Positions 1-64,000 of a stretch of 64,000 bases of DNA are shown one piece after another. Below the pieces are notes generated by a model, which saw only the letters and a list, made by a program, of their open reading frames with translations, ran no database searches and was not told where the DNA came from. Made by a program: the position numbers and the translations under genes. The stretch's first letter is position 1. Each line of letters opens with the position of its first letter. Location: contig JASJAO010000013.1 in NCBI GenBank assembly GCA_030066975.1, forward strand, positions 1 through 64,000, given 5' to 3'. Source of the stretch: Henriciella sp. (GTDB taxonomy: Bacteria; Pseudomonadota; Alphaproteobacteria; Caulobacterales; Hyphomonadaceae).

Positions 1-1
1 C

Positions 2-136
2 GACGGCGTCGATATTCCTCACGTCTATCGCGTTGTGATGGAAGAGCCTGCGGCATCCGGACGGACAGCGCTCGAAGCGGTGCAAGCTGATTTCGAGTAC
101 GTGATGAGCGGCGCAACCTTCGTCGATACGGTGTAG
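2..136 (+). CDS. C-terminal 44 codons of an unrecognised protein
   Basis: An open frame enters from the left edge and stops at TAG 134-136, only eight bases before the muramidase start. The visible end is soluble-looking (it includes EALEAVQADFEYVMSGATF-like sequence with mixed charge) and has no membrane segment. Its place just upstream of a lysis cassette suggests a late phage structural (tail or fibre) protein, but the fragment is too short to name. Confidence 0.5.
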   Translation, partial: DGVDIPHVYRVVMEEPAASGRTALEAVQADFEYVMSGATFVDTV

Positions 137-144
137 GCGCGGCC

Positions 145-792
145 ATGGCTCCCCCCAGAATCAGCGGTCGAGAACTCTTAAGTGCCCTGCGCAGTGGCGG
201 CGCGGTCTCAAGAGCCCGTATCTTTCATGATACGCCTTGGCCGGAGCCAGCCGCACGGGTGCCGTTTGAACAGCATCTGCGCGCGGCACAAGTGCTTGAT
301 CTCGACCCTTTGGCAGTGCGCGCGATATCGATCGTTGAAACACGCGACCGCCCCTTCATCGAGGGCGTTCCCATTGTTCGGTTCGAAGCCCGTTGGTGGA
401 CGGAGTACCGGCGCGCAACCAAGGCAGCGAAACAGTTTGACCGGTTCAAAAATCGTCTCGACCTTCTGAAGCGCTGGGACGGCTTTCAGTCGATGCGTCA
501 ATTGCAAGCCGGACCCGCGATCAAGGCGCACTCCTTCGGAGCGTTCCAGATCATGGGTTTCAATTATGACAGGTGCGGTTTCGATAGTCCGGAAGCTTTC
601 TACAAAGCCATGATGACCGTAGATGGCCAGGTGAACGCGGTGATCCGTTTCATCCAATCATCGCCGCGGCTTCACGAAGCTCTGCGGCAAAAAGACGGTC
701 ATGGTGTCGGGCGCCACTACAACGGGCCCGCCTATCGCAAGAATCACTACGACACAAAGTGGCTTGCAGCCTTGGAGGTGCCCCTTGCTTAA
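145..792 (+). CDS. Phage endolysin, N-acetylmuramidase (DUF3380 family)
   Basis: The 215-residue protein should cleave the glycan strands of peptidoglycan at phage release. It matches the N-acetylmuramidase/DUF3380 family: a Glu in ISIVETRDRPF (near residue 63) is the likely catalytic residue, followed by the VRFEARWW segment, and the family hallmark SFGAFQIMGFNY near residue 132, then HYNGPAYRKNHYD near the C-terminus. No signal peptide or membrane helix is seen, so export should depend on a holin, perhaps one of the small membrane proteins downstream. The stop overlaps the next gene, whose TTG start lies five bases before it. Confidence 0.88.
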   Translation: MAPPRISGRELLSALRSGGAVSRARIFHDTPWPEPAARVPFEQHLRAAQVLDLDPLAVRAISIVETRDRPFIEGVPIVRFEARWWTEYRRATKAAKQFDRFKNRLDLLKRWDGFQSMRQLQAGPAIKAHSFGAFQIMGFNYDRCGFDSPEAFYKAMMTVDGQVNAVIRFIQSSPRLHEALRQKDGHGVGRHYNGPAYRKNHYDTKWLAALEVPLA

Positions 793-1351
793 CCTTCTGA
801 AATCCGGGTCGACAGTCTCGATCATTGTCGGCGTTCTGACCGCTGTCGGCGTTTACGGGTTCGCGTACAATGCGGGTTTCGACTCCGCGCGCTCTAAACA
901 GGCGCGCCTGCTGGAGCGGATTACAGACAATTATGTCCAGATCCTCGTCAATGAGAAGATCGAGCGTCACGCAGCGATCGGCTATGAGCGCCAGTATTCC
1001 CGCGAAGGTTATGAAATGGCTCAGACCGCGCTGGAGGCCGGCGAAGATGCGATAGCCGCCAATCGTGCGGCGCTCGCCGAGAAGATCCGGTTTTCGAGGG
1101 AAGCCGAGGCGCGCGAGACGATGTTTCTAAACCGGCTGGAGGCGATGAAAAATGACTGGCTACAAAGGCGCGTGCCTTCTGACATTGTGTGCGAGCTTTA
1201 TGTCGGCGTGCGCGACATCACCGGTTGTGCCGGAGATCGTGCTACCGCCACCTCAGAAGAGTTTGATGGTAGTGTTGGCGTTCTCAGACCAGAGCCCGCC
1301 AGTGTCGGGGGCGACGATCGAGGTCACGAACCCGAAAACGGGTCAGAGTGA
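785..1351 (+). CDS. Rz-like inner-membrane spanin subunit
   Basis: A 188-residue protein read from TTG at 785, chosen because GGAGGTG lies at 773-779; earlier starts would fall inside the muramidase. It has one N-terminal membrane helix (residues about 10-28) followed by a long charged helical stretch rich in Glu, Arg and Ala, the layout of i-spanins, which with a lipoprotein partner fuse inner and outer membrane at the last step of lysis. A lipoprotein gene is embedded in another frame of its 3' part, the classic Rz/Rz1 arrangement. The family call rests on topology and gene overlap, not on motif identity. Confidence 0.68.
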   Translation: MLNLLKSGSTVSIIVGVLTAVGVYGFAYNAGFDSARSKQARLLERITDNYVQILVNEKIERHAAIGYERQYSREGYEMAQTALEAGEDAIAANRAALAEKIRFSREAEARETMFLNRLEAMKNDWLQRRVPSDIVCELYVGVRDITGCAGDRATATSEEFDGSVGVLRPEPASVGGDDRGHEPENGSE

Positions 1352-1535
1352 GACGGTTACGCTCAAACGGCTGGAGCCGTGTCAGGATATCTACGCTGAC
1401 ATCAAATACGGCGAGTTGATTTCGAGGTTCGAGGCCTGCTTTCAGGTCGCGAAAAGGGCCCTTGATCGGGTCGAATTGTGGGAAACTTGGGAAGACAATG
1501 AACGGGCGGCGCAGGAGGCCGTGAAGGATGGGTAA
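1152..1535 (+). CDS. Rz1-like outer-membrane spanin lipoprotein
   Basis: A 127-residue lipoprotein that begins inside the i-spanin gene in another frame and overlaps it by 200 bases. GGAGG at 1139-1143 is well placed for the ATG at 1152. The signal sequence ends in a lipobox-like MSAC with the acylated Cys at position 20, followed by a Pro-rich stretch (PVVPEIVLPPP), as in Rz1 proteins. It is longer than typical Rz1 proteins (around 60 residues), so its C-terminal half may carry an extra domain. The stop overlaps the next gene start. Confidence 0.65.
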   Translation: MTGYKGACLLTLCASFMSACATSPVVPEIVLPPPQKSLMVVLAFSDQSPPVSGATIEVTNPKTGQSETVTLKRLEPCQDIYADIKYGELISRFEACFQVAKRALDRVELWETWEDNERAAQEAVKDG

Positions 1536-2547
1536 TTCAAACAACAAGGTCACGATTGATGGTTCGAGAGTGATCATCGAGAGCGGTGACGATGTGACAG
1601 CGAAAGAACTTGCTGCAGCCGCTCGCGATGACCGTCTTAAGCGTGGTTTCACAATCTCTGGATGGGTCGAACGGCAGCTCGAGCGAGTCTCCGATATCGG
1701 GGACGCTGCTGGAAAGGGCATATGGTTCGTTCTGTCCTGGGTGCTGGCATTGTTCGCTATGGCGCTAGCGTTCAACAGCTTCAGTCGAATCTTTCCAAAC
1801 GACCCTCTGCTCGCCAATATGGCGGGTCTGGGCGGCAGTGCTTTCGTGCTGGGCATCAAAGTCGCGGCTGGTCGCTGGGGGCGCGATATCGCGCAGCAGG
1901 ACGGGACCGGCCAGGCCATTTTCGGATCGGTGACATTTATCGGCATGTTGGTGGTCGCTTTGGCTGGCGCCAGCTATCAGGCCGCAGTCGAAGGTGACCG
2001 TAAGTCCGGCATCATAACCGCGAATGTGGACATCGAAATCTTCGAGGACGAAATCCGGGATCTCAAGTCCGAACGGAGCGCCATGCTGTATTCGCAAGGG
2101 TTTCCGCAGAAATCCTCAGAGAGTCTTTCGGAGGACCTCCGCTTGGAGCTCGCGAAGCCCGCACTCAATACGAACGGTGTCAGAACGGGCAAACCCGTCG
2201 GAGAGCATGTCCGCGTCGGAGAACCGGATTTCTGCACAGGCGATAGTTTCTACGTCATCCGATATTGCGAGACGATTCTCGACATCGAATCCGATCTACG
2301 GCTTCGACTGACATATGAGGAGAAGGGCGAAGAGATCGCCGCTAAACAGCAGCAAATTCGCAATGCCATGGCCACGACGCCAGAGCAGTCTTCGACCATG
2401 TCTCTCGCCGAGAACATTACGGAGGGCGTGAGCGCGTTCTTCGTCGGCGCGGGCATTCTTCTATTCTTTGAGATGTTGATGATCATTTTCACGATGATCG
2501 ACAATTGGGTGAAGTACCGCCAACCGAAAACCACAGAAGGAGCTTGA
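1528..2547 (+). CDS. Phage membrane protein, about four helices, unknown function
   Basis: A 339-residue protein, not recognised. Hydrophobic stretches lie at about 64-84, 94-113, 130-150 and 300-325. Between the third and fourth is a charged, probably periplasmic loop of about 150 residues with four Cys (two near FCTGDSFYVIRYCE) and helical Glu/Lys-rich ends. The first 60 residues are soluble. Start ATG 1528 overlaps the spanin stop. A minus-strand gene at 4299-5111 shows the same plan (three N-terminal helices, helical loop with Cys, one late helix), so the two may be distant relatives or partners. Confidence 0.6.
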   Translation: MGNSNNKVTIDGSRVIIESGDDVTAKELAAAARDDRLKRGFTISGWVERQLERVSDIGDAAGKGIWFVLSWVLALFAMALAFNSFSRIFPNDPLLANMAGLGGSAFVLGIKVAAGRWGRDIAQQDGTGQAIFGSVTFIGMLVVALAGASYQAAVEGDRKSGIITANVDIEIFEDEIRDLKSERSAMLYSQGFPQKSSESLSEDLRLELAKPALNTNGVRTGKPVGEHVRVGEPDFCTGDSFYVIRYCETILDIESDLRLRLTYEEKGEEIAAKQQQIRNAMATTPEQSSTMSLAENITEGVSAFFVGAGILLFFEMLMIIFTMIDNWVKYRQPKTTEGA

Positions 2548-2548
2548 T

Positions 2549-2821
2549 ATGATCGCGCACGTCGGATGGGCCTTGATTCTCTTTGTATTCGCGGTGTTTG
2601 CCGTCTTTGGTGTCAGGCAGTCGAAGGGCTTCTTCGGCGTTCTGCTCGCAACGGTCATCGCTTTCTCACTGGCGCATTCGGGCGCGTACGCGTTCAGTGA
2701 TATGATGCGGGCCTGGGCGGGTTACGATCGAGAGCGTGTCTCGATCAGTTTGTTGACCGCGATCCCGCTTTTAATCGCATTTCCAATGTCGATAAGGTGG
2801 CTAGACAATGGCGGATCCTGA
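2549..2821 (+). CDS. Small membrane protein, holin candidate
   Basis: A 90-residue, strongly hydrophobic protein with three likely membrane helices (about 2-21, 27-48 and 64-80) and few charged residues apart from a short RAWAGYDRER loop. AAGGAG at 2537-2542 supports the start, directly after the preceding stop. Size, topology and place in a lysis cassette fit a class I holin, but there is no family motif to confirm it. Confidence 0.5.
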   Translation: MIAHVGWALILFVFAVFAVFGVRQSKGFFGVLLATVIAFSLAHSGAYAFSDMMRAWAGYDRERVSISLLTAIPLLIAFPMSIRWLDNGGS

Positions 2822-3083
2822 TTTCTCGAAGTCTCCCAACCAGCTAGCGGAGTCCTACAAGGCGATCATGGCGGGTGACGCGCCTACGGCGATCACAAAA
2901 CTCGCCGAGGGCACAAGCGCAGATTTCTCGCACAATCAGGTGACAATGGTCATCTCGATTGGGCTTCTTTTCGCCGGCGCCGCATTGATCCAGCGACTTC
3001 AACCGATCTTGCAGCCGTTCGCGGATGCCTGGGCAGAGCGGATCAAGGCACGCCAGAAGACGCCAAAGAAGGGTCCGGAATAG
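2808..3083 (+). CDS. Small single-helix membrane protein, unknown
   Basis: A 91-residue protein with a soluble N-terminal half, one membrane helix at about 47-65 (MVISIGLLFAGAALI) and a basic C-terminal tail ending KKGPE. It overlaps the preceding gene by 14 bases, so the two are probably translated together. It could be a holin partner or antiholin; nothing in the sequence decides this. Confidence 0.5.
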   Translation: MADPDFSKSPNQLAESYKAIMAGDAPTAITKLAEGTSADFSHNQVTMVISIGLLFAGAALIQRLQPILQPFADAWAERIKARQKTPKKGPE

Positions 3084-3093
3084 GCAGAATGCC

Positions 3094-3306
3094 ATGGATG
3101 TTCTGCAGGCCCTCAGACACATTGCTCTGTCGATACTCGCGGGGCGGGATTGTGTTCTGATCAATGTCAAAATCAGGGACGGGCGTTTGATCTTGCCCGA
3201 TGACAAACCTTACATGGTGGTCGGCGTTCCCGGCGATGATATCATCGACGATGGCAAGCGTCTGCCACCGCCGCGCAAACGGCGACGACATAAAAAGCGA
3301 GCATAG
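3094..3306 (+). CDS. Small basic protein, unknown, last gene before terminator
   Basis: A 70-residue protein starting at ATG 3094, ten bases after the previous stop. The N-terminal half is mixed; the C-terminus is very basic (RKRRRHKKRA), which suggests nucleic-acid or membrane-surface contact. A strong terminator follows directly. Not recognised. Confidence 0.45.
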   Translation: MDVLQALRHIALSILAGRDCVLINVKIRDGRLILPDDKPYMVVGVPGDDIIDDGKRLPPPRKRRRHKKRA

Positions 3307-3310
3307 TTCG

Positions 3311-3343
3311 AAAGGCCCCGCCGGGATGGCGGGGCTTTTTTTT
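3311..3343 (+). terminator. Rho-independent terminator of the lysis operon
   Basis: GCCCCGCC (3315-3322) pairs perfectly with GGCGGGGC (3328-3335) around a GGGAT loop, flanked by A and T runs that extend the stem, and is followed by eight T residues (3336-3343). It ends the rightward operon just before the leftward genes. Confidence 0.9.
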
Positions 3344-3377
3344 GTGCCTGGCGTTCAAAAAATGCGAACCGGGTTCG

Positions 3378-3632
3378 CTATTGGGCTAATCCGCCCGCCG
3401 TTTTGGTGCGGCAATCGATCGGATAGACCTCGACCTGTTTGTGCCGGCAGCGATAGCAGGCGAGCGCGGCCTTCAGGTCGATCACGCTCAGATCCTGGGG
3501 GAAGGTCTCCCATGGTATGACGGCGACGTGACCGCAGCGCCGGTCCTGGCAACAAATCGCATACTTGTAGGCGCCGAGATTGGCGGCGAGATGGGCCAGC
3601 GATGGGGGCGTGCTAACCGGCTTCGCGCTCAT
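3378..3632 (-). CDS. Small protein with a four-Cys zinc-ribbon-like motif
   Basis: An 84-residue protein read from ATG 3632, which lies inside the end of the upstream gene (a GTG at 3644 is the alternative). A CCQDRRCGH knuckle and a later CYRCRHKQ knuckle about 35 residues apart make a plausible zinc ribbon, so a nucleic-acid or regulatory role is possible. It overlaps the HTH gene upstream by 20 bases and is probably co-expressed with it. No family recognised. Confidence 0.5.
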   Translation of the reverse strand: MSAKPVSTPPSLAHLAANLGAYKYAICCQDRRCGHVAVIPWETFPQDLSVIDLKAALACYRCRHKQVEVYPIDCRTKTAGGLAQ

Positions 3633-3873
3633 CGCGGGCTTCACGTAGCAGACCGATCATGTCAGCGGCCAGATTCTGTGTAATCCGACGCGTGCCGCGC
3701 CTGTACTCCGTGACACGCTTTCCACCGTTCTTTTCCGACAGGTTGAGCTCGCGGGCCAGCTCACTGTTGGACAGACCAAGAATGCTTTGAATGGTGCAGA
3801 ACTGAGCCCGTGTCAGGGTGGATGGGGAAAGCGCGTCGGGATTCATTGGCTCGTTATCATTCGCAGCGTTCAT
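3613..3873 (-). CDS. Small helix-turn-helix regulator
   Basis: An 86-residue protein whose middle (TRAQFCTIQSILGLSNSELA, then ARELNLSEKN..KRVTEYRRGTRRI) reads as a Cro/CI-like helix-turn-helix: a scaffold helix, the NSELARELNLS turn and a recognition helix rich in Arg. That size and layout fit a phage transcription regulator. It precedes the zinc-ribbon-like gene and follows a gene ending at 3952. Confidence 0.65.
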   Translation of the reverse strand: MNAANDNEPMNPDALSPSTLTRAQFCTIQSILGLSNSELARELNLSEKNGGKRVTEYRRGTRRITQNLAADMIGLLREARDEREAG

Positions 3874-3936
3874 TTTGTCTAGGGTCCTGTTTTGGCAGGC
3901 CCGTGGGCCCTGGGTTTGTGAATTGGTCCAATAGGT

Positions 3937-3952
3937 GAGCCCCGAAGGGCTC
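3937..3952 (-). other. RNA hairpin with UUCG tetraloop
   Basis: Read on the minus strand, GAGCCC pairs with GGGCTC around a TTCG loop, an unusually stable tetraloop. It coincides with the stop of the upstream gene and precedes the HTH gene. There is no T-run after it, so it is more likely an RNA-stability or processing element than an intrinsic terminator. Confidence 0.5.
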
Positions 3953-4191
3953 TAGGTTTCCTTTGGAATGTAGAAGCTAAAGCGTTTGTCGGTCATTTCG
4001 ACCGTGATGCTTGAGCCGTCCAGCAGCCAGATATCGGCCCCAGATCCATCCATGGCCGGGTCGATTCCCTCAATCCATGAAGGTTCATCATAAATGATCC
4101 CGAGACCCTTTCGATTAGAGTCTGTCATGGCGATCCGATCTAAACGCATCGTTTCGCACAACCATTCCAGCGGCACTTGTTCAAGTTCCAT
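3952..4191 (-). CDS. Small acidic protein, unknown
   Basis: A 79-residue protein beginning MELEQVPLEWLCETMRL. ATG 4191 is preferred over an in-frame ATG at 4209 because AAAGGAG lies at 4200-4206, seven to nine bases upstream of 4191. It is acidic, has no membrane segment, and its C-terminal half looks like beta-strands (IWLLDGSSITVEMTDKRFSF). Not recognised. Confidence 0.5.
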   Translation of the reverse strand: MELEQVPLEWLCETMRLDRIAMTDSNRKGLGIIYDEPSWIEGIDPAMDGSGADIWLLDGSSITVEMTDKRFSFYIPKET

Positions 4192-4298
4192 AATTGGTGC
4201 TCCTTTCATTGCTCACCAATTGAACCAGTTCGTTTCGAGCGGATTGCTCGAGCAACGCCGCAGTCCAGAGGGACCACGGCGCAACTTGAAAAATCCGT

Positions 4299-5111
4299 CT
4301 ATGCGTCGTTTGCGGCGATCACATAGGGTTTGAATTCCTGACGCTTTGGGGCGGCAGGTTTTGCGGGTTTGCGAGATCCGGCGCGGGCTTTCGCCTTTTG
4401 CTTTTTCTCGCGTTCGGCGCGGCGTTCGGCGAGCACAGCCTGATAGGCTTGCATCTCGCGATTGAACTTGCCGTGACGGGCCGCTTCCAGAGCGATCAGG
4501 CCAAAGGCGAGAACGATCTGAATGGCAAATGACAGGTAGGTCATATGGTCATCGTTGAAGCGGTCCGCGCGTTCCGGCTTTGCCAGAACGTCGAGACGGC
4601 CCTGCGCTGCATCGCGGTCACTCAGAAGCAAACCTCGATCGTCAGTGAGGCCCTTTTGCCGTGCCGCGCAGTTCTGCGGCCCGTGACCGACACAAACGTC
4701 GGCCATTGATGGCAAAGCGTCGATTGCAGTCTGCTTTGCCTCAATGGCTGAACTTAACGCCAAGCGTTCAGCCGTATAGACCTTTGTTTCGGAATCGAAT
4801 TCGGCTTGCGTCAGGTCCTTTTCAAGACCTAAGAAACCACCGGCGACGCCGATGGAATCGACGGTGCTGAACACCGCGCAGGTGGCCAGCAGTCCGGCAA
4901 GCGCGATGCCCCGTGTGTGAAAGAGTTTTGGGACAACGCAGGGTGTGATCAGTGCCGAGACACCGAAACCGATGGCGACCGCAATCGCCAGCGGCTTATT
5001 CGTCGCCCAAAGCGGCGACGCCCAATAATAGATCGCAAACACTGCGCAAAAGAGCGAAATAGCGACGATAGCACCGCGCGCGACATACCAATCTTCTAGT
5101 TTGGGTTTCAT
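4299..5111 (-). CDS. Phage membrane protein, four helices, coiled-coil loop
   Basis: A 270-residue protein read from ATG 5111 (GGAAAAACCC just upstream; an in-frame start at 5189 would run through a row of hairpins). Membrane helices lie at about 11-31, 40-60, 67-90 and near 200-220. The loop between the third and fourth is a helical, Glu/Lys/Gln-rich stretch with two or three Cys (VCVGHGPQNCA). The C-terminal tail is very basic and Ala/Lys/Pro-rich, suggesting nucleic-acid or membrane contact in the cytoplasm. The topology resembles the protein at 1528-2547. No family recognised. Confidence 0.6.
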   Translation of the reverse strand: MKPKLEDWYVARGAIVAISLFCAVFAIYYWASPLWATNKPLAIAVAIGFGVSALITPCVVPKLFHTRGIALAGLLATCAVFSTVDSIGVAGGFLGLEKDLTQAEFDSETKVYTAERLALSSAIEAKQTAIDALPSMADVCVGHGPQNCAARQKGLTDDRGLLLSDRDAAQGRLDVLAKPERADRFNDDHMTYLSFAIQIVLAFGLIALEAARHGKFNREMQAYQAVLAERRAEREKKQKAKARAGSRKPAKPAAPKRQEFKPYVIAANDA

Positions 5112-5130
5112 GGGTTTTTCCTTTTCAGGT

Positions 5131-5198
5131 GACCCTATCGGGTCCTTGGTTTGCTGGTTTCGCGCTTTTGCGCTCATCAGGCGGGACACACATCCCGC
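5131..5198. other. Row of three short hairpins upstream of a leftward gene
   Basis: GACCC/GGGTC with a TATC loop (5131-5144), GCGC/GCGC with a TTTT loop (5162-5173) and GCGGGA/TCCCGC with a CACACA loop (5181-5198) follow one another in the leader of the gene that starts at 5111. They would fold in the 5' untranslated RNA. Function unknown. Confidence 0.45.
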
Positions 5199-5596
5199 GA
5201 CCTAAGGAAGCGACCAAGTGAACCGTGTTCATGGTGGTGCTGATATTCTGCCATGCGATTATCGGGTGACCCGTATTCCTGTTTCCCGCCCGAAGGCTTG
5301 TTGCTGGCTTTGCGGTGTTCCGGTGCTCGTTTCTGCCATGTCATGTTCTTTGACACGGCTCGCTAGGTCGCCTCCCTTCCTTCCCCCTCACCGTTTTAAA
5401 CTAAGGTGCCTGCTTACTCGTCATCGTCTGGTTACTGTCGGGCGGCTCGATCTGCCGCCTTATCCTCACCGTCCTAGCTTTCGTCGCCTTAGTCGATTTC
5501 AACCCTCTCGGATCGCGACCCCTTTGGTTTATGCCGTTCCAGTTGGGTTTCTGGAGTGATGGTCGGGTCTATTTGTCCCTTCCATGGTTTCTAATA
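5199..5596. other. Non-coding, pyrimidine-rich region
   Basis: About 400 bases with no convincing gene. The plus strand is markedly rich in C and T, and codons of the longest frame are implausible. It holds a CGGGT-G-ACCCG palindrome at 5263-5273 and a GGCGGC/GCCGCC hairpin at 5441-5459. Position between leftward and rightward regulatory genes suggests promoters, an untranslated RNA or a replication origin; none can be shown by eye. Confidence 0.4.
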
Positions 5597-5646
5597 TATG
5601 TCATATGAATTACTTTTGCAACCCAAAAAGTGCGTCATTTGACATA
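5597..5646. promoter_or_regulatory. Pair of inverted operator-like sites
   Basis: TATGTCATATGA at 5597-5608 recurs as its reverse complement, with one change, at 5635-5646 (TCATTTGACATA). Each half is itself nearly palindromic. The second copy sits about 30 bases before the ATG of the small repressor-like gene at 5675, so autoregulation by that protein is a natural reading. Confidence 0.55.
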
Positions 5647-5674
5647 TTTTTTTGGGTCTGATATTGAGCCTGGC

Positions 5675-5899
5675 ATGACGAAAGAAGAGGCCAGAGCCGC
5701 GCTGGACGCGCTGAATATGAGACCGGTCGACTTGGGTCGGGAAATGGCGGAGCTGACCGGAGGCCAGTATTCCAAAACGACCGTCAATAACTGGCTGAAC
5801 GTTCGCGGACCTTCCGACGCCTGCGTGATCTTTCTGCGCATGAAACTCGCGGCGGCCGGTATCGCCTGGCCAATTGAGCAGCGGGACCGGGCGGCTTAG
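5675..5899 (+). CDS. Small repressor-like DNA-binding protein
   Basis: A 74-residue protein starting MTKEEARAALDALNMRP. The middle (LGREMAELTGGQYSKTTVNNW) and the following LNVRGPSDACVIFLRMKLAA resemble the helix-turn-helix core of small Cro/CI-type phage regulators. ATG 5675 is preferred over an upstream GTG at 5630, because the latter would place the second operator-like site inside the gene. No strong Shine-Dalgarno sequence is seen. The 240 bases after it hold no gene. Confidence 0.5.
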   Translation: MTKEEARAALDALNMRPVDLGREMAELTGGQYSKTTVNNWLNVRGPSDACVIFLRMKLAAAGIAWPIEQRDRAA

Positions 5900-6137
5900 C
5901 CTTCCGTATTGACGGTTCGGCTGCATACCCATAACCCGGAATCATACACCCCGAAGAGAGAGACCTAAGCGGCTTTTGCCGTGGATCACAGCGAGGGTGG
6001 AGGCGGCTTTTCGACGGGTCGCTTCATGAATTGGCGGTTGCGCTGAGCAACACGACGAAACGCTGATCACCGCGTCGAAGGTTCAGGTCTAGAGTAAGAG
6101 CCGGCGTCAATTTGGGCGTCGGCTTTCCGATTCCAGA

Positions 6138-7658
6138 TCAGGTGAGTATGTCGCCTTTGTTGATGAGATGAACCAGGCGGCGCGCGGTCTTCTGCGCGGC
6201 CTCGTCTGGCGACCGGTTCGCCCGCGCCTTGTGCTGTCGGATGGTCACGTCAGGCGCGATATGAAGCACTCCTGCGGCATCTCGGTAAGTCCTGGCCCGT
6301 TCCTTTCGTTTTCGCCGCGCGGACCCCGATTCCGTGAGCGGCATCTCGATTATCGGCATTCCAGTCGAGTTCAGTGAGATTTCGAGCGTAGAGACTCGCT
6401 TCCCGTCGGCATCGCGGACGCTGTAGATTACGGTGTGGCGCATCTTCACGTCAGACCAGTAGGACCCGACGCAGTGCTTCATGATCTGACCTTCCTCGTG
6501 GAGTTTGGGCCCGGTGAGCAGCGCCTGGCAGGTGAGGCCGGTTTTCTCATCGGTCCATGTTTCCGGTAGCGGCGCGATCGAGATCGGTTTGGCGTGGTCG
6601 GGCCCGAAACGCTCGATCAATTCAGACTGAGACAATCCGCTAACAAACGTCTCTTCCCATCGCTTCACCGCTTTCAAGAATTCTTGCGCGGTCCAGCGCG
6701 GGTCAAAACTGACATTCTCGTCGCGAATGAAGTCGCGATAGTGATGAATCTGTTCTAAGTCGAAGTGAGCGATATGGCAGAGCATGAAGTTAAATTGATC
6801 CAATTGCCACGCCATTCCCATATCGCGCACACCACCCGCCAGGAGATTTGTCGCTCTCCGGATCCACTCGACGGATCCTGACATGCTCTGGATCGAATTG
6901 CCTAGAACGCGAGGATCTATCGACTCCAGACATCTCAGCATCTTGAGCTCTTCGTGGAGCGACAACGCATAAGCGAGATCATTAATCATCGTGAGTTTGC
7001 GCATTGGCCAACTCAGTTTCAGGATCTTCATCACTTCTCGCGTGGAGTTTCCGGCGCCGGCCATCGATCGAACGAGGTTGCGCGATGCCTCCGTCGAGTA
7101 GTTGGCGAGCAGAAAGAAAATGATCACTGGCGCGGCTTGCGCCCAATTGATGACGTCTGGATGGCAGCGCAGCAATTGATACGCGCGCTGCTCACTTCGG
7201 AAATCCGGAAGACAGGATTGGTGTTTTTCCATCCATGCGACATGGAGGTCTGCAATAGGTTTGGTGATCGCCGGATCCATCGGCACGACAATGTGTTTTT
7301 CATCCTCTGTAAGATCATCGTCGCTGCGGTGCTGCACAAAAGATGGCATGACGGTTCGCACGTATTCGGTGCCGCAATGCGAGCAGACGATCTTAGCTCG
7401 TTGCGCGCGCCCTGGATGGAAGAGAATAGCCCCACAGCCGCCTTCATCGAAACAGCGTTCTGTGACGAGATCATGCGCCGACCTCACTGCCAGTTGAAGC
7501 ACAGCATTTTCAGCGGCGCGGCGCGCGTGGTCGCTCGCGGCTGCAAGGTGCGCCATAGCCGTCGCGCGGTGGTCTCGAAGCTGCTCAGGAGGCAGGCGTA
7601 GTGAGTACGCAAGTCCCCGTCGAATATCTTCGAGTTTGTCATTGATCTCGTCGGCCAT
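6138..7658 (-). CDS. PcfJ-like domain protein
   Basis: A 506-residue protein. Near residues 65-100 four Cys (69, 75, 92, 95) form a zinc ribbon. The C-terminal third holds the hallmark of the PcfJ-like family: MKHCVGSYWSDV, then a strand-rich segment with VSTLEISLN. PcfJ was named from the enterococcal conjugative plasmid pCF10, and relatives occur in phages and conjugative elements; their biochemical role is not established. The long helical middle has no recognised domain. It is coupled to a small upstream gene by a TGATG overlap. Confidence 0.7.
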   Translation of the reverse strand: MADEINDKLEDIRRGLAYSLRLPPEQLRDHRATAMAHLAAASDHARRAAENAVLQLAVRSAHDLVTERCFDEGGCGAILFHPGRAQRAKIVCSHCGTEYVRTVMPSFVQHRSDDDLTEDEKHIVVPMDPAITKPIADLHVAWMEKHQSCLPDFRSEQRAYQLLRCHPDVINWAQAAPVIIFFLLANYSTEASRNLVRSMAGAGNSTREVMKILKLSWPMRKLTMINDLAYALSLHEELKMLRCLESIDPRVLGNSIQSMSGSVEWIRRATNLLAGGVRDMGMAWQLDQFNFMLCHIAHFDLEQIHHYRDFIRDENVSFDPRWTAQEFLKAVKRWEETFVSGLSQSELIERFGPDHAKPISIAPLPETWTDEKTGLTCQALLTGPKLHEEGQIMKHCVGSYWSDVKMRHTVIYSVRDADGKRVSTLEISLNSTGMPIIEMPLTESGSARRKRKERARTYRDAAGVLHIAPDVTIRQHKARANRSPDEAAQKTARRLVHLINKGDILT

Positions 7659-7969
7659 CAGATTCGATCCTCGTCATTCATCAATGCCCGCATCGCTCGT
7701 CTTTTTCGGTCTGGCGGGAGCGCATCATACGCGATCGAAAGGTCCAGGCCGAGCGCTGATCCTCTGATCGCATGTAGTCGATCGGGAACGCCTGGCTCGT
7801 GCTTCGAGAGGACGCCTTTCTCGATCAGACGCTCGACGATTTCGCGATGCCGTGCGGACCGACCCTGCCAGCGTGCCTCCGAGTATTCGCTGTGTGTCGA
7901 CGCGCCCAGACAAGAATAGATGCTGCAGACGTACATTTCCTGATGAGTAAAACCGGCCGTCTCAGACAT
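7658..7969 (-). CDS. Small protein paired with the PcfJ-like gene
   Basis: A 103-residue protein; ATG 7969 is preferred to a TTG two codons earlier. The stop shares bases with the start of the PcfJ-like gene, so they are translationally coupled. The segment RHREIVERLIEKGVLSKHEP looks like a winged-helix fragment, so a regulatory role is possible. AAAACCGGCC repeats at 7949-7958 and 7974-7983 flank the start and may be binding sites. Confidence 0.5.
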   Translation of the reverse strand: MSETAGFTHQEMYVCSIYSCLGASTHSEYSEARWQGRSARHREIVERLIEKGVLSKHEPGVPDRLHAIRGSALGLDLSIAYDALPPDRKRRAMRALMNDEDRI

Positions 7970-8080
7970 GGGCAAAACCGGCCATCGAGATTTTACCGTT
8001 TTTTCGGCTGTTGCCCGGCTGTTTTCGGTCTGTCCTGGTAATTTTTACAGCCAAGCTTTTGATTCCATGGCAAAAGCATC

Positions 8081-8128
8081 TCATTGGTAATGATGAGGTC
8101 GGGAGTTCAATTCTCCCTCGCGGCACCA
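8081..8128 (+). other. 3' fragment of tRNA-Thr(GGT), candidate attR
   Basis: The fragment carries the anticodon loop TTGGTAA (8084-8090), the 3' half of the anticodon stem, a T-arm with GGGAG/CTCCC stem around TTCAATT, the acceptor strand TCGCGGC, discriminator A and CCA. No D-arm or 5' acceptor strand lies upstream, and the 5' side of the anticodon stem does not pair fully. This is the usual duplicated piece left at the far end of an element integrated into a tRNA gene. Confidence 0.82.
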
Positions 8129-9685
8129 TTTTTCCCTGAACGCTTTATTTTTGCCTAACACACTGAAAGGCAACGATATTTGGGGTTCCAAGAACCCACC
8201 CTCTCGACAGTAGGAAAGGTGTGCCGGGAAGGCCAATTTCAGCACTAAACGCTGTAGGTCTAAGCGATCAGTTTTCCAAAGATAACAAGGGCTTGCGAGG
8301 AACTGAACAGCGAGTTCAAACAAATCTCGTTTGGGGGTGCGTGGTTTGCTCAATTGCTCCATCTGCTCACGTACCACGCATTTGTCTTCTTCAAGGCCTT
8401 GAATGCGGTCTTCACAGGCCTTTTCGATCCTTGGATTGGTGGCTGTAACAATCTTATCCACGAGCGCTTCAATTTGCTTCTCATAGGCCGAGAGCTGCTT
8501 GCGCAAAGCGCTCAGCTTGCTCGCCGCTATATCCTTCTGCATCGCCCAGTAGTCCTCGAACATCATCTGCGCGATGCCCAGTAATTTGCCGTTAGGCTGC
8601 ACAGAGGACAGAAGCTCCACGAACTGATCTTCAATGACTTCCTTGCGAATAGACTTCCCGTATTGATCGCAGCTTTTGGTGCGGCAGCGATAATAAGGGT
8701 GGCGCTTGGTTTTCCCGGTACTCCATGCGGCAGTCAAAGGCACACCGCATGAGACGCAATCTACCGCCCCACGAAGCGGAAAATCATGATGAAGGTCTTT
8801 GCGGGCAGCAGCGTAAACCCGTCCATCAAGGCGGTCTTGTATGCGGGCAAAGTTGGCTTTTGAAACCAAGGGCTCGTGGACACCCTCGCGATAGGGAACG
8901 CCCCATTTCGGCATGCCGACATATCCGGCATAAAGCTTCTTTCGGAGCATCCGCACCACTTTGTATTGGCGAATCCCGCCACCGGGCAAATCCTTCGGGA
9001 ACTCAGGCTGGGACTCCAAGAACCGCGTGAGTTCAGCCTCAGAGCTGAAGCGCCCGGTTGCAAAGCCATTCAAGGCTTCTGTAACGATAGACGCTAGCGG
9101 TTCATCGCGCACCAGCTCTTTACCGCCCCCGCGTGCCTGCACGTATCTGTAGCCAATCGGAGGTATAGACTGCACCGCATAGCCAAGCTCTAATCGGGCG
9201 ATGCTCTTTTGTTTGGACTGGCGCGCATTTTGTTCGCGCTCTAGCTGGGCCTGTCCTGCGAGCATCAGCTCCATGAACTTGCCTTCTGGGCTTTCTTCGG
9301 GCCGGAAGTTTAGAAATTCCACGCGCACGCCACGTTCACGCAGCAATCGCCTCAGGATGAGATGATATTCAGCCTCGCGGGCAAATCGCTTGTGATCATC
9401 AAAGATCACCACATAATTTTTGCCGCTGTTTTTGTTTCGGTCCAGATGCGCGAGAAGCTGAACAATATCAGGGCGATCGAGTAAGGATTTCCCCCCTGAA
9501 ACGGTTTCTGTGAAAACGGCCTCTACGGGATATCCGTGGATGTCCGCATGTTCCCGGCAACGATGCTCCTGACTATCGAGACCACTGCCCTTGAGCTGTT
9601 TCTTATCGGAAATCCGGCAGCAAATGAGAGCTGTCCAAGATACCGGGGAGGCCGCGTGGTTTGAATTGGGTTCTAATTGCTTCAT
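8081..9685 (-). CDS. Large serine recombinase (site-specific integrase)
   Basis: A 534-residue recombinase expected to integrate and excise the element. The N-terminal resolvase domain (about 18-165) has the nucleophile Ser26 in CCRISDKKQ and the conserved Arg residues around DDHKRFAR. A recombinase domain follows (about 190-285), then a zinc ribbon with CVSCG and RCRTKSC (about 310-345) and a coiled coil (about 370-430), all typical of large serine integrases. The last 13 residues after WC are encoded by the tRNA-Thr fragment, not by the element; in the excised circle the frame would continue for 46 other codons. It overlaps the gene upstream by ATGA. Confidence 0.92.
   Translation of the reverse strand: MKQLEPNSNHAASPVSWTALICCRISDKKQLKGSGLDSQEHRCREHADIHGYPVEAVFTETVSGGKSLLDRPDIVQLLAHLDRNKNSGKNYVVIFDDHKRFAREAEYHLILRRLLRERGVRVEFLNFRPEESPEGKFMELMLAGQAQLEREQNARQSKQKSIARLELGYAVQSIPPIGYRYVQARGGGKELVRDEPLASIVTEALNGFATGRFSSEAELTRFLESQPEFPKDLPGGGIRQYKVVRMLRKKLYAGYVGMPKWGVPYREGVHEPLVSKANFARIQDRLDGRVYAAARKDLHHDFPLRGAVDCVSCGVPLTAAWSTGKTKRHPYYRCRTKSCDQYGKSIRKEVIEDQFVELLSSVQPNGKLLGIAQMMFEDYWAMQKDIAASKLSALRKQLSAYEKQIEALVDKIVTATNPRIEKACEDRIQGLEEDKCVVREQMEQLSKPRTPKRDLFELAVQFLASPCYLWKTDRLDLQRLVLKLAFPAHLSYCREGGFLEPQISLPFSVLGKNKAFREKWCREGELNSRPHHYQ
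8122..8133 (+). repeat. Left 12-bp direct repeat, attachment core
   Basis: GGCACCATTTTT includes the last seven bases of the tRNA fragment. The identical 12-mer occurs at 36976-36987. On the complementary strand it encodes part of E-K-W-C near the end of the recombinase. Confidence 0.72.
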
Positions 9686-10056
9686 GGCGTGCCTCCTTCT
9701 GAAACCAAAGGCACGACTTCCGCGCCGGAACTTCTAAAATCTTCGATGCAGGATTTCATTTGAGAGCATAACGCATCACCGCGCTCAATGGGGAGCACAG
9801 CTTCGGTGAATTGATGTTGTCCACAGGCTTGTTGGACAGGATGAATCTGAAAGCCGAGATCGACAAAGGAGGTTATTATGAGCCACAGCGCTTGTAGCAA
9901 TTCGAGCTTCTGCGTCTCGCTTAACTCCGCATCCTCTAGGTAGGGGCGGTACTTCTCTAGGCTAAATTCGATACGTGCCGATTTGTTATTAAGAACCCCT
10001 GTTTCCAATGGAGGTGGGGCATGTGTTGTTTCATATGTATGGTCGTTTTCATCCAT
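9682..10056 (-). CDS. Small protein coupled to the recombinase, unknown
   Basis: A 124-residue acidic protein with a helical core (ETQKLELLQALWLIITSFVDL) and a C-terminal half with two Cys. It overlaps the recombinase start by four bases, so it may be a directionality or accessory factor, as small genes next to serine integrases sometimes are. That role is inference; no DNA-binding motif is visible. Confidence 0.55.
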   Translation of the reverse strand: MDENDHTYETTHAPPPLETGVLNNKSARIEFSLEKYRPYLEDAELSETQKLELLQALWLIITSFVDLGFQIHPVQQACGQHQFTEAVLPIERGDALCSQMKSCIEDFRSSGAEVVPLVSEGGTP

Positions 10057-10102
10057 AGCGGTGATCCTTTTATTTCGTGTTTTTCATGTGCGCTCCTTTC
10101 CT

Positions 10103-10175
10103 CTTCTTGGGGCCACCACATCAGCGGCGGCCCACAAGAAGCGCTTTTGGCTTTTGGCCCGGATGTCTCCGGGCC
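10103..10175 (-). other. Two strong hairpins between operon genes
   Basis: GGCCCGGA/TCCGGGCC with a four-base loop (10156-10175) begins right at the stop of the upstream gene. CTTCTTG-GGGCC pairs with GGCCC-CAAGAAG, with one bulge (10103-10141). Neither is followed by a T-run on the minus strand, so they may process or stabilise the operon mRNA upstream of the gene that starts at 10056. Confidence 0.5.
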
Positions 10176-10750
10176 TAGAGTTCTCGGCCTGGCTCAGGCG
10201 ATTGTACTCGGGTCTGAGAGTTTTGTTGCGGCTGGGTGGTTGGCACTTGCGCCATCACGGCATCCCGAGCCTGCCCCATATTGTTTTTTTCCGTTTGAGA
10301 ACTTTGAGGGGCTGTTCGTGCCTGCGCGGTAACTTGCGCCCTGCGATCCAGAACCGTTTCCGCTTTTTCTGTCGAAAGCACCATTCCAGCTTTGGTTTCG
10401 ATTTGAGAGACAAAGCCCTCTGAAAGAGGCCGGCCCGTGCTCTTGTTAAATCGCGCACGGTCGGCTTCCGTGATGTTTTTCGCTTTTGTGATGTTCGCTG
10501 ATGGCACAAAGGATGATTCCGTTACGGCAACAAGGCCTACACCTTGCTTGGAGATATCCGATACTGATTCGGGCGCGTATGATTTAGAACCATCAGCGAT
10601 CTCGACTTTTGTGTTGAAACGATAAGGGTCAACGTGATCGCCCAAGCGTGAGAGTGATTCTCGCTCAATTTGTTCAATCGTGCTGACACGCTTGACCATA
10701 TCAATGGGGATCATCTCCCCGTCATTTATACTCAAATATTTTACACTCAT
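10175..10750 (-). CDS. Hypothetical protein of the mobilization operon
   Basis: A 191-residue protein, not recognised. The N-terminal half is mixed alpha/beta with a conserved-looking MIPIDMVKRVSTI segment and ARFNKSTGRPLSEGFVSQI; the last 60 residues are Gln/Thr/Pro-rich and probably disordered. No signal or membrane segment, so it should be cytoplasmic. Its place between the coupling-protein gene and the recombinase suggests a transfer accessory. Confidence 0.5.
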   Translation of the reverse strand: MSVKYLSINDGEMIPIDMVKRVSTIEQIERESLSRLGDHVDPYRFNTKVEIADGSKSYAPESVSDISKQGVGLVAVTESSFVPSANITKAKNITEADRARFNKSTGRPLSEGFVSQIETKAGMVLSTEKAETVLDRRAQVTAQARTAPQSSQTEKNNMGQARDAVMAQVPTTQPQQNSQTRVQSPEPGREL

Positions 10751-10829
10751 GTTTGTCTCCTTTCGTTTGGTTTGGGCGGAGTGAAAAAGGATTGGACTCT
10801 ACAACTTAAAATAGAACAAAGCAAGAACA

Positions 10830-11309
10830 TTATATATCAAAGCTTGGCTCCGGCTTTTTACTTGGCATTTGTTTTGGGATGTTTTCCGCCGCTCTTTGAG
10901 CGTCATCCATCACGGTATCACGCAAAGCGGCGAACCACTTATCCTCTCGTGCCGCTTGGTCAGCCCGTTTGCGCAAATCGCCTTTGGGCTTAAGGGATGG
11001 CTTGGGAACATCACTGTCCTTCACAGCTGAAATGCTTCCCGTGTCCGTGGACGTAGACTTAGCCAGTTCCTTATGACGATCCTGAGAGCGCCACATCGCA
11101 TCACGGTCAGCACTTTGCTCAAAGTTGTCGCCGACTTGCGGTAGCCTTAAGAGCGTATCGGCTTTCATCCACGGTGCCGTGAGGTCTTTCGAGGGTGGTG
11201 AAGGATTGCGTTGCTCTTCGAGCCGCTTGTTGAACAGCTCATGGTTCGGATGCGCGTAGCGGATATCCGGTGCTTCAGCGGGTGCGGGTTTTTGCCAAAA
11301 CCACCTCAC
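10830..11309 (-). CDS. Hypothetical charged protein of the mobilization operon
   Basis: A 159-residue hydrophilic protein read from GTG 11309, chosen because it forms a GTGA overlap with the stop of the preceding gene. It begins MRWFWQKPAP and is rich in Lys, Asp, Arg and Pro, with a helical DLRKRADQAAREDKWFAAL segment. No domain is recognised. Confidence 0.5.
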   Translation of the reverse strand: MRWFWQKPAPAEAPDIRYAHPNHELFNKRLEEQRNPSPPSKDLTAPWMKADTLLRLPQVGDNFEQSADRDAMWRSQDRHKELAKSTSTDTGSISAVKDSDVPKPSLKPKGDLRKRADQAAREDKWFAALRDTVMDDAQRAAENIPKQMPSKKPEPSFDI

Positions 11310-11581
11310 CGTTGCCACCGCCGTGTATCGAGTATGACAACCATCGGGCATTTAGGAGGTAAATGTGGAACGTCTTCTAATATGCCGCGTGAGCCAACGT
11401 AGTCGCAACGCACATAGGTCTTATCAGAATAGTGACCGATATAAGAATACGACCACCTCAAATGCGGCCCGACAGGGTTGACGAGACTCGCGATTACCAG
11501 AATGATGAGCCAATATCTAAAGCCACCACTTAAGGCCTTGAAAACAAGGCCTGCAAGAGTTGGTTTATCCAACCTATTCAT
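11306..11581 (-). CDS. Small membrane-anchored protein of the transfer operon
   Basis: A 91-residue protein with one membrane helix (about 23-38, YWLIILVIASLV) and a C-terminal domain, probably periplasmic, with two Cys (VRCDYV and PPKCPM) that could form a disulfide. It overlaps the coupling-protein stop by eight bases and the next gene by four. Not recognised; a partner of the coupling protein or an exclusion factor is possible. Confidence 0.5.
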   Translation of the reverse strand: MNRLDKPTLAGLVFKALSGGFRYWLIILVIASLVNPVGPHLRWSYSYIGHYSDKTYVRCDYVGSRGILEDVPHLPPKCPMVVILDTRRWQR

Positions 11582-13394
11582 AGGGCCTCCTCCTTAAGTC
11601 GCGTGTGAAGCGTAGCTGGGTGGGGAGAAGCCATTTTTTGCCGTGGAACGGATCAATTCCAACAATGAGCCTAAACGCGTCTATTGCAGCGTAAGGAATG
11701 ACAGAGACTAGAGCAGCCATATTGCGCCGGATGAAAAGAACGGCGTCATCCGTTCTTCTCAGCTCATCGGCAGTCATAAGAGGGCGACCTTCTTCGCGGT
11801 AATCTACACCATCAATGCTAAGACCACCGTTGGCACGATCCCCGCGTTTGCCGCGCGTCATCACACTGGTCTCACCCATCTTGGATACGACATATTCCAA
11901 GACTTCTTTCTCACGCGTACCCGGCAAGTAGAGTTGGATTTCCGCTTCTGAAAGCAGGGTAGACAAGATCTCTTGCGAGTAGGCGTCACGAAATGAGCTG
12001 AAGTTCTGCAAGAACAGGATCATGCGGCAGTAAGCACGTGCAAAAGTCAGAAGCTTTCCGAGATCGTGGATGAGGAAGTTTGCACACTCATCAGCTATCA
12101 AATACGTGGGGCGATGCTTGTTAGGGTGGCGCTTCCACTCCTGCATCGCACACCATTGTATGTGTGAAATCAGCGGGCCCTGCGCTTTGAGTGTATTAGG
12201 GTCAACGACCAGAAATACGGTGGTGGGCCTTTTGCCTTCCTTCTGATCCGAAAATCGGAATGTCGATTTGTTCGTGATTTTATTGCTACGAGTAGCGATC
12301 CCGAATTTTGATATCATCATCTGTTGCGCCCCTTCCAAGAAGGGATCGGCTGTTCGAGAGTCGGTGTCTGTCAGGAGTTTGACAACACGTGCGCACATAG
12401 CACGATAGCGACTTATGAAATCGATGACATCCTGAGGATCATGCAAGTCGTTTTTTGCCCACTCACACTCCTCTAGCGGCATACTCGCATATTCTGGGTG
12501 CTCAGGGTCCTCGCTTGTCGGAAGCCTGCCACACCCCCAGAGTGCATGACGCAGCATGGAATCACGATCCATCAACATCGTGGCTGAATCGCCCATCGTG
12601 GCTGTTTCGCCATCAATCAATCGGGTTGTGAGGTTTGTCCAAGATATAAGAAAGCGGCTGCCATTCCGAAAATACGTATTGTCGGTCTGACCGGAATTGG
12701 ACTCTGCAGGTTCAGGGTAGATTTGCTCGGCTTCTTCTTCGAGCAATTCAAACACTTCAAGAATGCCATCTTTGCGCCTGAAACAGTCCGTAATGATATG
12801 CGCCGGGTTGTAGCAATCGCTCTCGCCTAAAATGTCGATGTTGGCGTTTGCAAAATTTAAAATCCGAACGGTCTCACCCTCTCTACGAAGTGGTTCCGCA
12901 AGCTGACAAGCGAGGTTCCCTGACTTAAAATCTAATACAAGCTTCGATGAGGGGATTGTGAGTATGGTGGGTATAACGATGCTCGATGACTTGCCGGATG
13001 AACTGGTACCGCACACCATAGCGCTGCCTTCTATCTGACTGATGATCTCGGTGTAGCGCCCCGGTTTTTCTTCAAAGGCGCCCCAGTAAGGGCCTAGCTT
13101 TTTTGGCTCATAGTCGTCTCCCAACTCTCTGAGCGCCTTCACAAGCCCGGCTGTGCCTTTCAGGCCAGTGGTTTGTTGTGCGCTTAGCCACTCAAAAAGA
13201 TCCCCAAAGCCTTTTGTAATTTGAGCCAAACCGGAAAAGAGGGCGATAGTACACATGCCCAATGCGAGCGATGGCACCAGAATGAATTCAGCGCCGATCA
13301 TCGCGGGGCCAGTTTTTGAATACACCCAATATGCAGCGCCGCCGATAACCAAAGACGGCAATAACCGCCCCTGACGTTCTGTTTTACCGCTCAT
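11574..13394 (-). CDS. VirD4/TraG-type conjugative coupling protein
   Basis: A 606-residue ATPase that should bring the relaxase-DNA complex to a type IV secretion channel. ATG 13394 forms an ATGA overlap with the preceding gene; a longer in-frame start at 13478 would lie deep inside it. Two N-terminal membrane helices (about 12-57) are followed by Walker A GTSSSGKSS (129-137), the LVLDFKSGNLA segment and Walker B YLIADECANF, with the NFSSFRDAYS and EREVLEY-like regions of the family. Family members usually sit with VirB genes; none are here. Confidence 0.92.
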   Translation of the reverse strand: MSGKTERQGRLLPSLVIGGAAYWVYSKTGPAMIGAEFILVPSLALGMCTIALFSGLAQITKGFGDLFEWLSAQQTTGLKGTAGLVKALRELGDDYEPKKLGPYWGAFEEKPGRYTEIISQIEGSAMVCGTSSSGKSSSIVIPTILTIPSSKLVLDFKSGNLACQLAEPLRREGETVRILNFANANIDILGESDCYNPAHIITDCFRRKDGILEVFELLEEEAEQIYPEPAESNSGQTDNTYFRNGSRFLISWTNLTTRLIDGETATMGDSATMLMDRDSMLRHALWGCGRLPTSEDPEHPEYASMPLEECEWAKNDLHDPQDVIDFISRYRAMCARVVKLLTDTDSRTADPFLEGAQQMMISKFGIATRSNKITNKSTFRFSDQKEGKRPTTVFLVVDPNTLKAQGPLISHIQWCAMQEWKRHPNKHRPTYLIADECANFLIHDLGKLLTFARAYCRMILFLQNFSSFRDAYSQEILSTLLSEAEIQLYLPGTREKEVLEYVVSKMGETSVMTRGKRGDRANGGLSIDGVDYREEGRPLMTADELRRTDDAVLFIRRNMAALVSVIPYAAIDAFRLIVGIDPFHGKKWLLPTQLRFTRDLRRRPYE

Positions 13395-14380
13395 GGCTGG
13401 TTTCCAGATACGGTCAGAACGCTTTGCTTGCTCAACGCATCCGAATAGACAGAGAAAATCTGATCGAGATGTCGCCAAGCCCCTTCGGGATCGTCAACAT
13501 AGGCATCAGCAAGGCCTAGAAATTGGCTTTCGGCACTCTGAGACTTGTCGCCAAGCCATATAAATATGGTCTGAACATCGCCTTTTTGCGCCTGCGCCTC
13601 AGACCGTATCGACCTATCACCCGGTGCTCCGTCTGTAAGGACGATCAAGGTTTTTATCACGTCATCGGGCCGTGTGTTTAGCCGTCGATACGCCGCCGCC
13701 ATCGCAGTAAATAAATTCGTTCCGCCGTTAGCCTGAATCGCGGGGATTGAAACGTTCCTGCTGTTGCACGCTAAAGATGGACTGCCATACCAAGTATGCT
13801 CACTTTCAAACGCTAGCGCTTCACAGCGAAAGTGCTCAGGCAATTCATCGTAGAGTGCATTTGCAGCACTGACGACTTGAGGCATGTAACCATTCATGGA
13901 ACCAGAAGCGTCGAGCATAATTACAACCGACACAGGCAAGTTGGTGTTTGTGAATGGCGATAATCTGAACGCTACATCATTCGCATTTTGATCAATCAGA
14001 TGAATATCATTTGGCCTCATGCGTCTTGGCATAGAAGTCCGCCCATCCTTCAAGGATAGGACATAGCGTGGCTCTCCATCGGCAGAATCTTCAATGCGTT
14101 TGACGGACAAATCACCCAAGCGAGAAATGAAGGTCAAACCTGCGTTCGTGTCCGTCACACTCCTATTTAATCGAGGGTCACCTGTCTTTGAGACGTGTTC
14201 AACAATTCCGAACTGAGGGCCGTACAAATCCAGGTCTTGTTGAAATTGCTCCACAGGCGTGAGGCTCAGATTAACCTCACCCTTAGGCTCTAAATCTGAT
14301 ACTAGAATCTGCGCATCTGAAGATGCCGACAAGCCCAAAACGCCGATCAGTACAGAAGCTGTTTTTATCCGAACTCTCAT
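13391..14380 (-). CDS. Secreted von Willebrand factor A domain protein
   Basis: A 329-residue protein with a signal peptide (about 1-24, cleavage near SDAQ). The VWA domain begins near residue 150 with a complete MIDAS motif DASGS (157-161), a GGTNLFTA segment supplying the conserved Thr, and LIVLTDGAPG. Such domains bind protein ligands through a metal ion; an adhesion or mating-contact role at the cell surface would suit a gene inside a transfer operon, but this is inference. It overlaps both neighbours by four bases. Confidence 0.82.
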   Translation of the reverse strand: MRVRIKTASVLIGVLGLSASSDAQILVSDLEPKGEVNLSLTPVEQFQQDLDLYGPQFGIVEHVSKTGDPRLNRSVTDTNAGLTFISRLGDLSVKRIEDSADGEPRYVLSLKDGRTSMPRRMRPNDIHLIDQNANDVAFRLSPFTNTNLPVSVVIMLDASGSMNGYMPQVVSAANALYDELPEHFRCEALAFESEHTWYGSPSLACNSRNVSIPAIQANGGTNLFTAMAAAYRRLNTRPDDVIKTLIVLTDGAPGDRSIRSEAQAQKGDVQTIFIWLGDKSQSAESQFLGLADAYVDDPEGAWRHLDQIFSVYSDALSKQSVLTVSGNQP

Positions 14381-15102
14381 TGTTCAACTCCCGTCTGTGG
14401 AGCAGCACGTTGAGCTGTGAAGTTGATCCGTGTGCGGGTTTCATCCGGTCTGAGAATTTCAACCGTGTGGTACTTTAGCTCTGAAATTTTATCCTCATTC
14501 AGATAATCCCAAAGCGGCGCATATTGATCTCTGTGAACCATCATCGCTGAAAAATCGGCGCGTTCGGCCTCACTGAGGATGGTTGCCAACTGAATCCCCG
14601 CACTCACAGTCTGGGGGACATGAACCGACGTCACATTATCGCACGGGGATGGAACATCTACGAATGGGCCGATATGAACAATGCGGATGCTCTCATACCC
14701 ATGAATAGCAATATCGCGGCTGATATTGGCGTAGGTGCGTCCCAGATCGTTACATCTGCGATCAAACCCTTGGATCTGTGAAAAAATAAAGCCGCCATCG
14801 CGCTCTAACTCATACGCTGAACCAGAAAATACAGCGTTCGTCGCATCGGTTGTTTTGACGATCTGGATGCGGTGGTTTCTGCGCCGATCACCAGAGGTAT
14901 TTTCAATCTCATTTTGAAGTGTGTGAACAAAAGCTGCATCCACAATAGGTTTGTCACTCGCCGGATATAGGCCTTCGCTCTTTGAAACGACCACATAGGT
15001 CACTTCAAGGTTGGGTTTGCGCGAGAAGAGTTGCGCTGACGCGCCTTGGATTGGGCTTAAAGCCGTGGCTGCGAGAAGAAGAGAAATGGAAAGGTATTTC
15101 AT
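14377..15102 (-). CDS. Secreted protein paired with the VWA protein, unknown
   Basis: A 241-residue protein read from ATG 15102 with GGAG eight to twelve bases upstream. It has a signal peptide ending near QGASAQ. The mature part has phosphotransfer- or VWA-like alternation of strands and helices (LEVTYVVVSKSEG, SIRIVHIGPFVDVPS, DFSAMMVHRDQYAPLWDYL) but no visible active-site motif. Its tight coupling to the VWA gene suggests the two work together in the periplasm or at the surface. Confidence 0.55.
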   Translation of the reverse strand: MKYLSISLLLAATALSPIQGASAQLFSRKPNLEVTYVVVSKSEGLYPASDKPIVDAAFVHTLQNEIENTSGDRRRNHRIQIVKTTDATNAVFSGSAYELERDGGFIFSQIQGFDRRCNDLGRTYANISRDIAIHGYESIRIVHIGPFVDVPSPCDNVTSVHVPQTVSAGIQLATILSEAERADFSAMMVHRDQYAPLWDYLNEDKISELKYHTVEILRPDETRTRINFTAQRAAPQTGVEQ

Positions 15103-15119
15103 AACCGATCTCCGTTTGC

Positions 15120-15653
15120 TTAGATTTTTGGGGAATGAAAAAGACGGGCGGTCACCGCCGCGAAAACGAGATTGATGCTTGAAAACAGCAATGCCAGGGG
15201 AAAGGCGCGTTCTGCTTGCCACATTAATTTTTCGCGTTCAGCATCGACTGCGAGTTGATTGCAGAATGGGTTATTCCCATCGCAATCAATTAACTCTTCC
15301 AGACCAACTTTGGCCTCGGTCGTAAGATTATAAAGCTCAAGGCTGAATACGAAGATGAGTGCAAGAAGTCCGAGGCAGAACCAAACCCGGTTCATCTTTG
15401 TCGCAAAGAACGTTGCTGAATTCGAAAATAAATCGGACGCAAATGCCGTCTTAAAGACAAAGACTGGTAGCAACGCGATCAGCATCGCCTGCATCAATGC
15501 GAATACGTCATTCACGTGCAGATCAGGAAAAATGTAGCTCAGGATCGGCAGAGGGATATTATCGTAAACGCTGATTACTTTGGAGCAGATCGCAAGGAGA
15601 AGCAGGATCATTACGACCTCGCACACGACCGCTAGGATCTTAAAAATACGCAT
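15120..15653 (-). CDS. Four-helix membrane protein, unknown
   Basis: A 177-residue protein read from ATG 15653, with GGAG nine bases upstream. Membrane helices lie at about 4-22, 35-72 (one or two), 90-108 and 145-165. A loop with two Cys (LIDCDGNNPFCN) before the last helix should face the periplasm and could form a disulfide. It lies between a transporter-like gene and the secreted pair in the same operon. Confidence 0.55.
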   Translation of the reverse strand: MRIFKILAVVCEVVMILLLLAICSKVISVYDNIPLPILSYIFPDLHVNDVFALMQAMLIALLPVFVFKTAFASDLFSNSATFFATKMNRVWFCLGLLALIFVFSLELYNLTTEAKVGLEELIDCDGNNPFCNQLAVDAEREKLMWQAERAFPLALLFSSINLVFAAVTARLFHSPKI

Positions 15654-15654
15654 G

Positions 15655-16104
15655 TCAAAATTCTCCATTGGCGTTCGCAGCCAAAATGGATGCGGTTGCT
15701 TGATTTTCAGGAAGTGCGAGCAGCGCTGATGCGATCAGCATGAAGACGCAGGCCGCCCACTTTTGGACGTTCATTGTCTCGCCAAACAGCCACACACCAG
15801 AGGCCAAAACTGCTAGCGTCATGGCGCAGGTTGTCAGAAGAAATCCGACTGCCAGTCCGTCCCTAATGACCTGCAAATACAGAATATTCGCCAGCGTGCA
15901 GACTGCGGTACCACCGACAAAGTAAGTGAATTTGCCCGTCTCGGCGGTTTGTTTGAATAGGATCTCGCCCCAGACGAATAGGGGCGTAGAGACCATGAGA
16001 CATCCAACAAGGGTGGCTTCTTTTGGCAAGGCTACGATGTCAGAACTTAGGTACAGCTCTGCTATTCCCATCTCAGATGGGGTGATCGATTTTTGAGTTT
16101 TCAT
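15655..16104 (-). CDS. Small four-helix SMR/EamA-like membrane protein
   Basis: A 149-residue protein with four hydrophobic stretches (about 30-48, 60-78, 86-108 and 117-136). The third and fourth (GFLLTTCAMTLAVLASGVWL, then FGETMNVQKWAACVFMLIA) follow the pattern of the small multidrug resistance/drug-metabolite transporter superfamily, including the FGE turn between helices. The conserved membrane Glu of helix 1 is not obvious, so transport is uncertain. First gene of the leftward operon that runs to 8081. Confidence 0.55.
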   Translation of the reverse strand: MKTQKSITPSEMGIAELYLSSDIVALPKEATLVGCLMVSTPLFVWGEILFKQTAETGKFTYFVGGTAVCTLANILYLQVIRDGLAVGFLLTTCAMTLAVLASGVWLFGETMNVQKWAACVFMLIASALLALPENQATASILAANANGEF

Positions 16105-16135
16105 AAATATCTAGTCCCTGATAAGGTCAGTAATC

Positions 16136-17293
16136 ATGTGTGACAGTACTGAAGGCAAACCCAAGAAAGACCATGGAAATATTGTTTCCATCCATGGAAA
16201 TTCTGTTTCCATTTCAGAGCTTCAGCCGACTGGAAGCCATCACAAACTCACGCCGGAACAGCTTAGGATTGTTAGGAGTGACACGTTCTACGTTCCGGTC
16301 ACACAATGGGATTACTATCGCGAGTTGTTACTCGAATACCAAAAACAAGAGGGCATTAGCCACACGAAACTGCGTGACCGCATTATGGAGCCAGAAGACA
16401 AGATCGAAACCGAACAAGCGCTTCTAACCGGCAAGATTAGCCAAGATGAGTTTCGTCGGGGGAAGAAAGTTCGAGCTAACGACAAACTTTCAATGACGGA
16501 TCTGAAATCGTGGTTGGAAGGAAATTCATCAAAACGTACAGAAAAGCAATTCAAGTACATAGACCGGTTCATTGTGACTGAAATTCCAGACGGTCTATAC
16601 TCCTTGATAAAAAAGAATGTCGCCTTAGCGAGGCGCAAGTACCACGTTGGAGCGCTCGCGGATATGTTTGGTCACCGGCATATTATCAGTCCACGTGACC
16701 TTCCTCTTTCTGTGCTCAACGAAACAGTATTCTTTGGACATTTCAGCGCCGGAAATAGAAAAACACCATATTCGTGTCTCCTCCGCATTGAGAGTGAAGG
16801 AGACATTGCTGCTCACTGCACCTTGATAGTGTTCTGGGACGGAGCAGACTTAAGTCATGAGCTTCGACACCCAATCGATATTGTCCAAGAAGATCACATA
16901 GTTGAAGTCGCACATGGCAGCCTTGTGTATTTGGACTCCGAACTCAGGCCGGAGTTGTATGATTGTCCAGATGGAGGATCGAACGAAACGAACAGTGGCC
17001 TTTACGAACCTTGGCTGCATGCTGATTTTTTCTTCTCGTCATCAGAGGCTTCCGATCCAAGCTCACCCGTGAGGTCATTCTTTGAGCACCAGAATACAAT
17101 TAGCATGAACTTTTCTGGCGAGCCCATGGAAGTGCAGAGTACAAATTACTATGAACGTGTCTCTAACACGATAAGTCGTTGTAGCTTTACGTCGGATGGA
17201 TACAGAAAAGCAAACCTAAGTACAGCGTACCAGACGCCAGAAATAATCCGTATACTGAATAAATATTGCGTCGAGTGGACGAATGGCGCATAA
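16136..17293 (+). CDS. Unknown 385-residue protein, first gene of a two-gene module
   Basis: Not recognised. The N-terminal third is charged and helical; it contains a repeated HGNIVSI/HGNSVSI peptide encoded by a tandem 21-bp repeat. Residues about 30-150 (QLRIVRSDTFYVPVTQWDYY ... LKSWLEG) look like a DNA-binding or recruiting helical region, and the rest is strand-rich with no clear catalytic motif. No signal or membrane segment. It overlaps the ankyrin-like gene by 11 bases. A stress or anti-phage module is possible given the surroundings; nothing in the protein proves it. Confidence 0.55.
   Translation: MCDSTEGKPKKDHGNIVSIHGNSVSISELQPTGSHHKLTPEQLRIVRSDTFYVPVTQWDYYRELLLEYQKQEGISHTKLRDRIMEPEDKIETEQALLTGKISQDEFRRGKKVRANDKLSMTDLKSWLEGNSSKRTEKQFKYIDRFIVTEIPDGLYSLIKKNVALARRKYHVGALADMFGHRHIISPRDLPLSVLNETVFFGHFSAGNRKTPYSCLLRIESEGDIAAHCTLIVFWDGADLSHELRHPIDIVQEDHIVEVAHGSLVYLDSELRPELYDCPDGGSNETNSGLYEPWLHADFFFSSSEASDPSSPVRSFFEHQNTISMNFSGEPMEVQSTNYYERVSNTISRCSFTSDGYRKANLSTAYQTPEIIRILNKYCVEWTNGA
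16173..16212. promoter_or_regulatory. Two tandem dyads, operator candidate
   Basis: ATGGAAA-TATTG-TTTCCAT (16173-16191) is followed at exactly 21 bp by ATGGAAA-TTCTG-TTTCCAT (16194-16212). Two perfect 7-bp dyads two helical turns apart are typical of cooperative repressor binding. They lie inside the start of the rightward gene and 69-108 bp upstream of the first codon of the leftward transfer operon (16104), where its promoter would be. Confidence 0.5.
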
Positions 17294-17639
17294 TAAGCAA
17301 ATCGTGAACTCAGAAGAAGGCTATGTTACTGCTGATTTATTCCTTGCGGCTCGAAATGACGATCCCGCAATGATGAGGCAAGCCTTATTGGAAGGCCAGT
17401 CACTCAGAGAAGTAAGGCCGGAAGATGGGAGAACCCCCACTCATGAAGCCGCAGCTTTTGGAAGCGTTGAATTTTTAAAAGCAGCACTAGAAGTCGAACC
17501 AGATATTGTTTGGGTGAGGGATCTTCGGCATCGGCGACCGTACGAGTACGCCGCGGCGAGAAATGACAGAATTTCGATGCGTTTGATCGCTAATACAATG
17601 TATCCTGAGTCTCAAAAGCCTTTGCCACCTGAACAGTAA
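17283..17639 (+). CDS. Ankyrin-repeat-like small protein
   Basis: A 118-residue protein with two or three ankyrin-like units: DLFLAARNDDPAMMRQALLE, then DGRTPTHEAAAFGSVEFLKA and HRRPYEYAAARNDRISMRLI. Ankyrin repeats bind other proteins. Overlap with the upstream gene suggests that the two products form a complex, for instance effector and inhibitor, but that is inference. It ends three bases before the convergent integrase-like gene. Confidence 0.65.
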   Translation: MAHNKQIVNSEEGYVTADLFLAARNDDPAMMRQALLEGQSLREVRPEDGRTPTHEAAAFGSVEFLKAALEVEPDIVWVRDLRHRRPYEYAAARNDRISMRLIANTMYPESQKPLPPEQ

Positions 17640-17642
17640 CCC

Positions 17643-18254
17643 TCAAACCGCAATCTTATACAAATCCAGCACCTCTTCAGGCAGGATGCCGACATAGCGC
17701 AAAGTCTCTTCCGGCGTTTTGTGTCCCAGTGCTTTCATGATCAGTTCCACAGGCTGCCCGTATGTGATGCGCATATGATACGCCCACGTCTTACGAAGCG
17801 TATGCGATCCGTAGTGGCCCTGCAAACCGGCCTCTGCGCACCAGCCTTTCACCAAAGAGCAGCACGTGCTCACGCTCAAAGCATCCCCTGTTTTGCGTGA
17901 AGGGAAAAGCGGTGCATCTTTATTGGGGGCCGGATGCTCCGCCAGCCAGCGCGACAAAGACGGGAACACCGCCTCATTGATCATGACGGCCCGGTATCGG
18001 TCCTGCTTGCTCTGCTTGAGATCAATGATCGTACCGGGAAACGCATATTCAACCTGCCTGACCGTTAGTGAGAGCAACTCATTCATACGATACGCCGTGT
18101 TAATGCCCATGACGAACATCAAATGGTTTCGAGGGCTGGGCAGAAGCTTGCGCTTGATATCGGCAATCGCGGTGCGGTCCCGGATCGGGTGAACTTTAAT
18201 TGAAGACCCTTTCTTTGGGTGATTAGGGTTTTTGCAAATCTGCGATGCAGCCAT
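17643..18254 (-). CDS. Short tyrosine recombinase (catalytic domain only)
   Basis: A 203-residue protein read from ATG 18254 with AAAGGA upstream. It has the tyrosine-recombinase active-site set: Arg56 in TAYRMNELL, a Lys near 73, HTLRK (His151, Arg154), His178 in LGHKT and nucleophile Tyr187 in TLRYVGI. The N-terminal core-binding domain is absent. Stand-alone catalytic-domain recombinases occur on plasmids and mobile elements, where they may resolve dimers or move small cassettes. No att site for it can be named here. Confidence 0.85.
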   Translation of the reverse strand: MAASQICKNPNHPKKGSSIKVHPIRDRTAIADIKRKLLPSPRNHLMFVMGINTAYRMNELLSLTVRQVEYAFPGTIIDLKQSKQDRYRAVMINEAVFPSLSRWLAEHPAPNKDAPLFPSRKTGDALSVSTCCSLVKGWCAEAGLQGHYGSHTLRKTWAYHMRITYGQPVELIMKALGHKTPEETLRYVGILPEEVLDLYKIAV

Positions 18255-18489
18255 GATGCGTCCTTTATGTCCTCGCGCACAATATTGCGAGAGCATTATA
18301 CATAATAAATTAAATGCAAGCACTTAAATGTCGGCATTTTTGTTTATATTTTTGAATGATTACTATTCCATTTTTCTTAGTATTACTGAAAAAGATGAAT
18401 AATTACAAGCTTTTTAGCGCCGTTGCTTTTCGATATACGCCCGTGCTCACGGTGTGAATAACCAAGCAAATACAATGCGCTAAACCTCA

Positions 18490-18517
18490 ATCCCAACTTT
18501 ACTGGAATAGTTGGGAT
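18490..18517 (+). promoter_or_regulatory. Hairpin overlapping the ribosome-binding site of the next gene
   Basis: ATCCCAACT (18490-18498) pairs perfectly with AGTTGGGAT (18509-18517) around a ten-base loop. The 3' arm contains GGGA, the only Shine-Dalgarno-like sequence before ATG 18525, so folding would hide it. On DNA it could instead be an operator. Confidence 0.5.
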
Positions 18518-18524
18518 ACCTGAT

Positions 18525-19016
18525 ATGGCAGGCATAGTATCAAAATTCACAGGTAAAGCAGCCGCAATGGTTGGGGCGGGCGCACTCGCGCTTAGTCCAA
18601 TGGTGGCGACTGCGAATGCGCAGGAGGCAAATGTAGTCCCTGCCTCGGTCATTCCGGTCAGCTTTTCAGAGGATGCAGAAAACGCCGCAGGCGATTGGGC
18701 AAAGTTGCACCCAGACGGCATATCCTTCGCGGTATTTTACGGGACAGGACAGGGCTTCTCGCCTGAGTTCATTCAAGACAAGCTAGTTGATGTCGCCACT
18801 ACCGATTCATGTGTATCGGAAGTTGGCGTTTTCTTCGAGCAGAACGATCAGCCGGGAACAGGATTTTCAGTGTTCTATGATGGTCATTATGAAACCAACT
18901 TGAGAATGGGAGAGGTGCTTCCATTCACCGACAACGTCGCTGTTGAGCATATTTGTACCGGGAACGAGATCATTCAAACGGCGGAGGCTGATACTGGGCC
19001 GGAACCAGTTTTTTAG
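18525..19016 (+). CDS. Small secreted protein, unknown
   Basis: A 163-residue protein with a signal peptide (hydrophobic MVGAGALALSPMVATANAQ, cleavage near residue 33). The mature part is acidic, strand-rich and has two Cys (TTDSCVSEV and EHICTGNE) that could form a disulfide. Not recognised. It lies alone between the short recombinase and a convergent gene whose stop abuts its own. A hairpin covers its ribosome-binding site. Confidence 0.55.
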   Translation: MAGIVSKFTGKAAAMVGAGALALSPMVATANAQEANVVPASVIPVSFSEDAENAAGDWAKLHPDGISFAVFYGTGQGFSPEFIQDKLVDVATTDSCVSEVGVFFEQNDQPGTGFSVFYDGHYETNLRMGEVLPFTDNVAVEHICTGNEIIQTAEADTGPEPVF

Positions 19017-19856
19017 TTAGCCAGTATATGACGAGAATGCGTCCATTTCAGATGCGCTTGCTGAAGTAGCGGTTGTTTTGTCCATTCTCTTATCAGCAAC
19101 TCTTTCTGCCGCCCGTTGCGCCGCTTCTGAACCTTCATCTCTTGCTAGCCATAGCGCTTGATCATTCGCTGTTTCAAAAGCAGCATTCCGTTCTTCAGTG
19201 GATGCCTCTGGGTCATTAGCGACTCTGTCGAGTTCCGCCGCAGCAATTCTGGCTTGCCTTAACTCCCATTCTTTCCGCGCCCACTGTGCGAACTCACCAT
19301 ATTTCGGGTGATCACGATATTCCGGTTTGATATTGCCGTTCTCATCCAGCATCTCATCAATGAGCGCTTGCTCCACGCGATCTCGGTAATCGGCAAGGCT
19401 TTCACCGTCCATGCGCTGCGGAATGATATCCTCATCCAATATGTCAAGCGCCAGATCCTCGCGCCATGCATCGCCATAGCGGTTTTCAAAGTCAGCTTCC
19501 ATGTCATCAATCTGGCGACCGAGCGCATCAATCTGATCCTGCAAGGCATTCAGCGTCACCAAGAAGAGATGGTTCTCCGCCGACTTTCGTGCTGCCGATT
19601 GCTCAAGCTGGTTCCTGAGAATGATGAGGTCCGCGCCGTTGATACGGATGCTAAGCTGGCTGGGGTCCAATTGCCCGGACCAAAGCTGGCGTACCATGTT
19701 AGCCTGCACACGCTGCTCGGCAGAGCCTGTAGCGACCCGGAAGCTATTGGCGAGGGTTTCGTCCAGTTGGGTTCTCAGGGCAGAAGAAGCCGCTTTGTCA
19801 GCGATGCTTGATCCGCCTGAAACTTGATCCTGTGCTGTGTTTTCCGGTGTCGCCAT
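19017..19856 (-). CDS. Long helical protein, unknown
   Basis: A 279-residue hydrophilic protein read from ATG 19856, preceded by GGGAAAGTGGGG. Almost the whole sequence looks helical, with coiled-coil-like stretches (LNALQDQIDALGRQIDDMEA; ARIAAAELDRVANDPEAS). No membrane, signal or catalytic motif. It could be a structural or scaffolding protein. The first stretch (QVSGGSSIADKAASSAL) is low-complexity. Divergent from the regulator-like gene at 20045. Confidence 0.55.
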   Translation of the reverse strand: MATPENTAQDQVSGGSSIADKAASSALRTQLDETLANSFRVATGSAEQRVQANMVRQLWSGQLDPSQLSIRINGADLIILRNQLEQSAARKSAENHLFLVTLNALQDQIDALGRQIDDMEADFENRYGDAWREDLALDILDEDIIPQRMDGESLADYRDRVEQALIDEMLDENGNIKPEYRDHPKYGEFAQWARKEWELRQARIAAAELDRVANDPEASTEERNAAFETANDQALWLARDEGSEAAQRAAERVADKRMDKTTATSASASEMDAFSSYTG

Positions 19857-20044
19857 GCACACCCCACTTTCCCTGTATTTCGCCTCTTTTCGGGCGTTCA
19901 GTTGAATTATTTTCAACTCAGAATGACCAAAATTCATATCGTCATTTCCGAGGCATTTTTATTATGCACAACAGCTTTTAACAAATATGTAAAATTAGAT
20001 AAAATTCGTATAAAATACAATGTATTGAATCTATACTGAGAGTG

Positions 20045-20488
20045 ATGAAATACGAGGAAACGCTAGCTCTAACCGAAGACAGAGTTCGAGTGCTTCAAGA
20101 GCACCGCATACGGACATCTGTTGGGCCGCAGGCGCTCCTGAAACCCTATGGTGCAAAACGACCTCAAGGCCTCAATCATGCAATGGTCACGCACTGGCTG
20201 GGCGGGCGGATCAATCAGGTCAAAAAGGTGCATTATGACTTTGTGATCGAGGCGTGGGCCGCGCTGGAAGATGACCCGTCAGTTGAACTTACCGATGAGA
20301 TTTTAAGTCGCCTCAGAATGCTGAGGCAGACTTCAGGCATCCCACCGGAGATATTACTACGTCACGCGGCAGAGGTGCCCGATGGCCTTACGCCCGCAAA
20401 AGTGCAGCAAGCCTTGGATGGCTCTCTAAAGACGCTTCGCCTGAGATATCTGACCTTCCTGCAAAAATCGTGGGGTGATGGAGGCTAG
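20045..20488 (+). CDS. Protein with two tandem helix-turn-helix-like repeats
   Basis: A 147-residue protein. Two halves align by eye: residues about 28-75 (GPQALLKPYGAK..QGLNHAMVTHWLGG) and about 100-147 (PPEILLRHAAEVPDGLTPAKVQQALDG), each ending in a helix with RLR/KVH pattern. The layout suggests duplicated DNA-binding domains, so a regulator of the element is likely; operator candidates are the dyads at 16173-16212 and the inverted repeat at 34235-34254. The 190-bp AT-rich gap to the divergent gene at 19856 should hold its promoter. Confidence 0.5.
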   Translation: MKYEETLALTEDRVRVLQEHRIRTSVGPQALLKPYGAKRPQGLNHAMVTHWLGGRINQVKKVHYDFVIEAWAALEDDPSVELTDEILSRLRMLRQTSGIPPEILLRHAAEVPDGLTPAKVQQALDGSLKTLRLRYLTFLQKSWGDGG

Positions 20489-21142
20489 ACCTGAAAAAAC
20501 CTGAATTGTACTACGGCCCGAAGCATGAAGCACCCACGCCTAAGCCTGCGGACTGATTTCATCTATCAATTCATAGTTTGACCTGAAATCCCGGCTTAGC
20601 GCTACGCGCAAGATGTGCGTGTAGTACACACGCTATCTTGGCAGGAGGGCCGCTGCGCTCTCCCTCCGTGCACCACCTTCCGCCATGGCCCGCCTCAAGC
20701 CCTGAAAGTCACTCCAATTCCGCTTTCAGCTTCAATTGCATTCCAAATCAGGGCTATCACCGGGCCATCCAGAACGTATCGCCGTTCCATCACTCGTCAG
20801 GGAATTTGGCCCCCGACACCCGCCATTTAAGGGAGCGTTCCTGCTACCCCCAAAAACCCCATGACCATTTCAGGGAGATGTTTTCAGCAAGACAATTTCA
20901 TTGAGACTGTATGACGGTTTGCACTCACTTCTGATATCCGCAACGGGGTACCATGGGGGACATCCTTTGGCCCTTTCGAGACTTATAGGCCTATTCGCCG
21001 AGCGTCTTCTATGCTTTCAAAGGTGGACAGTTGCTTAGTGAGCACCCAACCTAGACAGGGTTGGTGTCGATTTGATTATGAAACAGTTAGTACGACCTGA
21101 GCCTCTTGCATTGATAAGTGTCCCTTGCGGGTAGCTGCTCGA
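20489..21142. other. Non-coding region with hairpins
   Basis: About 650 bases without a convincing gene. It contains a hairpin at 20610-20639 (AAGAT..GCGTGT/ACACGC.ATCTT around AGTAC), a GGAGGG/CCCTCC stem at 20644-20667, and at 21046-21064 the CCAACC-N7-GGTTGG element that recurs beyond the NACHT gene. A small RNA or transfer origin is possible; neither can be shown by eye. Confidence 0.4.
21048..21064 (+). repeat. Left arm of an inverted repeat around the NACHT gene
   Basis: AACCTAGACAGGGTTGG lies 79 bases beyond the stop of the NACHT gene. Its reverse complement, with one mismatch, is at 23937-23953. Confidence 0.6.
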
Positions 21143-23824
21143 TTAATGCTTTGTGAAAAATTCTAGTGCTTCACGACTTAAATTCACCCATCTTGGCAGT
21201 CTTTGATTTCTGCCAACGTTATCGCGAAGTTTACATTTTATTGAGAGTGAATTCGCAGAATATTGGAACTCATAGTACTTGATTAGAAAGTCTGTTTCCC
21301 TTCCGTTTAAAAGCTCTATTACCATTCTAAGCTTCTGTTGTTCGTCTTCTCGGTTCTTCTTTTTTTTGTCACCTGAATCTGAACCGCCGTAACTGCTAGC
21401 GAGAGCCATGATTGCAAGAGTGGTCATCTGAGAACGATTCAGTATCGGCTTCTCCAATATCAAACGCGAAAGAAATGCGTTCATAAAAAGCGATGATGGC
21501 TCAATTTTAGGAAAAACTTCGAGCGCCAATTCTACGAAATAATCATTCGGGGACGTAGAGATTGAGACGGCAATGGCGAGCTCGGTTGCTAATCTTCGAA
21601 GAATTTTTTTCTCCGATGGTATTCGCGGTAAGCCCACAACATGCTGAGCCGCTAAATACTCCTGAAGAGACTTATGAGAAAACTCGAATTTATCGTACCC
21701 AGATCGAACAAATAGACCTGTGTGGGCTTCAAGCTCTGAAGCGATAGTAATAGACGCGTCTATGGGTAAATTGAAGTCAGGAGCCATTGATTGATAGCAT
21801 TCTCGAAGAGTTTGGGCGCTAAATACTTCGGAGTTAATTTTAGTTGTCAGAAGATAACCCAATTGACCTAAGAACTTTTGCTTTTGCTCCCCCCTGAAGT
21901 GGTCGTGTAAGTGGGCCCTCTTCACAGATCTCTGACTATCCCAATCTTCAACGAGCAACCCCACGACTTTAGAATAGACCAAACTTGGGCGGTCAGGAAC
22001 TTTATCCAACCTTTCAAATAGCTCACAAAGATGGGCCAAAAATAATGGTCTCAATGAGTTATCGGCAAAGGTTGTGTCTAGAAGCTGTTTCGTAAACTCA
22101 GATGCCCGTTGTCGGCCAAGCCAACGTCGAGCAAAGAGATCTATTTGCTCTTGGTTTAATGGAGCTAGCTGAAAAACCCGAACTCCTTCTAATGAGTAGC
22201 TAAATTCACCAGTTCTGCAAGTTAGCACATGGAACGCACCTTGATCTGGATCCGCTACTCGGCACGCTCGCCTAAATGAATCAAGAAGGGCCTGTTTAGA
22301 TCGGTCATCTTTACACTCATCGAACCCATCAATTATTACTAGAGGCCTGAAAATGCGAGCTACCTCGCCATAAAGGTCTTCCAAGATAGAAGCCTTGTGT
22401 TCTCCAGATAAATCATAACTATCAAACTGAACAATTACTCCTAACTCAGAGAGCACCTTTTCTTGGATGAAAGAGCTATGAATGCTATCAACGTGTAGTT
22501 CTCTGACACGAATGAGTATTGGGGCTCTTTCAAAATTTTCTTTGCGGCTCCGCTTATAAAACGAATTACAAAACTTCTTCATGGAAGTTGTTTTTCCCGC
22601 CCCAGGCCCCCCCAAAATGACCAAATGCTTTTCTTGGGAAATGAGAATGTCTTGGATTGGGATGGTTTTTTCCTGCTCGGTGTCTTCCATGTGAGTGTTT
22701 GCCGGAGTCACCATCGCGTCTAAGTCTACATATATCTTGCTAACCTGTTGTTCCCGCCTTGCATCTCTGAAGTTTACGGTATCAGCCCATACATGAATTT
22801 TAGGAGTCAATCGCGACATGGACTGCTCGAAAGAATCTGGAATATCTATCCATCGACACAGAACAGAACAACGTAATTCCGAGTTCGCGATCTCCGCAAT
22901 CCTATTTTCTATCTGTTTTTTCTTAGCAACATTTTTTCGGATTAGGGTCTCGGTGACCTTCAGCTCTGTTGATTGCGGAGGTTCTTCGCCGGACTCTCTG
23001 AGCTTATCAGAATACGAAAGGCGCACGCTTCGCGAAGTATTCTTGAGGCGTCTTATTTCGGTTTCGTAGCTGCTAAGATCTTCGTTTAATGCGGACAAAT
23101 CAGCCGACTGTAAGTCGTTAAACTTCAATTCGATGTTGTCTTCAAACTCTCGGATCGCCGTCAAAAGCTTGTCTAACTTTTGGTTAGAAGTCTTTATCGC
23201 AGAATCAATGTTATTGAGCTTGTCAACTTGTTTTCCAATCGCATGAGCGATCGCAACTTGAAGCTCAGGAGTGATCGCTTGGATAAAATCACTGCGACGA
23301 GACAAAGCCAGGAAACTCTCGCTGAGAACTGACAGCAGGATATTCTCTATGTCTGATGCTTCCACATATCTTTTTTTTGAAAAGCCCTCTAATTCATCTG
23401 AAGAGATGCCAGACAGTACCAGCCTGGCGGCAACCTCGGGAAAGTCGTTGGAGTTCACGAACGATTCTGCGATTGAAGTTCGGCCAAGTTGCAGGCTCTC
23501 ATAATTTGCTAAGAAGAAATCTTTAGCTGCGTTCGCCGTCTTGATATTGTCAAAGGAGTGAGTCTCCCATTCGTTATCGATCGCGCTACGTAGATCGCTC
23601 TTTATTTGCTTTAGTTGGGTCCTCTTTATTACCTTGGATTTCTCTAGATGTTCAAAAACCAATGATATCAAGTTGGCTGCGCCAATCGCTCCAGCTATTG
23701 CTGCACTGCTCACCGCAGCAGCTCCTGCGGGAAGACAGGCTATGGAGAAACCCACACCGAGCGTGAGGTTTACCATCCCGTCAACGGCATTGTTCTTCAT
23801 CGCCCCCCCAACACGTGGCTTCAT
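21143..23824 (-). CDS. NACHT-domain STAND ATPase, probable anti-phage sensor
   Basis: An 893-residue protein. The NACHT module has Walker A GGPGAGKT (405-412), Walker B LVIIDGFDE (495-503) with the extra acidic residue typical of NACHT, a sensor-like LTCRTGEF (534-541), and the FSHKSLQEYLAA element near residue 735. Upstream come a Gly/Ala-rich hydrophobic stretch (about 18-56, one or two membrane helices) and long helical or coiled regions (180-320). Bacterial NACHT and related STAND proteins sense phage and trigger cell death or arrest; here the N-terminal hydrophobic part could be the effector. No nuclease or other known effector motif is visible, and the C-terminal 150 residues are unrecognised. 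Confidence 0.82.
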   Translation of the reverse strand: MKPRVGGAMKNNAVDGMVNLTLGVGFSIACLPAGAAAVSSAAIAGAIGAANLISLVFEHLEKSKVIKRTQLKQIKSDLRSAIDNEWETHSFDNIKTANAAKDFFLANYESLQLGRTSIAESFVNSNDFPEVAARLVLSGISSDELEGFSKKRYVEASDIENILLSVLSESFLALSRRSDFIQAITPELQVAIAHAIGKQVDKLNNIDSAIKTSNQKLDKLLTAIREFEDNIELKFNDLQSADLSALNEDLSSYETEIRRLKNTSRSVRLSYSDKLRESGEEPPQSTELKVTETLIRKNVAKKKQIENRIAEIANSELRCSVLCRWIDIPDSFEQSMSRLTPKIHVWADTVNFRDARREQQVSKIYVDLDAMVTPANTHMEDTEQEKTIPIQDILISQEKHLVILGGPGAGKTTSMKKFCNSFYKRSRKENFERAPILIRVRELHVDSIHSSFIQEKVLSELGVIVQFDSYDLSGEHKASILEDLYGEVARIFRPLVIIDGFDECKDDRSKQALLDSFRRACRVADPDQGAFHVLTCRTGEFSYSLEGVRVFQLAPLNQEQIDLFARRWLGRQRASEFTKQLLDTTFADNSLRPLFLAHLCELFERLDKVPDRPSLVYSKVVGLLVEDWDSQRSVKRAHLHDHFRGEQKQKFLGQLGYLLTTKINSEVFSAQTLRECYQSMAPDFNLPIDASITIASELEAHTGLFVRSGYDKFEFSHKSLQEYLAAQHVVGLPRIPSEKKILRRLATELAIAVSISTSPNDYFVELALEVFPKIEPSSLFMNAFLSRLILEKPILNRSQMTTLAIMALASSYGGSDSGDKKKKNREDEQQKLRMVIELLNGRETDFLIKYYEFQYSANSLSIKCKLRDNVGRNQRLPRWVNLSREALEFFTKH

Positions 23825-24279
23825 ACCTAATAGAATAATTACCTAATTATTAGGAGCAGTTGCACCGTATTAGCAATCGTAGTCATTGCTATGCTCGTCC
23901 TAACACACAAGTCAAATGGTACGAGTGTTGATGCTCCCAACCCTGACTAGGTTACAACGGCCAAGATCCGTTCAGGAATGATTTCACGCCGCTCAATTTC
24001 GTTGTATCTTAAACAATAAAGTTAGTTTCCTGCATTTATATAGTGTTGCAATGCGTATCGCCGTCAGCTCGCTATCCCAAAGCTCGCACGGCACACAAGA
24101 AATGCAGATCAATTTGATACGATTTCCCTTTATAAAATGGAGGGATATTCAAATAAAATTTTCTCTTTAATCAAATCAGTAATATTATTTTACTTGGATT
24201 GCATAATTACACATTCTTGCTGCGCAAGACTATTGATGATAACGCATTAGCCATAATTGGTGGAACTCTGGGGGATACA
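23825..24279. other. Divergent intergenic region with right inverted-repeat arm
   Basis: About 455 AT-rich bases between the divergent NACHT and lipoprotein genes, expected to hold both promoters. CCAACCCTGACTAGGTT at 23937-23953 is the right arm of the inverted repeat that brackets the NACHT gene. Nothing else stands out. Confidence 0.5.
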
Positions 24280-25170
24280 ATGCGTTCATATAGTTTAATC
24301 TCGCTCCTATTCATGGCTATGGTCGCCTCTTGCGCTTCAAGCAATGCGCAGAGCCGCGGCGGATCAGTCACCGAAGCCACGACAAGGCATACGTCCTTCA
24401 TTGTAACATCAACCAATACTTGTTCAGACATAGTTACGCCACCGGATAATGAAACTGGGTTATCCCTACTCATAGCACCACTCGTCAGCTTCGCTGCTGA
24501 CAGCGTATTCGGAGCTATCAATGCCTATGTCGATCAGCGGAAAAAGGATCTCAATGGTGCGTTCCTAGCCAGCGGTGCGATTATGCAAAATCCCGGCAAT
24601 GTGAACTGCATCGGTATCGTTCGCGGAACGATCGGTGAAGCAAATTTCAACGATCGCCGAAAAGGGAAAATCCCTCAGCCTTCGTTGCAGGCGCTCGGAC
24701 TATCTGACTATCCCGACTTTATGCTCCTTCTGAACTTAAATTCATCGGGCGACTCGCTCGAGATAACGGCGGAGCATCTACGTTACGCTTCCACATCAGC
24801 TCGTCGAAATGGAAGCAGTCAAAAGAACGTAGCCGTTGTACTGGGCTTTTCGAAGACACCGATTGAATCGGCGTCTGGCATAACAAAGGACTCCACGATT
24901 GCTCGTGCTCCGATCAACCTGGGGAAATTGTCTATCGGACGGTATTATGAAGCGGATACTCTTACCGACGTTAGTTTTGGATTGCCGTTGGGAAATGACG
25001 ACTGGAAAGCACCGATATCTATTACCGCCTCTGTTGTCGAAAGCGAGGAGCCAAGTTTGGCGTTGACGGTCCTTTCAAAAGCTTGGGAAGATAATAAGGG
25101 CGATTTTCAAACTGCTTTTGAAGAGCTCTTGAAATCGGCTCTTGGTTCTGATGACGATGACTCAAATTAA
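24280..25170 (+). CDS. Lipoprotein, unknown, upstream of a secreted protease
   Basis: A 296-residue protein read from ATG 24280 (GGGGG six bases upstream; an earlier in-frame start at 24199 lacks a signal-like beginning). The signal sequence ends in a lipobox MVASC, so it should be anchored in a membrane by the Cys near residue 17. The mature part is strand-rich with two further Cys. Not recognised. It overlaps the protease gene by about 20 bases, which implies joint expression. Confidence 0.6.
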   Translation: MRSYSLISLLFMAMVASCASSNAQSRGGSVTEATTRHTSFIVTSTNTCSDIVTPPDNETGLSLLIAPLVSFAADSVFGAINAYVDQRKKDLNGAFLASGAIMQNPGNVNCIGIVRGTIGEANFNDRRKGKIPQPSLQALGLSDYPDFMLLLNLNSSGDSLEITAEHLRYASTSARRNGSSQKNVAVVLGFSKTPIESASGITKDSTIARAPINLGKLSIGRYYEADTLTDVSFGLPLGNDDWKAPISITASVVESEEPSLALTVLSKAWEDNKGDFQTAFEELLKSALGSDDDDSN

Positions 25171-26785
25171 ATGCAGTCTCTTATCGTTCATGATTTACGG
25201 TTTCGCTTTATCCCTGATTCTACAAGCTCAAGCGCAACCGAAGATCACATATGATACGTGGACGCCGCCCGAAACTTCTAAACAGGTTTTGGATGGCCAA
25301 TTTGATGAAACGAAGAAACTTATTGCTGAGTATGAATCGACTCGTACAGCGTTAGAAAACCTAGAACTTGAAATTGATGACCTTAGGTCGAGAACATTCT
25401 TGTGGATTTTCCCAAATCAAGAGGCGCAAGAACGAGCCGAAGAAATGTCGGCAGAGCTCTTCCAAATGAGCCCCGTGGCCAAAACGCAGTTGCATGCATA
25501 TGAGACTATCCTCGCTCAGTATTCGGCGAACCTTGTTGGGCACTCTTCAGCTGGTTTGTTCGTCAAAATGGACGAACTCGCACCTGCCACTAGAGATGCG
25601 TTTCGGACGCAACGGCTCGTTCAGTCGCGAACCGTGTCTAATGATTCCGAGGGCGTTATGGCGATCCGGCTGTTAGATGTCGAACTGGAAGAGAATGTCG
25701 AACTTTCTATCACGAACCCAATATCAGGCTACACTGAGACTTTTGAGTTAGACGAAATCGTAAATTCTAACGGCACATCCTCTTTTTTTGAAGGCCGCGA
25801 AGTCACGATTTCTCTGATTGATAATAGAACTATTCGACAATCTCCGATTGTCTTAGATTCGCTGATTCTGGAACGCATCTACATGGTCCCCAGTGAGGCA
25901 GATCAATACAATGCGCAGTTCGAGGACCAAGAAGACACAAACGTGAGCCCAGTCCCCGAGAGCTCACCCGTCGCACAAACGACATGCGGGCGAACCGATG
26001 ACCGAGTTCAGAAAAAAATTGAATTCATCGGTCGTGTTTCATTCTTGGTGGAACAAAAAACGACAGAACCATATTGCACGGCCTTTATGCTCGAAGGCGG
26101 CTTAGGGGCTACTGCGGGGCACTGCCTTGATACAGATAGGTCTTTGATTAGAGTAGAGTTCAACGTTCCGGATTCAAGATTGGGCAGCCCCAAACTTGGA
26201 AGCCTTGAAGATGTTTACCCACTTGTGATCAATTCCATTAAGTGTCGGCAATGCGAAGAGGTCGATGATCCTGAGCGCGGTCTTGATTGGGGAATATTCC
26301 AATTTGGACATAACCTAAGTGGATCTAGTAAAGACACTCCATTTGACGCTTACGGCTCAGGGTTCTCGTTCGCAGAGGATGCCACGAACCAAGATGAAAT
26401 AGAAATTGCTGGTTACGGCATGCATACGAACCGCAAGACGACACGAACACTTCAAAGTGCAACTGGGGAAATGATTAGTATCACAAAAGTCGAGGATGCC
26501 CCGGTAGCGCGCGTGCTAAATCATAAGGCTGATACGAATTCCGGATCATCTGGGTCTCCAATTCTCGCAGTCAAGACAATAACTACGGGCGAAGAAAAAT
26601 TGGTAGCTATCGGGATTCACACGCATGGAGACTGCCACGAAACCAACAACTACGGAACGTCGTTTCAGAATGGGGAGTTATCAAAACTGTATGAAGAGAT
26701 GACTGCCAACGACGTCAACGAACGCGGCACGTCTGACAACGAAACCGAGGCTGAAATCACCGCAATGTCATTCACCCCAAGCTGA
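25151..26785 (+). CDS. Secreted trypsin-like serine protease
   Basis: A 544-residue protein with a signal peptide (hydrophobic FMIYGFALSLILQAQAQ). The C-terminal half is a chymotrypsin-fold protease: His in ATAGHCLD, Asp in LDWGIFQF and nucleophile Ser in NSGSSGSPI, the expected order and spacing, with paired Cys nearby. The N-terminal 280 residues hold a helical region and a strand-rich segment of unknown function, perhaps a recognition or regulatory part. ATG 25151 is one of several close starts (25142 TTG, 25157 ATG). The substrate cannot be inferred. Confidence 0.78.
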   Translation: MTMTQIKCSLLSFMIYGFALSLILQAQAQPKITYDTWTPPETSKQVLDGQFDETKKLIAEYESTRTALENLELEIDDLRSRTFLWIFPNQEAQERAEEMSAELFQMSPVAKTQLHAYETILAQYSANLVGHSSAGLFVKMDELAPATRDAFRTQRLVQSRTVSNDSEGVMAIRLLDVELEENVELSITNPISGYTETFELDEIVNSNGTSSFFEGREVTISLIDNRTIRQSPIVLDSLILERIYMVPSEADQYNAQFEDQEDTNVSPVPESSPVAQTTCGRTDDRVQKKIEFIGRVSFLVEQKTTEPYCTAFMLEGGLGATAGHCLDTDRSLIRVEFNVPDSRLGSPKLGSLEDVYPLVINSIKCRQCEEVDDPERGLDWGIFQFGHNLSGSSKDTPFDAYGSGFSFAEDATNQDEIEIAGYGMHTNRKTTRTLQSATGEMISITKVEDAPVARVLNHKADTNSGSSGSPILAVKTITTGEEKLVAIGIHTHGDCHETNNYGTSFQNGELSKLYEEMTANDVNERGTSDNETEAEITAMSFTPS

Positions 26786-27125
26786 GAATTTAATCGATTT
26801 CGATCAATAGCCTATCTCTCGCGTTAGAAGGAGATATCTTCCCGGGCTGCCTCGATAACACCATCTGGCTACGAGCTGGCCGTGACATTGCAATTGAGTG
26901 TGCAATGAACCAATACTACAGGCTATAAATGGCTAAGAAACGCTACATAAAACTATATATTTTCAATGATTTGCGATTTTTAGTGGAGTTTACCAAAGTT
27001 GGGGGCAATGTCTTAAATGGAGCGCACAAGCCATTGGCACATGTAAAGTGACCGACTGTTTCTGGCGAGAAATCGCCGTTGGTCAGGCTCGCTCTGAACG
27101 GCTGAAACGCGAGCGAAAGCAGACA
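26786..27125. other. Intergenic region, no gene seen
   Basis: About 340 bases between convergent genes. A small GGCGA/TCGCC hairpin lies at about 27064-27077. No T-run terminator or coding frame is evident. Confidence 0.4.
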
Positions 27126-27332
27126 TTAGACAGGGGCAAATAAGCGCCAATGGGCACGGCGTTGAAAAAACGTTGTCGTTCGGCGTTTGACGTTATGAAA
27201 CGGTGAAAACAGCGATTTACTTTTCATAGCTCTGCATTGTCTGTCCAAATCGAGACCTTCAAATTGTAAGTCTGCGATATTGATAGGACCTTTTTCGAAT
27301 GAAGGTTCCTTGATCGGGTTTTGACTATTCAA
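27126..27332 (-). CDS. Possible short gene at the end of the pentapeptide operon
   Basis: A 68-residue frame that begins with TTG overlapping the stop of the upstream gene (TTGA). The first half looks protein-like (INIADLQFEGLDLDRQCRAM, a pentapeptide-like beginning), the second is basic and less convincing. It may be a real small partner, or a decayed or frameshifted remnant. Confidence 0.3.
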   Translation of the reverse strand: MNSQNPIKEPSFEKGPINIADLQFEGLDLDRQCRAMKSKSLFSPFHNVKRRTTTFFQRRAHWRLFAPV

Positions 27333-28921
27333 AAGAACAGATTCGGTTGTCGATTAGTCGGATCTTCGCACAAAAACACCTCGGACTGGTTCCCCCAAAC
27401 GATACACGTGCCGCGGCCTAGAAAAGTCACGCGTTCAATTTTGGACATACCGCGTGCATGAAATGACCCCAAGAATTGCCCGTCCATATTCCAAAATACA
27501 ACATGGGAATTTTCGTCCCAAGAAGCTAGTCCTCGTTCGCCTGGCGCAACCGTCACGCCGATGACGCCGGCGCGATGTCGATTGAATTCGATATTGCGTT
27601 TTTCAAACGCTAAGCGTTCCTGGTTCCAATAGCTGATACGAATATCCCCTGTGCTTCCCCATGATATGATTGCATCCCGCGCGATGGGCTTGGCGCCACT
27701 TAGGTAGGAATTGTGGACGCTTAGTCTCGACCAGGTTCCGTGATGCAAAGACAGTAAAACCGCATGTCGCCTTAAGCCCCAAAGCAAGACCATGTTGCGA
27801 TGAATTAGCTCGCATCCAGTAATCGCGCTCGTTCCAAGATGGAAGCGCTTAGGACGTTTCAATGACATTTGGAAGCGTTGCGGCGTAAAGCCTAAATCGA
27901 AATACTCTAAGTCTCCATTTGTGAGACAGATGAGCAGTCGGTTTTCCCTCAGAGTGTAGACAGAGGAAATTGCCGTTCCTGAATAAGTCGTTTCGGCGAC
28001 GCGGTCCCCAACCGGGTTAAACAGTTCAAGCGTATCGTCTTGGTAGAGCCCGTAACCAGCATCAAAGACGAAGCTGCGCTTCTTTTTTTTGCGGAAGCTC
28101 TTCGCGATTTGGATCTGATCAAACCCCGGTTCTGCCCCGAGTTCGATGATGAAACACTCCTTGTCGCTTTCAAGGAGCCCCAAGCGATAGCTGAGTTGCA
28201 TTTTATTGAATTTGGATTCAGCAGGGGCGTACAATGAAGCCTGCGTTTGAATTTCATCATCTCTGACTATGACAACTTTGTCTTGATATAGAAGCCGCGC
28301 GCCCGCGCTGCGGTGCTCCAGTCCATCGACTTGGATCAAACGGCTCCCATCTGCTTCTTCCAAGCGCTCTGCCCTACCATCATCAAAAATACGATAGAAG
28401 TTCCCTCGATCATCAACGAGATCAACGTGCGTAGAGCGCTCAGCAACTGCCCCAACAATTGGATAATCACTAATTGCAATGTTTCTATGAGCAACTGGTT
28501 CACCGTGACTTGGAACACCGAGATCGATCGGCGATTGTGCCAAAACGTCGCCACAAAACGCGTCAAAATCCGATGCTTGTTCCAGGGCTTCCCAATCTAC
28601 AACGGCTGCATTGAACTTACAGCCTCTGATTTTGCACCTATCAAAGGTGCACCCTGTGAGGTCGGTATTAGAAAAATCTAGATTGCGCAGATCTTCTCCA
28701 TCGAAACAGATATTGCGCCAACTCCCGCCTGCAATATCCGCCTCATCTAAGCTCGCAGCGCCCAAGAGTTCCCTAAATGTGTTCTTTTTACTATGTAGCA
28801 GATCGAGGATTGTGCGTGAGGCAATCTCTTGGACTTGGCCTTGAGGAATGCCCTCCGGCAGATCAAATGTGATCGAGCGAAGATCATCGCCCATCGCCGA
28901 ATTCCCTTTGTTTTCGGACAT
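27329..28921 (-). CDS. Pentapeptide-repeat and beta-propeller-like fusion protein
   Basis: About 530 residues. After an N-terminal helix region, residues about 60-105 form a short pentapeptide-repeat run (A/D-L-x-x-pattern: ADIAGGSWRNICFDGEDLRN, then LDFSNTDLTGCTFDRCKIRG). The remaining 400 residues are strand-rich with recurring W-containing blades (ITGCELIHRNMVLLWG; IISWGSTGDIRISYWN; LASWDENSHVVFWNMDG), read as a WD40-like propeller. Both parts are protein-binding scaffolds; no enzyme motif is seen. Starts at 28942, 28921 and 28894 are all possible; all overlap or abut the upstream gene. Confidence 0.62.
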   Translation of the reverse strand: MSENKGNSAMGDDLRSITFDLPEGIPQGQVQEIASRTILDLLHSKKNTFRELLGAASLDEADIAGGSWRNICFDGEDLRNLDFSNTDLTGCTFDRCKIRGCKFNAAVVDWEALEQASDFDAFCGDVLAQSPIDLGVPSHGEPVAHRNIAISDYPIVGAVAERSTHVDLVDDRGNFYRIFDDGRAERLEEADGSRLIQVDGLEHRSAGARLLYQDKVVIVRDDEIQTQASLYAPAESKFNKMQLSYRLGLLESDKECFIIELGAEPGFDQIQIAKSFRKKKKRSFVFDAGYGLYQDDTLELFNPVGDRVAETTYSGTAISSVYTLRENRLLICLTNGDLEYFDLGFTPQRFQMSLKRPKRFHLGTSAITGCELIHRNMVLLWGLRRHAVLLSLHHGTWSRLSVHNSYLSGAKPIARDAIISWGSTGDIRISYWNQERLAFEKRNIEFNRHRAGVIGVTVAPGERGLASWDENSHVVFWNMDGQFLGSFHARGMSKIERVTFLGRGTCIVWGNQSEVFLCEDPTNRQPNLFF

Positions 28922-29957
28922 ATCGCTCTGACCCCATATCAATCACGCGGTCTTCAGAACTGATAATTCTCTTCTCTATCTTTCGCTCGGCAATACGTTC
29001 GATCTTCGTACGCAATTCACTGTCAATTCGCCCGACGGTGCTCTCTAAGTCTGGGTTCAAAGCAACCCTCATGAATGGTGTTTGGATCGAAGCGCCCAAC
29101 GTAAACGACGCATCTAGCGCCATTCGGGTGACGGTAAAGGTCGCCGGATTCATGATTTTTACATTTTCATTCAAGGGTTGAGCCGGCGCATAATTAGCAA
29201 CCATCCAAGCGGGCGCAGCTTTGGTACCAACTTCGCGAACAGACAGATTTGGGTTTGAATCGATTGTGCGCTCGGTTTCGCGTTCAACTTCGATGTCGCC
29301 TTCTAAGCTCATATCGATTCGAAACTCCCCCAAAGACACGCAACCTAAGAAGACAGGGTCTACGATTTTCTCTTCACCGGATTGATTCGTGTTGGATGTG
29401 ACATCGGCTTGGGTATCGACAAGATTATTCTGGCTCTCGGTCAGCTCCTCGCGCCCACAAGAAAGCGGCATAACCATAGGCTTCGCGACAATAAGCCCGC
29501 TCCAACTATGATCGTCGGTTTCGACCTGCTCTAAATCGAATACGAAGAGCCGCGGGTTGGGAAATGGTGTTGAATTTTTGCGCTCGACCACGCTTGAGGC
29601 TTCAATCTCAACCGGGTCTCGGCTCGGGAAAAGAAAATTATAAAACGTCTTTGCATCTGTATCGCGCCGTCTTTCACCATTCCCAAGTGCCTCGACATCG
29701 AGGTAAAAAATACACGGCCATTTGAGTTCATAAACTTGCAATATCGCGGCATGCACGTCTGTGCTAAGATATTTGGGAGCTACCAGGCTCTTCGCGTCGG
29801 AGATTCGGCTTGCATTGGTAAGGTGTCCCAGAGATCTGAGCTCTTTGACGAGAGCTTTGGCTGTCGTCGGATAGTCGTTTTGCGGCTTTGAGTTTGCGTA
29901 AGTGAACAGCGCATCCAGCTTTTTGGCAAATTCAAAAAATTCAGGTTTTTTGGTCAT
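28884..29957 (-). CDS. Unknown protein, first gene of the pentapeptide operon
   Basis: A 357-residue protein read from ATG 29957 (a GTG at 29978 is possible). The N-terminal 100 residues look helical and soluble (FFEFAKKLDALFTYANSKPQ); the rest mixes strands and acidic loops, with a charged C-terminus rich in Glu, Arg and Ile. No membrane segment and no recognised domain. It overlaps the pentapeptide/propeller gene, so the two products probably act together. Confidence 0.55.
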   Translation of the reverse strand: MTKKPEFFEFAKKLDALFTYANSKPQNDYPTTAKALVKELRSLGHLTNASRISDAKSLVAPKYLSTDVHAAILQVYELKWPCIFYLDVEALGNGERRRDTDAKTFYNFLFPSRDPVEIEASSVVERKNSTPFPNPRLFVFDLEQVETDDHSWSGLIVAKPMVMPLSCGREELTESQNNLVDTQADVTSNTNQSGEEKIVDPVFLGCVSLGEFRIDMSLEGDIEVERETERTIDSNPNLSVREVGTKAAPAWMVANYAPAQPLNENVKIMNPATFTVTRMALDASFTLGASIQTPFMRVALNPDLESTVGRIDSELRTKIERIAERKIEKRIISSEDRVIDMGSERYVRKQREFGDGR

Positions 29958-30190
29958 ACCAAATTTTTGTCTCCGCACGCATCATTCGGAAAAAACGTAT
30001 CGCCGGATGCGTGTAAGTTCAACGAGTTGCAACGAAGATTGCATCAAAATTTCATACAATTGCGCGGCGAAGCCAATATAGCGGGCGAGGTTGCATTTTA
30101 ACCGGTTTGTGATGGCTCATAATTGCTTGGGTTTGCGGCGATATTGCATGCGAGATTTGAGACCGTTTGGGCATCCAAAGGAGATGCCTC

Positions 30191-30688
30191 ATGAGATTCG
30201 ATCACGCGCTCGCTTCAATTGCTCTATCCATAAGCACTTTAACGCAGAGCTTCACTGCAAGCGCAGAAAACGGAGCTAGGTGCTTCATACTTGAAAGCCA
30301 CCAAGTCCGCGCGCTAGACGCTTATGGAGCGGGCGGCTTTAACGCTTCTAGAGGCAGCCGGGTTCACCAAGGTCTCGACTATCTGTTCGATCCGGGCGAG
30401 ATCGTTACATCTCCCGTGTCAGGTACAGTATTGCGTATTGGCGTGGTTTATCTTGGCACCGAGTTCAAGCTGGTTGAAATCGAAACCAAAGAGCAACTGA
30501 AGCTTCGGATTTTGTACGTGGAGCCTAGTGTTGAATCCGGCCAATCAATCGAAGCTGGACAGCTGATAGGGCGAGCACAAAACATCGGTCTCAGGTATCC
30601 CGGCATTACGCCACATGTCCATATTGATGCAACGGACAAGTTTGGAGTCAGGGTCGACCCCAGGAACCTGCGCAGTTATTGCCGCTAG
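30191..30688 (+). CDS. Secreted M23/LytM-like peptidase domain protein
   Basis: A 165-residue protein read from ATG 30191, with AAGGAG seven bases upstream. A signal peptide (cleavage near FTASA) is followed by an M23-like fold: HQGLDYLFDPGEIVTSPVSG supplies the first metal His and Asp, and PHVHIDA the HxH motif, both in the right order. LytM enzymes cut peptidoglycan peptides. In a mobile element such an enzyme could open the wall for transfer, but it stands alone among cargo genes. Confidence 0.72.
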   Translation: MRFDHALASIALSISTLTQSFTASAENGARCFILESHQVRALDAYGAGGFNASRGSRVHQGLDYLFDPGEIVTSPVSGTVLRIGVVYLGTEFKLVEIETKEQLKLRILYVEPSVESGQSIEAGQLIGRAQNIGLRYPGITPHVHIDATDKFGVRVDPRNLRSYCR

Positions 30689-30805
30689 GACGATGCTTAG
30701 CGTCACATCAATCTCATCTTTGCCAGATGCACTTGCAACTGTTGACAGCAATTATCACGCCAGCCTCCAATAGACGGACCTTTTTACGACCGTATGGGCG
30801 CGAAA

Positions 30806-32362
30806 TCAGATGTAAAATTTGAAGGGTTGTCGCTCCGCGTCCTTGGCGCTGCCCATGACTAGAACATCGCCAACTTTTTTCGCGAACCGGATAGTTACCG
30901 GTTCGCTGTCACTATAATTACAGGCATTATAATTGATCTTTGTCAGCCCCATAATATCGGTCAGCACCCGTTCTAAATCAGGTTTTCCATTGGTCGCCCG
31001 CAAGATAGTCACAAAAAGCGGGTTTGGCGTTTCGGGCCCAAGATAGGTGTCGATGCGCGGGGCATATCCAGAGGTCCACAGATAGGCATCGCTGTCATCG
31101 AGCAGCACTGCCGTGCCGCGTAAGGTTGGATAATCGCCGTTTCTGTAGAGTTTCATTTCCCCGTGGCTGGGCTTGATCCGAACTCCGACAATATTGGTGC
31201 CTTCTGGCGCCACCTCTTCAAACGCCTCCCATTCTTCATCGTTGAATTTCGTGGTGCCATGAATGAAGAGTTCTTTGGGGTATTCATCAAACCGTGTGCG
31301 GTAGGTTTCAAGCACCGTCTCGATCAGCGCTTTGGCGCCCGCCTTGCTCAAATGAAACTCTTTGCGCTCGGTTAGCCACGGGCCGTTGGCACCACGAAAC
31401 ACCACGCCGTCGCCCTCGCTTAGAAACATCTGCGCGGCGCAGCAGGCATGATTGTCAGCATGGTTCGGGATGAGCTTGAAGATCAGTCCGACATAACACA
31501 CCCCCAGGCGCATATCGGCCAAGCGCCAGGGCGGGTTCGATTGCGTTTTATAATAAAGCCCCGTCGCAAGGTTCCAGGCCACCGTTGCGCTGTCTTGCGT
31601 GCCGCGGATCGGTTTGCCTGCTTTGTTTAAAAACGCGTCCGGCGCGAGCGTCGTTTCCCGGATTAGCTGAGACGGCGCCCCGAGCGATAAAAGCCGCGCT
31701 TTGATCTGGCGATGAAAATCCGGAACATCGTCGAAGATCGCCTCATCACTTGTGTCTACAATCCCAGCAAGCAGTGGCATGTCGCTACGTTTAGCTTGGC
31801 TTTTGACATGCTCGCCCGGGGTGAGTACGACTTTGCGTTTCTTCCCCATCTGCGGGCGGCAGCGCTCAAACACTTTTTCAGGGACGACAAAGACCCAAAC
31901 ATCCACCCCGCGCTCCTCATTTTTCAAATGCGCTTCAATGGGCTCGAGAAACATCTCCACGGTTTTCGCCACCGCTTCATGGTGATTGGCGATCGCCGTC
32001 ATGGCCTCAATCTCGTCGAGGTCCAGCGTGTAGGACACGAGGCGTTCCGGATCTAATTTGATCCCATAGGCTTCTGCAAACCCTGGAAAGTCAGACAGAT
32101 GTAGACGGACATGCTTGTCGCGCGGGCCGCGCGGTGGGATTTTAACGCCTCGGACAAGGGTCTTCGCCCAGCTTTTGAAATATCCGATCCCATCTTCTGT
32201 GCCGATCACCCCGACCGTGATCTCTTGGCGCTGAGCCTTTGCCTGCGGTCCATATAGAAACAAACCATCCTTTGGGTGATCCGACATCTGACCATACCCG
32301 AACCCAAGGCGGGGCTCGTCAATATGCAAGGTCGCGAGCGAGGTTTCAGGAAACTCTGTCAT
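30806..32362 (-). CDS. Short prokaryotic Argonaute (SPARTA subunit)
   Basis: A 518-residue MID-PIWI protein read from ATG 32362, with AAGGAG at good distance; it overlaps the TIR-APAZ gene by 17 bases. The PIWI half has the family signatures [27 protein letters not shown] and the C-terminal [19 protein letters not shown]. The usual catalytic Asp positions are not Asp (CY in GVCYVG, T in HGTTKF), so it should bind but not cut nucleic acid, as in characterised short Argonautes. In SPARTA systems RNA-guided recognition of plasmid or phage DNA activates the partner TIR NADase, causing NAD loss and cell death. Confidence 0.9.
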
Positions 32363-33788
32363 CGTCGGACTCCTTCTCAAAAGCGAGCTGATCGTCTTCC
32401 TCCGCGTCTGGTTCTGTATCGTGCACAACTGGCGGACCGCTCAGCGTTGTCAGATCCTCTTCCTCGGCTTCTTCATTTTGGACGAAGACTTGCCGCGCGG
32501 TCTTAGGCGAGGTCACTTGTACCGGCATCGCATCTACTGTGATCGACCCGCCGCCTCCGACCGGTAGATCGACGTAGGGACTGTCCCCCGCCAACAGCTC
32601 GAGGAAGGCCATTAACCGACCATGCCAAGCCTTGTTGCGCCACGACGAACAGATCGAGCGGCGGAGGCGGTGCTGGTCCTTTTTCTCGCCAATCACCTTC
32701 AGCGTGTTTTTGTCTTCTTCCGAAAACAAAACCCGCGCCTTCATCCGGTAATGAGGCCAGGGAAAGAGGCTCGGCTGGGCGGACACGCCATAGGACCAGA
32801 TCTTGCCCCGCGCCTTATTGCGGAGAACCGACGATCGTCGTTCGCCTTGGCGCCCCCAGGAGATGCGCTTGTTCAGGTCGATCTGGCTTGCATCTACATG
32901 ATGGGCCGCGCCCGTCGCATAAGCATGGGTGTAAAACCCTTTGGCGCTCATATGTTTTTCCCAAGCCTGCCGAAACAGATTGACCACCATATTCTTGGCG
33001 TCGCGCGCTTCAATGCCCATCGTCTCAGAGCCATGCTCCATGAAGTTGCTCAGAGCAGTCTCGGCTTTGGCCTCAAACCGTCCCACACTGAGGAAATGCT
33101 CTTCAAGATCAAATGGTGAGGCGAATGTCAGCAAACCCCGCTCATGGACAATGACCGGGAGGACGAAATCGGCCGCCCGCGCCTTTAATGTTTCTACGTC
33201 AAAGGGACCTGTCGGCTCCAAAAGATAGAGCTTGTCCGGCGCAGACAGAATACGCAGCCAATTGGAGGTCAGAACTTCCGGTTCATCTTCAAGGCTGACC
33301 GCTTGGCGGCGCTGATAGGCCGCCCAATTGGGATTGATCTCGCCCTTGGATGCCTTGGGGACGTCTTGGCGCTCTAGCGATTTAAGAAGTTCAGCGAGCC
33401 CTTCCGCCCACCTATTTTCGAAATTGATATACTGCAGCTCACCGATCCCGAAGACCTTTTTGAACCGCTTCATTTTCAAGGGCAGAATAAAGTTTGGGTC
33501 CTTAAGCTCCTTGGCGAGGTCCTCTGCGATGCCGATCTCTTCGATCACGCCACGGCGCGCCAGAGTGTCATCGGAGCAGCAGAGCAGCATTTTAACCGCT
33601 TCCGTTTGCAACGTGTCGGTAATTTTTCTGCGCCACACATCACCCGTGTCGAGGCTCAGAATATCAGCGAAGACCTTATACCCTTCTGATTCAAGTCTTG
33701 GCGCCAGCCACAATGCAAAGGGATCATCTCCAGGGGTCGCCTTGGAAATAAAGATTGTTTCTCGAATAGTTGCCGAACCGTTTGCCAT
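32346..33788 (-). CDS. TIR-APAZ effector (SPARTA subunit)
   Basis: A 480-residue protein. The N-terminal TIR domain (about 11-130) starts [19 protein letters not shown], contains [11 protein letters not shown], and has the likely NADase Glu at 83 or 84 in [13 protein letters not shown]. Residues about 190-420 form the APAZ region that pairs with short Argonaute ([31 protein letters not shown]). The C-terminal 60 residues are very acidic, a tail reported to matter for keeping such complexes in check. Gene order (TIR-APAZ, then Ago, overlapping) is that of known SPARTA operons. Confidence 0.9.
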
Positions 33789-34277
33789 TTTCTCGATATA
33801 GGATGACTCGTGTTCTTCTGCTTCATTCGTTTTTAGTTTTTTGGATAGTCACTCTCGCAAACATTTTATAGGGCTCACTGGCGACTGAATTAGGTAGAAC
33901 GGGCAGATAAACCAATCGCAGAATTAAGGTTTCTCTCGGGATCAACAAACAAACCGCTATTGCCGGTTTAAGGAACTTTGAGCCCCACGCTTTATGTCCG
34001 GTTTTTGGAGTTACTTCGTATCGCCAGTGACTGGTTTGGGGTTTAGCCTGCACTCTGATAACGTCCATCATAGGAATTCATCGGTCCTGCTCGGACTTGA
34101 CGATCAATGGCTTAGGGCTCCGCCCTCGGCGCACTTCGATAAAAATGGACGGTTCCCGAGGCTCGGCGCAAAGCGCCTGCGCCCGCCGTCAATTTTTCTC
34201 TTCCGTTTGCACACCCGCTGTTCGCCACGAGGCAGGGTTTCACAAGCGAAACCCATACCCAATAGGAGGACCATGAA
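33789..34277. other. Intergenic region with inverted repeat before methyltransferase
   Basis: About 490 bases between the divergent SPARTA and methyltransferase genes. GGGTTTC (34235-34241) and GAAACCC (34248-34254) form a perfect 7-bp inverted repeat ten bases before the AGGAGG (34264-34269) of the methyltransferase, a likely operator or leader hairpin. A leftward 82-codon frame at 33823-34071 looks non-coding. Confidence 0.45.
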
Positions 34278-34946
34278 ATGAGAACCAACCAATTCATTTG
34301 CGGTGATGCCGCGCACGTTTTGAAAGATGCACCTAACGAAAGCGTTGATCTTGTCGTTACAGACCCGCCTTATCTTGTGAAATACAAAGACCGCTTGGGG
34401 CGAACCCTTGCAAATGACGACAACCCGGATGCCGTTCTAAGCGTCTTTGATGAAATCTACCGCATTCTAAAACCCAGTAGCTATTGCATATCTTTCTATG
34501 GCTGGAATGCCGTGGCAGAGTTTGCCGAGCGCTGGAAATCACTTGGCTTTGCCACGGTAGGCCATATCGTTTGGGTCAAATCCTATGCGTCCCGGCAAGG
34601 TCATACACGATACAGGCACGAAAGCGCATTTGTGCTTGCAAAAGGCTGGCCCCAGAAACCCCAAAACCCAATCCCGGATGTGCTGCCTTGGGAATATACG
34701 GGCAATAAACACCACCCTACAGAAAAAGCCGTTAGCGTCATCGAGCCTCTAATTAAAGGCTTCTCCAAACCGGGTGACGTGGTGGTTGATCCATTCTCCG
34801 GTTCCGGCTCAACCTCAGTTGCAGCAGCCCTGCATGGGCGCGATTATATCGGCATAGATGTTGAAGAGCGCTATTGCGCCCATGCCAGAGAGCGCATTGC
34901 GCGTTTGCGCCAGATGCAATCCGAAGAGTTGCCGACCGCCGCATGA
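34278..34946 (+). CDS. Orphan DNA N6-adenine or N4-cytosine methyltransferase
   Basis: A 222-residue methyltransferase. Catalytic motif DPPY (29-32) comes before the SAM-binding DPFSGSGSTS (about 170-180), the beta-class order, and HHPTEKAVSVIEPLI is the conserved motif between them. No restriction endonuclease gene lies nearby, so it is probably an orphan enzyme that protects the element in new hosts or regulates it. A well-placed AGGAGG precedes ATG 34278; the ATG at 34273 opens only a two-codon frame. The specificity cannot be read from the sequence. Confidence 0.88.
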   Translation: MRTNQFICGDAAHVLKDAPNESVDLVVTDPPYLVKYKDRLGRTLANDDNPDAVLSVFDEIYRILKPSSYCISFYGWNAVAEFAERWKSLGFATVGHIVWVKSYASRQGHTRYRHESAFVLAKGWPQKPQNPIPDVLPWEYTGNKHHPTEKAVSVIEPLIKGFSKPGDVVVDPFSGSGSTSVAAALHGRDYIGIDVEERYCAHARERIARLRQMQSEELPTAA

Positions 34947-34948
34947 AA

Positions 34949-35176
34949 CTATCCGCCAGAGATATCGTAGAAACGCGTCTTTTTACGGTTTAAGCGGTGA
35001 TCTGGGTGGTTGAGCGCGTGATGTGGGTTGCCCTGCAAAAAGGCCTTATACTGAGGCCAGTAGCTATCTGGCGGGACTAAACCGAAATCTGTCCATGCGG
35101 ACATTGGCAATCGGACCTGCGGTCTATCCAATGGCTTTGAAAGCTCGGGAGGGCGTTTGAGCCAAGTGTTTGTCAT
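34949..35176 (-). CDS. Small protein coupled to the relaxase gene
   Basis: A 75-residue protein whose start overlaps the relaxase stop by four bases (ATGA). It is Pro-rich and basic with an LVPPDSYWPQYKAFLQ segment, no membrane helix. Not recognised; translational coupling suggests a mobilization accessory role. Confidence 0.55.
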   Translation of the reverse strand: MTNTWLKRPPELSKPLDRPQVRLPMSAWTDFGLVPPDSYWPQYKAFLQGNPHHALNHPDHRLNRKKTRFYDISGG

Positions 35177-36390
35177 GGCAAGACCTCCGGCCCAGAAAAC
35201 CGCCGCTGATCGTACTCCAAGCGTGAGCGTTCACGACCATAGCTGCGCCGTAAGCTGATCTTGAATAGAGCCAAGCGTTGACGCTGCTGCAAATGCTTGA
35301 ACACAAGCGCGTCTTTGGCCTTTGCATCACGCTTTTGGCAGGCTTGAGCGTCTAGCTCATTCTGCGTCTTTATTTGCCTGTGTTTGCCGTTCAAACGGTC
35401 CCAAAAGCCTGCCACACCTTTTCTGAAACGGCTTTGACGCTTCCGGCTTTCCTCAGCCTGACGCTTTTCAAGTTTGTCTTTCAATGTCTGGCGTTCACAT
35501 CGCTGCTGATCCACCAATGCGTTGCGGCGCATTTCATACTCAGAGTTTGTCTTCTGAAACTGTTGCTCAAGTTCATCTTTAAGACGGTTGATGGTATCGC
35601 CCATCTCAGAAGCCATTTGCGTTTTGACCGTATCGACATCAGGCAAATCATCCATATCGCCTAGCCGGGAACGGACATCTTTCGTCTTTACACCTGCTTT
35701 TCGGGCTATGGCGAAGACCTCACCCTGTGCATCTACCGCAACAGGACGGTCTTTGTTGCCTCGCGCAACCCGATATCCACGTTCCTCAAGCGCATGAATA
35801 AAGGCTGCTTTTGAATCTGAGAGCGCCCACGCATCCTCAAACTCGCGTTTGATCTCATTGGGGTGTCTTTGGATGCGCCGCGCCTGCTGCCATTCCGCTA
35901 GTGAATAGTTCCGCGGGTCCCGGTTCGCACGATTGGCAAGGCCAGCCGGCATTTTCCAACCATGTTCAATGAACAGATCTCGTGAAACAGGCTTTAGCTT
36001 CTCTCGATCAAAAGACATTTGAATGGCTTTCATCTCCACCACATTGATGCGCGACCACACACAATGCGCATGGCGGCGGCCTTTCTTTTCATGAAAGACG
36101 ATAGCGCGGGGCTGATCCGTCAAACCAAGCTTGGCCTCAACCCGCTCAATGGCTGCTTCAAATGCATCAGTGGGAACGCTCTGATCTTCCGGTGGATTGA
36201 GGCTTAGCGAATATAAGAACTGCTTACAGTGTGTTCCCCGGCTAATCGCCTCAATCTCCTTGAATGCTCCATGAAGATCATCGGAGACAAACCCGCGAAG
36301 CTCATACACCTCGATATGCTCATTCTCCGGCTTCATAAGATGAACCGCTAAATCCGCCGCGCCGCCGCGTTGATTACCGACCAGCATCAT
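35173..36390 (-). CDS. mobA: Relaxase (MobA/VirD2-like nuclease)
   Basis: A 405-residue protein read from ATG 36390, which forms ATGA with the mobC stop. It should nick the transfer origin and lead the strand into a recipient. The metal-binding three-His motif is clear: His100, His107 and His109 in FHEKKGRRHAHCVWSRIN. Candidate catalytic Tyr residues lie at 29 and 60. The C-terminal half (from about 225) is a charged coiled-coil region rich in Arg, Gln and Glu. The coupling protein at 11574-13394 would be its partner. Confidence 0.88.
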   Translation of the reverse strand: MMLVGNQRGGAADLAVHLMKPENEHIEVYELRGFVSDDLHGAFKEIEAISRGTHCKQFLYSLSLNPPEDQSVPTDAFEAAIERVEAKLGLTDQPRAIVFHEKKGRRHAHCVWSRINVVEMKAIQMSFDREKLKPVSRDLFIEHGWKMPAGLANRANRDPRNYSLAEWQQARRIQRHPNEIKREFEDAWALSDSKAAFIHALEERGYRVARGNKDRPVAVDAQGEVFAIARKAGVKTKDVRSRLGDMDDLPDVDTVKTQMASEMGDTINRLKDELEQQFQKTNSEYEMRRNALVDQQRCERQTLKDKLEKRQAEESRKRQSRFRKGVAGFWDRLNGKHRQIKTQNELDAQACQKRDAKAKDALVFKHLQQRQRLALFKISLRRSYGRERSRLEYDQRRFSGPEVLP

Positions 36391-36839
36391 GGGGTTTTCA
36401 TTCCTAAGGCTGACTGTAGCGCGGCTTTCATCGCGAATATTGCCCGGCAAGCCTCTCTTAGCTCTTCCTCAAGATCGGGCGTGACGGGCAATGCGCCGAT
36501 GTTTGCCGCCTTGGCAATCTGATTGAGGTTGGAGGGCAGGCGAGATTGCCCAAGCTGTCCCAACACTTGCGCAAGTGCAGCGTGATCGACATTCGGAGCG
36601 CGGCGTTTTCGGGTCAAACGCTGAAAGATGTGCGGTTGATCCTCAAACAGCTTTTTGCGGATGTAAGCCGCCTCAGACAGGCTCCCGGCCTCGCGTTTGA
36701 GGATAGCGCGTTCTTCCTCCGTAAAGCGGATGGAGTAAGGCGGAGGAGATTTCCGCCTGCGAGCAGGACGGATTGTGATCTCGCCACTATGCGCCTCGCT
36801 GAAACGCTCTCTGACTTTGTTGTTTCCGGGCCGCCTCAT
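36387..36839 (-). CDS. mobC: MobC-like mobilization accessory protein
   Basis: A 150-residue protein. A basic N-terminus is followed by a ribbon-helix-helix-like stretch (YSIRFTEEERAILKREAG, LSEAAYIRKKLF) and the MobC hallmark LPSNLNQIAKAANIG near residue 105, then a helical tail. MobC proteins bind the transfer origin and help the relaxase open it. It is coupled to the relaxase by ATGA, and its own start overlaps the stop of a small upstream frame in the same way. Confidence 0.85.
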   Translation of the reverse strand: MRRPGNNKVRERFSEAHSGEITIRPARRRKSPPPYSIRFTEEERAILKREAGSLSEAAYIRKKLFEDQPHIFQRLTRKRRAPNVDHAALAQVLGQLGQSRLPSNLNQIAKAANIGALPVTPDLEEELREACRAIFAMKAALQSALGMKTP

Positions 36840-36994
36840 AGTTCTGGCCCCTCGAAAATTTCCGTTTCAAGAAGGACAGATTCAAAGCCAGCGTCTCGAA
36901 GCTGTTGGCCCCATTCTTCTAGGGTCAGGACGAGATCGTGATAGGTTTCAGCAGTTCCAACATCTACGTCTCCGGGGCACCATTTTTGGTTCAT
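36836..36994 (-). CDS. 52-codon frame across the right attachment core; candidate severed recombinase tail
   Basis: The frame reads MNQKWCPGDV, then DVGTAETYHDLVLTLEEWGQ and on to FEGPEL, and its stop overlaps the mobC start as ATGA. The sequence after KWC is helix-like and coding in character. Its ATG lies outside the element, seven bases beyond the 12-bp core, so the start belongs to flanking DNA (another in-frame ATG is at 37009). In the excised circle the codons KWC coincide with KWC of the recombinase and the frame continues without a break, so this may be the recombinase's own C-terminus cut off by integration. Confidence 0.55.
   Translation of the reverse strand: MNQKWCPGDVDVGTAETYHDLVLTLEEWGQQLRDAGFESVLLETEIFEGPEL
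36976..36987 (+). repeat. Right 12-bp direct repeat, attachment core
   Basis: GGCACCATTTTT, identical to 8122-8133. To its left lie mob genes, to its right chromosomal sequence. Confidence 0.72.
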
Positions 36995-37400
36995 CTCGCA
37001 TCGTTTCATTTACAAAGGTCGCGCTCACGGCAATGGGTCAATCCCGGCGCGGCTCTCTCAGCCCCACTCCTGGTTGCTGGTTTAGTTTCGCAAAGTTTCT
37101 TGGCGGGAGCACTATACCCCGTTTGGAGAGAAGCAGACCTCCGCGGCGGCGAATGACAATGATATCGGCTATACCGGCCATGTCATGGAGTGAGCTGGCG
37201 CGCCATCGGTTCGAGCGCCACCGAACGCATCGGGTCTGAGCCCTGCCGGGCCTTCTCCGCCTTCAATTTGATCCACTGGATCAAATGATCGCTAACGCGA
37301 CCGGCTGCGAAGATATGCAGGCGCGGTAGTATGATCCGGTGATCGGCGTTCGCACGGCTCACCTTCTCGTTCGCGGAGCGATTGCTGACCCAGCCCACCC
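36995..37400. other. Chromosomal intergenic region right of the element
   Basis: About 400 bases. A perfect palindrome TTTGATCCA-C-TGGATCAAA lies at 37267-37285. A leftward 71-codon frame (37183-37398, GTG start two bases after the DUF937 stop) contains LHIFAAGRVSDHLIQWIKLK and might be a small real gene, but support is weak. No tRNA is present. Confidence 0.35.
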
Positions 37401-38045
37401 CTATCGCCGGTTTTTCATCACCATCTGGAAGATGTCATCCATGGCGGAGCCGTCACCGTCGGCGTCGAGCAAGTTGCCGAGCATACTCATGCCGCCAGTG
37501 CTTTGCTGTTTCGCACCGCCGCCCATCACCGCACCGAGCAGGCCGCCGAGGCCCGCGCTTTTCTGCTGGGTCTGACCGCCGAGGGCGCCCATCAGCTGAT
37601 CGGCGACGCTCGGGTCCTTGGTCTGTTTGGACAACGATCCCATCACCATGCTGGCGACCATGGGCAGGGCGGCTTTCATCAACTGATCGCTGAGCCCGGT
37701 TTTCTGTGCCGCGGAGCTGGCGACGGATCGGCTCATATCTTTGGAGCCGAGCAGGTGGCCGAGAATGGCGTTGCCATCCATAACGGTTTCGGGCTGGCGC
37801 AGACGCTGAGGTTGATCGAGATATTGATCGTGATCGCCCTTGGACAGCGCACCGAGCAAAGCTTCTATGCCGCCCGGTTGCTGCGCATTGGACTGCAGGC
37901 CAGCCGAGAGCGCCGGGATCAGGGCCTTGAGGGCCATGCCCGTCTGATCCTGGTTCAGGCCGAGTTGTGAGCCGAGCTCTTCGCGCGCGCCATTCCCGGC
38001 CGCGCCCATCAACATTTCCATAAGATTCATTCCAGCCATTTGCAT
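37401..38045 (-). CDS. DUF937 family protein
   Basis: A 214-residue protein rich in Gly, Met, Gln and Ala, with the features of DUF937/YidB-like proteins: LGSQLGLNQDQTGMALKALI, then an ALLGALSKGDHDQYL stretch, DGNAILGHLLGSKD and the repeated GGLLGAVMGGG motif before a C-terminal LGNLLDADGDGSAMDDI, which resembles an EF-hand-like acidic loop. Function of the family is unknown. Divergent from glyQ. Confidence 0.82.
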   Translation of the reverse strand: MQMAGMNLMEMLMGAAGNGAREELGSQLGLNQDQTGMALKALIPALSAGLQSNAQQPGGIEALLGALSKGDHDQYLDQPQRLRQPETVMDGNAILGHLLGSKDMSRSVASSAAQKTGLSDQLMKAALPMVASMVMGSLSKQTKDPSVADQLMGALGGQTQQKSAGLGGLLGAVMGGGAKQQSTGGMSMLGNLLDADGDGSAMDDIFQMVMKNRR

Positions 38046-38210
38046 GGTCTCCCCTTTGTGCGTGTCTCATAGATGGACCAGCTGACGGCGTGGCAAAAGG
38101 GGCGATCTGCAATCTCGGCTGTAAATTCCGGCGACAGGTCGGGCGCTTGCGGTTTTCGCAGCGTCGCATTACCGGAGGAAGATCGTGTTTTACCATCTGA
38201 GCTGCTCGCC

Positions 38211-39110
38211 ATGACTGCACCGAAAGCCAAAGACAAACCCGCATCGTTTCAGGATCTGATCCTACGCTTGCAGGCCTATTGGGGCGGGCAGGGCTGCGCC
38301 ATCCTGCAGCCTTACGATATGGAAGTTGGCGCGGGCACACTGCATCCAGCGACTGTACTGCGCGCACTCGGGCCGACGGAATGGCGCGCGGCCTATGTGC
38401 AGCCGTCCCGCCGCCCGGCCGATGCGCGCTATGGTGAGAACCCGATGCGGCTTGGTCATTACTACCAGTTTCAGGTGATCCTGAAGCCGAACCCGCCGGA
38501 TTTGCAGGACCTGTACCTGAACTCCCTGTATGAGATCGGGATTGATCCGACGGTCCATGATATTCGCTTTGTCGAAGATGATTGGGAGAACCCGACCGTT
38601 GGGGCCTGGGGGCTCGGCTGGGAGGTCTGGTGCGACGGTATGGAAGTAAGCCAGTACACTTATTTCCAACAAGTTGGGGGATTGGACGTGTTTCCGGTTT
38701 CTGGTGAGCTGACTTACGGGCTGGAGCGGCTCGCTATGTATGTGTTCGGCGTCGACAATGTCTATGATCTGCCGTTCAACGCGCCAGATAGCGCGGTACC
38801 GCTCAGCTATGGCGACGTTTTTCTGGAGAATGAGAAGCAGCAGTCTGCGTTTAATTTCGAGCATTCTGATGTGGAGATGCTGCTGCGCTGGTTTAGCGAT
38901 TGTGAGAGCCAGTCGAACCTGTTGCGTGAGAAGGGGCAGCCTTTGCCGGCCTATGATTATGCGCTGAAAGCGAGCCATACGTTCAACCTGATTGATGCGC
39001 GCGGGGCGATCAGCCCAACAGAGCGTCAGGCCTATATTGGCCGGGTGAGAGACCTTGCCCGCGGCGCGGCAGAGCTCTGGGCGCAGCAGGAAGCGGAGCG
39101 GGCCGCGTGA
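38211..39110 (+). CDS. glyQ: Glycyl-tRNA synthetase alpha subunit
   Basis: A 299-residue subunit of the bacterial alpha2beta2 glycyl-tRNA synthetase, which charges tRNA-Gly in the cytoplasm. Class II landmarks: [34 protein letters not shown] and [20 protein letters not shown], with [13 protein letters not shown] as motif 3. ATG 38211 matches the family start; longer in-frame starts add an unrelated N-terminus. The DUF2314 gene starts with GTGA inside its stop, and glyS follows three genes later. Confidence 0.96.
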
Positions 39111-39667
39111 GGCGCGGACTGTCTTCTGTCGCTCTGTTCGCGGCAGTTGCGGCGTGCAGCGGCGGGAGCGATACCGGAGATGCCGAAGCGCCGTTGCCGC
39201 CACTGATTGAAACAGACGCGCCGGAATTGCCGGACCAGCCGCCGCTCTACAATTATGCATCGATCAAAGCAGCGATGGCTGCGGCGCAGGAGACGCTGCC
39301 AGTCTTCTGGGCCCAGTTCAGTGCGCCTGGCGATGATGATGATCAGTTCAAGGTCAAGATTAAACATCCGAGCGACGCCTACGCGATCGATTATGTCTGG
39401 GTTGAGTATCTGCAAGAGACCGGCGAGACGCGCTGGAGCGGCGCGGTGATGATCGAGAATGGTGGCAATGACCGGTTCCGAACCGGCGATACGCTCATGT
39501 TCGACGAGACAGACATCGTCGATTGGGGCTATACAGAAGCGGGGCGTCTGCGCGGGTCCTATACGACGCGCGCGATGCTAAACCTTGCGCCTGAGGCCAA
39601 TACGGATGCTCTGCGCGCGCGCTTTCATGACAGTCCGATACCTCTGAGCGAAGGAGACGCCGAATGA
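39107..39667 (+). CDS. DUF2314 lipoprotein
   Basis: A 186-residue protein starting at GTG 39107 within the glyQ stop. A lipobox AAVAACSG puts an acylated Cys near residue 17. The mature domain has the DUF2314 (YegJ-like) pattern: an [15 protein letters not shown] helix, [34 protein letters not shown] and [12 protein letters not shown]. Function of the family is unknown. A paralogue lies at 39959-40519. Confidence 0.82.
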
Positions 39668-39906
39668 CCGATCAACCTGAAATTGGCGGGACAGAACCGA
39701 TCGCCGTCGATGTCGAAGAAGGCAAGATGTATTGGTGGTGTACGTGCGGGCGGTCCAGCAAACAGCCTTTCTGTGACGGATCGCACAAACCGACAGAATT
39801 TGCTCCCGAAGGCTGGGAAGCGCCGAAGACCGGGAAAGTGTTTTTCTGCGCCTGCAAGCGTACCGGAAAGCAACCACTTTGCGATGGTTCTCACACGAAA
39901 TTATAA
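39664..39906 (+). CDS. Dual CDGSH iron-sulfur domain protein
   Basis: An 80-residue protein with two iron-sulfur signatures, CTCGRSSKQPFCDGSH and CACKRTGKQPLCDGSH, each giving the three Cys and one His that hold a 2Fe-2S cluster in mitoNEET-type proteins. Bacterial dual-CDGSH proteins are thought to act in electron transfer or cluster handling. It overlaps the DUF2314 gene by ATGA. Confidence 0.92.
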   Translation: MTDQPEIGGTEPIAVDVEEGKMYWWCTCGRSSKQPFCDGSHKPTEFAPEGWEAPKTGKVFFCACKRTGKQPLCDGSHTKL

Positions 39907-39958
39907 GACTTTCAGGGTAATGTAGACGCTCATTCAAGTGAATTGAGAGGCGTTCAAC

Positions 39959-40519
39959 ATGGCCCAATCCAGCAAAAGACCCACCCTGTGGGCTGCGGCG
40001 CTGATCGGGCTCTGCTTGTCTGTATCGGCCTGTGACAGGTTCGGACTCAGCCAGGCTGAACCTGACATTTCGAATACGGTTGAAGCCGATCCGACCGAGT
40101 CGGGCATGCAGTTGGCTGTGTCCGAAGCGCAAACAACTTTACCGCATTTTTTCCGGCAAATGGAGTTGCCGGATGCGGGGCAACGCAGTTTCACCGTTAA
40201 AGTGGGCCTGCCGACCGAAGATGGCAGCCTGGAATATGTCTGGGTATCAGACCTCTCACGGAACGAGGCGACGATTACGGGTCGGCTCTCTAACGAGCCG
40301 TTCAATCTGCGCGGTGATCTGAAAATGGGTGACCCGGTCAGTTTCAGCGAGGCTGAAGTCACCGATTGGGGGTATCTGGAGGACGAAAAGCTTCGCGGAC
40401 ATTTCACCACCCGCCATCTGGCGTCGAAAATGTCCGACGAAGAAGCCGCTGAAGTGCTCGCCATGATGCATGATACGCCGCTGCCCCGCGCGCCGCTGCG
40501 TCCGCGCTTCGCCGGTTAA
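39959..40519 (+). CDS. DUF2314 lipoprotein, paralogue
   Basis: A 186-residue protein with lipobox SVSACD (Cys near residue 25). The mature part repeats the plan of its neighbour: VSEAQTTLPHFFRQM, FTVKVGLP, LEYVWVSDL, LKMGDPVSFSEAEVTDWGY and KLRGHFTTRHLA. The two genes are the same length and probably arose by duplication around the CDGSH gene. Confidence 0.82.
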   Translation: MAQSSKRPTLWAAALIGLCLSVSACDRFGLSQAEPDISNTVEADPTESGMQLAVSEAQTTLPHFFRQMELPDAGQRSFTVKVGLPTEDGSLEYVWVSDLSRNEATITGRLSNEPFNLRGDLKMGDPVSFSEAEVTDWGYLEDEKLRGHFTTRHLASKMSDEEAAEVLAMMHDTPLPRAPLRPRFAG

Positions 40520-40622
40520 GCCACCGATCTGAAGTCTGGAAGATGCGTGCTGATCTTGACCGGATCGGCGTGGCGCGTAAGGCGTGTGCCGATAGATTTC
40601 TCCCTAACGGATATCGGTGACT

Positions 40623-42782
40623 ATGGCTGACCTTCTCCTCGAGCTTTTCTGCGAAGAAATCCCTGCGCGCATGCAGGCGAAGGCTGAAGCGGACCTGAAA
40701 AAAGCCGTGCTGGACGGTTTCAAGGCAGGTGGATTGTCTGGAGAGCTCAAGATTGCGTCCATGTCGGGGCCGCGGCGTCTCGCGGTCGCGGTGGAGGGTT
40801 TGCCAGTTCGGTCAGCGGATGTGGTCGAGGAGCGCAAAGGCCCGAAGGTCGGCGCGCCGGAGAAAGCGGTCGAAGGTTTTATGCGCGGCGCGGGACTGAG
40901 CGATATTTCCGAAGCCGAAGTGCGCAGCGATCCCAAAAAGGGCGATTTTTACGTTGCCACCAGATCTATTCCAGGCCGCGATGCGCCGGAGATTATCGCT
41001 GAACTGGTGCCGGAGATTGTGCGCGGCTTCCATTGGCCAAAATCGATGCGCACAGGCACCGGAGAGCTGCGCTGGGTACGACCTCTGCAACGCATTCTGT
41101 GCGTGTTCGATGGCAAAGTCGTGCCGTTTGAGATTGATGGCCTTGCGAGCGGAGATCTGACCGAAGGTCACCGCGTCCATGGCCGCGGGCCGTTCAAGGT
41201 GACCGGCCTGGACGATTATGTCAGCCAGCTTGGCGGGGAGGGGCATGTTCTGCTGACCCGCGAAGATCGCCGCAACAAGATTGAGGCAGGCGCGAAAGCG
41301 GTTTGCGAGACGGCTGGGTTGGAACTGGTTGAGGACAAAGGCTTGCTTGAGGAAGTCACCGGCCTTGCCGAATGGCCGGTCGTGATCCTGGGTGATATGG
41401 ATCCCGCCTATTTGAGCTTGCCGCCCGAAGTGATCCAGCTTTCCATGCGCACGCATCAGAAGTACTTCTCGGTCCGAGACCCCAAGACGGGGAATCTCGC
41501 ACCGCATTTTGTTGTGGTCGCGAACATCGAGCCAGCCGATGGCGGCAAGGCGGTGGCGGCGGGCAATCGTAAAGTGCTGTCCGCGCGCCTCGATGACGGG
41601 GTGTTCTTCTGGGAGAATGACAAGAAGACCGGGCTTGAGGCGATGGCGCCGAAACTAGAAGCGATTAAGTTCAAGGATGAGCTTGGGTCGATTGCCGACA
41701 AAGTCGAGCGGGTCGCGGCTTTGGCGCGGGAGCTTGCGCCAAAGGTCGGGGCAGACCGGGATATAGCCGAACGCGCGGCACGGCTGTGCAAGGCCGATCT
41801 GGTCTCGGAGATGGTGTATGAGTTCCCGGAGCTGCAGGGCGTGATGGGGCGATATTATGCTTTGGAAGCGGGTGAGGACACTTCCGTCGCCGACGCGATC
41901 CGCGATCATTACAAGCCGCAAGGCCCGAGCGACGCGGTGCCCAATGAGCCAGTCGCTATCGCTGTGGCACTGGCCGACAAGCTCGACACGCTGGTCGGCT
42001 TCTGGGCGATTGATGAGAAGCCGACCGGGAGCAAGGACCCGTTTGCGCTGCGCCGCGCTGCGCTGGGGGTTGTGCGGATTGTGTTGGAGAATGAGGTTCG
42101 ACTGCCTTTGGATCAGGCCCTTCGAGATCCATTTTTTTGGATGTTTGCCCCGCGGGGCTCAAGGTTGATTGAAGGCTTCCCGCCTGGCCCGTGGAAAAAA
42201 CAATCGGAACCGGCCAAGCGTTTGTTTTTTGAGGCAGTAAGGCGAACCACTTCTGATCTCCTCTCCTTCTTCGCCGACCGCCTTAAACAATATCTCCGCG
42301 ATCAAGGCCAGCGCCACGACCTGATAGATGCGGTGTTCGCTCTGGGCGAAGACGATCTCGTGCTGATCACAAAGCGTGTTGAGGCGCTCGGTGTCTTCCT
42401 TGAGACGGAAGACGGCGCAAGCCTGATGGCGGGCTATAAGCGCGCGGCCAACATCCTGAAGGCGGAAGAGAAGAAAGACGGCGCGGCGTTTGATGGCGTT
42501 GTTGACGAGAGCCTGCTCGACGCGAAAGCCGAAAAGGCCTTGTTCAAAGCGATCACAACAGCCACCAACGATGCTGAGGCCGCACTAAAGGCTGAGGATT
42601 TTGCCGCTGCCATGTCGGCTCTGGCGGGCTTGCGCGGGCCGGTCGATGCCTTTTTTGATGGACCGGACAGTGTGATGGTCAATGCCGAGGACGCCAAGGT
42701 GCGCGCCAACCGGCTCAATCTGCTCAACATGATGCGCCGCGCGATTGGAACGGTTGCCGACTTCAGCAAGATCGAGGGCTGA
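40623..42782 (+). CDS. glyS: Glycyl-tRNA synthetase beta subunit
   Basis: A 719-residue subunit, normal for the family, that carries tRNA recognition for GlyQ. It begins MADLLLELFCEEIPARMQ, contains GPRRLAVAVEGLP, EVTGLAEWPVVILG, MRTHQKYFSV, an HD-like RAARLCKADLVSEMVYEFPELQGVMGRYYA region, and ends in the anticodon-binding-like DALR region (ANRLNLLNMMRRAIGTVADFSKIEG). ATG 40623 is preferred to GTG 40617. Confidence 0.95.
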   Translation: MADLLLELFCEEIPARMQAKAEADLKKAVLDGFKAGGLSGELKIASMSGPRRLAVAVEGLPVRSADVVEERKGPKVGAPEKAVEGFMRGAGLSDISEAEVRSDPKKGDFYVATRSIPGRDAPEIIAELVPEIVRGFHWPKSMRTGTGELRWVRPLQRILCVFDGKVVPFEIDGLASGDLTEGHRVHGRGPFKVTGLDDYVSQLGGEGHVLLTREDRRNKIEAGAKAVCETAGLELVEDKGLLEEVTGLAEWPVVILGDMDPAYLSLPPEVIQLSMRTHQKYFSVRDPKTGNLAPHFVVVANIEPADGGKAVAAGNRKVLSARLDDGVFFWENDKKTGLEAMAPKLEAIKFKDELGSIADKVERVAALARELAPKVGADRDIAERAARLCKADLVSEMVYEFPELQGVMGRYYALEAGEDTSVADAIRDHYKPQGPSDAVPNEPVAIAVALADKLDTLVGFWAIDEKPTGSKDPFALRRAALGVVRIVLENEVRLPLDQALRDPFFWMFAPRGSRLIEGFPPGPWKKQSEPAKRLFFEAVRRTTSDLLSFFADRLKQYLRDQGQRHDLIDAVFALGEDDLVLITKRVEALGVFLETEDGASLMAGYKRAANILKAEEKKDGAAFDGVVDESLLDAKAEKALFKAITTATNDAEAALKAEDFAAAMSALAGLRGPVDAFFDGPDSVMVNAEDAKVRANRLNLLNMMRRAIGTVADFSKIEG

Positions 42783-43024
42783 GCCTTATTCAATTCGGCA
42801 CACTTCGTAGACTGCCGCTCGTGATCGTACTGCACTGCAACACATCGCATCGGTTGCGGTCTTAGTTTAAGTCTGTGCAAGAATGTCGCTGACAGCGCAG
42901 TCATCTTGTTTCACCCCTTGATTCCGAGCAAGAGACATGACGGTTAGCATCGCTGCGCTGGAAAGCTGGGGTTTCTGGTCGAGGAATTGCAAGTCGCCTC
43001 CAGGGCGGAACAAGGAGTTGGGAC

Positions 43025-45709
43025 ATGGCGGACACAGATACAATGACGGACGTGAAATGGGTCTACTCTTTTGGTGGCGGAAACTCTGATGGCGACGCCT
43101 CGCTGAAAAATCTGCTTGGCGGGAAGGGGGCCAATCTGGCGGAGATGGCGAGCCTCGGCCTGCCGGTACCGCCCGGGTTCACGCTGACAACTGACGTGTG
43201 TACCGCATACTATGATCTCGGCGAAAAATACCCTGACGGTCTGGCGGGGCAGGTTGATGAAGCGCTCGCCGCGCTGGAAGCCAAATCCGGGAAGACGTTT
43301 GGCGATCCGGCGAACCCTTTGCTGGTCTCGGTCCGGTCCGGCGCGCGGGCCTCTATGCCCGGAATGATGGATACGGTGCTCAATCTCGGCTTGTCCGAGG
43401 TTACGGTGCAGGGCCTTGCCGCAAAGGCTGGCGACCGGTTCGCCTATGACAGTTATCGCCGCTTCATTCAGATGTATTCCAACGTGGTCATGGGGCTCGG
43501 CCACGACACGTTCGAGTACATTCTCGACGACTATAAAGAAAAGCATGACTACCAGCTCGACACGGAAATGACGGCCGACGACTGGAAGGAAATTGTTGTT
43601 CAGTACAAGCGCGCGGTTGAGCGCGAGCTCGGCAAGCCCTTCCCGGATGACCCGCGTGAACAGCTCTGGGGTGCAATTTCAGCCGTGTTCGGCAGCTGGA
43701 TGAATGATCGCGCGATCCTCTATCGCAAGCTGAATGATATCCCGGCCGAATGGGGCACAGCCGTGAACGTGCAGTCCATGGTCTTCGGCAATATGGGCGA
43801 GACGTCTGCCACCGGTGTTGCGTTCACGCGCGACCCTTCGACGGGTGAGAACACATTCTATGGCGAGTTTCTGACCAATGCGCAGGGCGAGGATGTGGTC
43901 GCGGGCATTCGTACACCTGCGCCAATCTCCCGCGCCCGCGCCGATGAGCTGGGTTCCGACGAGGCACCGCTAGAGGAAGTGATGCCAGCGGTCTTTCAGG
44001 AGCTGGTGTCTGTCGCAGACAAGCTGGAAAGTCACTATTCCGACATGCAGGACATTGAGTTCACCGTTGAAGACGGCAAGCTCTATATGCTGCAGACACG
44101 GACAGGTAAGCGAACAGCTGCCGCAGCGCTGAAAATTGCCGTTGATATGGCCAAAGAAGGGGTCATCAGCCAAGAAGACGCCATTCTGCGCCTTGAACCG
44201 AGTCAGCTTGATCAACTGCTCCATCCAACCATCTCGCCGGATGCCAAACGCGATGTGATCGTCACAGGTCTACCGGCCAGTCCAGGCGCAGCGGTCGGGC
44301 AGGTTGTGTTTGACAGTGACGAGGCCGCGCACCTGGCAGAGGCGGGCCGGGCCGTCATTTTGGTTCGGGTCGAGACCAGCCCGGAAGACATTCACGGGAT
44401 GCATGCGGCGAAAGCGATCGTGACGGCGCGTGGTGGGATGACCTCTCACGCCGCCGTTGTGGCGCGGGGTATGGGACGCCCATGTGTATGTGGAGCTGGC
44501 TCACTGCAAATCGACTATGAAGCCGGAACGTTCACCGTGGCCGGACGCACAATCAAGAAAGGCGAAATCATCACTGTCGATGGCGCTGAGGGGCAGGTCC
44601 TGTTCGGCGAGGTCGAAATGGAACAGCCGGACCTTTCCGGAGATTTTGGCCAGCTGATGGCCTGGGCCGACAAGGCGCGCCGCCTGAATGTGCGCACCAA
44701 TGCCGAAACCCCGGCGGATGTTCGGGTAGCAAAAGAGTTTGGCGCGGAAGGGATCGGCCTCTGCCGAACCGAGCATATGTTCTTCGACGCCGATCGTATC
44801 CCGGTCGTTCGCTCCATGATCCTGGCCGGAACGACCGAGGGCCGTATCGCTGCGCTGGACAAGCTGCTGCCGATGCAGCGCTCGGATTTTGTCGAAATCT
44901 TTCGGATCATGGGGGATCTGCCGTGCACGATCCGTCTGCTTGATCCGCCGCTGCACGAGTTCATGCCGCACAGTGACGCAGAGATGGAAGAAGTGGCTGC
45001 TGCTGCCGGTGTTGACGTCAAGAAGTTGAAAGCGCAGGCCGATGCCTTGCATGAGAGCAATCCGATGCTGGGCCATCGCGGGTGTCGCCTCGGGATTACC
45101 TATCCGGAAATCTATGAAATGCAGGCACGGGCGATTTTCGAAGCCGCAGTAACCGTCTCCAAGGAAACAGGCTCCAAGCCAACACCCGAAGTGATGATCC
45201 CTCTGGTCGCCACGCAGAAAGAACTCGATATTTTGAAAACCGTCGTTGATGGCGCTGCCCAGGCTGTGTTTGCGGAAGCTGGCATGGAGCTCGACTATCT
45301 GGTCGGAACGATGATTGAGTTGCCAAGAGCGGCGCTGCGGGCTGGCGAGATTGCCAATACCGCCGAATTCTTCTCTTTCGGTACCAATGATTTGACGCAG
45401 ACGACCCTCGGGATTTCCCGTGACGATGCCGGGCGGTTCCTCGGCGCGTACGAAGATCAGGGGATTTATGAGAAAGACCCGTTTGTAACCATTGATCAGG
45501 ACGGCGTCGGTGAACTGGTGAAGCTCGCGGCTGAGCGCGGACGGGTGACCCGATCTGGTATCAAACTGGGAATCTGCGGCGAACATGGCGGAGATCCAGC
45601 CTCGGTTATCTTCTGTGATCGGATCGGATTGGATTATGTGTCGTGCTCACCTTATCGGGTACCAATTGCACGGCTGGCAGCTGCCCATGCGGCCTTGACC
45701 AAGGGCTAA
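43025..45709 (+). CDS. ppdK: Pyruvate, phosphate dikinase
   Basis: An 894-residue enzyme that interconverts pyruvate, ATP and phosphate with PEP, AMP and pyrophosphate. N-terminal ATP-grasp domain begins LLGGKGANLAEMASLGLPVP; the phosphohistidine lies in GGMTSHAAVVARGMGRPCV; the C-terminal PEP domain has GLCRTEHMFF, GTNDLTQTTLGISRDD and LGICGEHGG. Length is normal. AAGGAG seven bases before ATG 43025. With pyk at 59686 the cell can run this step in both directions. It stands alone, with gaps of about 240-260 bases on both sides. Confidence 0.96.
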   Translation: MADTDTMTDVKWVYSFGGGNSDGDASLKNLLGGKGANLAEMASLGLPVPPGFTLTTDVCTAYYDLGEKYPDGLAGQVDEALAALEAKSGKTFGDPANPLLVSVRSGARASMPGMMDTVLNLGLSEVTVQGLAAKAGDRFAYDSYRRFIQMYSNVVMGLGHDTFEYILDDYKEKHDYQLDTEMTADDWKEIVVQYKRAVERELGKPFPDDPREQLWGAISAVFGSWMNDRAILYRKLNDIPAEWGTAVNVQSMVFGNMGETSATGVAFTRDPSTGENTFYGEFLTNAQGEDVVAGIRTPAPISRARADELGSDEAPLEEVMPAVFQELVSVADKLESHYSDMQDIEFTVEDGKLYMLQTRTGKRTAAAALKIAVDMAKEGVISQEDAILRLEPSQLDQLLHPTISPDAKRDVIVTGLPASPGAAVGQVVFDSDEAAHLAEAGRAVILVRVETSPEDIHGMHAAKAIVTARGGMTSHAAVVARGMGRPCVCGAGSLQIDYEAGTFTVAGRTIKKGEIITVDGAEGQVLFGEVEMEQPDLSGDFGQLMAWADKARRLNVRTNAETPADVRVAKEFGAEGIGLCRTEHMFFDADRIPVVRSMILAGTTEGRIAALDKLLPMQRSDFVEIFRIMGDLPCTIRLLDPPLHEFMPHSDAEMEEVAAAAGVDVKKLKAQADALHESNPMLGHRGCRLGITYPEIYEMQARAIFEAAVTVSKETGSKPTPEVMIPLVATQKELDILKTVVDGAAQAVFAEAGMELDYLVGTMIELPRAALRAGEIANTAEFFSFGTNDLTQTTLGISRDDAGRFLGAYEDQGIYEKDPFVTIDQDGVGELVKLAAERGRVTRSGIKLGICGEHGGDPASVIFCDRIGLDYVSCSPYRVPIARLAAAHAALTKG

Positions 45710-45970
45710 TCTGCCTCAAAAGTGGTCGATCTCACGGAAATGTGTCATCCCCGCAGGCTGGGGTGAGTTGTATTTTTGCAACAAGCTAACGCACTGAGAT
45801 TATTCGCTTAATGGGCGAACTCATTTTGAAACCGTAACAATATCCGTGCGTTGCAGGCAACATTGCTTCGAATTTAACGCAAATTACTGCCATTCAACGC
45901 TGCTTCGCTCCGGAAATTCGTTATGAGGAGCGCCGCACTTGAATTGATTTTTCTAATTTGGGCCAAGTAA

Positions 45971-47254
45971 ATGACCATACAGACAACCTCTTGGGACGTG
46001 TTTTCAAGTCCGTCTGAAACTAACGGCGTGGAGTTTGCAGGGACAGAGATCTCTCAAACTGGTGGGACCATAGAAGATATGACGCTATCAACTAACCACA
46101 GCCCTGTTCGGGGGTCGATTTCAGCGCGGTTTTCGCGCTGGTGGAAGGCCGATACCCCAACACGCCGTATGGCTGTCATAGGCCAGGGCGTTTTCGGCGC
46201 TGTCTGTGTGACCGCATTCGCCGTCGGCCTGCCGATGCTCGCCAGTGTGAATGCTGATCTTCAGGACGCATCCGAAATGCGCGAGCGGACAGCTCGACTG
46301 GCCGAAACGCGGGATGCCACCATTGCGCTGCGCGCAGAACCCAACATATCGCCCTTGCTGGAGCATGATTGGCTACGCAGTGTCGAGTATTCACTGGAGC
46401 GCGACACGGATTCGGCTTTGAATCGCTACGCCGCGCTGGAGCGTGATCGCGCTGCATTGATCGGACTGAAGAGTTTTGAGCCCATGCATATGGCGCGGGC
46501 GGATGACATGGTTCGCCAGACGCAGTGTCTGGCAGAAGCGGTCTATTATGAAGCGCGCAGCGAAAGCAGCGCCGGGCAACTCGGCGTCGCCGAAGTGATT
46601 ATGAACCGCGTTAAGGATCACCGGTATCCGAACACGATTTGCGATGTTGTGTATCAGGGGGCGACAAGAACCACCGGTTGTCAGTTCACTTTCACCTGTG
46701 ACGGGGCGATGGGCAAAAAGCCGCGCGGATCGCGTTGGGATAAAGCCAACACGGTTGCCGCGCATGTGTTGATGGGGCTGAATGAGACCAAAACTGCTGG
46801 GGCCACCCACTATCACGCGACTTATGTGAACCCGGTCTGGAACTCCGGCCTGGTCAAGACCCGTCAGATTGGAACGCATATTTTCTATCGGTTCCCACGC
46901 GGGCAGGAATGGGCGCAGGCCTCAGCCCGTCAGGAACGCCGGTTGGCGCAACGCCGCAGTGGCCTGTCGACACTGGTGCCGGAGAAGCTTTCAGATGCGC
47001 CGAAGGCCAAACTGATTCAGGCTGCTGCGCCCGCGCCTGAGACGAACATCGATCTGAATACTGCGCAACTCAACGCGATGATGTTGAACAAATCAGCCAC
47101 CACTGGTGAGCCCGCCGCTCTGCCGCGGCCCGAAGGTGAGGCCACTGCAGCGCCGAAAATGGTGCGCCGTGTGATCGATGGCAATGTGGTCGAAGAGCCC
47201 GAGCGCAGCGTCTCGTTTGACCCTGTAATCGACGAAGTGATCGGCGCGGGCTGA
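45971..47254 (+). CDS. SleB-like cell wall hydrolase, membrane-anchored
   Basis: A 427-residue protein. After a cytoplasmic N-terminus a membrane helix (about 75-95, VFGAVCVTAFAVGLPML) leads to a periplasmic part with the hydrolase-2/SleB domain: QCLAEAVYYEARSESSAGQL with the catalytic Glu, VAEVIMNRVKD, CDVVYQG, CQFTFTCDG and GATHYHATYVNP. The family cuts peptidoglycan. The C-terminal 120 residues are Pro/Ala-rich and probably flexible. ATG 45971 is taken; ATG 46079 would still include the helix. Confidence 0.86.
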   Translation: MTIQTTSWDVFSSPSETNGVEFAGTEISQTGGTIEDMTLSTNHSPVRGSISARFSRWWKADTPTRRMAVIGQGVFGAVCVTAFAVGLPMLASVNADLQDASEMRERTARLAETRDATIALRAEPNISPLLEHDWLRSVEYSLERDTDSALNRYAALERDRAALIGLKSFEPMHMARADDMVRQTQCLAEAVYYEARSESSAGQLGVAEVIMNRVKDHRYPNTICDVVYQGATRTTGCQFTFTCDGAMGKKPRGSRWDKANTVAAHVLMGLNETKTAGATHYHATYVNPVWNSGLVKTRQIGTHIFYRFPRGQEWAQASARQERRLAQRRSGLSTLVPEKLSDAPKAKLIQAAAPAPETNIDLNTAQLNAMMLNKSATTGEPAALPRPEGEATAAPKMVRRVIDGNVVEEPERSVSFDPVIDEVIGAG

Positions 47255-47263
47255 TCGACCGGT

Positions 47264-48199
47264 TCAGTCGCGCCAGACGATTTCGCTGTCTGTATAGCCC
47301 TGGAAGTATAGTGCGGCTGTAAGATCAGTGCAGTTGATGGCGGCATTTGACGCGGCCGCAACCACCGGTTTGGCGTGAACGGCAAGGCCAAGACCCGCAG
47401 CTTCTATCATGGCTAAATCGTTGGCTCCGTCACCCATGGCGAGGGCCGCGCCATATTCCAGGCCGAGCCTCTCTGTGGCTTCGTTGAGGGCGGTCAGTTT
47501 CGCTTCACGGCCGAGGATCGGGCGACCAACATCGCCGGTGATCCGGGTGCCATCATCGATCAGCGTATTCCCGCGATGATCCTGAAAGCCCGCGCTTTCA
47601 GCGACGCGGGAGGTGAAATATGTGAACCCGCCGGAGACCAGAAGACAGAAGGCCCCGTGCGCCTGCATGGTTGCCGTGAGCGTTTTCGCACCGGGCATCA
47701 GACTGATCCGCTCGTGGTAGCATTGCTCGAGCGCGGTGAGCGACAGGCGTTTGAGTTTCCCCACGCGTTCCGTCAGAGCGGCTTCAAAATCGAGTTCTCC
47801 AGCCATGGCCCGCGCGGTAATCGCTGCGATTTCATCTTTCAAACCTGCATAGGCGGCGAGTTCATCGAGACATTCCTGCTCGATGATTGTCGAATCCATA
47901 TCTGATATGAGGAGTTTTTTCCGCCGCTCGGTTGCCGGTAGAATGGCGACATCGCCCATGTCAGCAAGGGCCGTCTCAATGGACTGCCGAGCCGCCCCCA
48001 GAGAGGCCTCTGCTAAAGCCACGTCAAACTCGACAGCGGCCCATTTTTCCTCTGTGCCCAGCAGCCTCACAGCAGAGGTTTGTATCAACCCAGCCGCACG
48101 CGCAGCAGCTTCCAGGGCTTGGCCCAGTTGCATGAAACCCGTGGACGCGGGGGCCACCGCTGTGGCGACATGCGTAGGTTGGGCGATTTTGTCCGTCAT
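47264..48199 (-). CDS. serB: Phosphoserine phosphatase
   Basis: A 311-residue HAD phosphatase making serine from phosphoserine. The nucleophile motif is ISDMDSTIIEQECLDELA (DxDST), followed by LVSGGFTYFTSRVAE and the GDGANDLAMIEAAGLGLA metal motif. The N-terminal 100 residues look like a degenerate regulatory domain. ATG 48199 gives the family start. Divergent from miaA, only 51 bases apart, so the promoters must overlap. Confidence 0.94.
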   Translation of the reverse strand: MTDKIAQPTHVATAVAPASTGFMQLGQALEAAARAAGLIQTSAVRLLGTEEKWAAVEFDVALAEASLGAARQSIETALADMGDVAILPATERRKKLLISDMDSTIIEQECLDELAAYAGLKDEIAAITARAMAGELDFEAALTERVGKLKRLSLTALEQCYHERISLMPGAKTLTATMQAHGAFCLLVSGGFTYFTSRVAESAGFQDHRGNTLIDDGTRITGDVGRPILGREAKLTALNEATERLGLEYGAALAMGDGANDLAMIEAAGLGLAVHAKPVVAAASNAAINCTDLTAALYFQGYTDSEIVWRD

Positions 48200-48250
48200 C
48201 AAGGCTTTCCTGTCTTTACGCCGTTCGAACGCTTTCTTACGACTGGACTG

Positions 48251-49183
48251 ATGAGATCTGCAATCCTGATTCATGGGCCGACGGCAAGTGGAAAGACGCT
48301 GCTCTCGGTGGCCTTGGCCAAAATCCTGAAAGGCGAGGTAATCAATGCGGACTCGATGCAGGTCTATGCCGACCTGAAGCTGATCTCCGCGCGCCCCACA
48401 GAAGAGGAGATGGCCGAGGTGCCGCACCACCTTTTCGGTCATATCCCGGCCTCTGAGCGCTATTCAACCGGCAAGTGGCTAGAGGCAGCCAAAAAACAGA
48501 TCACTGATGTGCAGCGCCGGGGAAAAGTCCCGATCGTGATCGGCGGCACGGGGCTTTATCACCTGTCACTCGTCGACGGGTTGTCGAGAATCCCGCCCGT
48601 CCCGGAGGATATTCGCCTTGAAGTCGTGGACATCAACAAGCGCGGTGGATCCGACGCCTTGTATGCGCGCCTGTTAGAGGTGGATGCGCCAACGGCGGAA
48701 CGCCTCGGCCCGGGAGATACGCAACGCTTGTCGCGCGCGCTTGAGGTCTGGTTGGCGACGGGAAAATCTATTTCCAGTTTTCAAGGCAAGAAAACCCGGC
48801 CTGCTCTGGCTGATGAGAACTGGCTAGGGATCGCGCTCACGCCTCCGCGTGCCAGATTGTACTCCCGGATCGACAAGCGGTTTGAAGGCATGCTGATGGA
48901 AGGGGCAATGGAGGAAGCGCGCGGGCTTATGGAGCAGGGCTTGCCAGAAGACCTGCCGGCCATGAAAGCGCATGGGATTCCATGGCTGATGGCCTACCTG
49001 CGTGGTGAAATGAAAGCCGAAGCCGCCGCTGAACATGCCAAGCGAGACACGCGTCGATATGCCAAGCGTCAGTTCACCTGGATAGGGCGTCAATTCCCGT
49101 TCTGGCCGCGTATTCCATCCATGTCTCTCGATGATCGAAAAAGGGTCATTCTTGCCCTATATAAGGAGGTTGACGGCAGTTAA
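48251..49183 (+). CDS. miaA: tRNA dimethylallyltransferase
   Basis: A 310-residue enzyme that adds a dimethylallyl group to A37 of tRNAs reading UNN codons. Signatures: P-loop HGPTASGKT near the N-terminus, INADSMQVYADL, VIGGTGLYH, and RRYAKRQFTWIGRQF near the end. ATG 48251 is the family start. The ilv leader promoter candidate begins inside its last codons. Confidence 0.95.
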   Translation: MRSAILIHGPTASGKTLLSVALAKILKGEVINADSMQVYADLKLISARPTEEEMAEVPHHLFGHIPASERYSTGKWLEAAKKQITDVQRRGKVPIVIGGTGLYHLSLVDGLSRIPPVPEDIRLEVVDINKRGGSDALYARLLEVDAPTAERLGPGDTQRLSRALEVWLATGKSISSFQGKKTRPALADENWLGIALTPPRARLYSRIDKRFEGMLMEGAMEEARGLMEQGLPEDLPAMKAHGIPWLMAYLRGEMKAEAAAEHAKRDTRRYAKRQFTWIGRQFPFWPRIPSMSLDDRKRVILALYKEVDGS

Positions 49184-49198
49184 GGGGTAATATATGCC
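49170..49198 (+). promoter_or_regulatory. Candidate promoter of the ilv leader
   Basis: TTGACG (49170-49175) and TATGCC (49193-49198) are separated by 17 bases. The pair lies about 30 bases before the leader-peptide start and overlaps the miaA stop. The -10 match is imperfect. Confidence 0.35.
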
Positions 49199-49228
49199 TC
49201 AGGCTCGAATTTTGGGAGGAAACGCATC

Positions 49229-49267
49229 GTGCGTCCAACAATCGTACTCGTGATTAAGCATCTGTAA
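49229..49267 (+). CDS. ilv leader peptide
   Basis: A 12-residue peptide read from GTG 49229 behind GGGAGGAAA: M-R-P-T-I-V-L-V-I-K-H-L. Six of its residues are Ile, Val or Leu, in a nearly unbroken run, exactly what an attenuation leader for branched-chain amino acid genes requires. Stalling at these codons would report charged tRNA shortage. Its last codons form the 5' arm of the following hairpin. Confidence 0.8.
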   Translation: MRPTIVLVIKHL

Positions 49268-49330
49268 CTGACGTTAAATCAGTTACAGATGCTTATCATT
49301 AGGGTCTCTTATCCGGGGGCCCTTTTTTCT
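49256..49330 (+). promoter_or_regulatory. Transcription attenuator of the ilvB operon
   Basis: A perfect 16-bp hairpin (49256-49271 with 49279-49294) overlaps the end of the leader peptide, followed by a G-rich terminator: AGGGTCTCT (49301-49309) pairs with GGGGGCCCT (49315-49323) with some G-T pairs, then a T-run to 49328. A ribosome at the leader codons decides whether the first hairpin forms, and thereby whether the terminator does. An exact antiterminator pairing was not worked out. Confidence 0.75.
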
Positions 49331-49370
49331 TGTCTGTCGTTCAACTGCTGCTCTTATGAAGGAAAATGTC

Positions 49371-51149
49371 ATGGACACCCAAGCCCATCCTGGCGCCGAT
49401 ACAGAAGCTCGTATGATGACGGGTGCTGAAATCGTGATCACCGCGCTACAGGAACAAGGCGTGGAGGTGATGTTCGGCTATCCGGGCGGAGCGGTGCTCC
49501 CTATTTACGACGCGCTTTATTCGACGCCGGAAATCCGACACATTCTGGTGCGGCATGAGCAGGGCGCTGGGCATGCCGCGGAAGGCTATGCGCGTTCAAC
49601 AGGAAAGGCAGGCGTTGCTCTGGTCACCTCAGGTCCGGGCGCAACGAATATGGTAACACCCATCGCCGATGCCATGATGGACTCAATCCCGATGGTCGTG
49701 ATCACAGGACAGGTGCCAACACATCTGATTGGAACGGATGCCTTTCAGGAATGCGATACGGTCGGGATTACGCGATGCTGCGCCAAGCACAATTACCTGG
49801 TGATGGATGTTAAAGATCTGGCCCGGACCATTCATGAGGCCTTTCTGATTGCAACGACGGGGCGTCCGGGACCGGTGGTTATCGACATCCCAAAGGACGT
49901 TCAGTTCGCGACGGGTCGCTATATCGGTAAGGACGGTGTGACACGGCGGACCTATCAGCCACAAACTGAGCCGCATCCGAGCCTGATCGAAGAAGCCATC
50001 GCGATGATGCGTAAAGCAAAGAAACCGGTTTTCTATACCGGTGGAGGCGTCATCAATTCCGGCCCGGAAGCCTCGCAAGCACTGCGGGACCTGCAAAAGG
50101 CGACCGGCTTTCCTGTGACGTCGACCTTGATGGGATTAGGAGCCTTTCCGGCAAGCCATGAGGACTGGCTTGGCATGCTGGGCATGCACGGCTCGTATGA
50201 GGCCAATCAGGCGATGCATGATTGTGATCTGATGATCTGTGTCGGTGCACGGTTTGATGATCGAGTGACCGGACGGATCGATGCGTTTTCGCCGAACTCG
50301 AAAAAGATCCACATCGATATCGACCCCAGCTCAATCAATAAGGTGATTTCCGTTGAGCTGCCGATCATCGCTGATTGTGGAAACGCGTTGACAGCGCTGA
50401 ACACGGCCTGGAAAGGCACCCGCCCCGAAAAACCGGATCTGACCGACTGGCGCGCGCAGATTAATGCCTGGCGCGCCCGAAAGTCCTTTGCCTACAGTGG
50501 CAGCGATACGGAGATTAAGCCGCAATACGCGATTGAGCGCTTGCATGCCTTGACCAAGGATCGCGACACCTACATTTCAACCGAAGTTGGCCAGCATCAG
50601 ATGTGGGCCGCACAGCACTATCATTTCGAGGAGCCAAACCGCTGGATGACCAGTGGTGGGCTCGGCACGATGGGGTATGGCCTGCCAGCTGCGGTTGGCA
50701 TTCAGGCGGCGCATCCAGACGCGCTCGTCATCGATATTGCTGGCGAAGCCAGCGTACAGATGGTTCTGCAGGAGCTTTCCACAGCCGTTCAACACAAACT
50801 GCCGATCAAGATATTTGTCCTCAACAATGAATGGATGGGTATGGTACGCCAGTGGCAGGAATTGCTGCATGAAGAGCGCTATTCGCACTCCTACTCGGAC
50901 AGTCTGCCAGACTTTGTGAAACTGGCAGAGGCTTATGGGGGGCTCGGCCTGGTGTGTGACGATCCAAAGGATCTGGATAGCAAGATCCAGGAAATGATCG
51001 ATTATGACGGCCCGGTGGTCTTTGATTGCCGCGTCACAAAAGCTGAAAACTGTCTGCCAATGATCCCTTCGGGAGCAGCGCACAATGAAATGATCCTGTC
51101 AGAGATCACCGGTGATGAAATCGACGAAACAGGACGTGGTCTGGTTTAA
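49371..51149 (+). CDS. ilvB: Acetolactate synthase, large (catalytic) subunit
   Basis: A 592-residue thiamine-diphosphate enzyme that makes acetolactate or acetohydroxybutyrate in valine, leucine and isoleucine synthesis. It has the catalytic Glu in RHEQGAGHAAEGYARSTGK, the FAD region and the C-terminal TPP region GEASVQMVLQELSTAVQ, NNEWMGMVRQWQ. The usual GDG of the TPP motif reads GEA here. ATG 49371 is preferred because AAGGAAA lies just upstream; ATG 49356 is the alternative. Confidence 0.95.
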   Translation: MDTQAHPGADTEARMMTGAEIVITALQEQGVEVMFGYPGGAVLPIYDALYSTPEIRHILVRHEQGAGHAAEGYARSTGKAGVALVTSGPGATNMVTPIADAMMDSIPMVVITGQVPTHLIGTDAFQECDTVGITRCCAKHNYLVMDVKDLARTIHEAFLIATTGRPGPVVIDIPKDVQFATGRYIGKDGVTRRTYQPQTEPHPSLIEEAIAMMRKAKKPVFYTGGGVINSGPEASQALRDLQKATGFPVTSTLMGLGAFPASHEDWLGMLGMHGSYEANQAMHDCDLMICVGARFDDRVTGRIDAFSPNSKKIHIDIDPSSINKVISVELPIIADCGNALTALNTAWKGTRPEKPDLTDWRAQINAWRARKSFAYSGSDTEIKPQYAIERLHALTKDRDTYISTEVGQHQMWAAQHYHFEEPNRWMTSGGLGTMGYGLPAAVGIQAAHPDALVIDIAGEASVQMVLQELSTAVQHKLPIKIFVLNNEWMGMVRQWQELLHEERYSHSYSDSLPDFVKLAEAYGGLGLVCDDPKDLDSKIQEMIDYDGPVVFDCRVTKAENCLPMIPSGAAHNEMILSEITGDEIDETGRGLV

Positions 51150-51229
51150 TGTTGGCGGCGCAGGTGATTGAAGGCTTTCAACCTGCTTTGTGGTCTGGCA
51201 ATGCAGGGGGCAATCGTGCAGGGACGAAA

Positions 51230-51910
51230 ATGGATCTCAATGCCATGCTGACACTCATGCGAGATAATCTCGATGTCCTGATTGCTGTGCTCTCTGCCGC
51301 CGTGGCGATCACGGGAGCGCTACTCAGCCGTGCCGAGACCCGTCGTCAGCGGATGATCCAGCTTGAGAATCTTCGACATGGTGTGGATGCGCAGAGTATG
51401 GCCTGGGGCAATCACTGCATCGACGTTCTGAACCGCGCTGCTATGTTCGCTCGGACGCGGCAACACCAGCAGAATGATGCCAGCTTTCTTCAGCAAAGAG
51501 TGAACTTGATGCTCGCTGTGTCATCGCTCGTCGAACGCGGACGTTTATTCTTTCCCAATGTCGGCCCAGGCAGCAGGGGGGCGGACAAGGAAGGGGCTTA
51601 TCGCGGCGCCCGTCCGCCGATTCTGGATGCCTTGATGTTCGCTTACTATGAGCTGGAATCACTTAGCCGCACAGATGGCCCGACCGCTGATAACAGCGCT
51701 GAGTTTATCGCAGATTGTCGGCGATTGCTTGTCTCAGAGCTGCAAGCCCATCTCGACCCACGCCGGCGTGACACTGTGATTGGCCGTTATGATGATCAAC
51801 GCCTTGAGCATCGAAAGGATGCGATCGCGATCGCTGAAAGCCTGAAAACCAGATTGAAGTCACGTCGACCCGGCCTACAGATTGATGCCCATAAAGAGAC
51901 CGTTCAATGA
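51230..51910 (+). CDS. Membrane-anchored unknown protein inside the ilv operon
   Basis: A 226-residue protein with one membrane helix near the N-terminus (about 14-33, LIAVLSAAVAITGALL) and a helical cytoplasmic domain (RQRMIQLENLRHG; FLQQRVNLMLAVSSLVERGR; ILDALMFAYYELESL). No family recognised. GGGA precedes ATG 51230; a start at 51149, overlapping the ilvB stop as TAATG, would add a poorly protein-like N-terminus. It overlaps ilvN by ATGA. Confidence 0.6.
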   Translation: MDLNAMLTLMRDNLDVLIAVLSAAVAITGALLSRAETRRQRMIQLENLRHGVDAQSMAWGNHCIDVLNRAAMFARTRQHQQNDASFLQQRVNLMLAVSSLVERGRLFFPNVGPGSRGADKEGAYRGARPPILDALMFAYYELESLSRTDGPTADNSAEFIADCRRLLVSELQAHLDPRRRDTVIGRYDDQRLEHRKDAIAIAESLKTRLKSRRPGLQIDAHKETVQ

Positions 51911-52460
51911 GTTCAAATCAAACCGATATTCCCGCCAGCGCCTATGATATGAGCCATATTGATGAGGCCGATGAGCGCCGAACGCTGGCGATCATTGTTG
52001 ACAATGAGCCGGGGGTCCTCGGCCGTGTCGTGGGCCTGTTTTCGGCGCGCGGCTACAATATCGAAAGCCTGACTGTCGCAGAAGTCGACCGGCGGCGTCA
52101 TCGCTCCCGGATCACGGTTGTTACCAACGGTAGCCCGCAAATGCTGGAGCAGATCGAGGCACAGTTGCTGCGGCTTGTGCCTGTTGCGAGCGTCACCGAT
52201 ATGACCAAGTCGAAACGCGGGGTTGAGCGAGAATTGGCGCTGATCAAAGTGGCAGGAACTGGCGACAAGCGGGTTGAAGCTTTGCGCATCGCCGAGATTT
52301 TCCGGGCCCGGGTCATCGATACGACCAATGAGAGTTTCATTTTTGAGCTTACCGGCGCAAGCGACAAGATCGACCAGTTCTGTGCGCTGATGCGTCCGCT
52401 CGGCTTGAACGAGGTCAGCCGAACCGGCGTCCTGTCCATCAAGCGTGGGGCCGAACCTGG

Positions 52461-52464
<4 letters not shown>
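51907..52464 (+). CDS. ilvN: Acetolactate synthase, small (regulatory) subunit
   Basis: A 185-residue subunit, normal length, that activates IlvB and confers valine feedback. The N-terminal ACT domain reads LAIIVDNEPGVLGRVVGLFS, ARGYNIESLTV, followed by VTNGSPQMLEQIEAQLLRLV and the C-terminal ELALIKVAGTGDKR domain. It overlaps both neighbours by four bases. The symbol ilvH is also used. Confidence 0.94.
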
Positions 52465-54600
<2,136 letters not shown>

Positions 54601-54610
54601 TCTTTCAGAT

Positions 54611-54642
54611 GAAAAGCTGATCGGGTGACCGGTCAGCTTTTT
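54611..54642 (+). terminator. Terminator after ilvC
   Basis: AAAAGCTGA (54612-54620) pairs with TCAGCTTTT (54633-54641), with extra CGG/CCG pairing inside. The stem ends in a T-run, ten bases past the ilvC stop. Confidence 0.8.
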
Positions 54643-54771
54643 CATTGCCTCATATCGCGCAGCAACTTAAGCGTGCGGCGGGTATGCGGGGCACTCATAA
54701 GTATGGACTTGAATTTGACATCGCTGTCAGTATGTTAGTGCTGCAGCCGATCTAAGGGCGGAGTTGACACG

Positions 54772-56241
54772 ATGGCGAAGTTCATACCTGTCGAGGCGTT
54801 CGACATCGTGATCTTTGGTGGAACGGGTGATCTCTCAAAGCGCAAGCTGCTGCCAGCGCTTTATCACCGCTGGGCCGATGGGCAGATCCCGGAAAGCACC
54901 AACATTATCGGCGTGTCGCGAAGTGCGATGAGCGACGATGAGTTCAGTGAATTCGCGTTTGAAGCTTGCGACGAAGCGACGGAAGATTCGATCAAACGCG
55001 AGGAATGGGACGCGTTCCGGAAGCATCTGCATTTCATCTCGATGGACGCCACAGATCCGAAGGCAGACTGGAAAGCTCTGAAAAAGCTGCTCAATCGCAA
55101 GGAAGACCGGCCGTGCATTTTCTACCTTGCGGTCACGCCGAAAATCTATGTTCCGATTTGTAACGCGCTGGGCCAGGCTGGACTGGCGGACAATGATAGC
55201 CGGATCGTGCTGGAAAAGCCGATTGGGACTGATCTTGCTTCCGCCCGCGCGATCAATGAAGGCGTTGGTGCAGTCTTCCCGGAAGAGTGCATTTATCGAA
55301 TTGATCACTATCTCGGCAAAGAGACGGTTCAGAACCTGATGGTGCTGCGCTTTGCGAACTCCCTGTTTGAGCCAATGTGGAACAGGACCGCGATTGATCA
55401 CATCCAGATTACGGTTGCTGAACACTATGGCGTGGGCGACCGGGCGGGCTATTATGATGGGTCTGGCGCGCTGCGGGATATGGTCCAGAACCATATTCTG
55501 CAATTGCTCTGCCTGATCATGATGGAGCCCCCCAACTCGATTGATGGTGATGCCATACGGGTTGAGAAGATCAAGGTGATGCAGGCCCTTCGCCCGGTTA
55601 CGGCAGACGTGGCGAACGAGACAACGGTCCGGGCCCAATACGCCGAGGGCGCGGTCAACTCAAAGGCGGTTCCGGGCTATATCGAAGAGCTTGGGCATGA
55701 CAGCCAGACCGAGACCTTTGTCGCGATCAAAACCTTCGTGGATAATTGGCGTTGGGCCCGCGTCCCGATTTATTTGCGTACAGGAAAAAGGCTCAGAAAG
55801 CGGCATTCGGAAATCGTGGTTCAGTTCCGGCCGACCCCTGTGGATATGTTCGGATCTGAATCCGCGCAAAGCAATCGGCTTGTGATCAATGTTCAGCCGG
55901 ATGAAGGCGTAAAACTGTTTCTGCAGATCAAGGAGCCGGGGCCGGGCGGACTGCGCATTCGGTCGCTGCCACTCAATCTGTCATACGGCGACAACTTCCT
56001 TGTGCGATATCCGGATGCGTATGAGCGCCTGTTGATGGATGTCGTCCGCGGCAATCTCTCTCTGTTCATTCGACGCGAAGAAGTTGAGGCGGCCTGGAGC
56101 TGGGTGGATGGATTGCTGGCGGCCTGGGATCAGGCCGACGCTCCGATGCGGTCTTATCCGGCGGGGCTTTCCGAAGGTCCAATTGAGTCGCAAATGCTGC
56201 TAAAGTCGGACAATAGAGAATGGTGGAAAGTATCTGAATGA
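54772..56241 (+). CDS. zwf: Glucose-6-phosphate dehydrogenase
   Basis: A 489-residue enzyme converting glucose 6-phosphate to 6-phosphogluconolactone with NADP reduction. Cofactor motif FGGTGDLSKRKLLPALYHR, catalytic region EKPIGTDLASAR, RIDHYLGKETVQN, and VPIYLRTGKRL. GGAG upstream of ATG 54772. It starts the Entner-Doudoroff operon and overlaps edd by ATGA; the lactonase gene pgl is not in the operon. Confidence 0.96.
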   Translation: MAKFIPVEAFDIVIFGGTGDLSKRKLLPALYHRWADGQIPESTNIIGVSRSAMSDDEFSEFAFEACDEATEDSIKREEWDAFRKHLHFISMDATDPKADWKALKKLLNRKEDRPCIFYLAVTPKIYVPICNALGQAGLADNDSRIVLEKPIGTDLASARAINEGVGAVFPEECIYRIDHYLGKETVQNLMVLRFANSLFEPMWNRTAIDHIQITVAEHYGVGDRAGYYDGSGALRDMVQNHILQLLCLIMMEPPNSIDGDAIRVEKIKVMQALRPVTADVANETTVRAQYAEGAVNSKAVPGYIEELGHDSQTETFVAIKTFVDNWRWARVPIYLRTGKRLRKRHSEIVVQFRPTPVDMFGSESAQSNRLVINVQPDEGVKLFLQIKEPGPGGLRIRSLPLNLSYGDNFLVRYPDAYERLLMDVVRGNLSLFIRREEVEAAWSWVDGLLAAWDQADAPMRSYPAGLSEGPIESQMLLKSDNREWWKVSE

Positions 56242-58070
56242 CCGCACTTCATCCTGTGATTGCAGATGTGACCGCGCGGATTGAGGCCCGCTCATCTGAC
56301 AGCCGCGCCGCTTATCTGGAAATGGTCAATGCCCGGCGGCCAGATGGATTTGCCCGCAACAAGCTGTCGGAAGGCAACCTGGCGCACGCCTCTGCAGGCT
56401 GTGCGGTCATGGACAAGGTTGAGCTGCTCGGCGGCACCTGGCCGAATATTGGCATTGTGACCAGCTACAATGATATGCTGTCCGCGCACGCGCCGTTCGA
56501 GCGTTATCCGGAATTGATACGAGACGAAGCCCGTAAAAACGGTGCGACCGCTCAGGTCGCTGGCGGGGTACCTGCTATGTGTGACGGCGTCACGCAAGGC
56601 CAGGAAGGCATGGACCTATCGCTGTTCTCCCGGGACGTCATCGCCATGGCGTCGGCGGTCTCGCTGAGCCACGATACGTTTGATGCCGCGCTGCACTTGG
56701 GTGTTTGCGACAAGATTATTCCGGGTCTGGTCATCGCCGCGCTTCGGTTTGGCTGGCTGCCTCACATCATGGTGCCAGCCGGGCCGATGCCCTCCGGTCT
56801 GCCCAATCCTGAAAAGCAGCGTATTCGGCAGGAGTTCGCGCTCGGCAATGTCGGGCGCGACGAGTTGCTGCGGGCTGAATCAGAGAGCTATCACACGCAA
56901 GGCACGTGTACGTTCTATGGGACCGCGAACTCCAATCAAATGCTGATGGAGGTGATGGGGCTGCACTTGCCGGGGGCGGCATTTCCCAATCCGGGCACCC
57001 CCCTGCGCGAGGCGCTGACCCGTGCTGCGGTCCGCCAAAGCCTCGCTAATTCTGTCCAAGGTGAGTTCAAGCCGATCAGCGACGTGATCGATGCCCGCTC
57101 CATCGTGAACGGTGTGGTCGGTCTGATGGCCACCGGCGGGTCGACCAATCACATGTTGCACCTGCCTGCGATGGCCGCGGCAGCAGGGATTGATCTACGG
57201 CTTGAGGATTTCTCGGCGATCAGCAGTGTGGTTCCGCTGCTGTGCCGAATCTATCCCAATGGTCCGGCGGATGTGAATCATTTCCACGCGGCTGGCGGTA
57301 TGGGCTTTGTCATGCGCCAACTGCTCGATGCCGGACTGATCAATGGTGAGGCGATGGGCGTTGCTGGCCCGATTTCAGGATATTCGCAAGAACCCTGGAT
57401 TGATGGGGATGAGCTGCGCTGGCGCGAAGCGCCGGAGACCAGCGGAAACCTCGATATCATCCGTCCTTACAATGATCCGTTTGCGGGCACTGGTGGGCTG
57501 CAGATGCTGGACGGCGCTATGGGCCGTGGCGTGATCAAAGTCTCAGCCGTGAAACCGGAAAACCGGACGGTCGAGGCGCCATGCCGGGTCTTTGATACTC
57601 AGGACGCGGTGAAGGCCGCGTTTAAAGCCGGTGAACTGAACCGCGATGTCGTTATTGTTGTTAGGTTCCAGGGCCCTGCGGCCAATGGAATGCCGGAACT
57701 GCACGGCCTGTCCGCCATTCTTGGCGCCCTACAGGATCAGGGACACAAGGTCGCCTTGGTAACCGATGGGCGCATGTCTGGAGCAAGTGGCAAGTTTCCG
57801 GCCGCCATTCATGTGGGGCCTGAGGCCTCACGCGGCGGGCCGTTGGCGCGTGTTCAGGATGGGGATGTTATCCGTCTCGATGCACCGGCTGGACGATTGG
57901 ATCTTGCGATTGAGGATAGCGAACTGGCGCAGCGCGACACCGTGGTGTTTCGGCCGAACCGAACCGGAGAAGGACTCGGCCGGGAAATGTTCGCTGGATT
58001 CCGAGCAAGTGTTTCCGACGCAGAAACCGGTGGCAGCGTATTCTCTCTCATCGGTGGAGGGCGATCTTAA
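56238..58070 (+). CDS. edd: Phosphogluconate dehydratase
   Basis: A 610-residue IlvD/Edd-family iron-sulfur dehydratase turning 6-phosphogluconate into KDPG. Visible: VTSYNDMLSAHAPFERYP, AGGVPAMCDGVTQGQEGMDL, LGVCDKIIPG, HTQGTCTFYGTANSNQML (cluster Cys residues) and DGRMSGASGKFPAAIHV. Coupled to zwf and glk by overlaps. Confidence 0.96.
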   Translation: MTALHPVIADVTARIEARSSDSRAAYLEMVNARRPDGFARNKLSEGNLAHASAGCAVMDKVELLGGTWPNIGIVTSYNDMLSAHAPFERYPELIRDEARKNGATAQVAGGVPAMCDGVTQGQEGMDLSLFSRDVIAMASAVSLSHDTFDAALHLGVCDKIIPGLVIAALRFGWLPHIMVPAGPMPSGLPNPEKQRIRQEFALGNVGRDELLRAESESYHTQGTCTFYGTANSNQMLMEVMGLHLPGAAFPNPGTPLREALTRAAVRQSLANSVQGEFKPISDVIDARSIVNGVVGLMATGGSTNHMLHLPAMAAAAGIDLRLEDFSAISSVVPLLCRIYPNGPADVNHFHAAGGMGFVMRQLLDAGLINGEAMGVAGPISGYSQEPWIDGDELRWREAPETSGNLDIIRPYNDPFAGTGGLQMLDGAMGRGVIKVSAVKPENRTVEAPCRVFDTQDAVKAAFKAGELNRDVVIVVRFQGPAANGMPELHGLSAILGALQDQGHKVALVTDGRMSGASGKFPAAIHVGPEASRGGPLARVQDGDVIRLDAPAGRLDLAIEDSELAQRDTVVFRPNRTGEGLGREMFAGFRASVSDAETGGSVFSLIGGGRS

Positions 58071-59047
58071 TGCATGAACCGGTGCTGGTCGGAGACATTG
58101 GCGGCACAAACGTGCGCTTGGCGGAAGCCATTCGCAAGAATGATGGGGCGCTTCTGCTGGATGATGTCCGTGTGCTGGCTGGTTCAGATCACGCCGATTT
58201 TGAAGCTGCGCTCGAATACTATTTGCATCAGCGCAATCATCGCCTGTGCAAACAGGCCCTGTTCGCGTTTGCAGGGCCGGTGATCGACAACACGATCGAG
58301 ATGACCAATCGCAACTGGTTCATCAATGGTCAGAGACTTGCGGGCAAGTTTGGCTTCGAGGCGGTCAAGCTGGTCAACGACTATGCCGCCATGGCCCGCT
58401 CTATTCCGGAATTGCCGGAAGACGTGTTTGAGACGCTGCATACCGGGGTCCGTCCAAAAGGCCGCGCCCCGATCCTCGTGGCGGGGCCCGGCACCGGACT
58501 TGGCGTCGCGACGCTGCTGCCGGACGGGCATTCTGGATGGCGGGTGATTACCGGCGAAGGCGGACACGCGGCTTTTGCGCCCCGTACCCAGCTCGAATGG
58601 ACGCTGGCCGAACGTTTGCGGGATCGATTTGAGTACGTGTCGAAAGAGCTGGTCCTGTCCGGGTCCGGGATGGATGCCGTGCATCGCGCGATTTGCGAGA
58701 TCTATGGTGTGCCCTGGGTTCGAACACCGCCAGCTCAATTGCTTGAGGAAGCCAAACGCGAGCCAGGTATTGCTCGCGATATCTGCCAGATCCGGGCACG
58801 CGCGACACTCGATGCACTGGGGGACGCAGCGGTTACGAATGGCACCACGGGCGGGGTCGTGATTACCGGCGGTGTGGCCGTGCGGCTGGCCGATTGGTTG
58901 CGCGAACCTGAAAGCCTTGCGCGTTTCTTCAATCGGGGTCCAAAGCAATCCTATATGTTGCCGATACCGATCAGGCTGCTGCATTCCGGACAGGCGGCAT
59001 TAATCGGTGCGGCGGCCCTGCACTATGATGAGGAACTGGCTGCATGA
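58070..59047 (+). CDS. glk: Glucokinase
   Basis: A 325-residue ROK-independent (Glk family) glucokinase that phosphorylates glucose with ATP. VGDIGGTNVRLAEA is the phosphate-binding motif, followed by FAGPVIDN, MTNRNWFI, LVNDYAAMA and AGPGTGLGVATLL, then TGEGGHAAFAP. It overlaps edd by TAATG and eda by four bases, supplying the pathway substrate. Confidence 0.95.
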   Translation: MHEPVLVGDIGGTNVRLAEAIRKNDGALLLDDVRVLAGSDHADFEAALEYYLHQRNHRLCKQALFAFAGPVIDNTIEMTNRNWFINGQRLAGKFGFEAVKLVNDYAAMARSIPELPEDVFETLHTGVRPKGRAPILVAGPGTGLGVATLLPDGHSGWRVITGEGGHAAFAPRTQLEWTLAERLRDRFEYVSKELVLSGSGMDAVHRAICEIYGVPWVRTPPAQLLEEAKREPGIARDICQIRARATLDALGDAAVTNGTTGGVVITGGVAVRLADWLREPESLARFFNRGPKQSYMLPIPIRLLHSGQAALIGAAALHYDEELAA

Positions 59048-59679
59048 TCAATATGGCGACGTTTCACAACAGTTTGCGCGACGCGCCGATTGTTCCGGTT
59101 CTGACCGTAGAGAAAGTGGCTCATGCGGCGCCTCTCGCCGCGGCTTTGAAAGCGGGCGGCCTCGGCACCGTCGAGGTCACGCTGCGTACGCCGGTTGCAC
59201 TGGAAGTGATCGGAGAGATGAAGCGCGCCGAGCCGGAAATGATCGTTGGCGCGGGGACCATTTGCAGCGAAGGAGATGTCGATGCGGCCTTGAAGGCCGG
59301 GTCAGATTTCCTGGTATCGCCGGGGACCAGTCCTGAACTGATCAAAGCGCTCGCCTATCATGACGGGGTGATCCTGCCCGGTGTATCGACCGCCAGTGAG
59401 GCCATGGCGCGGTTCGACGAAGGCTATGGTGTGCAGAAATTCTTCCCGGCAGAAGCGGCTGGTGGAGCAAACTTCCTGAAATCACTCAGTGGCCCATTGC
59501 CTCATATCGACTTCATGCCCACCGGAGGGGTGAAGCCTCACAATGCAAACGACTATCTCAGCCTGCCGAATGTCATTGCGGCCGGGGGGACGTGGATTGC
59601 CTCGCCAGCTGACATGGACGCTGGCAAGTGGGATGAGATTACCAAACGGGCCGCTGAAGCCGCTGCACTTGGGACATAG
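59044..59679 (+). CDS. eda: KDPG aldolase
   Basis: A 211-residue class I aldolase that splits KDPG to pyruvate and glyceraldehyde 3-phosphate. Signatures: VPVLTVEKV-like N-terminus (IVPVLTVEKVAHAAPL), GTVEVTLRTPVALEV with the catalytic Glu, VGAGTICS, FLVSPG and QKFFPAEAAGG with the Schiff-base Lys, then FMPTGGV. A second in-frame ATG at 59053 is possible. Confidence 0.95.
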   Translation: MINMATFHNSLRDAPIVPVLTVEKVAHAAPLAAALKAGGLGTVEVTLRTPVALEVIGEMKRAEPEMIVGAGTICSEGDVDAALKAGSDFLVSPGTSPELIKALAYHDGVILPGVSTASEAMARFDEGYGVQKFFPAEAAGGANFLKSLSGPLPHIDFMPTGGVKPHNANDYLSLPNVIAAGGTWIASPADMDAGKWDEITKRAAEAAALGT

Positions 59680-59685
59680 AACATT

Positions 59686-61080
59686 ATGGCGACCAAACTG
59701 ATTGCACCGCGTGGTCGCAGCGCCAAAATCGTCGCCACGCTCGGGCCTGGAAGTTCTGCGCCTGGGACCATTCGTCTTCTGGCTGAAGCGGGCGTGGACA
59801 TATTTCGACTGAATTTCAGTCATGGTGAGCAGGAAAAACACAAGCGAACCTGCGAGGCGATCCGCATGGTTGAACAGGGGCTTGGTCGCCCGCTGGCGGT
59901 GCTGGCAGATCTGCAGGGGCCGAAGATCCGAGTCGGACGGTTTCCGGATGGGGCCTTGAAGCTCGGTTTCCGGGCTGAATATGATCTCGTCGTGGGCGAT
60001 GAGACGGACGCCCCCGAGACCATTCCAGTGCCGCGCAAGGAGATCCTGGACGTTCTCGAGGAGGGGGACACGATCCTCGCCGATGATGGCTTGCTGATCT
60101 TTACCGTTCTATCTGTAGGGGATCGCCCTCGCGTGCGTGCTGAGGTCCCGGGCGTGTTGAAGGACCGGAAAGGGTTTACTGTCCGCGGGAAAGCGCTTCC
60201 GGTCCCCGCGCTCTCGAAAAAGGATCGCTCTGATCTGGCTTTTGCGCTGGATATGGATGTCGATATCGTCGCGCTGAGTTTTGTGCAGACTGTCGCTGAC
60301 ATCGCAGAAGCGCGCGGCCTGATTGGCGATAAGGCGCTGATCGTCGCGAAGATTGAGAAGCCGGCGGCGATTGATAATCTGGAAGCCATCGTCGCTGCGA
60401 CAGACTCCGTCATGATCGCGCGTGGAGATCTCGGGGTCGAGTTTCCACCTGAAGAAGTGCCAATTATTCAACGACGTATCGTGAGAGTCTGCCGCGATGC
60501 AGCCTGTCCGGTCATCGTCGCGACGCAAATGCTGGAGAGTATGATCGAGAACTCTGCGCCGACCCGCGCCGAGGCAGGGGATGTCGCGACGGCGATTTAT
60601 CAGGGGGCAGATGCAGTTATGCTGTCAGCTGAAACCGCAGTCGGGCGGCATCCGGCGACAGCAGTTGCGATCATGAACCGGATCATTCGCTCTGTCGAAG
60701 GCGCAGATGACTATCGCCAGGCGATGGGGCAGTTCGATGGCGGTGGTGAAGCCCGCGACGATATCGATTCCGTGGCAGCCACCGCGTATGAGATCGCCGC
60801 GCGCAATGGCGTCCCTCTGGCGCTGCGAACAGGGGATATCCCTCGCCTGGCTCAGTTTTCTCGCGTACGCGGCAGCCAGACCATTCTATATGGCTCAGCG
60901 GTCGACAAACGTCTTCGTCAAGCGCAGTTGCTCTGGGGGATTCATCCAGCACGTATGGTACCTGGACCGGATTGGACGCGCCAATTGATGGACAGTTCAG
61001 GACTAGCCGGTCCGGTGGCTTATGCCGCCTGGCAGGGCAAAAATGGACATTGGGCCTGGGCAATAGGTGTGGAAAACTAG
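59686..61080 (+). CDS. pyk: Pyruvate kinase
   Basis: A 464-residue enzyme making pyruvate and ATP from PEP. AKIVATLGPGS, FRLNFSHGE, KIEKPAAIDNLE with the catalytic Lys, MIARGDLGVEFPPEEVP and ATQMLESMIENSAPTRAE, GADAVMLSAETAVGRHP are all present. It closes the operon that carries glucose to pyruvate, six bases after eda. Confidence 0.95.
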   Translation: MATKLIAPRGRSAKIVATLGPGSSAPGTIRLLAEAGVDIFRLNFSHGEQEKHKRTCEAIRMVEQGLGRPLAVLADLQGPKIRVGRFPDGALKLGFRAEYDLVVGDETDAPETIPVPRKEILDVLEEGDTILADDGLLIFTVLSVGDRPRVRAEVPGVLKDRKGFTVRGKALPVPALSKKDRSDLAFALDMDVDIVALSFVQTVADIAEARGLIGDKALIVAKIEKPAAIDNLEAIVAATDSVMIARGDLGVEFPPEEVPIIQRRIVRVCRDAACPVIVATQMLESMIENSAPTRAEAGDVATAIYQGADAVMLSAETAVGRHPATAVAIMNRIIRSVEGADDYRQAMGQFDGGGEARDDIDSVAATAYEIAARNGVPLALRTGDIPRLAQFSRVRGSQTILYGSAVDKRLRQAQLLWGIHPARMVPGPDWTRQLMDSSGLAGPVAYAAWQGKNGHWAWAIGVEN

Positions 61081-61183
61081 ACCTCACGGCTCTGTTACGC
61101 GGCTTGCCTCTTTATTCCTGCGCTGCGAATCCCCATAACGAGGGCTGATTGAAAGTCGGCCCTTGCGGCCAAGGAGGCAGGTA

Positions 61184-62161
61184 ATGGCCGATTCAGAACC
61201 AACCACCGTGCATGCTGAGATCCTGATCATTGGATCGGGCCCTGCGGGCTGGACGGCCGCGGTCTATGCTGCGCGCGCCATGCGTGACACGCTCGTCGTG
61301 GCCGGGCTTCAACCCGGTGGACAGCTGACCATCACCACGGACGTGGAAAACTATCCGGGCTTTGCTGAGATCCAGGGCCCCGAGCTTATGGTGAAAATGC
61401 AGGAGCACGGGCTGAAAATGGGCGCGAAAATGGCTGAGGATCATATTGCTTCGGTCGATTTCAACAGCCGCCCCTTCCGGGCGATCGGCGAGAGTGGAAC
61501 CATCTATACCGGCGATAGCGTGATTATCTCGACCGGTGCGCAGGCGAAATGGCTCGGCCTTCCAAGCGAAGACAAGTTTCAGGGATTTGGTGTCTCAGCG
61601 TGTGCGACCTGCGATGGGTTCTTCTATCGCGGCAAAGAAGTACTCGTCGTTGGTGGTGGCAATACCGCTGTCGAGGAGGCTTTGTTCCTGACCAATTTTG
61701 CCAGCAAAGTCACAGTGGTGCATCGCCGGGACAGCTTCCGTGCCGAGAAAATCTTGCAGCATCGTCTGCTCAATCATCCAAAGGTTGAGGTCAAATGGGA
61801 TACGGTCCTGGACGAGGTGCTCGGCGATGAAACACCGCTTGGGGTCACCGGCGCGCGCCTACGTAATGTGAAAACCGGCGCCATTGGAGACGTGCCTGTG
61901 CACGGTGTGTTTATCGCCATCGGTCACGCGCCGTCGACGGAGCTGTTTGTTGGCAAGCTCGACATGCAGGACAATGGTTATTTGATAACCGCGCCGGATT
62001 CGACCGCGACTAATGTGCCCGGCGTTTTTGCCGCCGGGGATGTCACAGACGAGACCTATCGTCAGGCCGTGACCGCAGCCGGCATGGGCTGTATGGCCGC
62101 GCTTGAAGCTGAACGTTTCCTGGAAGAGGCCAAAGCGACCGAAGCCATAGCGGCGGAGTAA
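61184..62161 (+). CDS. trxB: Thioredoxin reductase
   Basis: A 325-residue flavoenzyme that reduces thioredoxin with NADPH. FAD motif IIGSGPAGWTAAVYAARA, redox pair CATCDGFFYRG, NADP motif VVGGGNTAVEEALFL with HRRDSFRA, and GVFAAGDVTDETYRQAVTAAG. AAGGAGG precedes ATG 61184. It has its own 100-base upstream gap after pyk. Confidence 0.96.
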   Translation: MADSEPTTVHAEILIIGSGPAGWTAAVYAARAMRDTLVVAGLQPGGQLTITTDVENYPGFAEIQGPELMVKMQEHGLKMGAKMAEDHIASVDFNSRPFRAIGESGTIYTGDSVIISTGAQAKWLGLPSEDKFQGFGVSACATCDGFFYRGKEVLVVGGGNTAVEEALFLTNFASKVTVVHRRDSFRAEKILQHRLLNHPKVEVKWDTVLDEVLGDETPLGVTGARLRNVKTGAIGDVPVHGVFIAIGHAPSTELFVGKLDMQDNGYLITAPDSTATNVPGVFAAGDVTDETYRQAVTAAGMGCMAALEAERFLEEAKATEAIAAE

Positions 62162-62264
62162 GAAGAGCGGGGTCAGCGCGTCATACGCCAGGACGAGCGA
62201 GTTCGGTTCGCGGTGGCTGGCGACCGATCGAGACCCGTGTCGCTCCAAAGACGTTTTTCAGCCT

Positions 62265-62786
62265 TCAGAAAGCGAAACTGTTTGTCAGACCCGGCGTCAA
62301 ACCGAAAATCTGGCACGCGGTGTTGCAGGCAGAGTACCTGGCGTTGCATCGTTCAGCGCTGTAAGGGCAGGCGAGGAATTTGTCGAAACAACTGCCTCTG
62401 CATTCGGCTTGTTCCGGACTGACGGGCTGTATGCCGGCACGCAGCGCGGCTGTTTTGCTTGTTGAGCCGCACCCACAATCGGAGTCCACATTGATCTGAT
62501 CTGCTAGGTCACCGGCCTTCATAAGAAGCGGGTTCAATCGCTCAATCTGAATATCTGCATCTTCGCACACCAATAGCGTACAAGGACCGTGCTTAGTCTC
62601 GGACTCCATCGCAGCGACGATGTCTTTCTCTTTGATTTCGAAAAAGAATTTCGAATCTCGACTAGGGTAAAAGCTGACAATGCCGCGTTTGTTGCCAGCA
62701 GCAAATCCCTGGATTGAGACGATGTCGGTGCCCTTGCTGTTGATGTCGCTCAACACAGGATCGATCGGTATATTTAGATCAGCCAT
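62265..62786 (-). CDS. Unknown protein with Cys-rich C-terminus
   Basis: A 173-residue protein. The N-terminal 110 residues are mixed alpha/beta and acidic (VSIQGFAAGNKRGIVSFYPS). The C-terminal part has a DCGCGSTSK motif and then about seven more Cys (ECRGSCFDKFLACPYSAERC and on), suggesting metal binding or multiple disulfides. No signal peptide is seen. Not recognised. Confidence 0.6.
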   Translation of the reverse strand: MADLNIPIDPVLSDINSKGTDIVSIQGFAAGNKRGIVSFYPSRDSKFFFEIKEKDIVAAMESETKHGPCTLLVCEDADIQIERLNPLLMKAGDLADQINVDSDCGCGSTSKTAALRAGIQPVSPEQAECRGSCFDKFLACPYSAERCNARYSACNTACQIFGLTPGLTNSFAF

Positions 62787-62928
62787 TGCGTATCCTCCAA
62801 TGTCAAAAAGCTGGTGCTTTCAGGGGAGCTCGCGCATCTTTTTTATGATGGCAGACACTAGCACAAAACAGAGCAACCGTCATTTTTGGATATAGAGTTT
62901 TGGCGCCGAGCGCACCGTCCAACCCTAC

Positions 62929-63684
62929 TCAAAGCATGCGGGCCGCAAGTGTTTCGATCTCGCGGTGGGTCTGTTCTTTTAACGCTGTTTTCAAGAAATC
63001 GGCGCGCGCTTTCATGACGCTCTCAAGCTGAGTTTCACACGAAGCTGCGTACGCTGCTTCCAGCGCGGTTCGGATATCTTCGCGATATTTTCGCGCGTTG
63101 AGTGCAGCGAGCGCGCGCGCATATTGCCAGTGGGTCGACGCATCCTCCGGGTCAATCGCGATCGCACGTTGATAGTGCCGTTTCGCCTTTTTGACCGAAG
63201 CGCCCATCACGGCAGCGCCGAGACCACCACCGCGGCGAACCACTTCGATATGCCAGACCGACAAAAATCCATGGGCGTAAAAATTGTCCGGATCATCATC
63301 GAGCACGGATTCAGCCAGCTTCTTCGCTTCAGTCCCATAACCCGACTTGCGCGCCTGTTGCGTCGACATCGGACGCGCACGAAGTGACAAGGCGATGGCC
63401 AGTTGCAGTCGTCCTTCAATATGCTGGGGATCAGCCTCAAGCGCGCGACGGGCGAAGCGTTCAGCGTCCTCGGCCAGTGTTGGGGACGGTACCTGGGTTT
63501 CGGCACTCATCGCTTCTGCAAGGAGGCTACGCGCGGCAAAGGCGAGACTGTCCGAACTGGGCTCCGCCTCGGCAAGCGACACGGCCTCGAGATAGCGTCC
63601 TTCCACAAAGGCAGAGAGCCGAGCAGAGGGTTCAGCGCTCGCCAGCGGGGAGCAGATCAAGATCAGTACGACGACTTTCCACAT
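62929..63684 (-). CDS. Secreted TPR-repeat protein
   Basis: A 251-residue protein read from ATG 63684, which places the signal peptide ([14 protein letters not shown]) at the very N-terminus. Several TPR-like units follow ([70 protein letters not shown]). TPR domains bind proteins; it should act in the periplasm. Confidence 0.75.
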
Positions 63685-63747
63685 CTGCGTCAGAATAGCG
63701 CAGATTCCGTTCTGGCCCAATCACAAAACCGCGCATCTAGTCATTTT

Positions 63748-64000
63748 ATGGACCGCTTCGAAACAGACTGTGTTGTCATTGGCGCGGGTGTCATTGGCTT
63801 GGCGGTGGCGCGGGCTTTGGCGATCAGCGGGCGCGACGTGGTTGTTCTTGAAGCAGAACAGCAGATTGCGACGCATACATCCTCCAGGAATTCTGAAGTC
63901 ATCCATGCAGGATTGTACTATCCTACCGGGTCACTAAAGGCTCGGCATTGTGTGCGAGGGCGGCGATTGCTCTACGCTTATCTGAATGAGCGCAACATCG
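63748..64000 (+). CDS. FAD-dependent oxidoreductase, N-terminal part
   Basis: The first 84 codons of a flavoprotein that runs off the window. A Rossmann FAD motif [17 protein letters not shown] is followed by VVVLEAE and the [20 protein letters not shown] signature of L-2-hydroxyglutarate oxidase-like (LhgO) and related DAAO-family enzymes. Substrate cannot be fixed from this fragment. Confidence 0.85.

Follow-up and report, generated by a model that had tools for sequence, protein, structure and literature searches.

The window, that is, the whole stretch of 64,000 nucleotides of Henriciella DNA analysed here, raises the question of what becomes of a recombinase gene that runs across one of the attachment cores of its own element. 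We consider it quite likely that this element carries attP inside its own serine recombinase gene, and that the circular form would hold the full-length gene coupled to mobC. A full-length recombinase gene would then exist only in the circle. Integration appears to exchange a C-terminal helix for antisense-tRNA codons, and also appears to part mobC and the relaxase gene from their operon.

The two cores enclose genes for a recombinase, a coupling protein, MobC and a relaxase (Table 1). The joint presence of a recombinase, att sites, a relaxase and mob genes, with MobC remaining below the Pfam cut-off, identifies an integrative mobilizable element. No mating-pore family turned up among the proteins that a general family scan covered. 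The Resolvase, Recombinase and Zn_ribbon_recom domains of the recombinase all exceed their Pfam cut-offs, which places the protein among the large serine recombinases, and A118 integrase chains match its sequence (E about 3e-4). The gene closes a run of minus-strand open reading frames from 16104 to 8081 with seven overlaps and two gaps (79 and 118 bp). The 124-aa gene directly before it has matches (E <= 0.01) at 48 of the 57 recombinase loci scanned and is a candidate accessory or directionality factor. At the far end of the element, mobC, the relaxase gene and a 75-codon reading frame follow one another on the minus strand from 36839 to 34949. Family searches with the 75-codon frame gave no match.

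Table 1. Features of the element and their positions in the window
Feature	Positions	Strand	Remarks
Integrative mobilizable element	8122..36975		28,854 bp with one core counted; direct 12-bp cores at 8122 and 36976
Left core GGCACCATTTTT	8122..8133		Within recombinase ORF
tRNA-Thr(GGT) 3' fragment, local target remnant	8081..8130	+	50/50 identity to intact copy
Large serine recombinase, integrated-state reading	8081..9685	-	534 aa; Pfam and phrog_95 integrase
124-aa gene	9682..10056	-	ATGA overlap with recombinase start
Coupling protein	11574..13478	-	T4SS-DNA_transf, TraG-D_C
Further ORFs of leftward run	13391..16104	-	VWA-domain protein 13391-14380; others without Pfam match
75-codon ORF	34949..35176	-	Overlaps relaxase end
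Relaxase	35173..36450	-	MobA/VirD2-like nuclease domain
mobC	36387..36839	-	NikA-like, below Pfam cut-off; ATGA overlap with tail stop
Predicted circle-form recombinase tail	36836..36975	-	46 codons and stop; frame match, conserved tails at same place in relatives
Right core	36976..36987		

The core occurs in exactly two copies in the window. An earlier note on this DNA had located one of them inside the recombinase gene, had attributed the 13 residues following WC to a tRNA-Thr fragment, and had predicted that the joined ends form one frame of 46 further codons ending in an ATGA shared with mobC. All three observations were confirmed, with the coordinates and counts of the note proving right. 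As integrated, the recombinase ends in ...FREKWCREGELNSRPHHYQ before its stop. The last 13 residues are coded by the antisense strand of the tRNA-Thr 3' fragment, which is identical over its entire length to part of an intact tRNA-Thr(GGT) region on another contig (C15). At the opposite end, the minus-strand frame 36836-36988 reads QKWCPGDVDVGTAETYHDLVLTLEEWGQQLRDAGFESVLLETEIFEGPEL up to its stop. The residues K-W-C stand in the same phase at both cores, the stop following the 46 codons shares ATGA with the start of mobC, and the other two frames of the region hold stops. The left side of the element carries no intact tRNA gene, just the 50-bp 3' fragment.

The arrangement exceeds chance because related elements carry a conserved tail in the corresponding position. 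A relaxase search across 105 genomes of the host's family gave matches in 32 genomes (own included) and 43 listed places, of which 30 loci were read together with one more. The MobC motif was present in 28 of these 31 loci, the window included, and lacking in three. A tail frame leads into the mobC start at every one of the 28 loci with the motif, and so in 28 of the 31 loci read. The majority consensus of the tails is MxxxxGxxxNxLFExLxxWExQL. When a profile built from 27 tails of the host's family was run against 398 genomes of the order, 77 matched, and 51 of these belong to other families. The recombinase query matched 78 genomes of the order, and tail and recombinase were both found in 55 (Fisher p 5e-31), with 23 of the 78 recombinase genomes giving no tail match and 22 of the 77 tail genomes no recombinase match. 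In a search of the class, the recombinase was found at E <= 1e-40 in 22 of 385 genomes (own included), and the tail at E <= 0.1 in 17 of the other 21, all of which lie outside the order; the remaining four gave no tail match. Pairing in both directions covered 54 recombinase and 50 tail places, with contigs lacking a partner left out. A tail was located within 60 kb of 48 of the 54 recombinase places, and the nearest one was upstream and on the same strand in 44; joined frames account for two of the remaining four. When tails were paired to recombinases upstream only, all 47 were on the same strand.

In these elements the recombinase frame generally continues into a tRNA. The 3' end of a called tRNA (ARAGORN) adjoins 91 of the 102 distinct recombinases with a C-terminus at hand (Arg 31, Thr 19, Leu 14, Ser 8, Met 7, Val 6, Ala 4, Tyr 2). 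In each of the 91 the reading frame crosses the tRNA 3' end without a stop and extends 3 to 112 codons past it (median 33). Were the end of the gene fixed, at least some copies would be expected to stop short of the site. The phase of the two halves was compared in 57 recombinase/tail pairs, including 12 class-wide pairs and the genome G099, with the window left out. Scoring relied on the longest identical stretch anchored at the 3' end of a called tRNA, which made 52 pairs scorable and excluded five without one. The phase was the same in 49 pairs, tied in three and different in none, and 48 of the 49 same-phase pairs have a tail frame free of stops as far back as the core (the exception is G608). 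Most of this agreement reflects shared descent because one phase is common to 88 of the 91 recombinases, so that only four deviants test the phase. The deviant recombinases are the window (phase 0) and G099, G115:C4 and G779:C13 (phase 2). All four deviants had a tail with the matching phase shift, versus none of the 48 ordinary pairs (Fisher 4e-6). In three of the four, recombinase and tail lie on separate contigs, and the tail was picked by core match among the several in the genome, with 5 of 7 tails in G115 and 3 of 3 in G779 inspected. Without the window, the comparison is 3 versus 48. As the halves lie kilobases apart when integrated, matched phase shifts make sense only if the halves are read together.

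Joined frames also occur naturally, in G075, G119 and G345. A tandem array in G075 unites the recombinase of one element with the tail and mobC of its neighbour in one frame (...FCNLKKKMVLPEGESLNTLFDELAAFEEQLKPYAYELEELGL), and the sister copy at the tRNA reads ...FCNLKKKMVPRERIELSAS. The frames in G119 and G345 align with the G075 frame across the junction at 38% identity or a little above (E 4e-13 and 1e-13). No called tRNA lies near these two joined frames, and no MobC-like frame follows their junctions in the stretch read; G075 alone has one. All three recombinases are damaged further up, and no intact fused copy of recombinase and tail was seen. The joined frames thus show the junction rather than a working product. 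The earlier note had held that its proposal would fail if the junction broke the frame, if homologous recombinases all ended near WC, or if a strong terminator or promoter lay between recombinase and mobC in the circle. Natural junctions keep the frame, the 91 recombinases with a called tRNA all read through the core, and the joined ends leave no intergenic space. At the sequence level, the 57 other pairs and the three joined frames support what the note proposed: a fusion in frame, a recombinase with a changed end, and a divided operon.

The conserved tail could be explained in other ways. The tail starts at the core, in the region expected for an attP arm, and its conservation might stem from recombinase binding sites in the DNA rather than from coding. 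We regard this as extremely unlikely given that substitutions cluster at third codon positions, with 213, 169 and 380 changes at positions 1, 2 and 3 in 27 non-overlapping tail pairs. The same pairs yield an N/S ratio of 0.22 (p 2e-43), and nonsynonymous changes are hence depleted about 4.6-fold. The family tails thus evolve as protein. That depletion, together with the NxLFExLxxWExQL part of the majority consensus, also argues against the joined frame being real with tail residues that are irrelevant and merely couple the translation of mobC to the recombinase. The frequency of ATGA-type overlaps would suit such a coupling device, as would the short and variable length of the tails and the failure of the family profile to recognise the tail of the window. 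For the family we find this explanation improbable, and for the divergent tail of the window it is harder to dismiss.

The tail might instead be a separate small protein or a mobC leader with no relation to the recombinase, whose translation in the integrated element begins at the core or ahead of it. The tail indeed adjoins mobC, and its stop overlaps the next start as [AGT]TGA in 90 of 131 tails, the one-base overlap being missing in 41. The base preceding TGG makes an ATG, GTG or TTG in many tails, and the window has an in-frame ATG a few codons before the right core, in the flanking DNA. Yet the four phase-deviant cores give no in-frame start while their tails keep the recombinase phase, and the 91 recombinases open through the tRNA end are difficult to reconcile with an unrelated protein. 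The tail further tracks the recombinase better than MobC. Of 40 elements tried, 39 entered the comparison. With MobC corrected for, the divergence of the tail follows that of the recombinase (partial r 0.33, p 0.0005); with the recombinase corrected for, it follows that of MobC more weakly (0.11, p 0.045), despite the adjacency to mobC. A separate protein or leader is therefore a decidedly unlikely explanation.

AlphaFold2 run on the natural C-terminal frame of G075, with an alignment of six tails besides the joined frame itself, gave a mean pLDDT of 78.5 and a pTM of 0.61. The predicted C-terminus consists of long coiled-coil-type helices, a low-confidence stretch at the core and one tail helix of about 24 residues. 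A fold search was weak, with no match at E <= 0.001 and a serine integrase as the best hit.

The tail of the window itself is divergent. A profile built without it fails to match it (E 1.8), and a chance frame in the window scores 0.34. In comparison, 26 of 27 left-out profile members are still recognised at E 0.0023 or better. The result went against the window tail and has lowered our confidence in the proposed arrangement. The window tail is likely a divergent member of the family, whose homology is not established by its residues alone; its assignment is based on position, frame and mobC overlap. Two weak hints back this assignment. The best non-self match in its own genome (E 0.14) falls in a different element, at its tail and 0.6 kb ahead of a relaxase. 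A single-sequence search across the 105 family genomes found one other place (E 0.004, three stops), in G033, where a recombinase remnant follows 6 kb downstream in the same orientation. Sequence establishes the position and the frame for the family and the window alike, the mobC overlap for the window, and for the family also conservation, joined frames, matched phase shifts and selection on the tail.

We suggest that the circular form would encode a recombinase in which the catalytic, DNA-binding and coiled-coil regions are followed by a core-coded linker and the C-terminal tail, with the stop overlapping mobC. The run starting at 16104 would then proceed through the coupling protein, the 124-aa gene and the tailed recombinase into mobC, the relaxase gene and the 75-codon frame, and the circle-form recombinase might be translationally coupled into mobC and the relaxase gene. 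Integration at a tRNA 3' end would move the tail together with mobC and the relaxase gene to the far end of the element, and the integrated recombinase would obtain whatever peptide the antisense strand of the tRNA codes. Mobilization proteins may thus be made mainly after excision or upon arrival in a recipient. Once integrated, the element has 137 bp between the core and the start of mobC, all of it coding. This leaves little room for an element-borne promoter, and the mob genes are therefore probably expressed mainly from the circle. Flanking transcription into the integrated mobC is possible. A promoter-like match lies beyond the right end at 37186-37159 on the minus strand, where 0.5 such matches are expected by chance.

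The end of the integrated enzyme is arbitrary, which implies that the tail is dispensable for excision, if excision occurs. Selection on the tail must then act in the circle. The most likely function of a circle-only tail would be to favour integration or to link the recombinase to the mobilization proteins. More tentatively, the recombinase could read its own state, with the circle-only tail setting integration and the loss of the tail leaving a form suited to excision, though we see this as somewhat unlikely. If true, recombination would rewrite its own enzyme and arm or disarm the mobilization operon. On the main reading itself, this would be a widespread bacterial case in which the coding sequence of a recombinase gene is edited by the very reaction that its product catalyses, providing the element with a simple means to sense whether it is circular or integrated. 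The proposal could explain how some serine-integrase elements control the direction of recombination and the timing of mobilization. The C-termini annotated for these recombinases would then stem from antisense tRNA, and the true end would lie about 4-44 kb away.

Known systems share parts of this logic. Passages of PMC8371274 describe archaeal 'suicidal' (SSV-type) tyrosine integrases with attP inside the integrase gene, and call such self-disruption exclusively archaeal. The split there yields int(N) and int(C), and a second, complete integrase is believed to be required for excision (PMC8371274). The attachment site within the integrase gene is common to both systems as so described. In contrast to the two-part tyrosine split, a bacterial serine recombinase here keeps its body and would exchange its end alone. 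Mycobacteriophage BPs, as presented in passages of PMC4557955, has attP inside its repressor gene, the integrated form is altered at the C-terminus, and the forms differ in function. An attachment site in a gene is shared with BPs and two forms are predicted here as well, but the gene is the recombinase here and the repressor in BPs. The BPs repressor extension carries an ssrA-like degradation tag according to the same source (PMC4557955). A degradation tag of this kind was considered for the present tails and rejected, as by inspection their ends do not resemble the ssrA motif.

State-dependent expression has also been described. According to PMC11658703, the main promoter of Tn916 reads into the far-end transfer genes only once the element has become a circle, and terminators with antitermination stand between that promoter and these genes. 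Here the order of genes and the frame suit such a scheme, whereas the junction falls within one coding sequence. The integrase promoter of ICEKp1 is reported to switch between integrated and excised states (PMC13023037). State-dependent integrase expression would be alike in the two elements, but ICEKp1 as reported alters the promoter and not the protein. Engineered fusions of serine integrases with RDFs are described as showing that a fused peptide can set reaction direction in cis (PMC5737554). Those fusions are man-made, whereas the predicted C-terminal addition is natural and would come and go with recombination.

Regulated gene integrity is reportedly the subject of work by Mageeney et al. 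from 2020. In the literature searched, which lay largely outside subscription journals, we came upon no report of a conserved tail being exchanged in this manner by a bacterial serine recombinase. The plasmid pPDL2 was considered as a natural circle and rejected, as PMC3516476 describes its integrase as a phage integrase of 328 aa. Searches for a free or otherwise integrated form gave none in IMG/VR and one short match in a genome contig collection. In PLSDB, 14 records carry distant recombinases (all below 60% identity) and no tail. The five strongest of these recombinase matches by E-value are from Alphaproteobacteria, as are 7 of the 14 overall.

The tail of the element, the short frame between its end core and mobC that is predicted to form the C-terminus of the recombinase in the circle, is the only one of 27 such tails that a profile of the remaining members fails to recognise. 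Its phase is unusual as well, and the tail may have diverged or been replaced. Elsewhere (tail loci L162, L163, L164 and L165), tails occur in pairs on the same strand with a spacing of about 1-5 kb. This pairing suggests that elements which are tiny or have decayed lie there in arrays.

The site occupied by the element is a 50-bp fragment of tRNA-Thr, and the intact tRNA-Thr lies on a different contig, which suggests a prior rearrangement or a prior element. The 124-aa gene preceding the recombinase has matches at 48 of 57 related recombinase loci and is a candidate directionality factor. Searches of Pfam, NCBIfam and PHROGs gave no match for it.

Features in and at the ends of the element
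Feature	Position	Strand	Remark
tRNA-Thr fragment	8081-8130	+	site of the element
124-aa gene	9682-10056	-	before the recombinase
Tyrosine-integrase-like ORF	17643-18323	-	226 aa, within the element
NACHT-domain protein and trypsin-like protein, an unassigned ORF alongside	21143-26785		
TIR-APAZ-like protein and short prokaryotic Argonaute	30806-33788	-	element cargo
Tail	36836-36975	-	

The pair of TIR-APAZ-like protein and Argonaute is SPARTA-like, and the region encoding the NACHT-domain protein and the trypsin-like protein is possibly additional defence cargo. The same genome (contigs C7, C16, C17 and C24) carries two additional related recombinases, sited at tRNA-Arg and tRNA-Leu, as well as three additional relaxase/tail loci.
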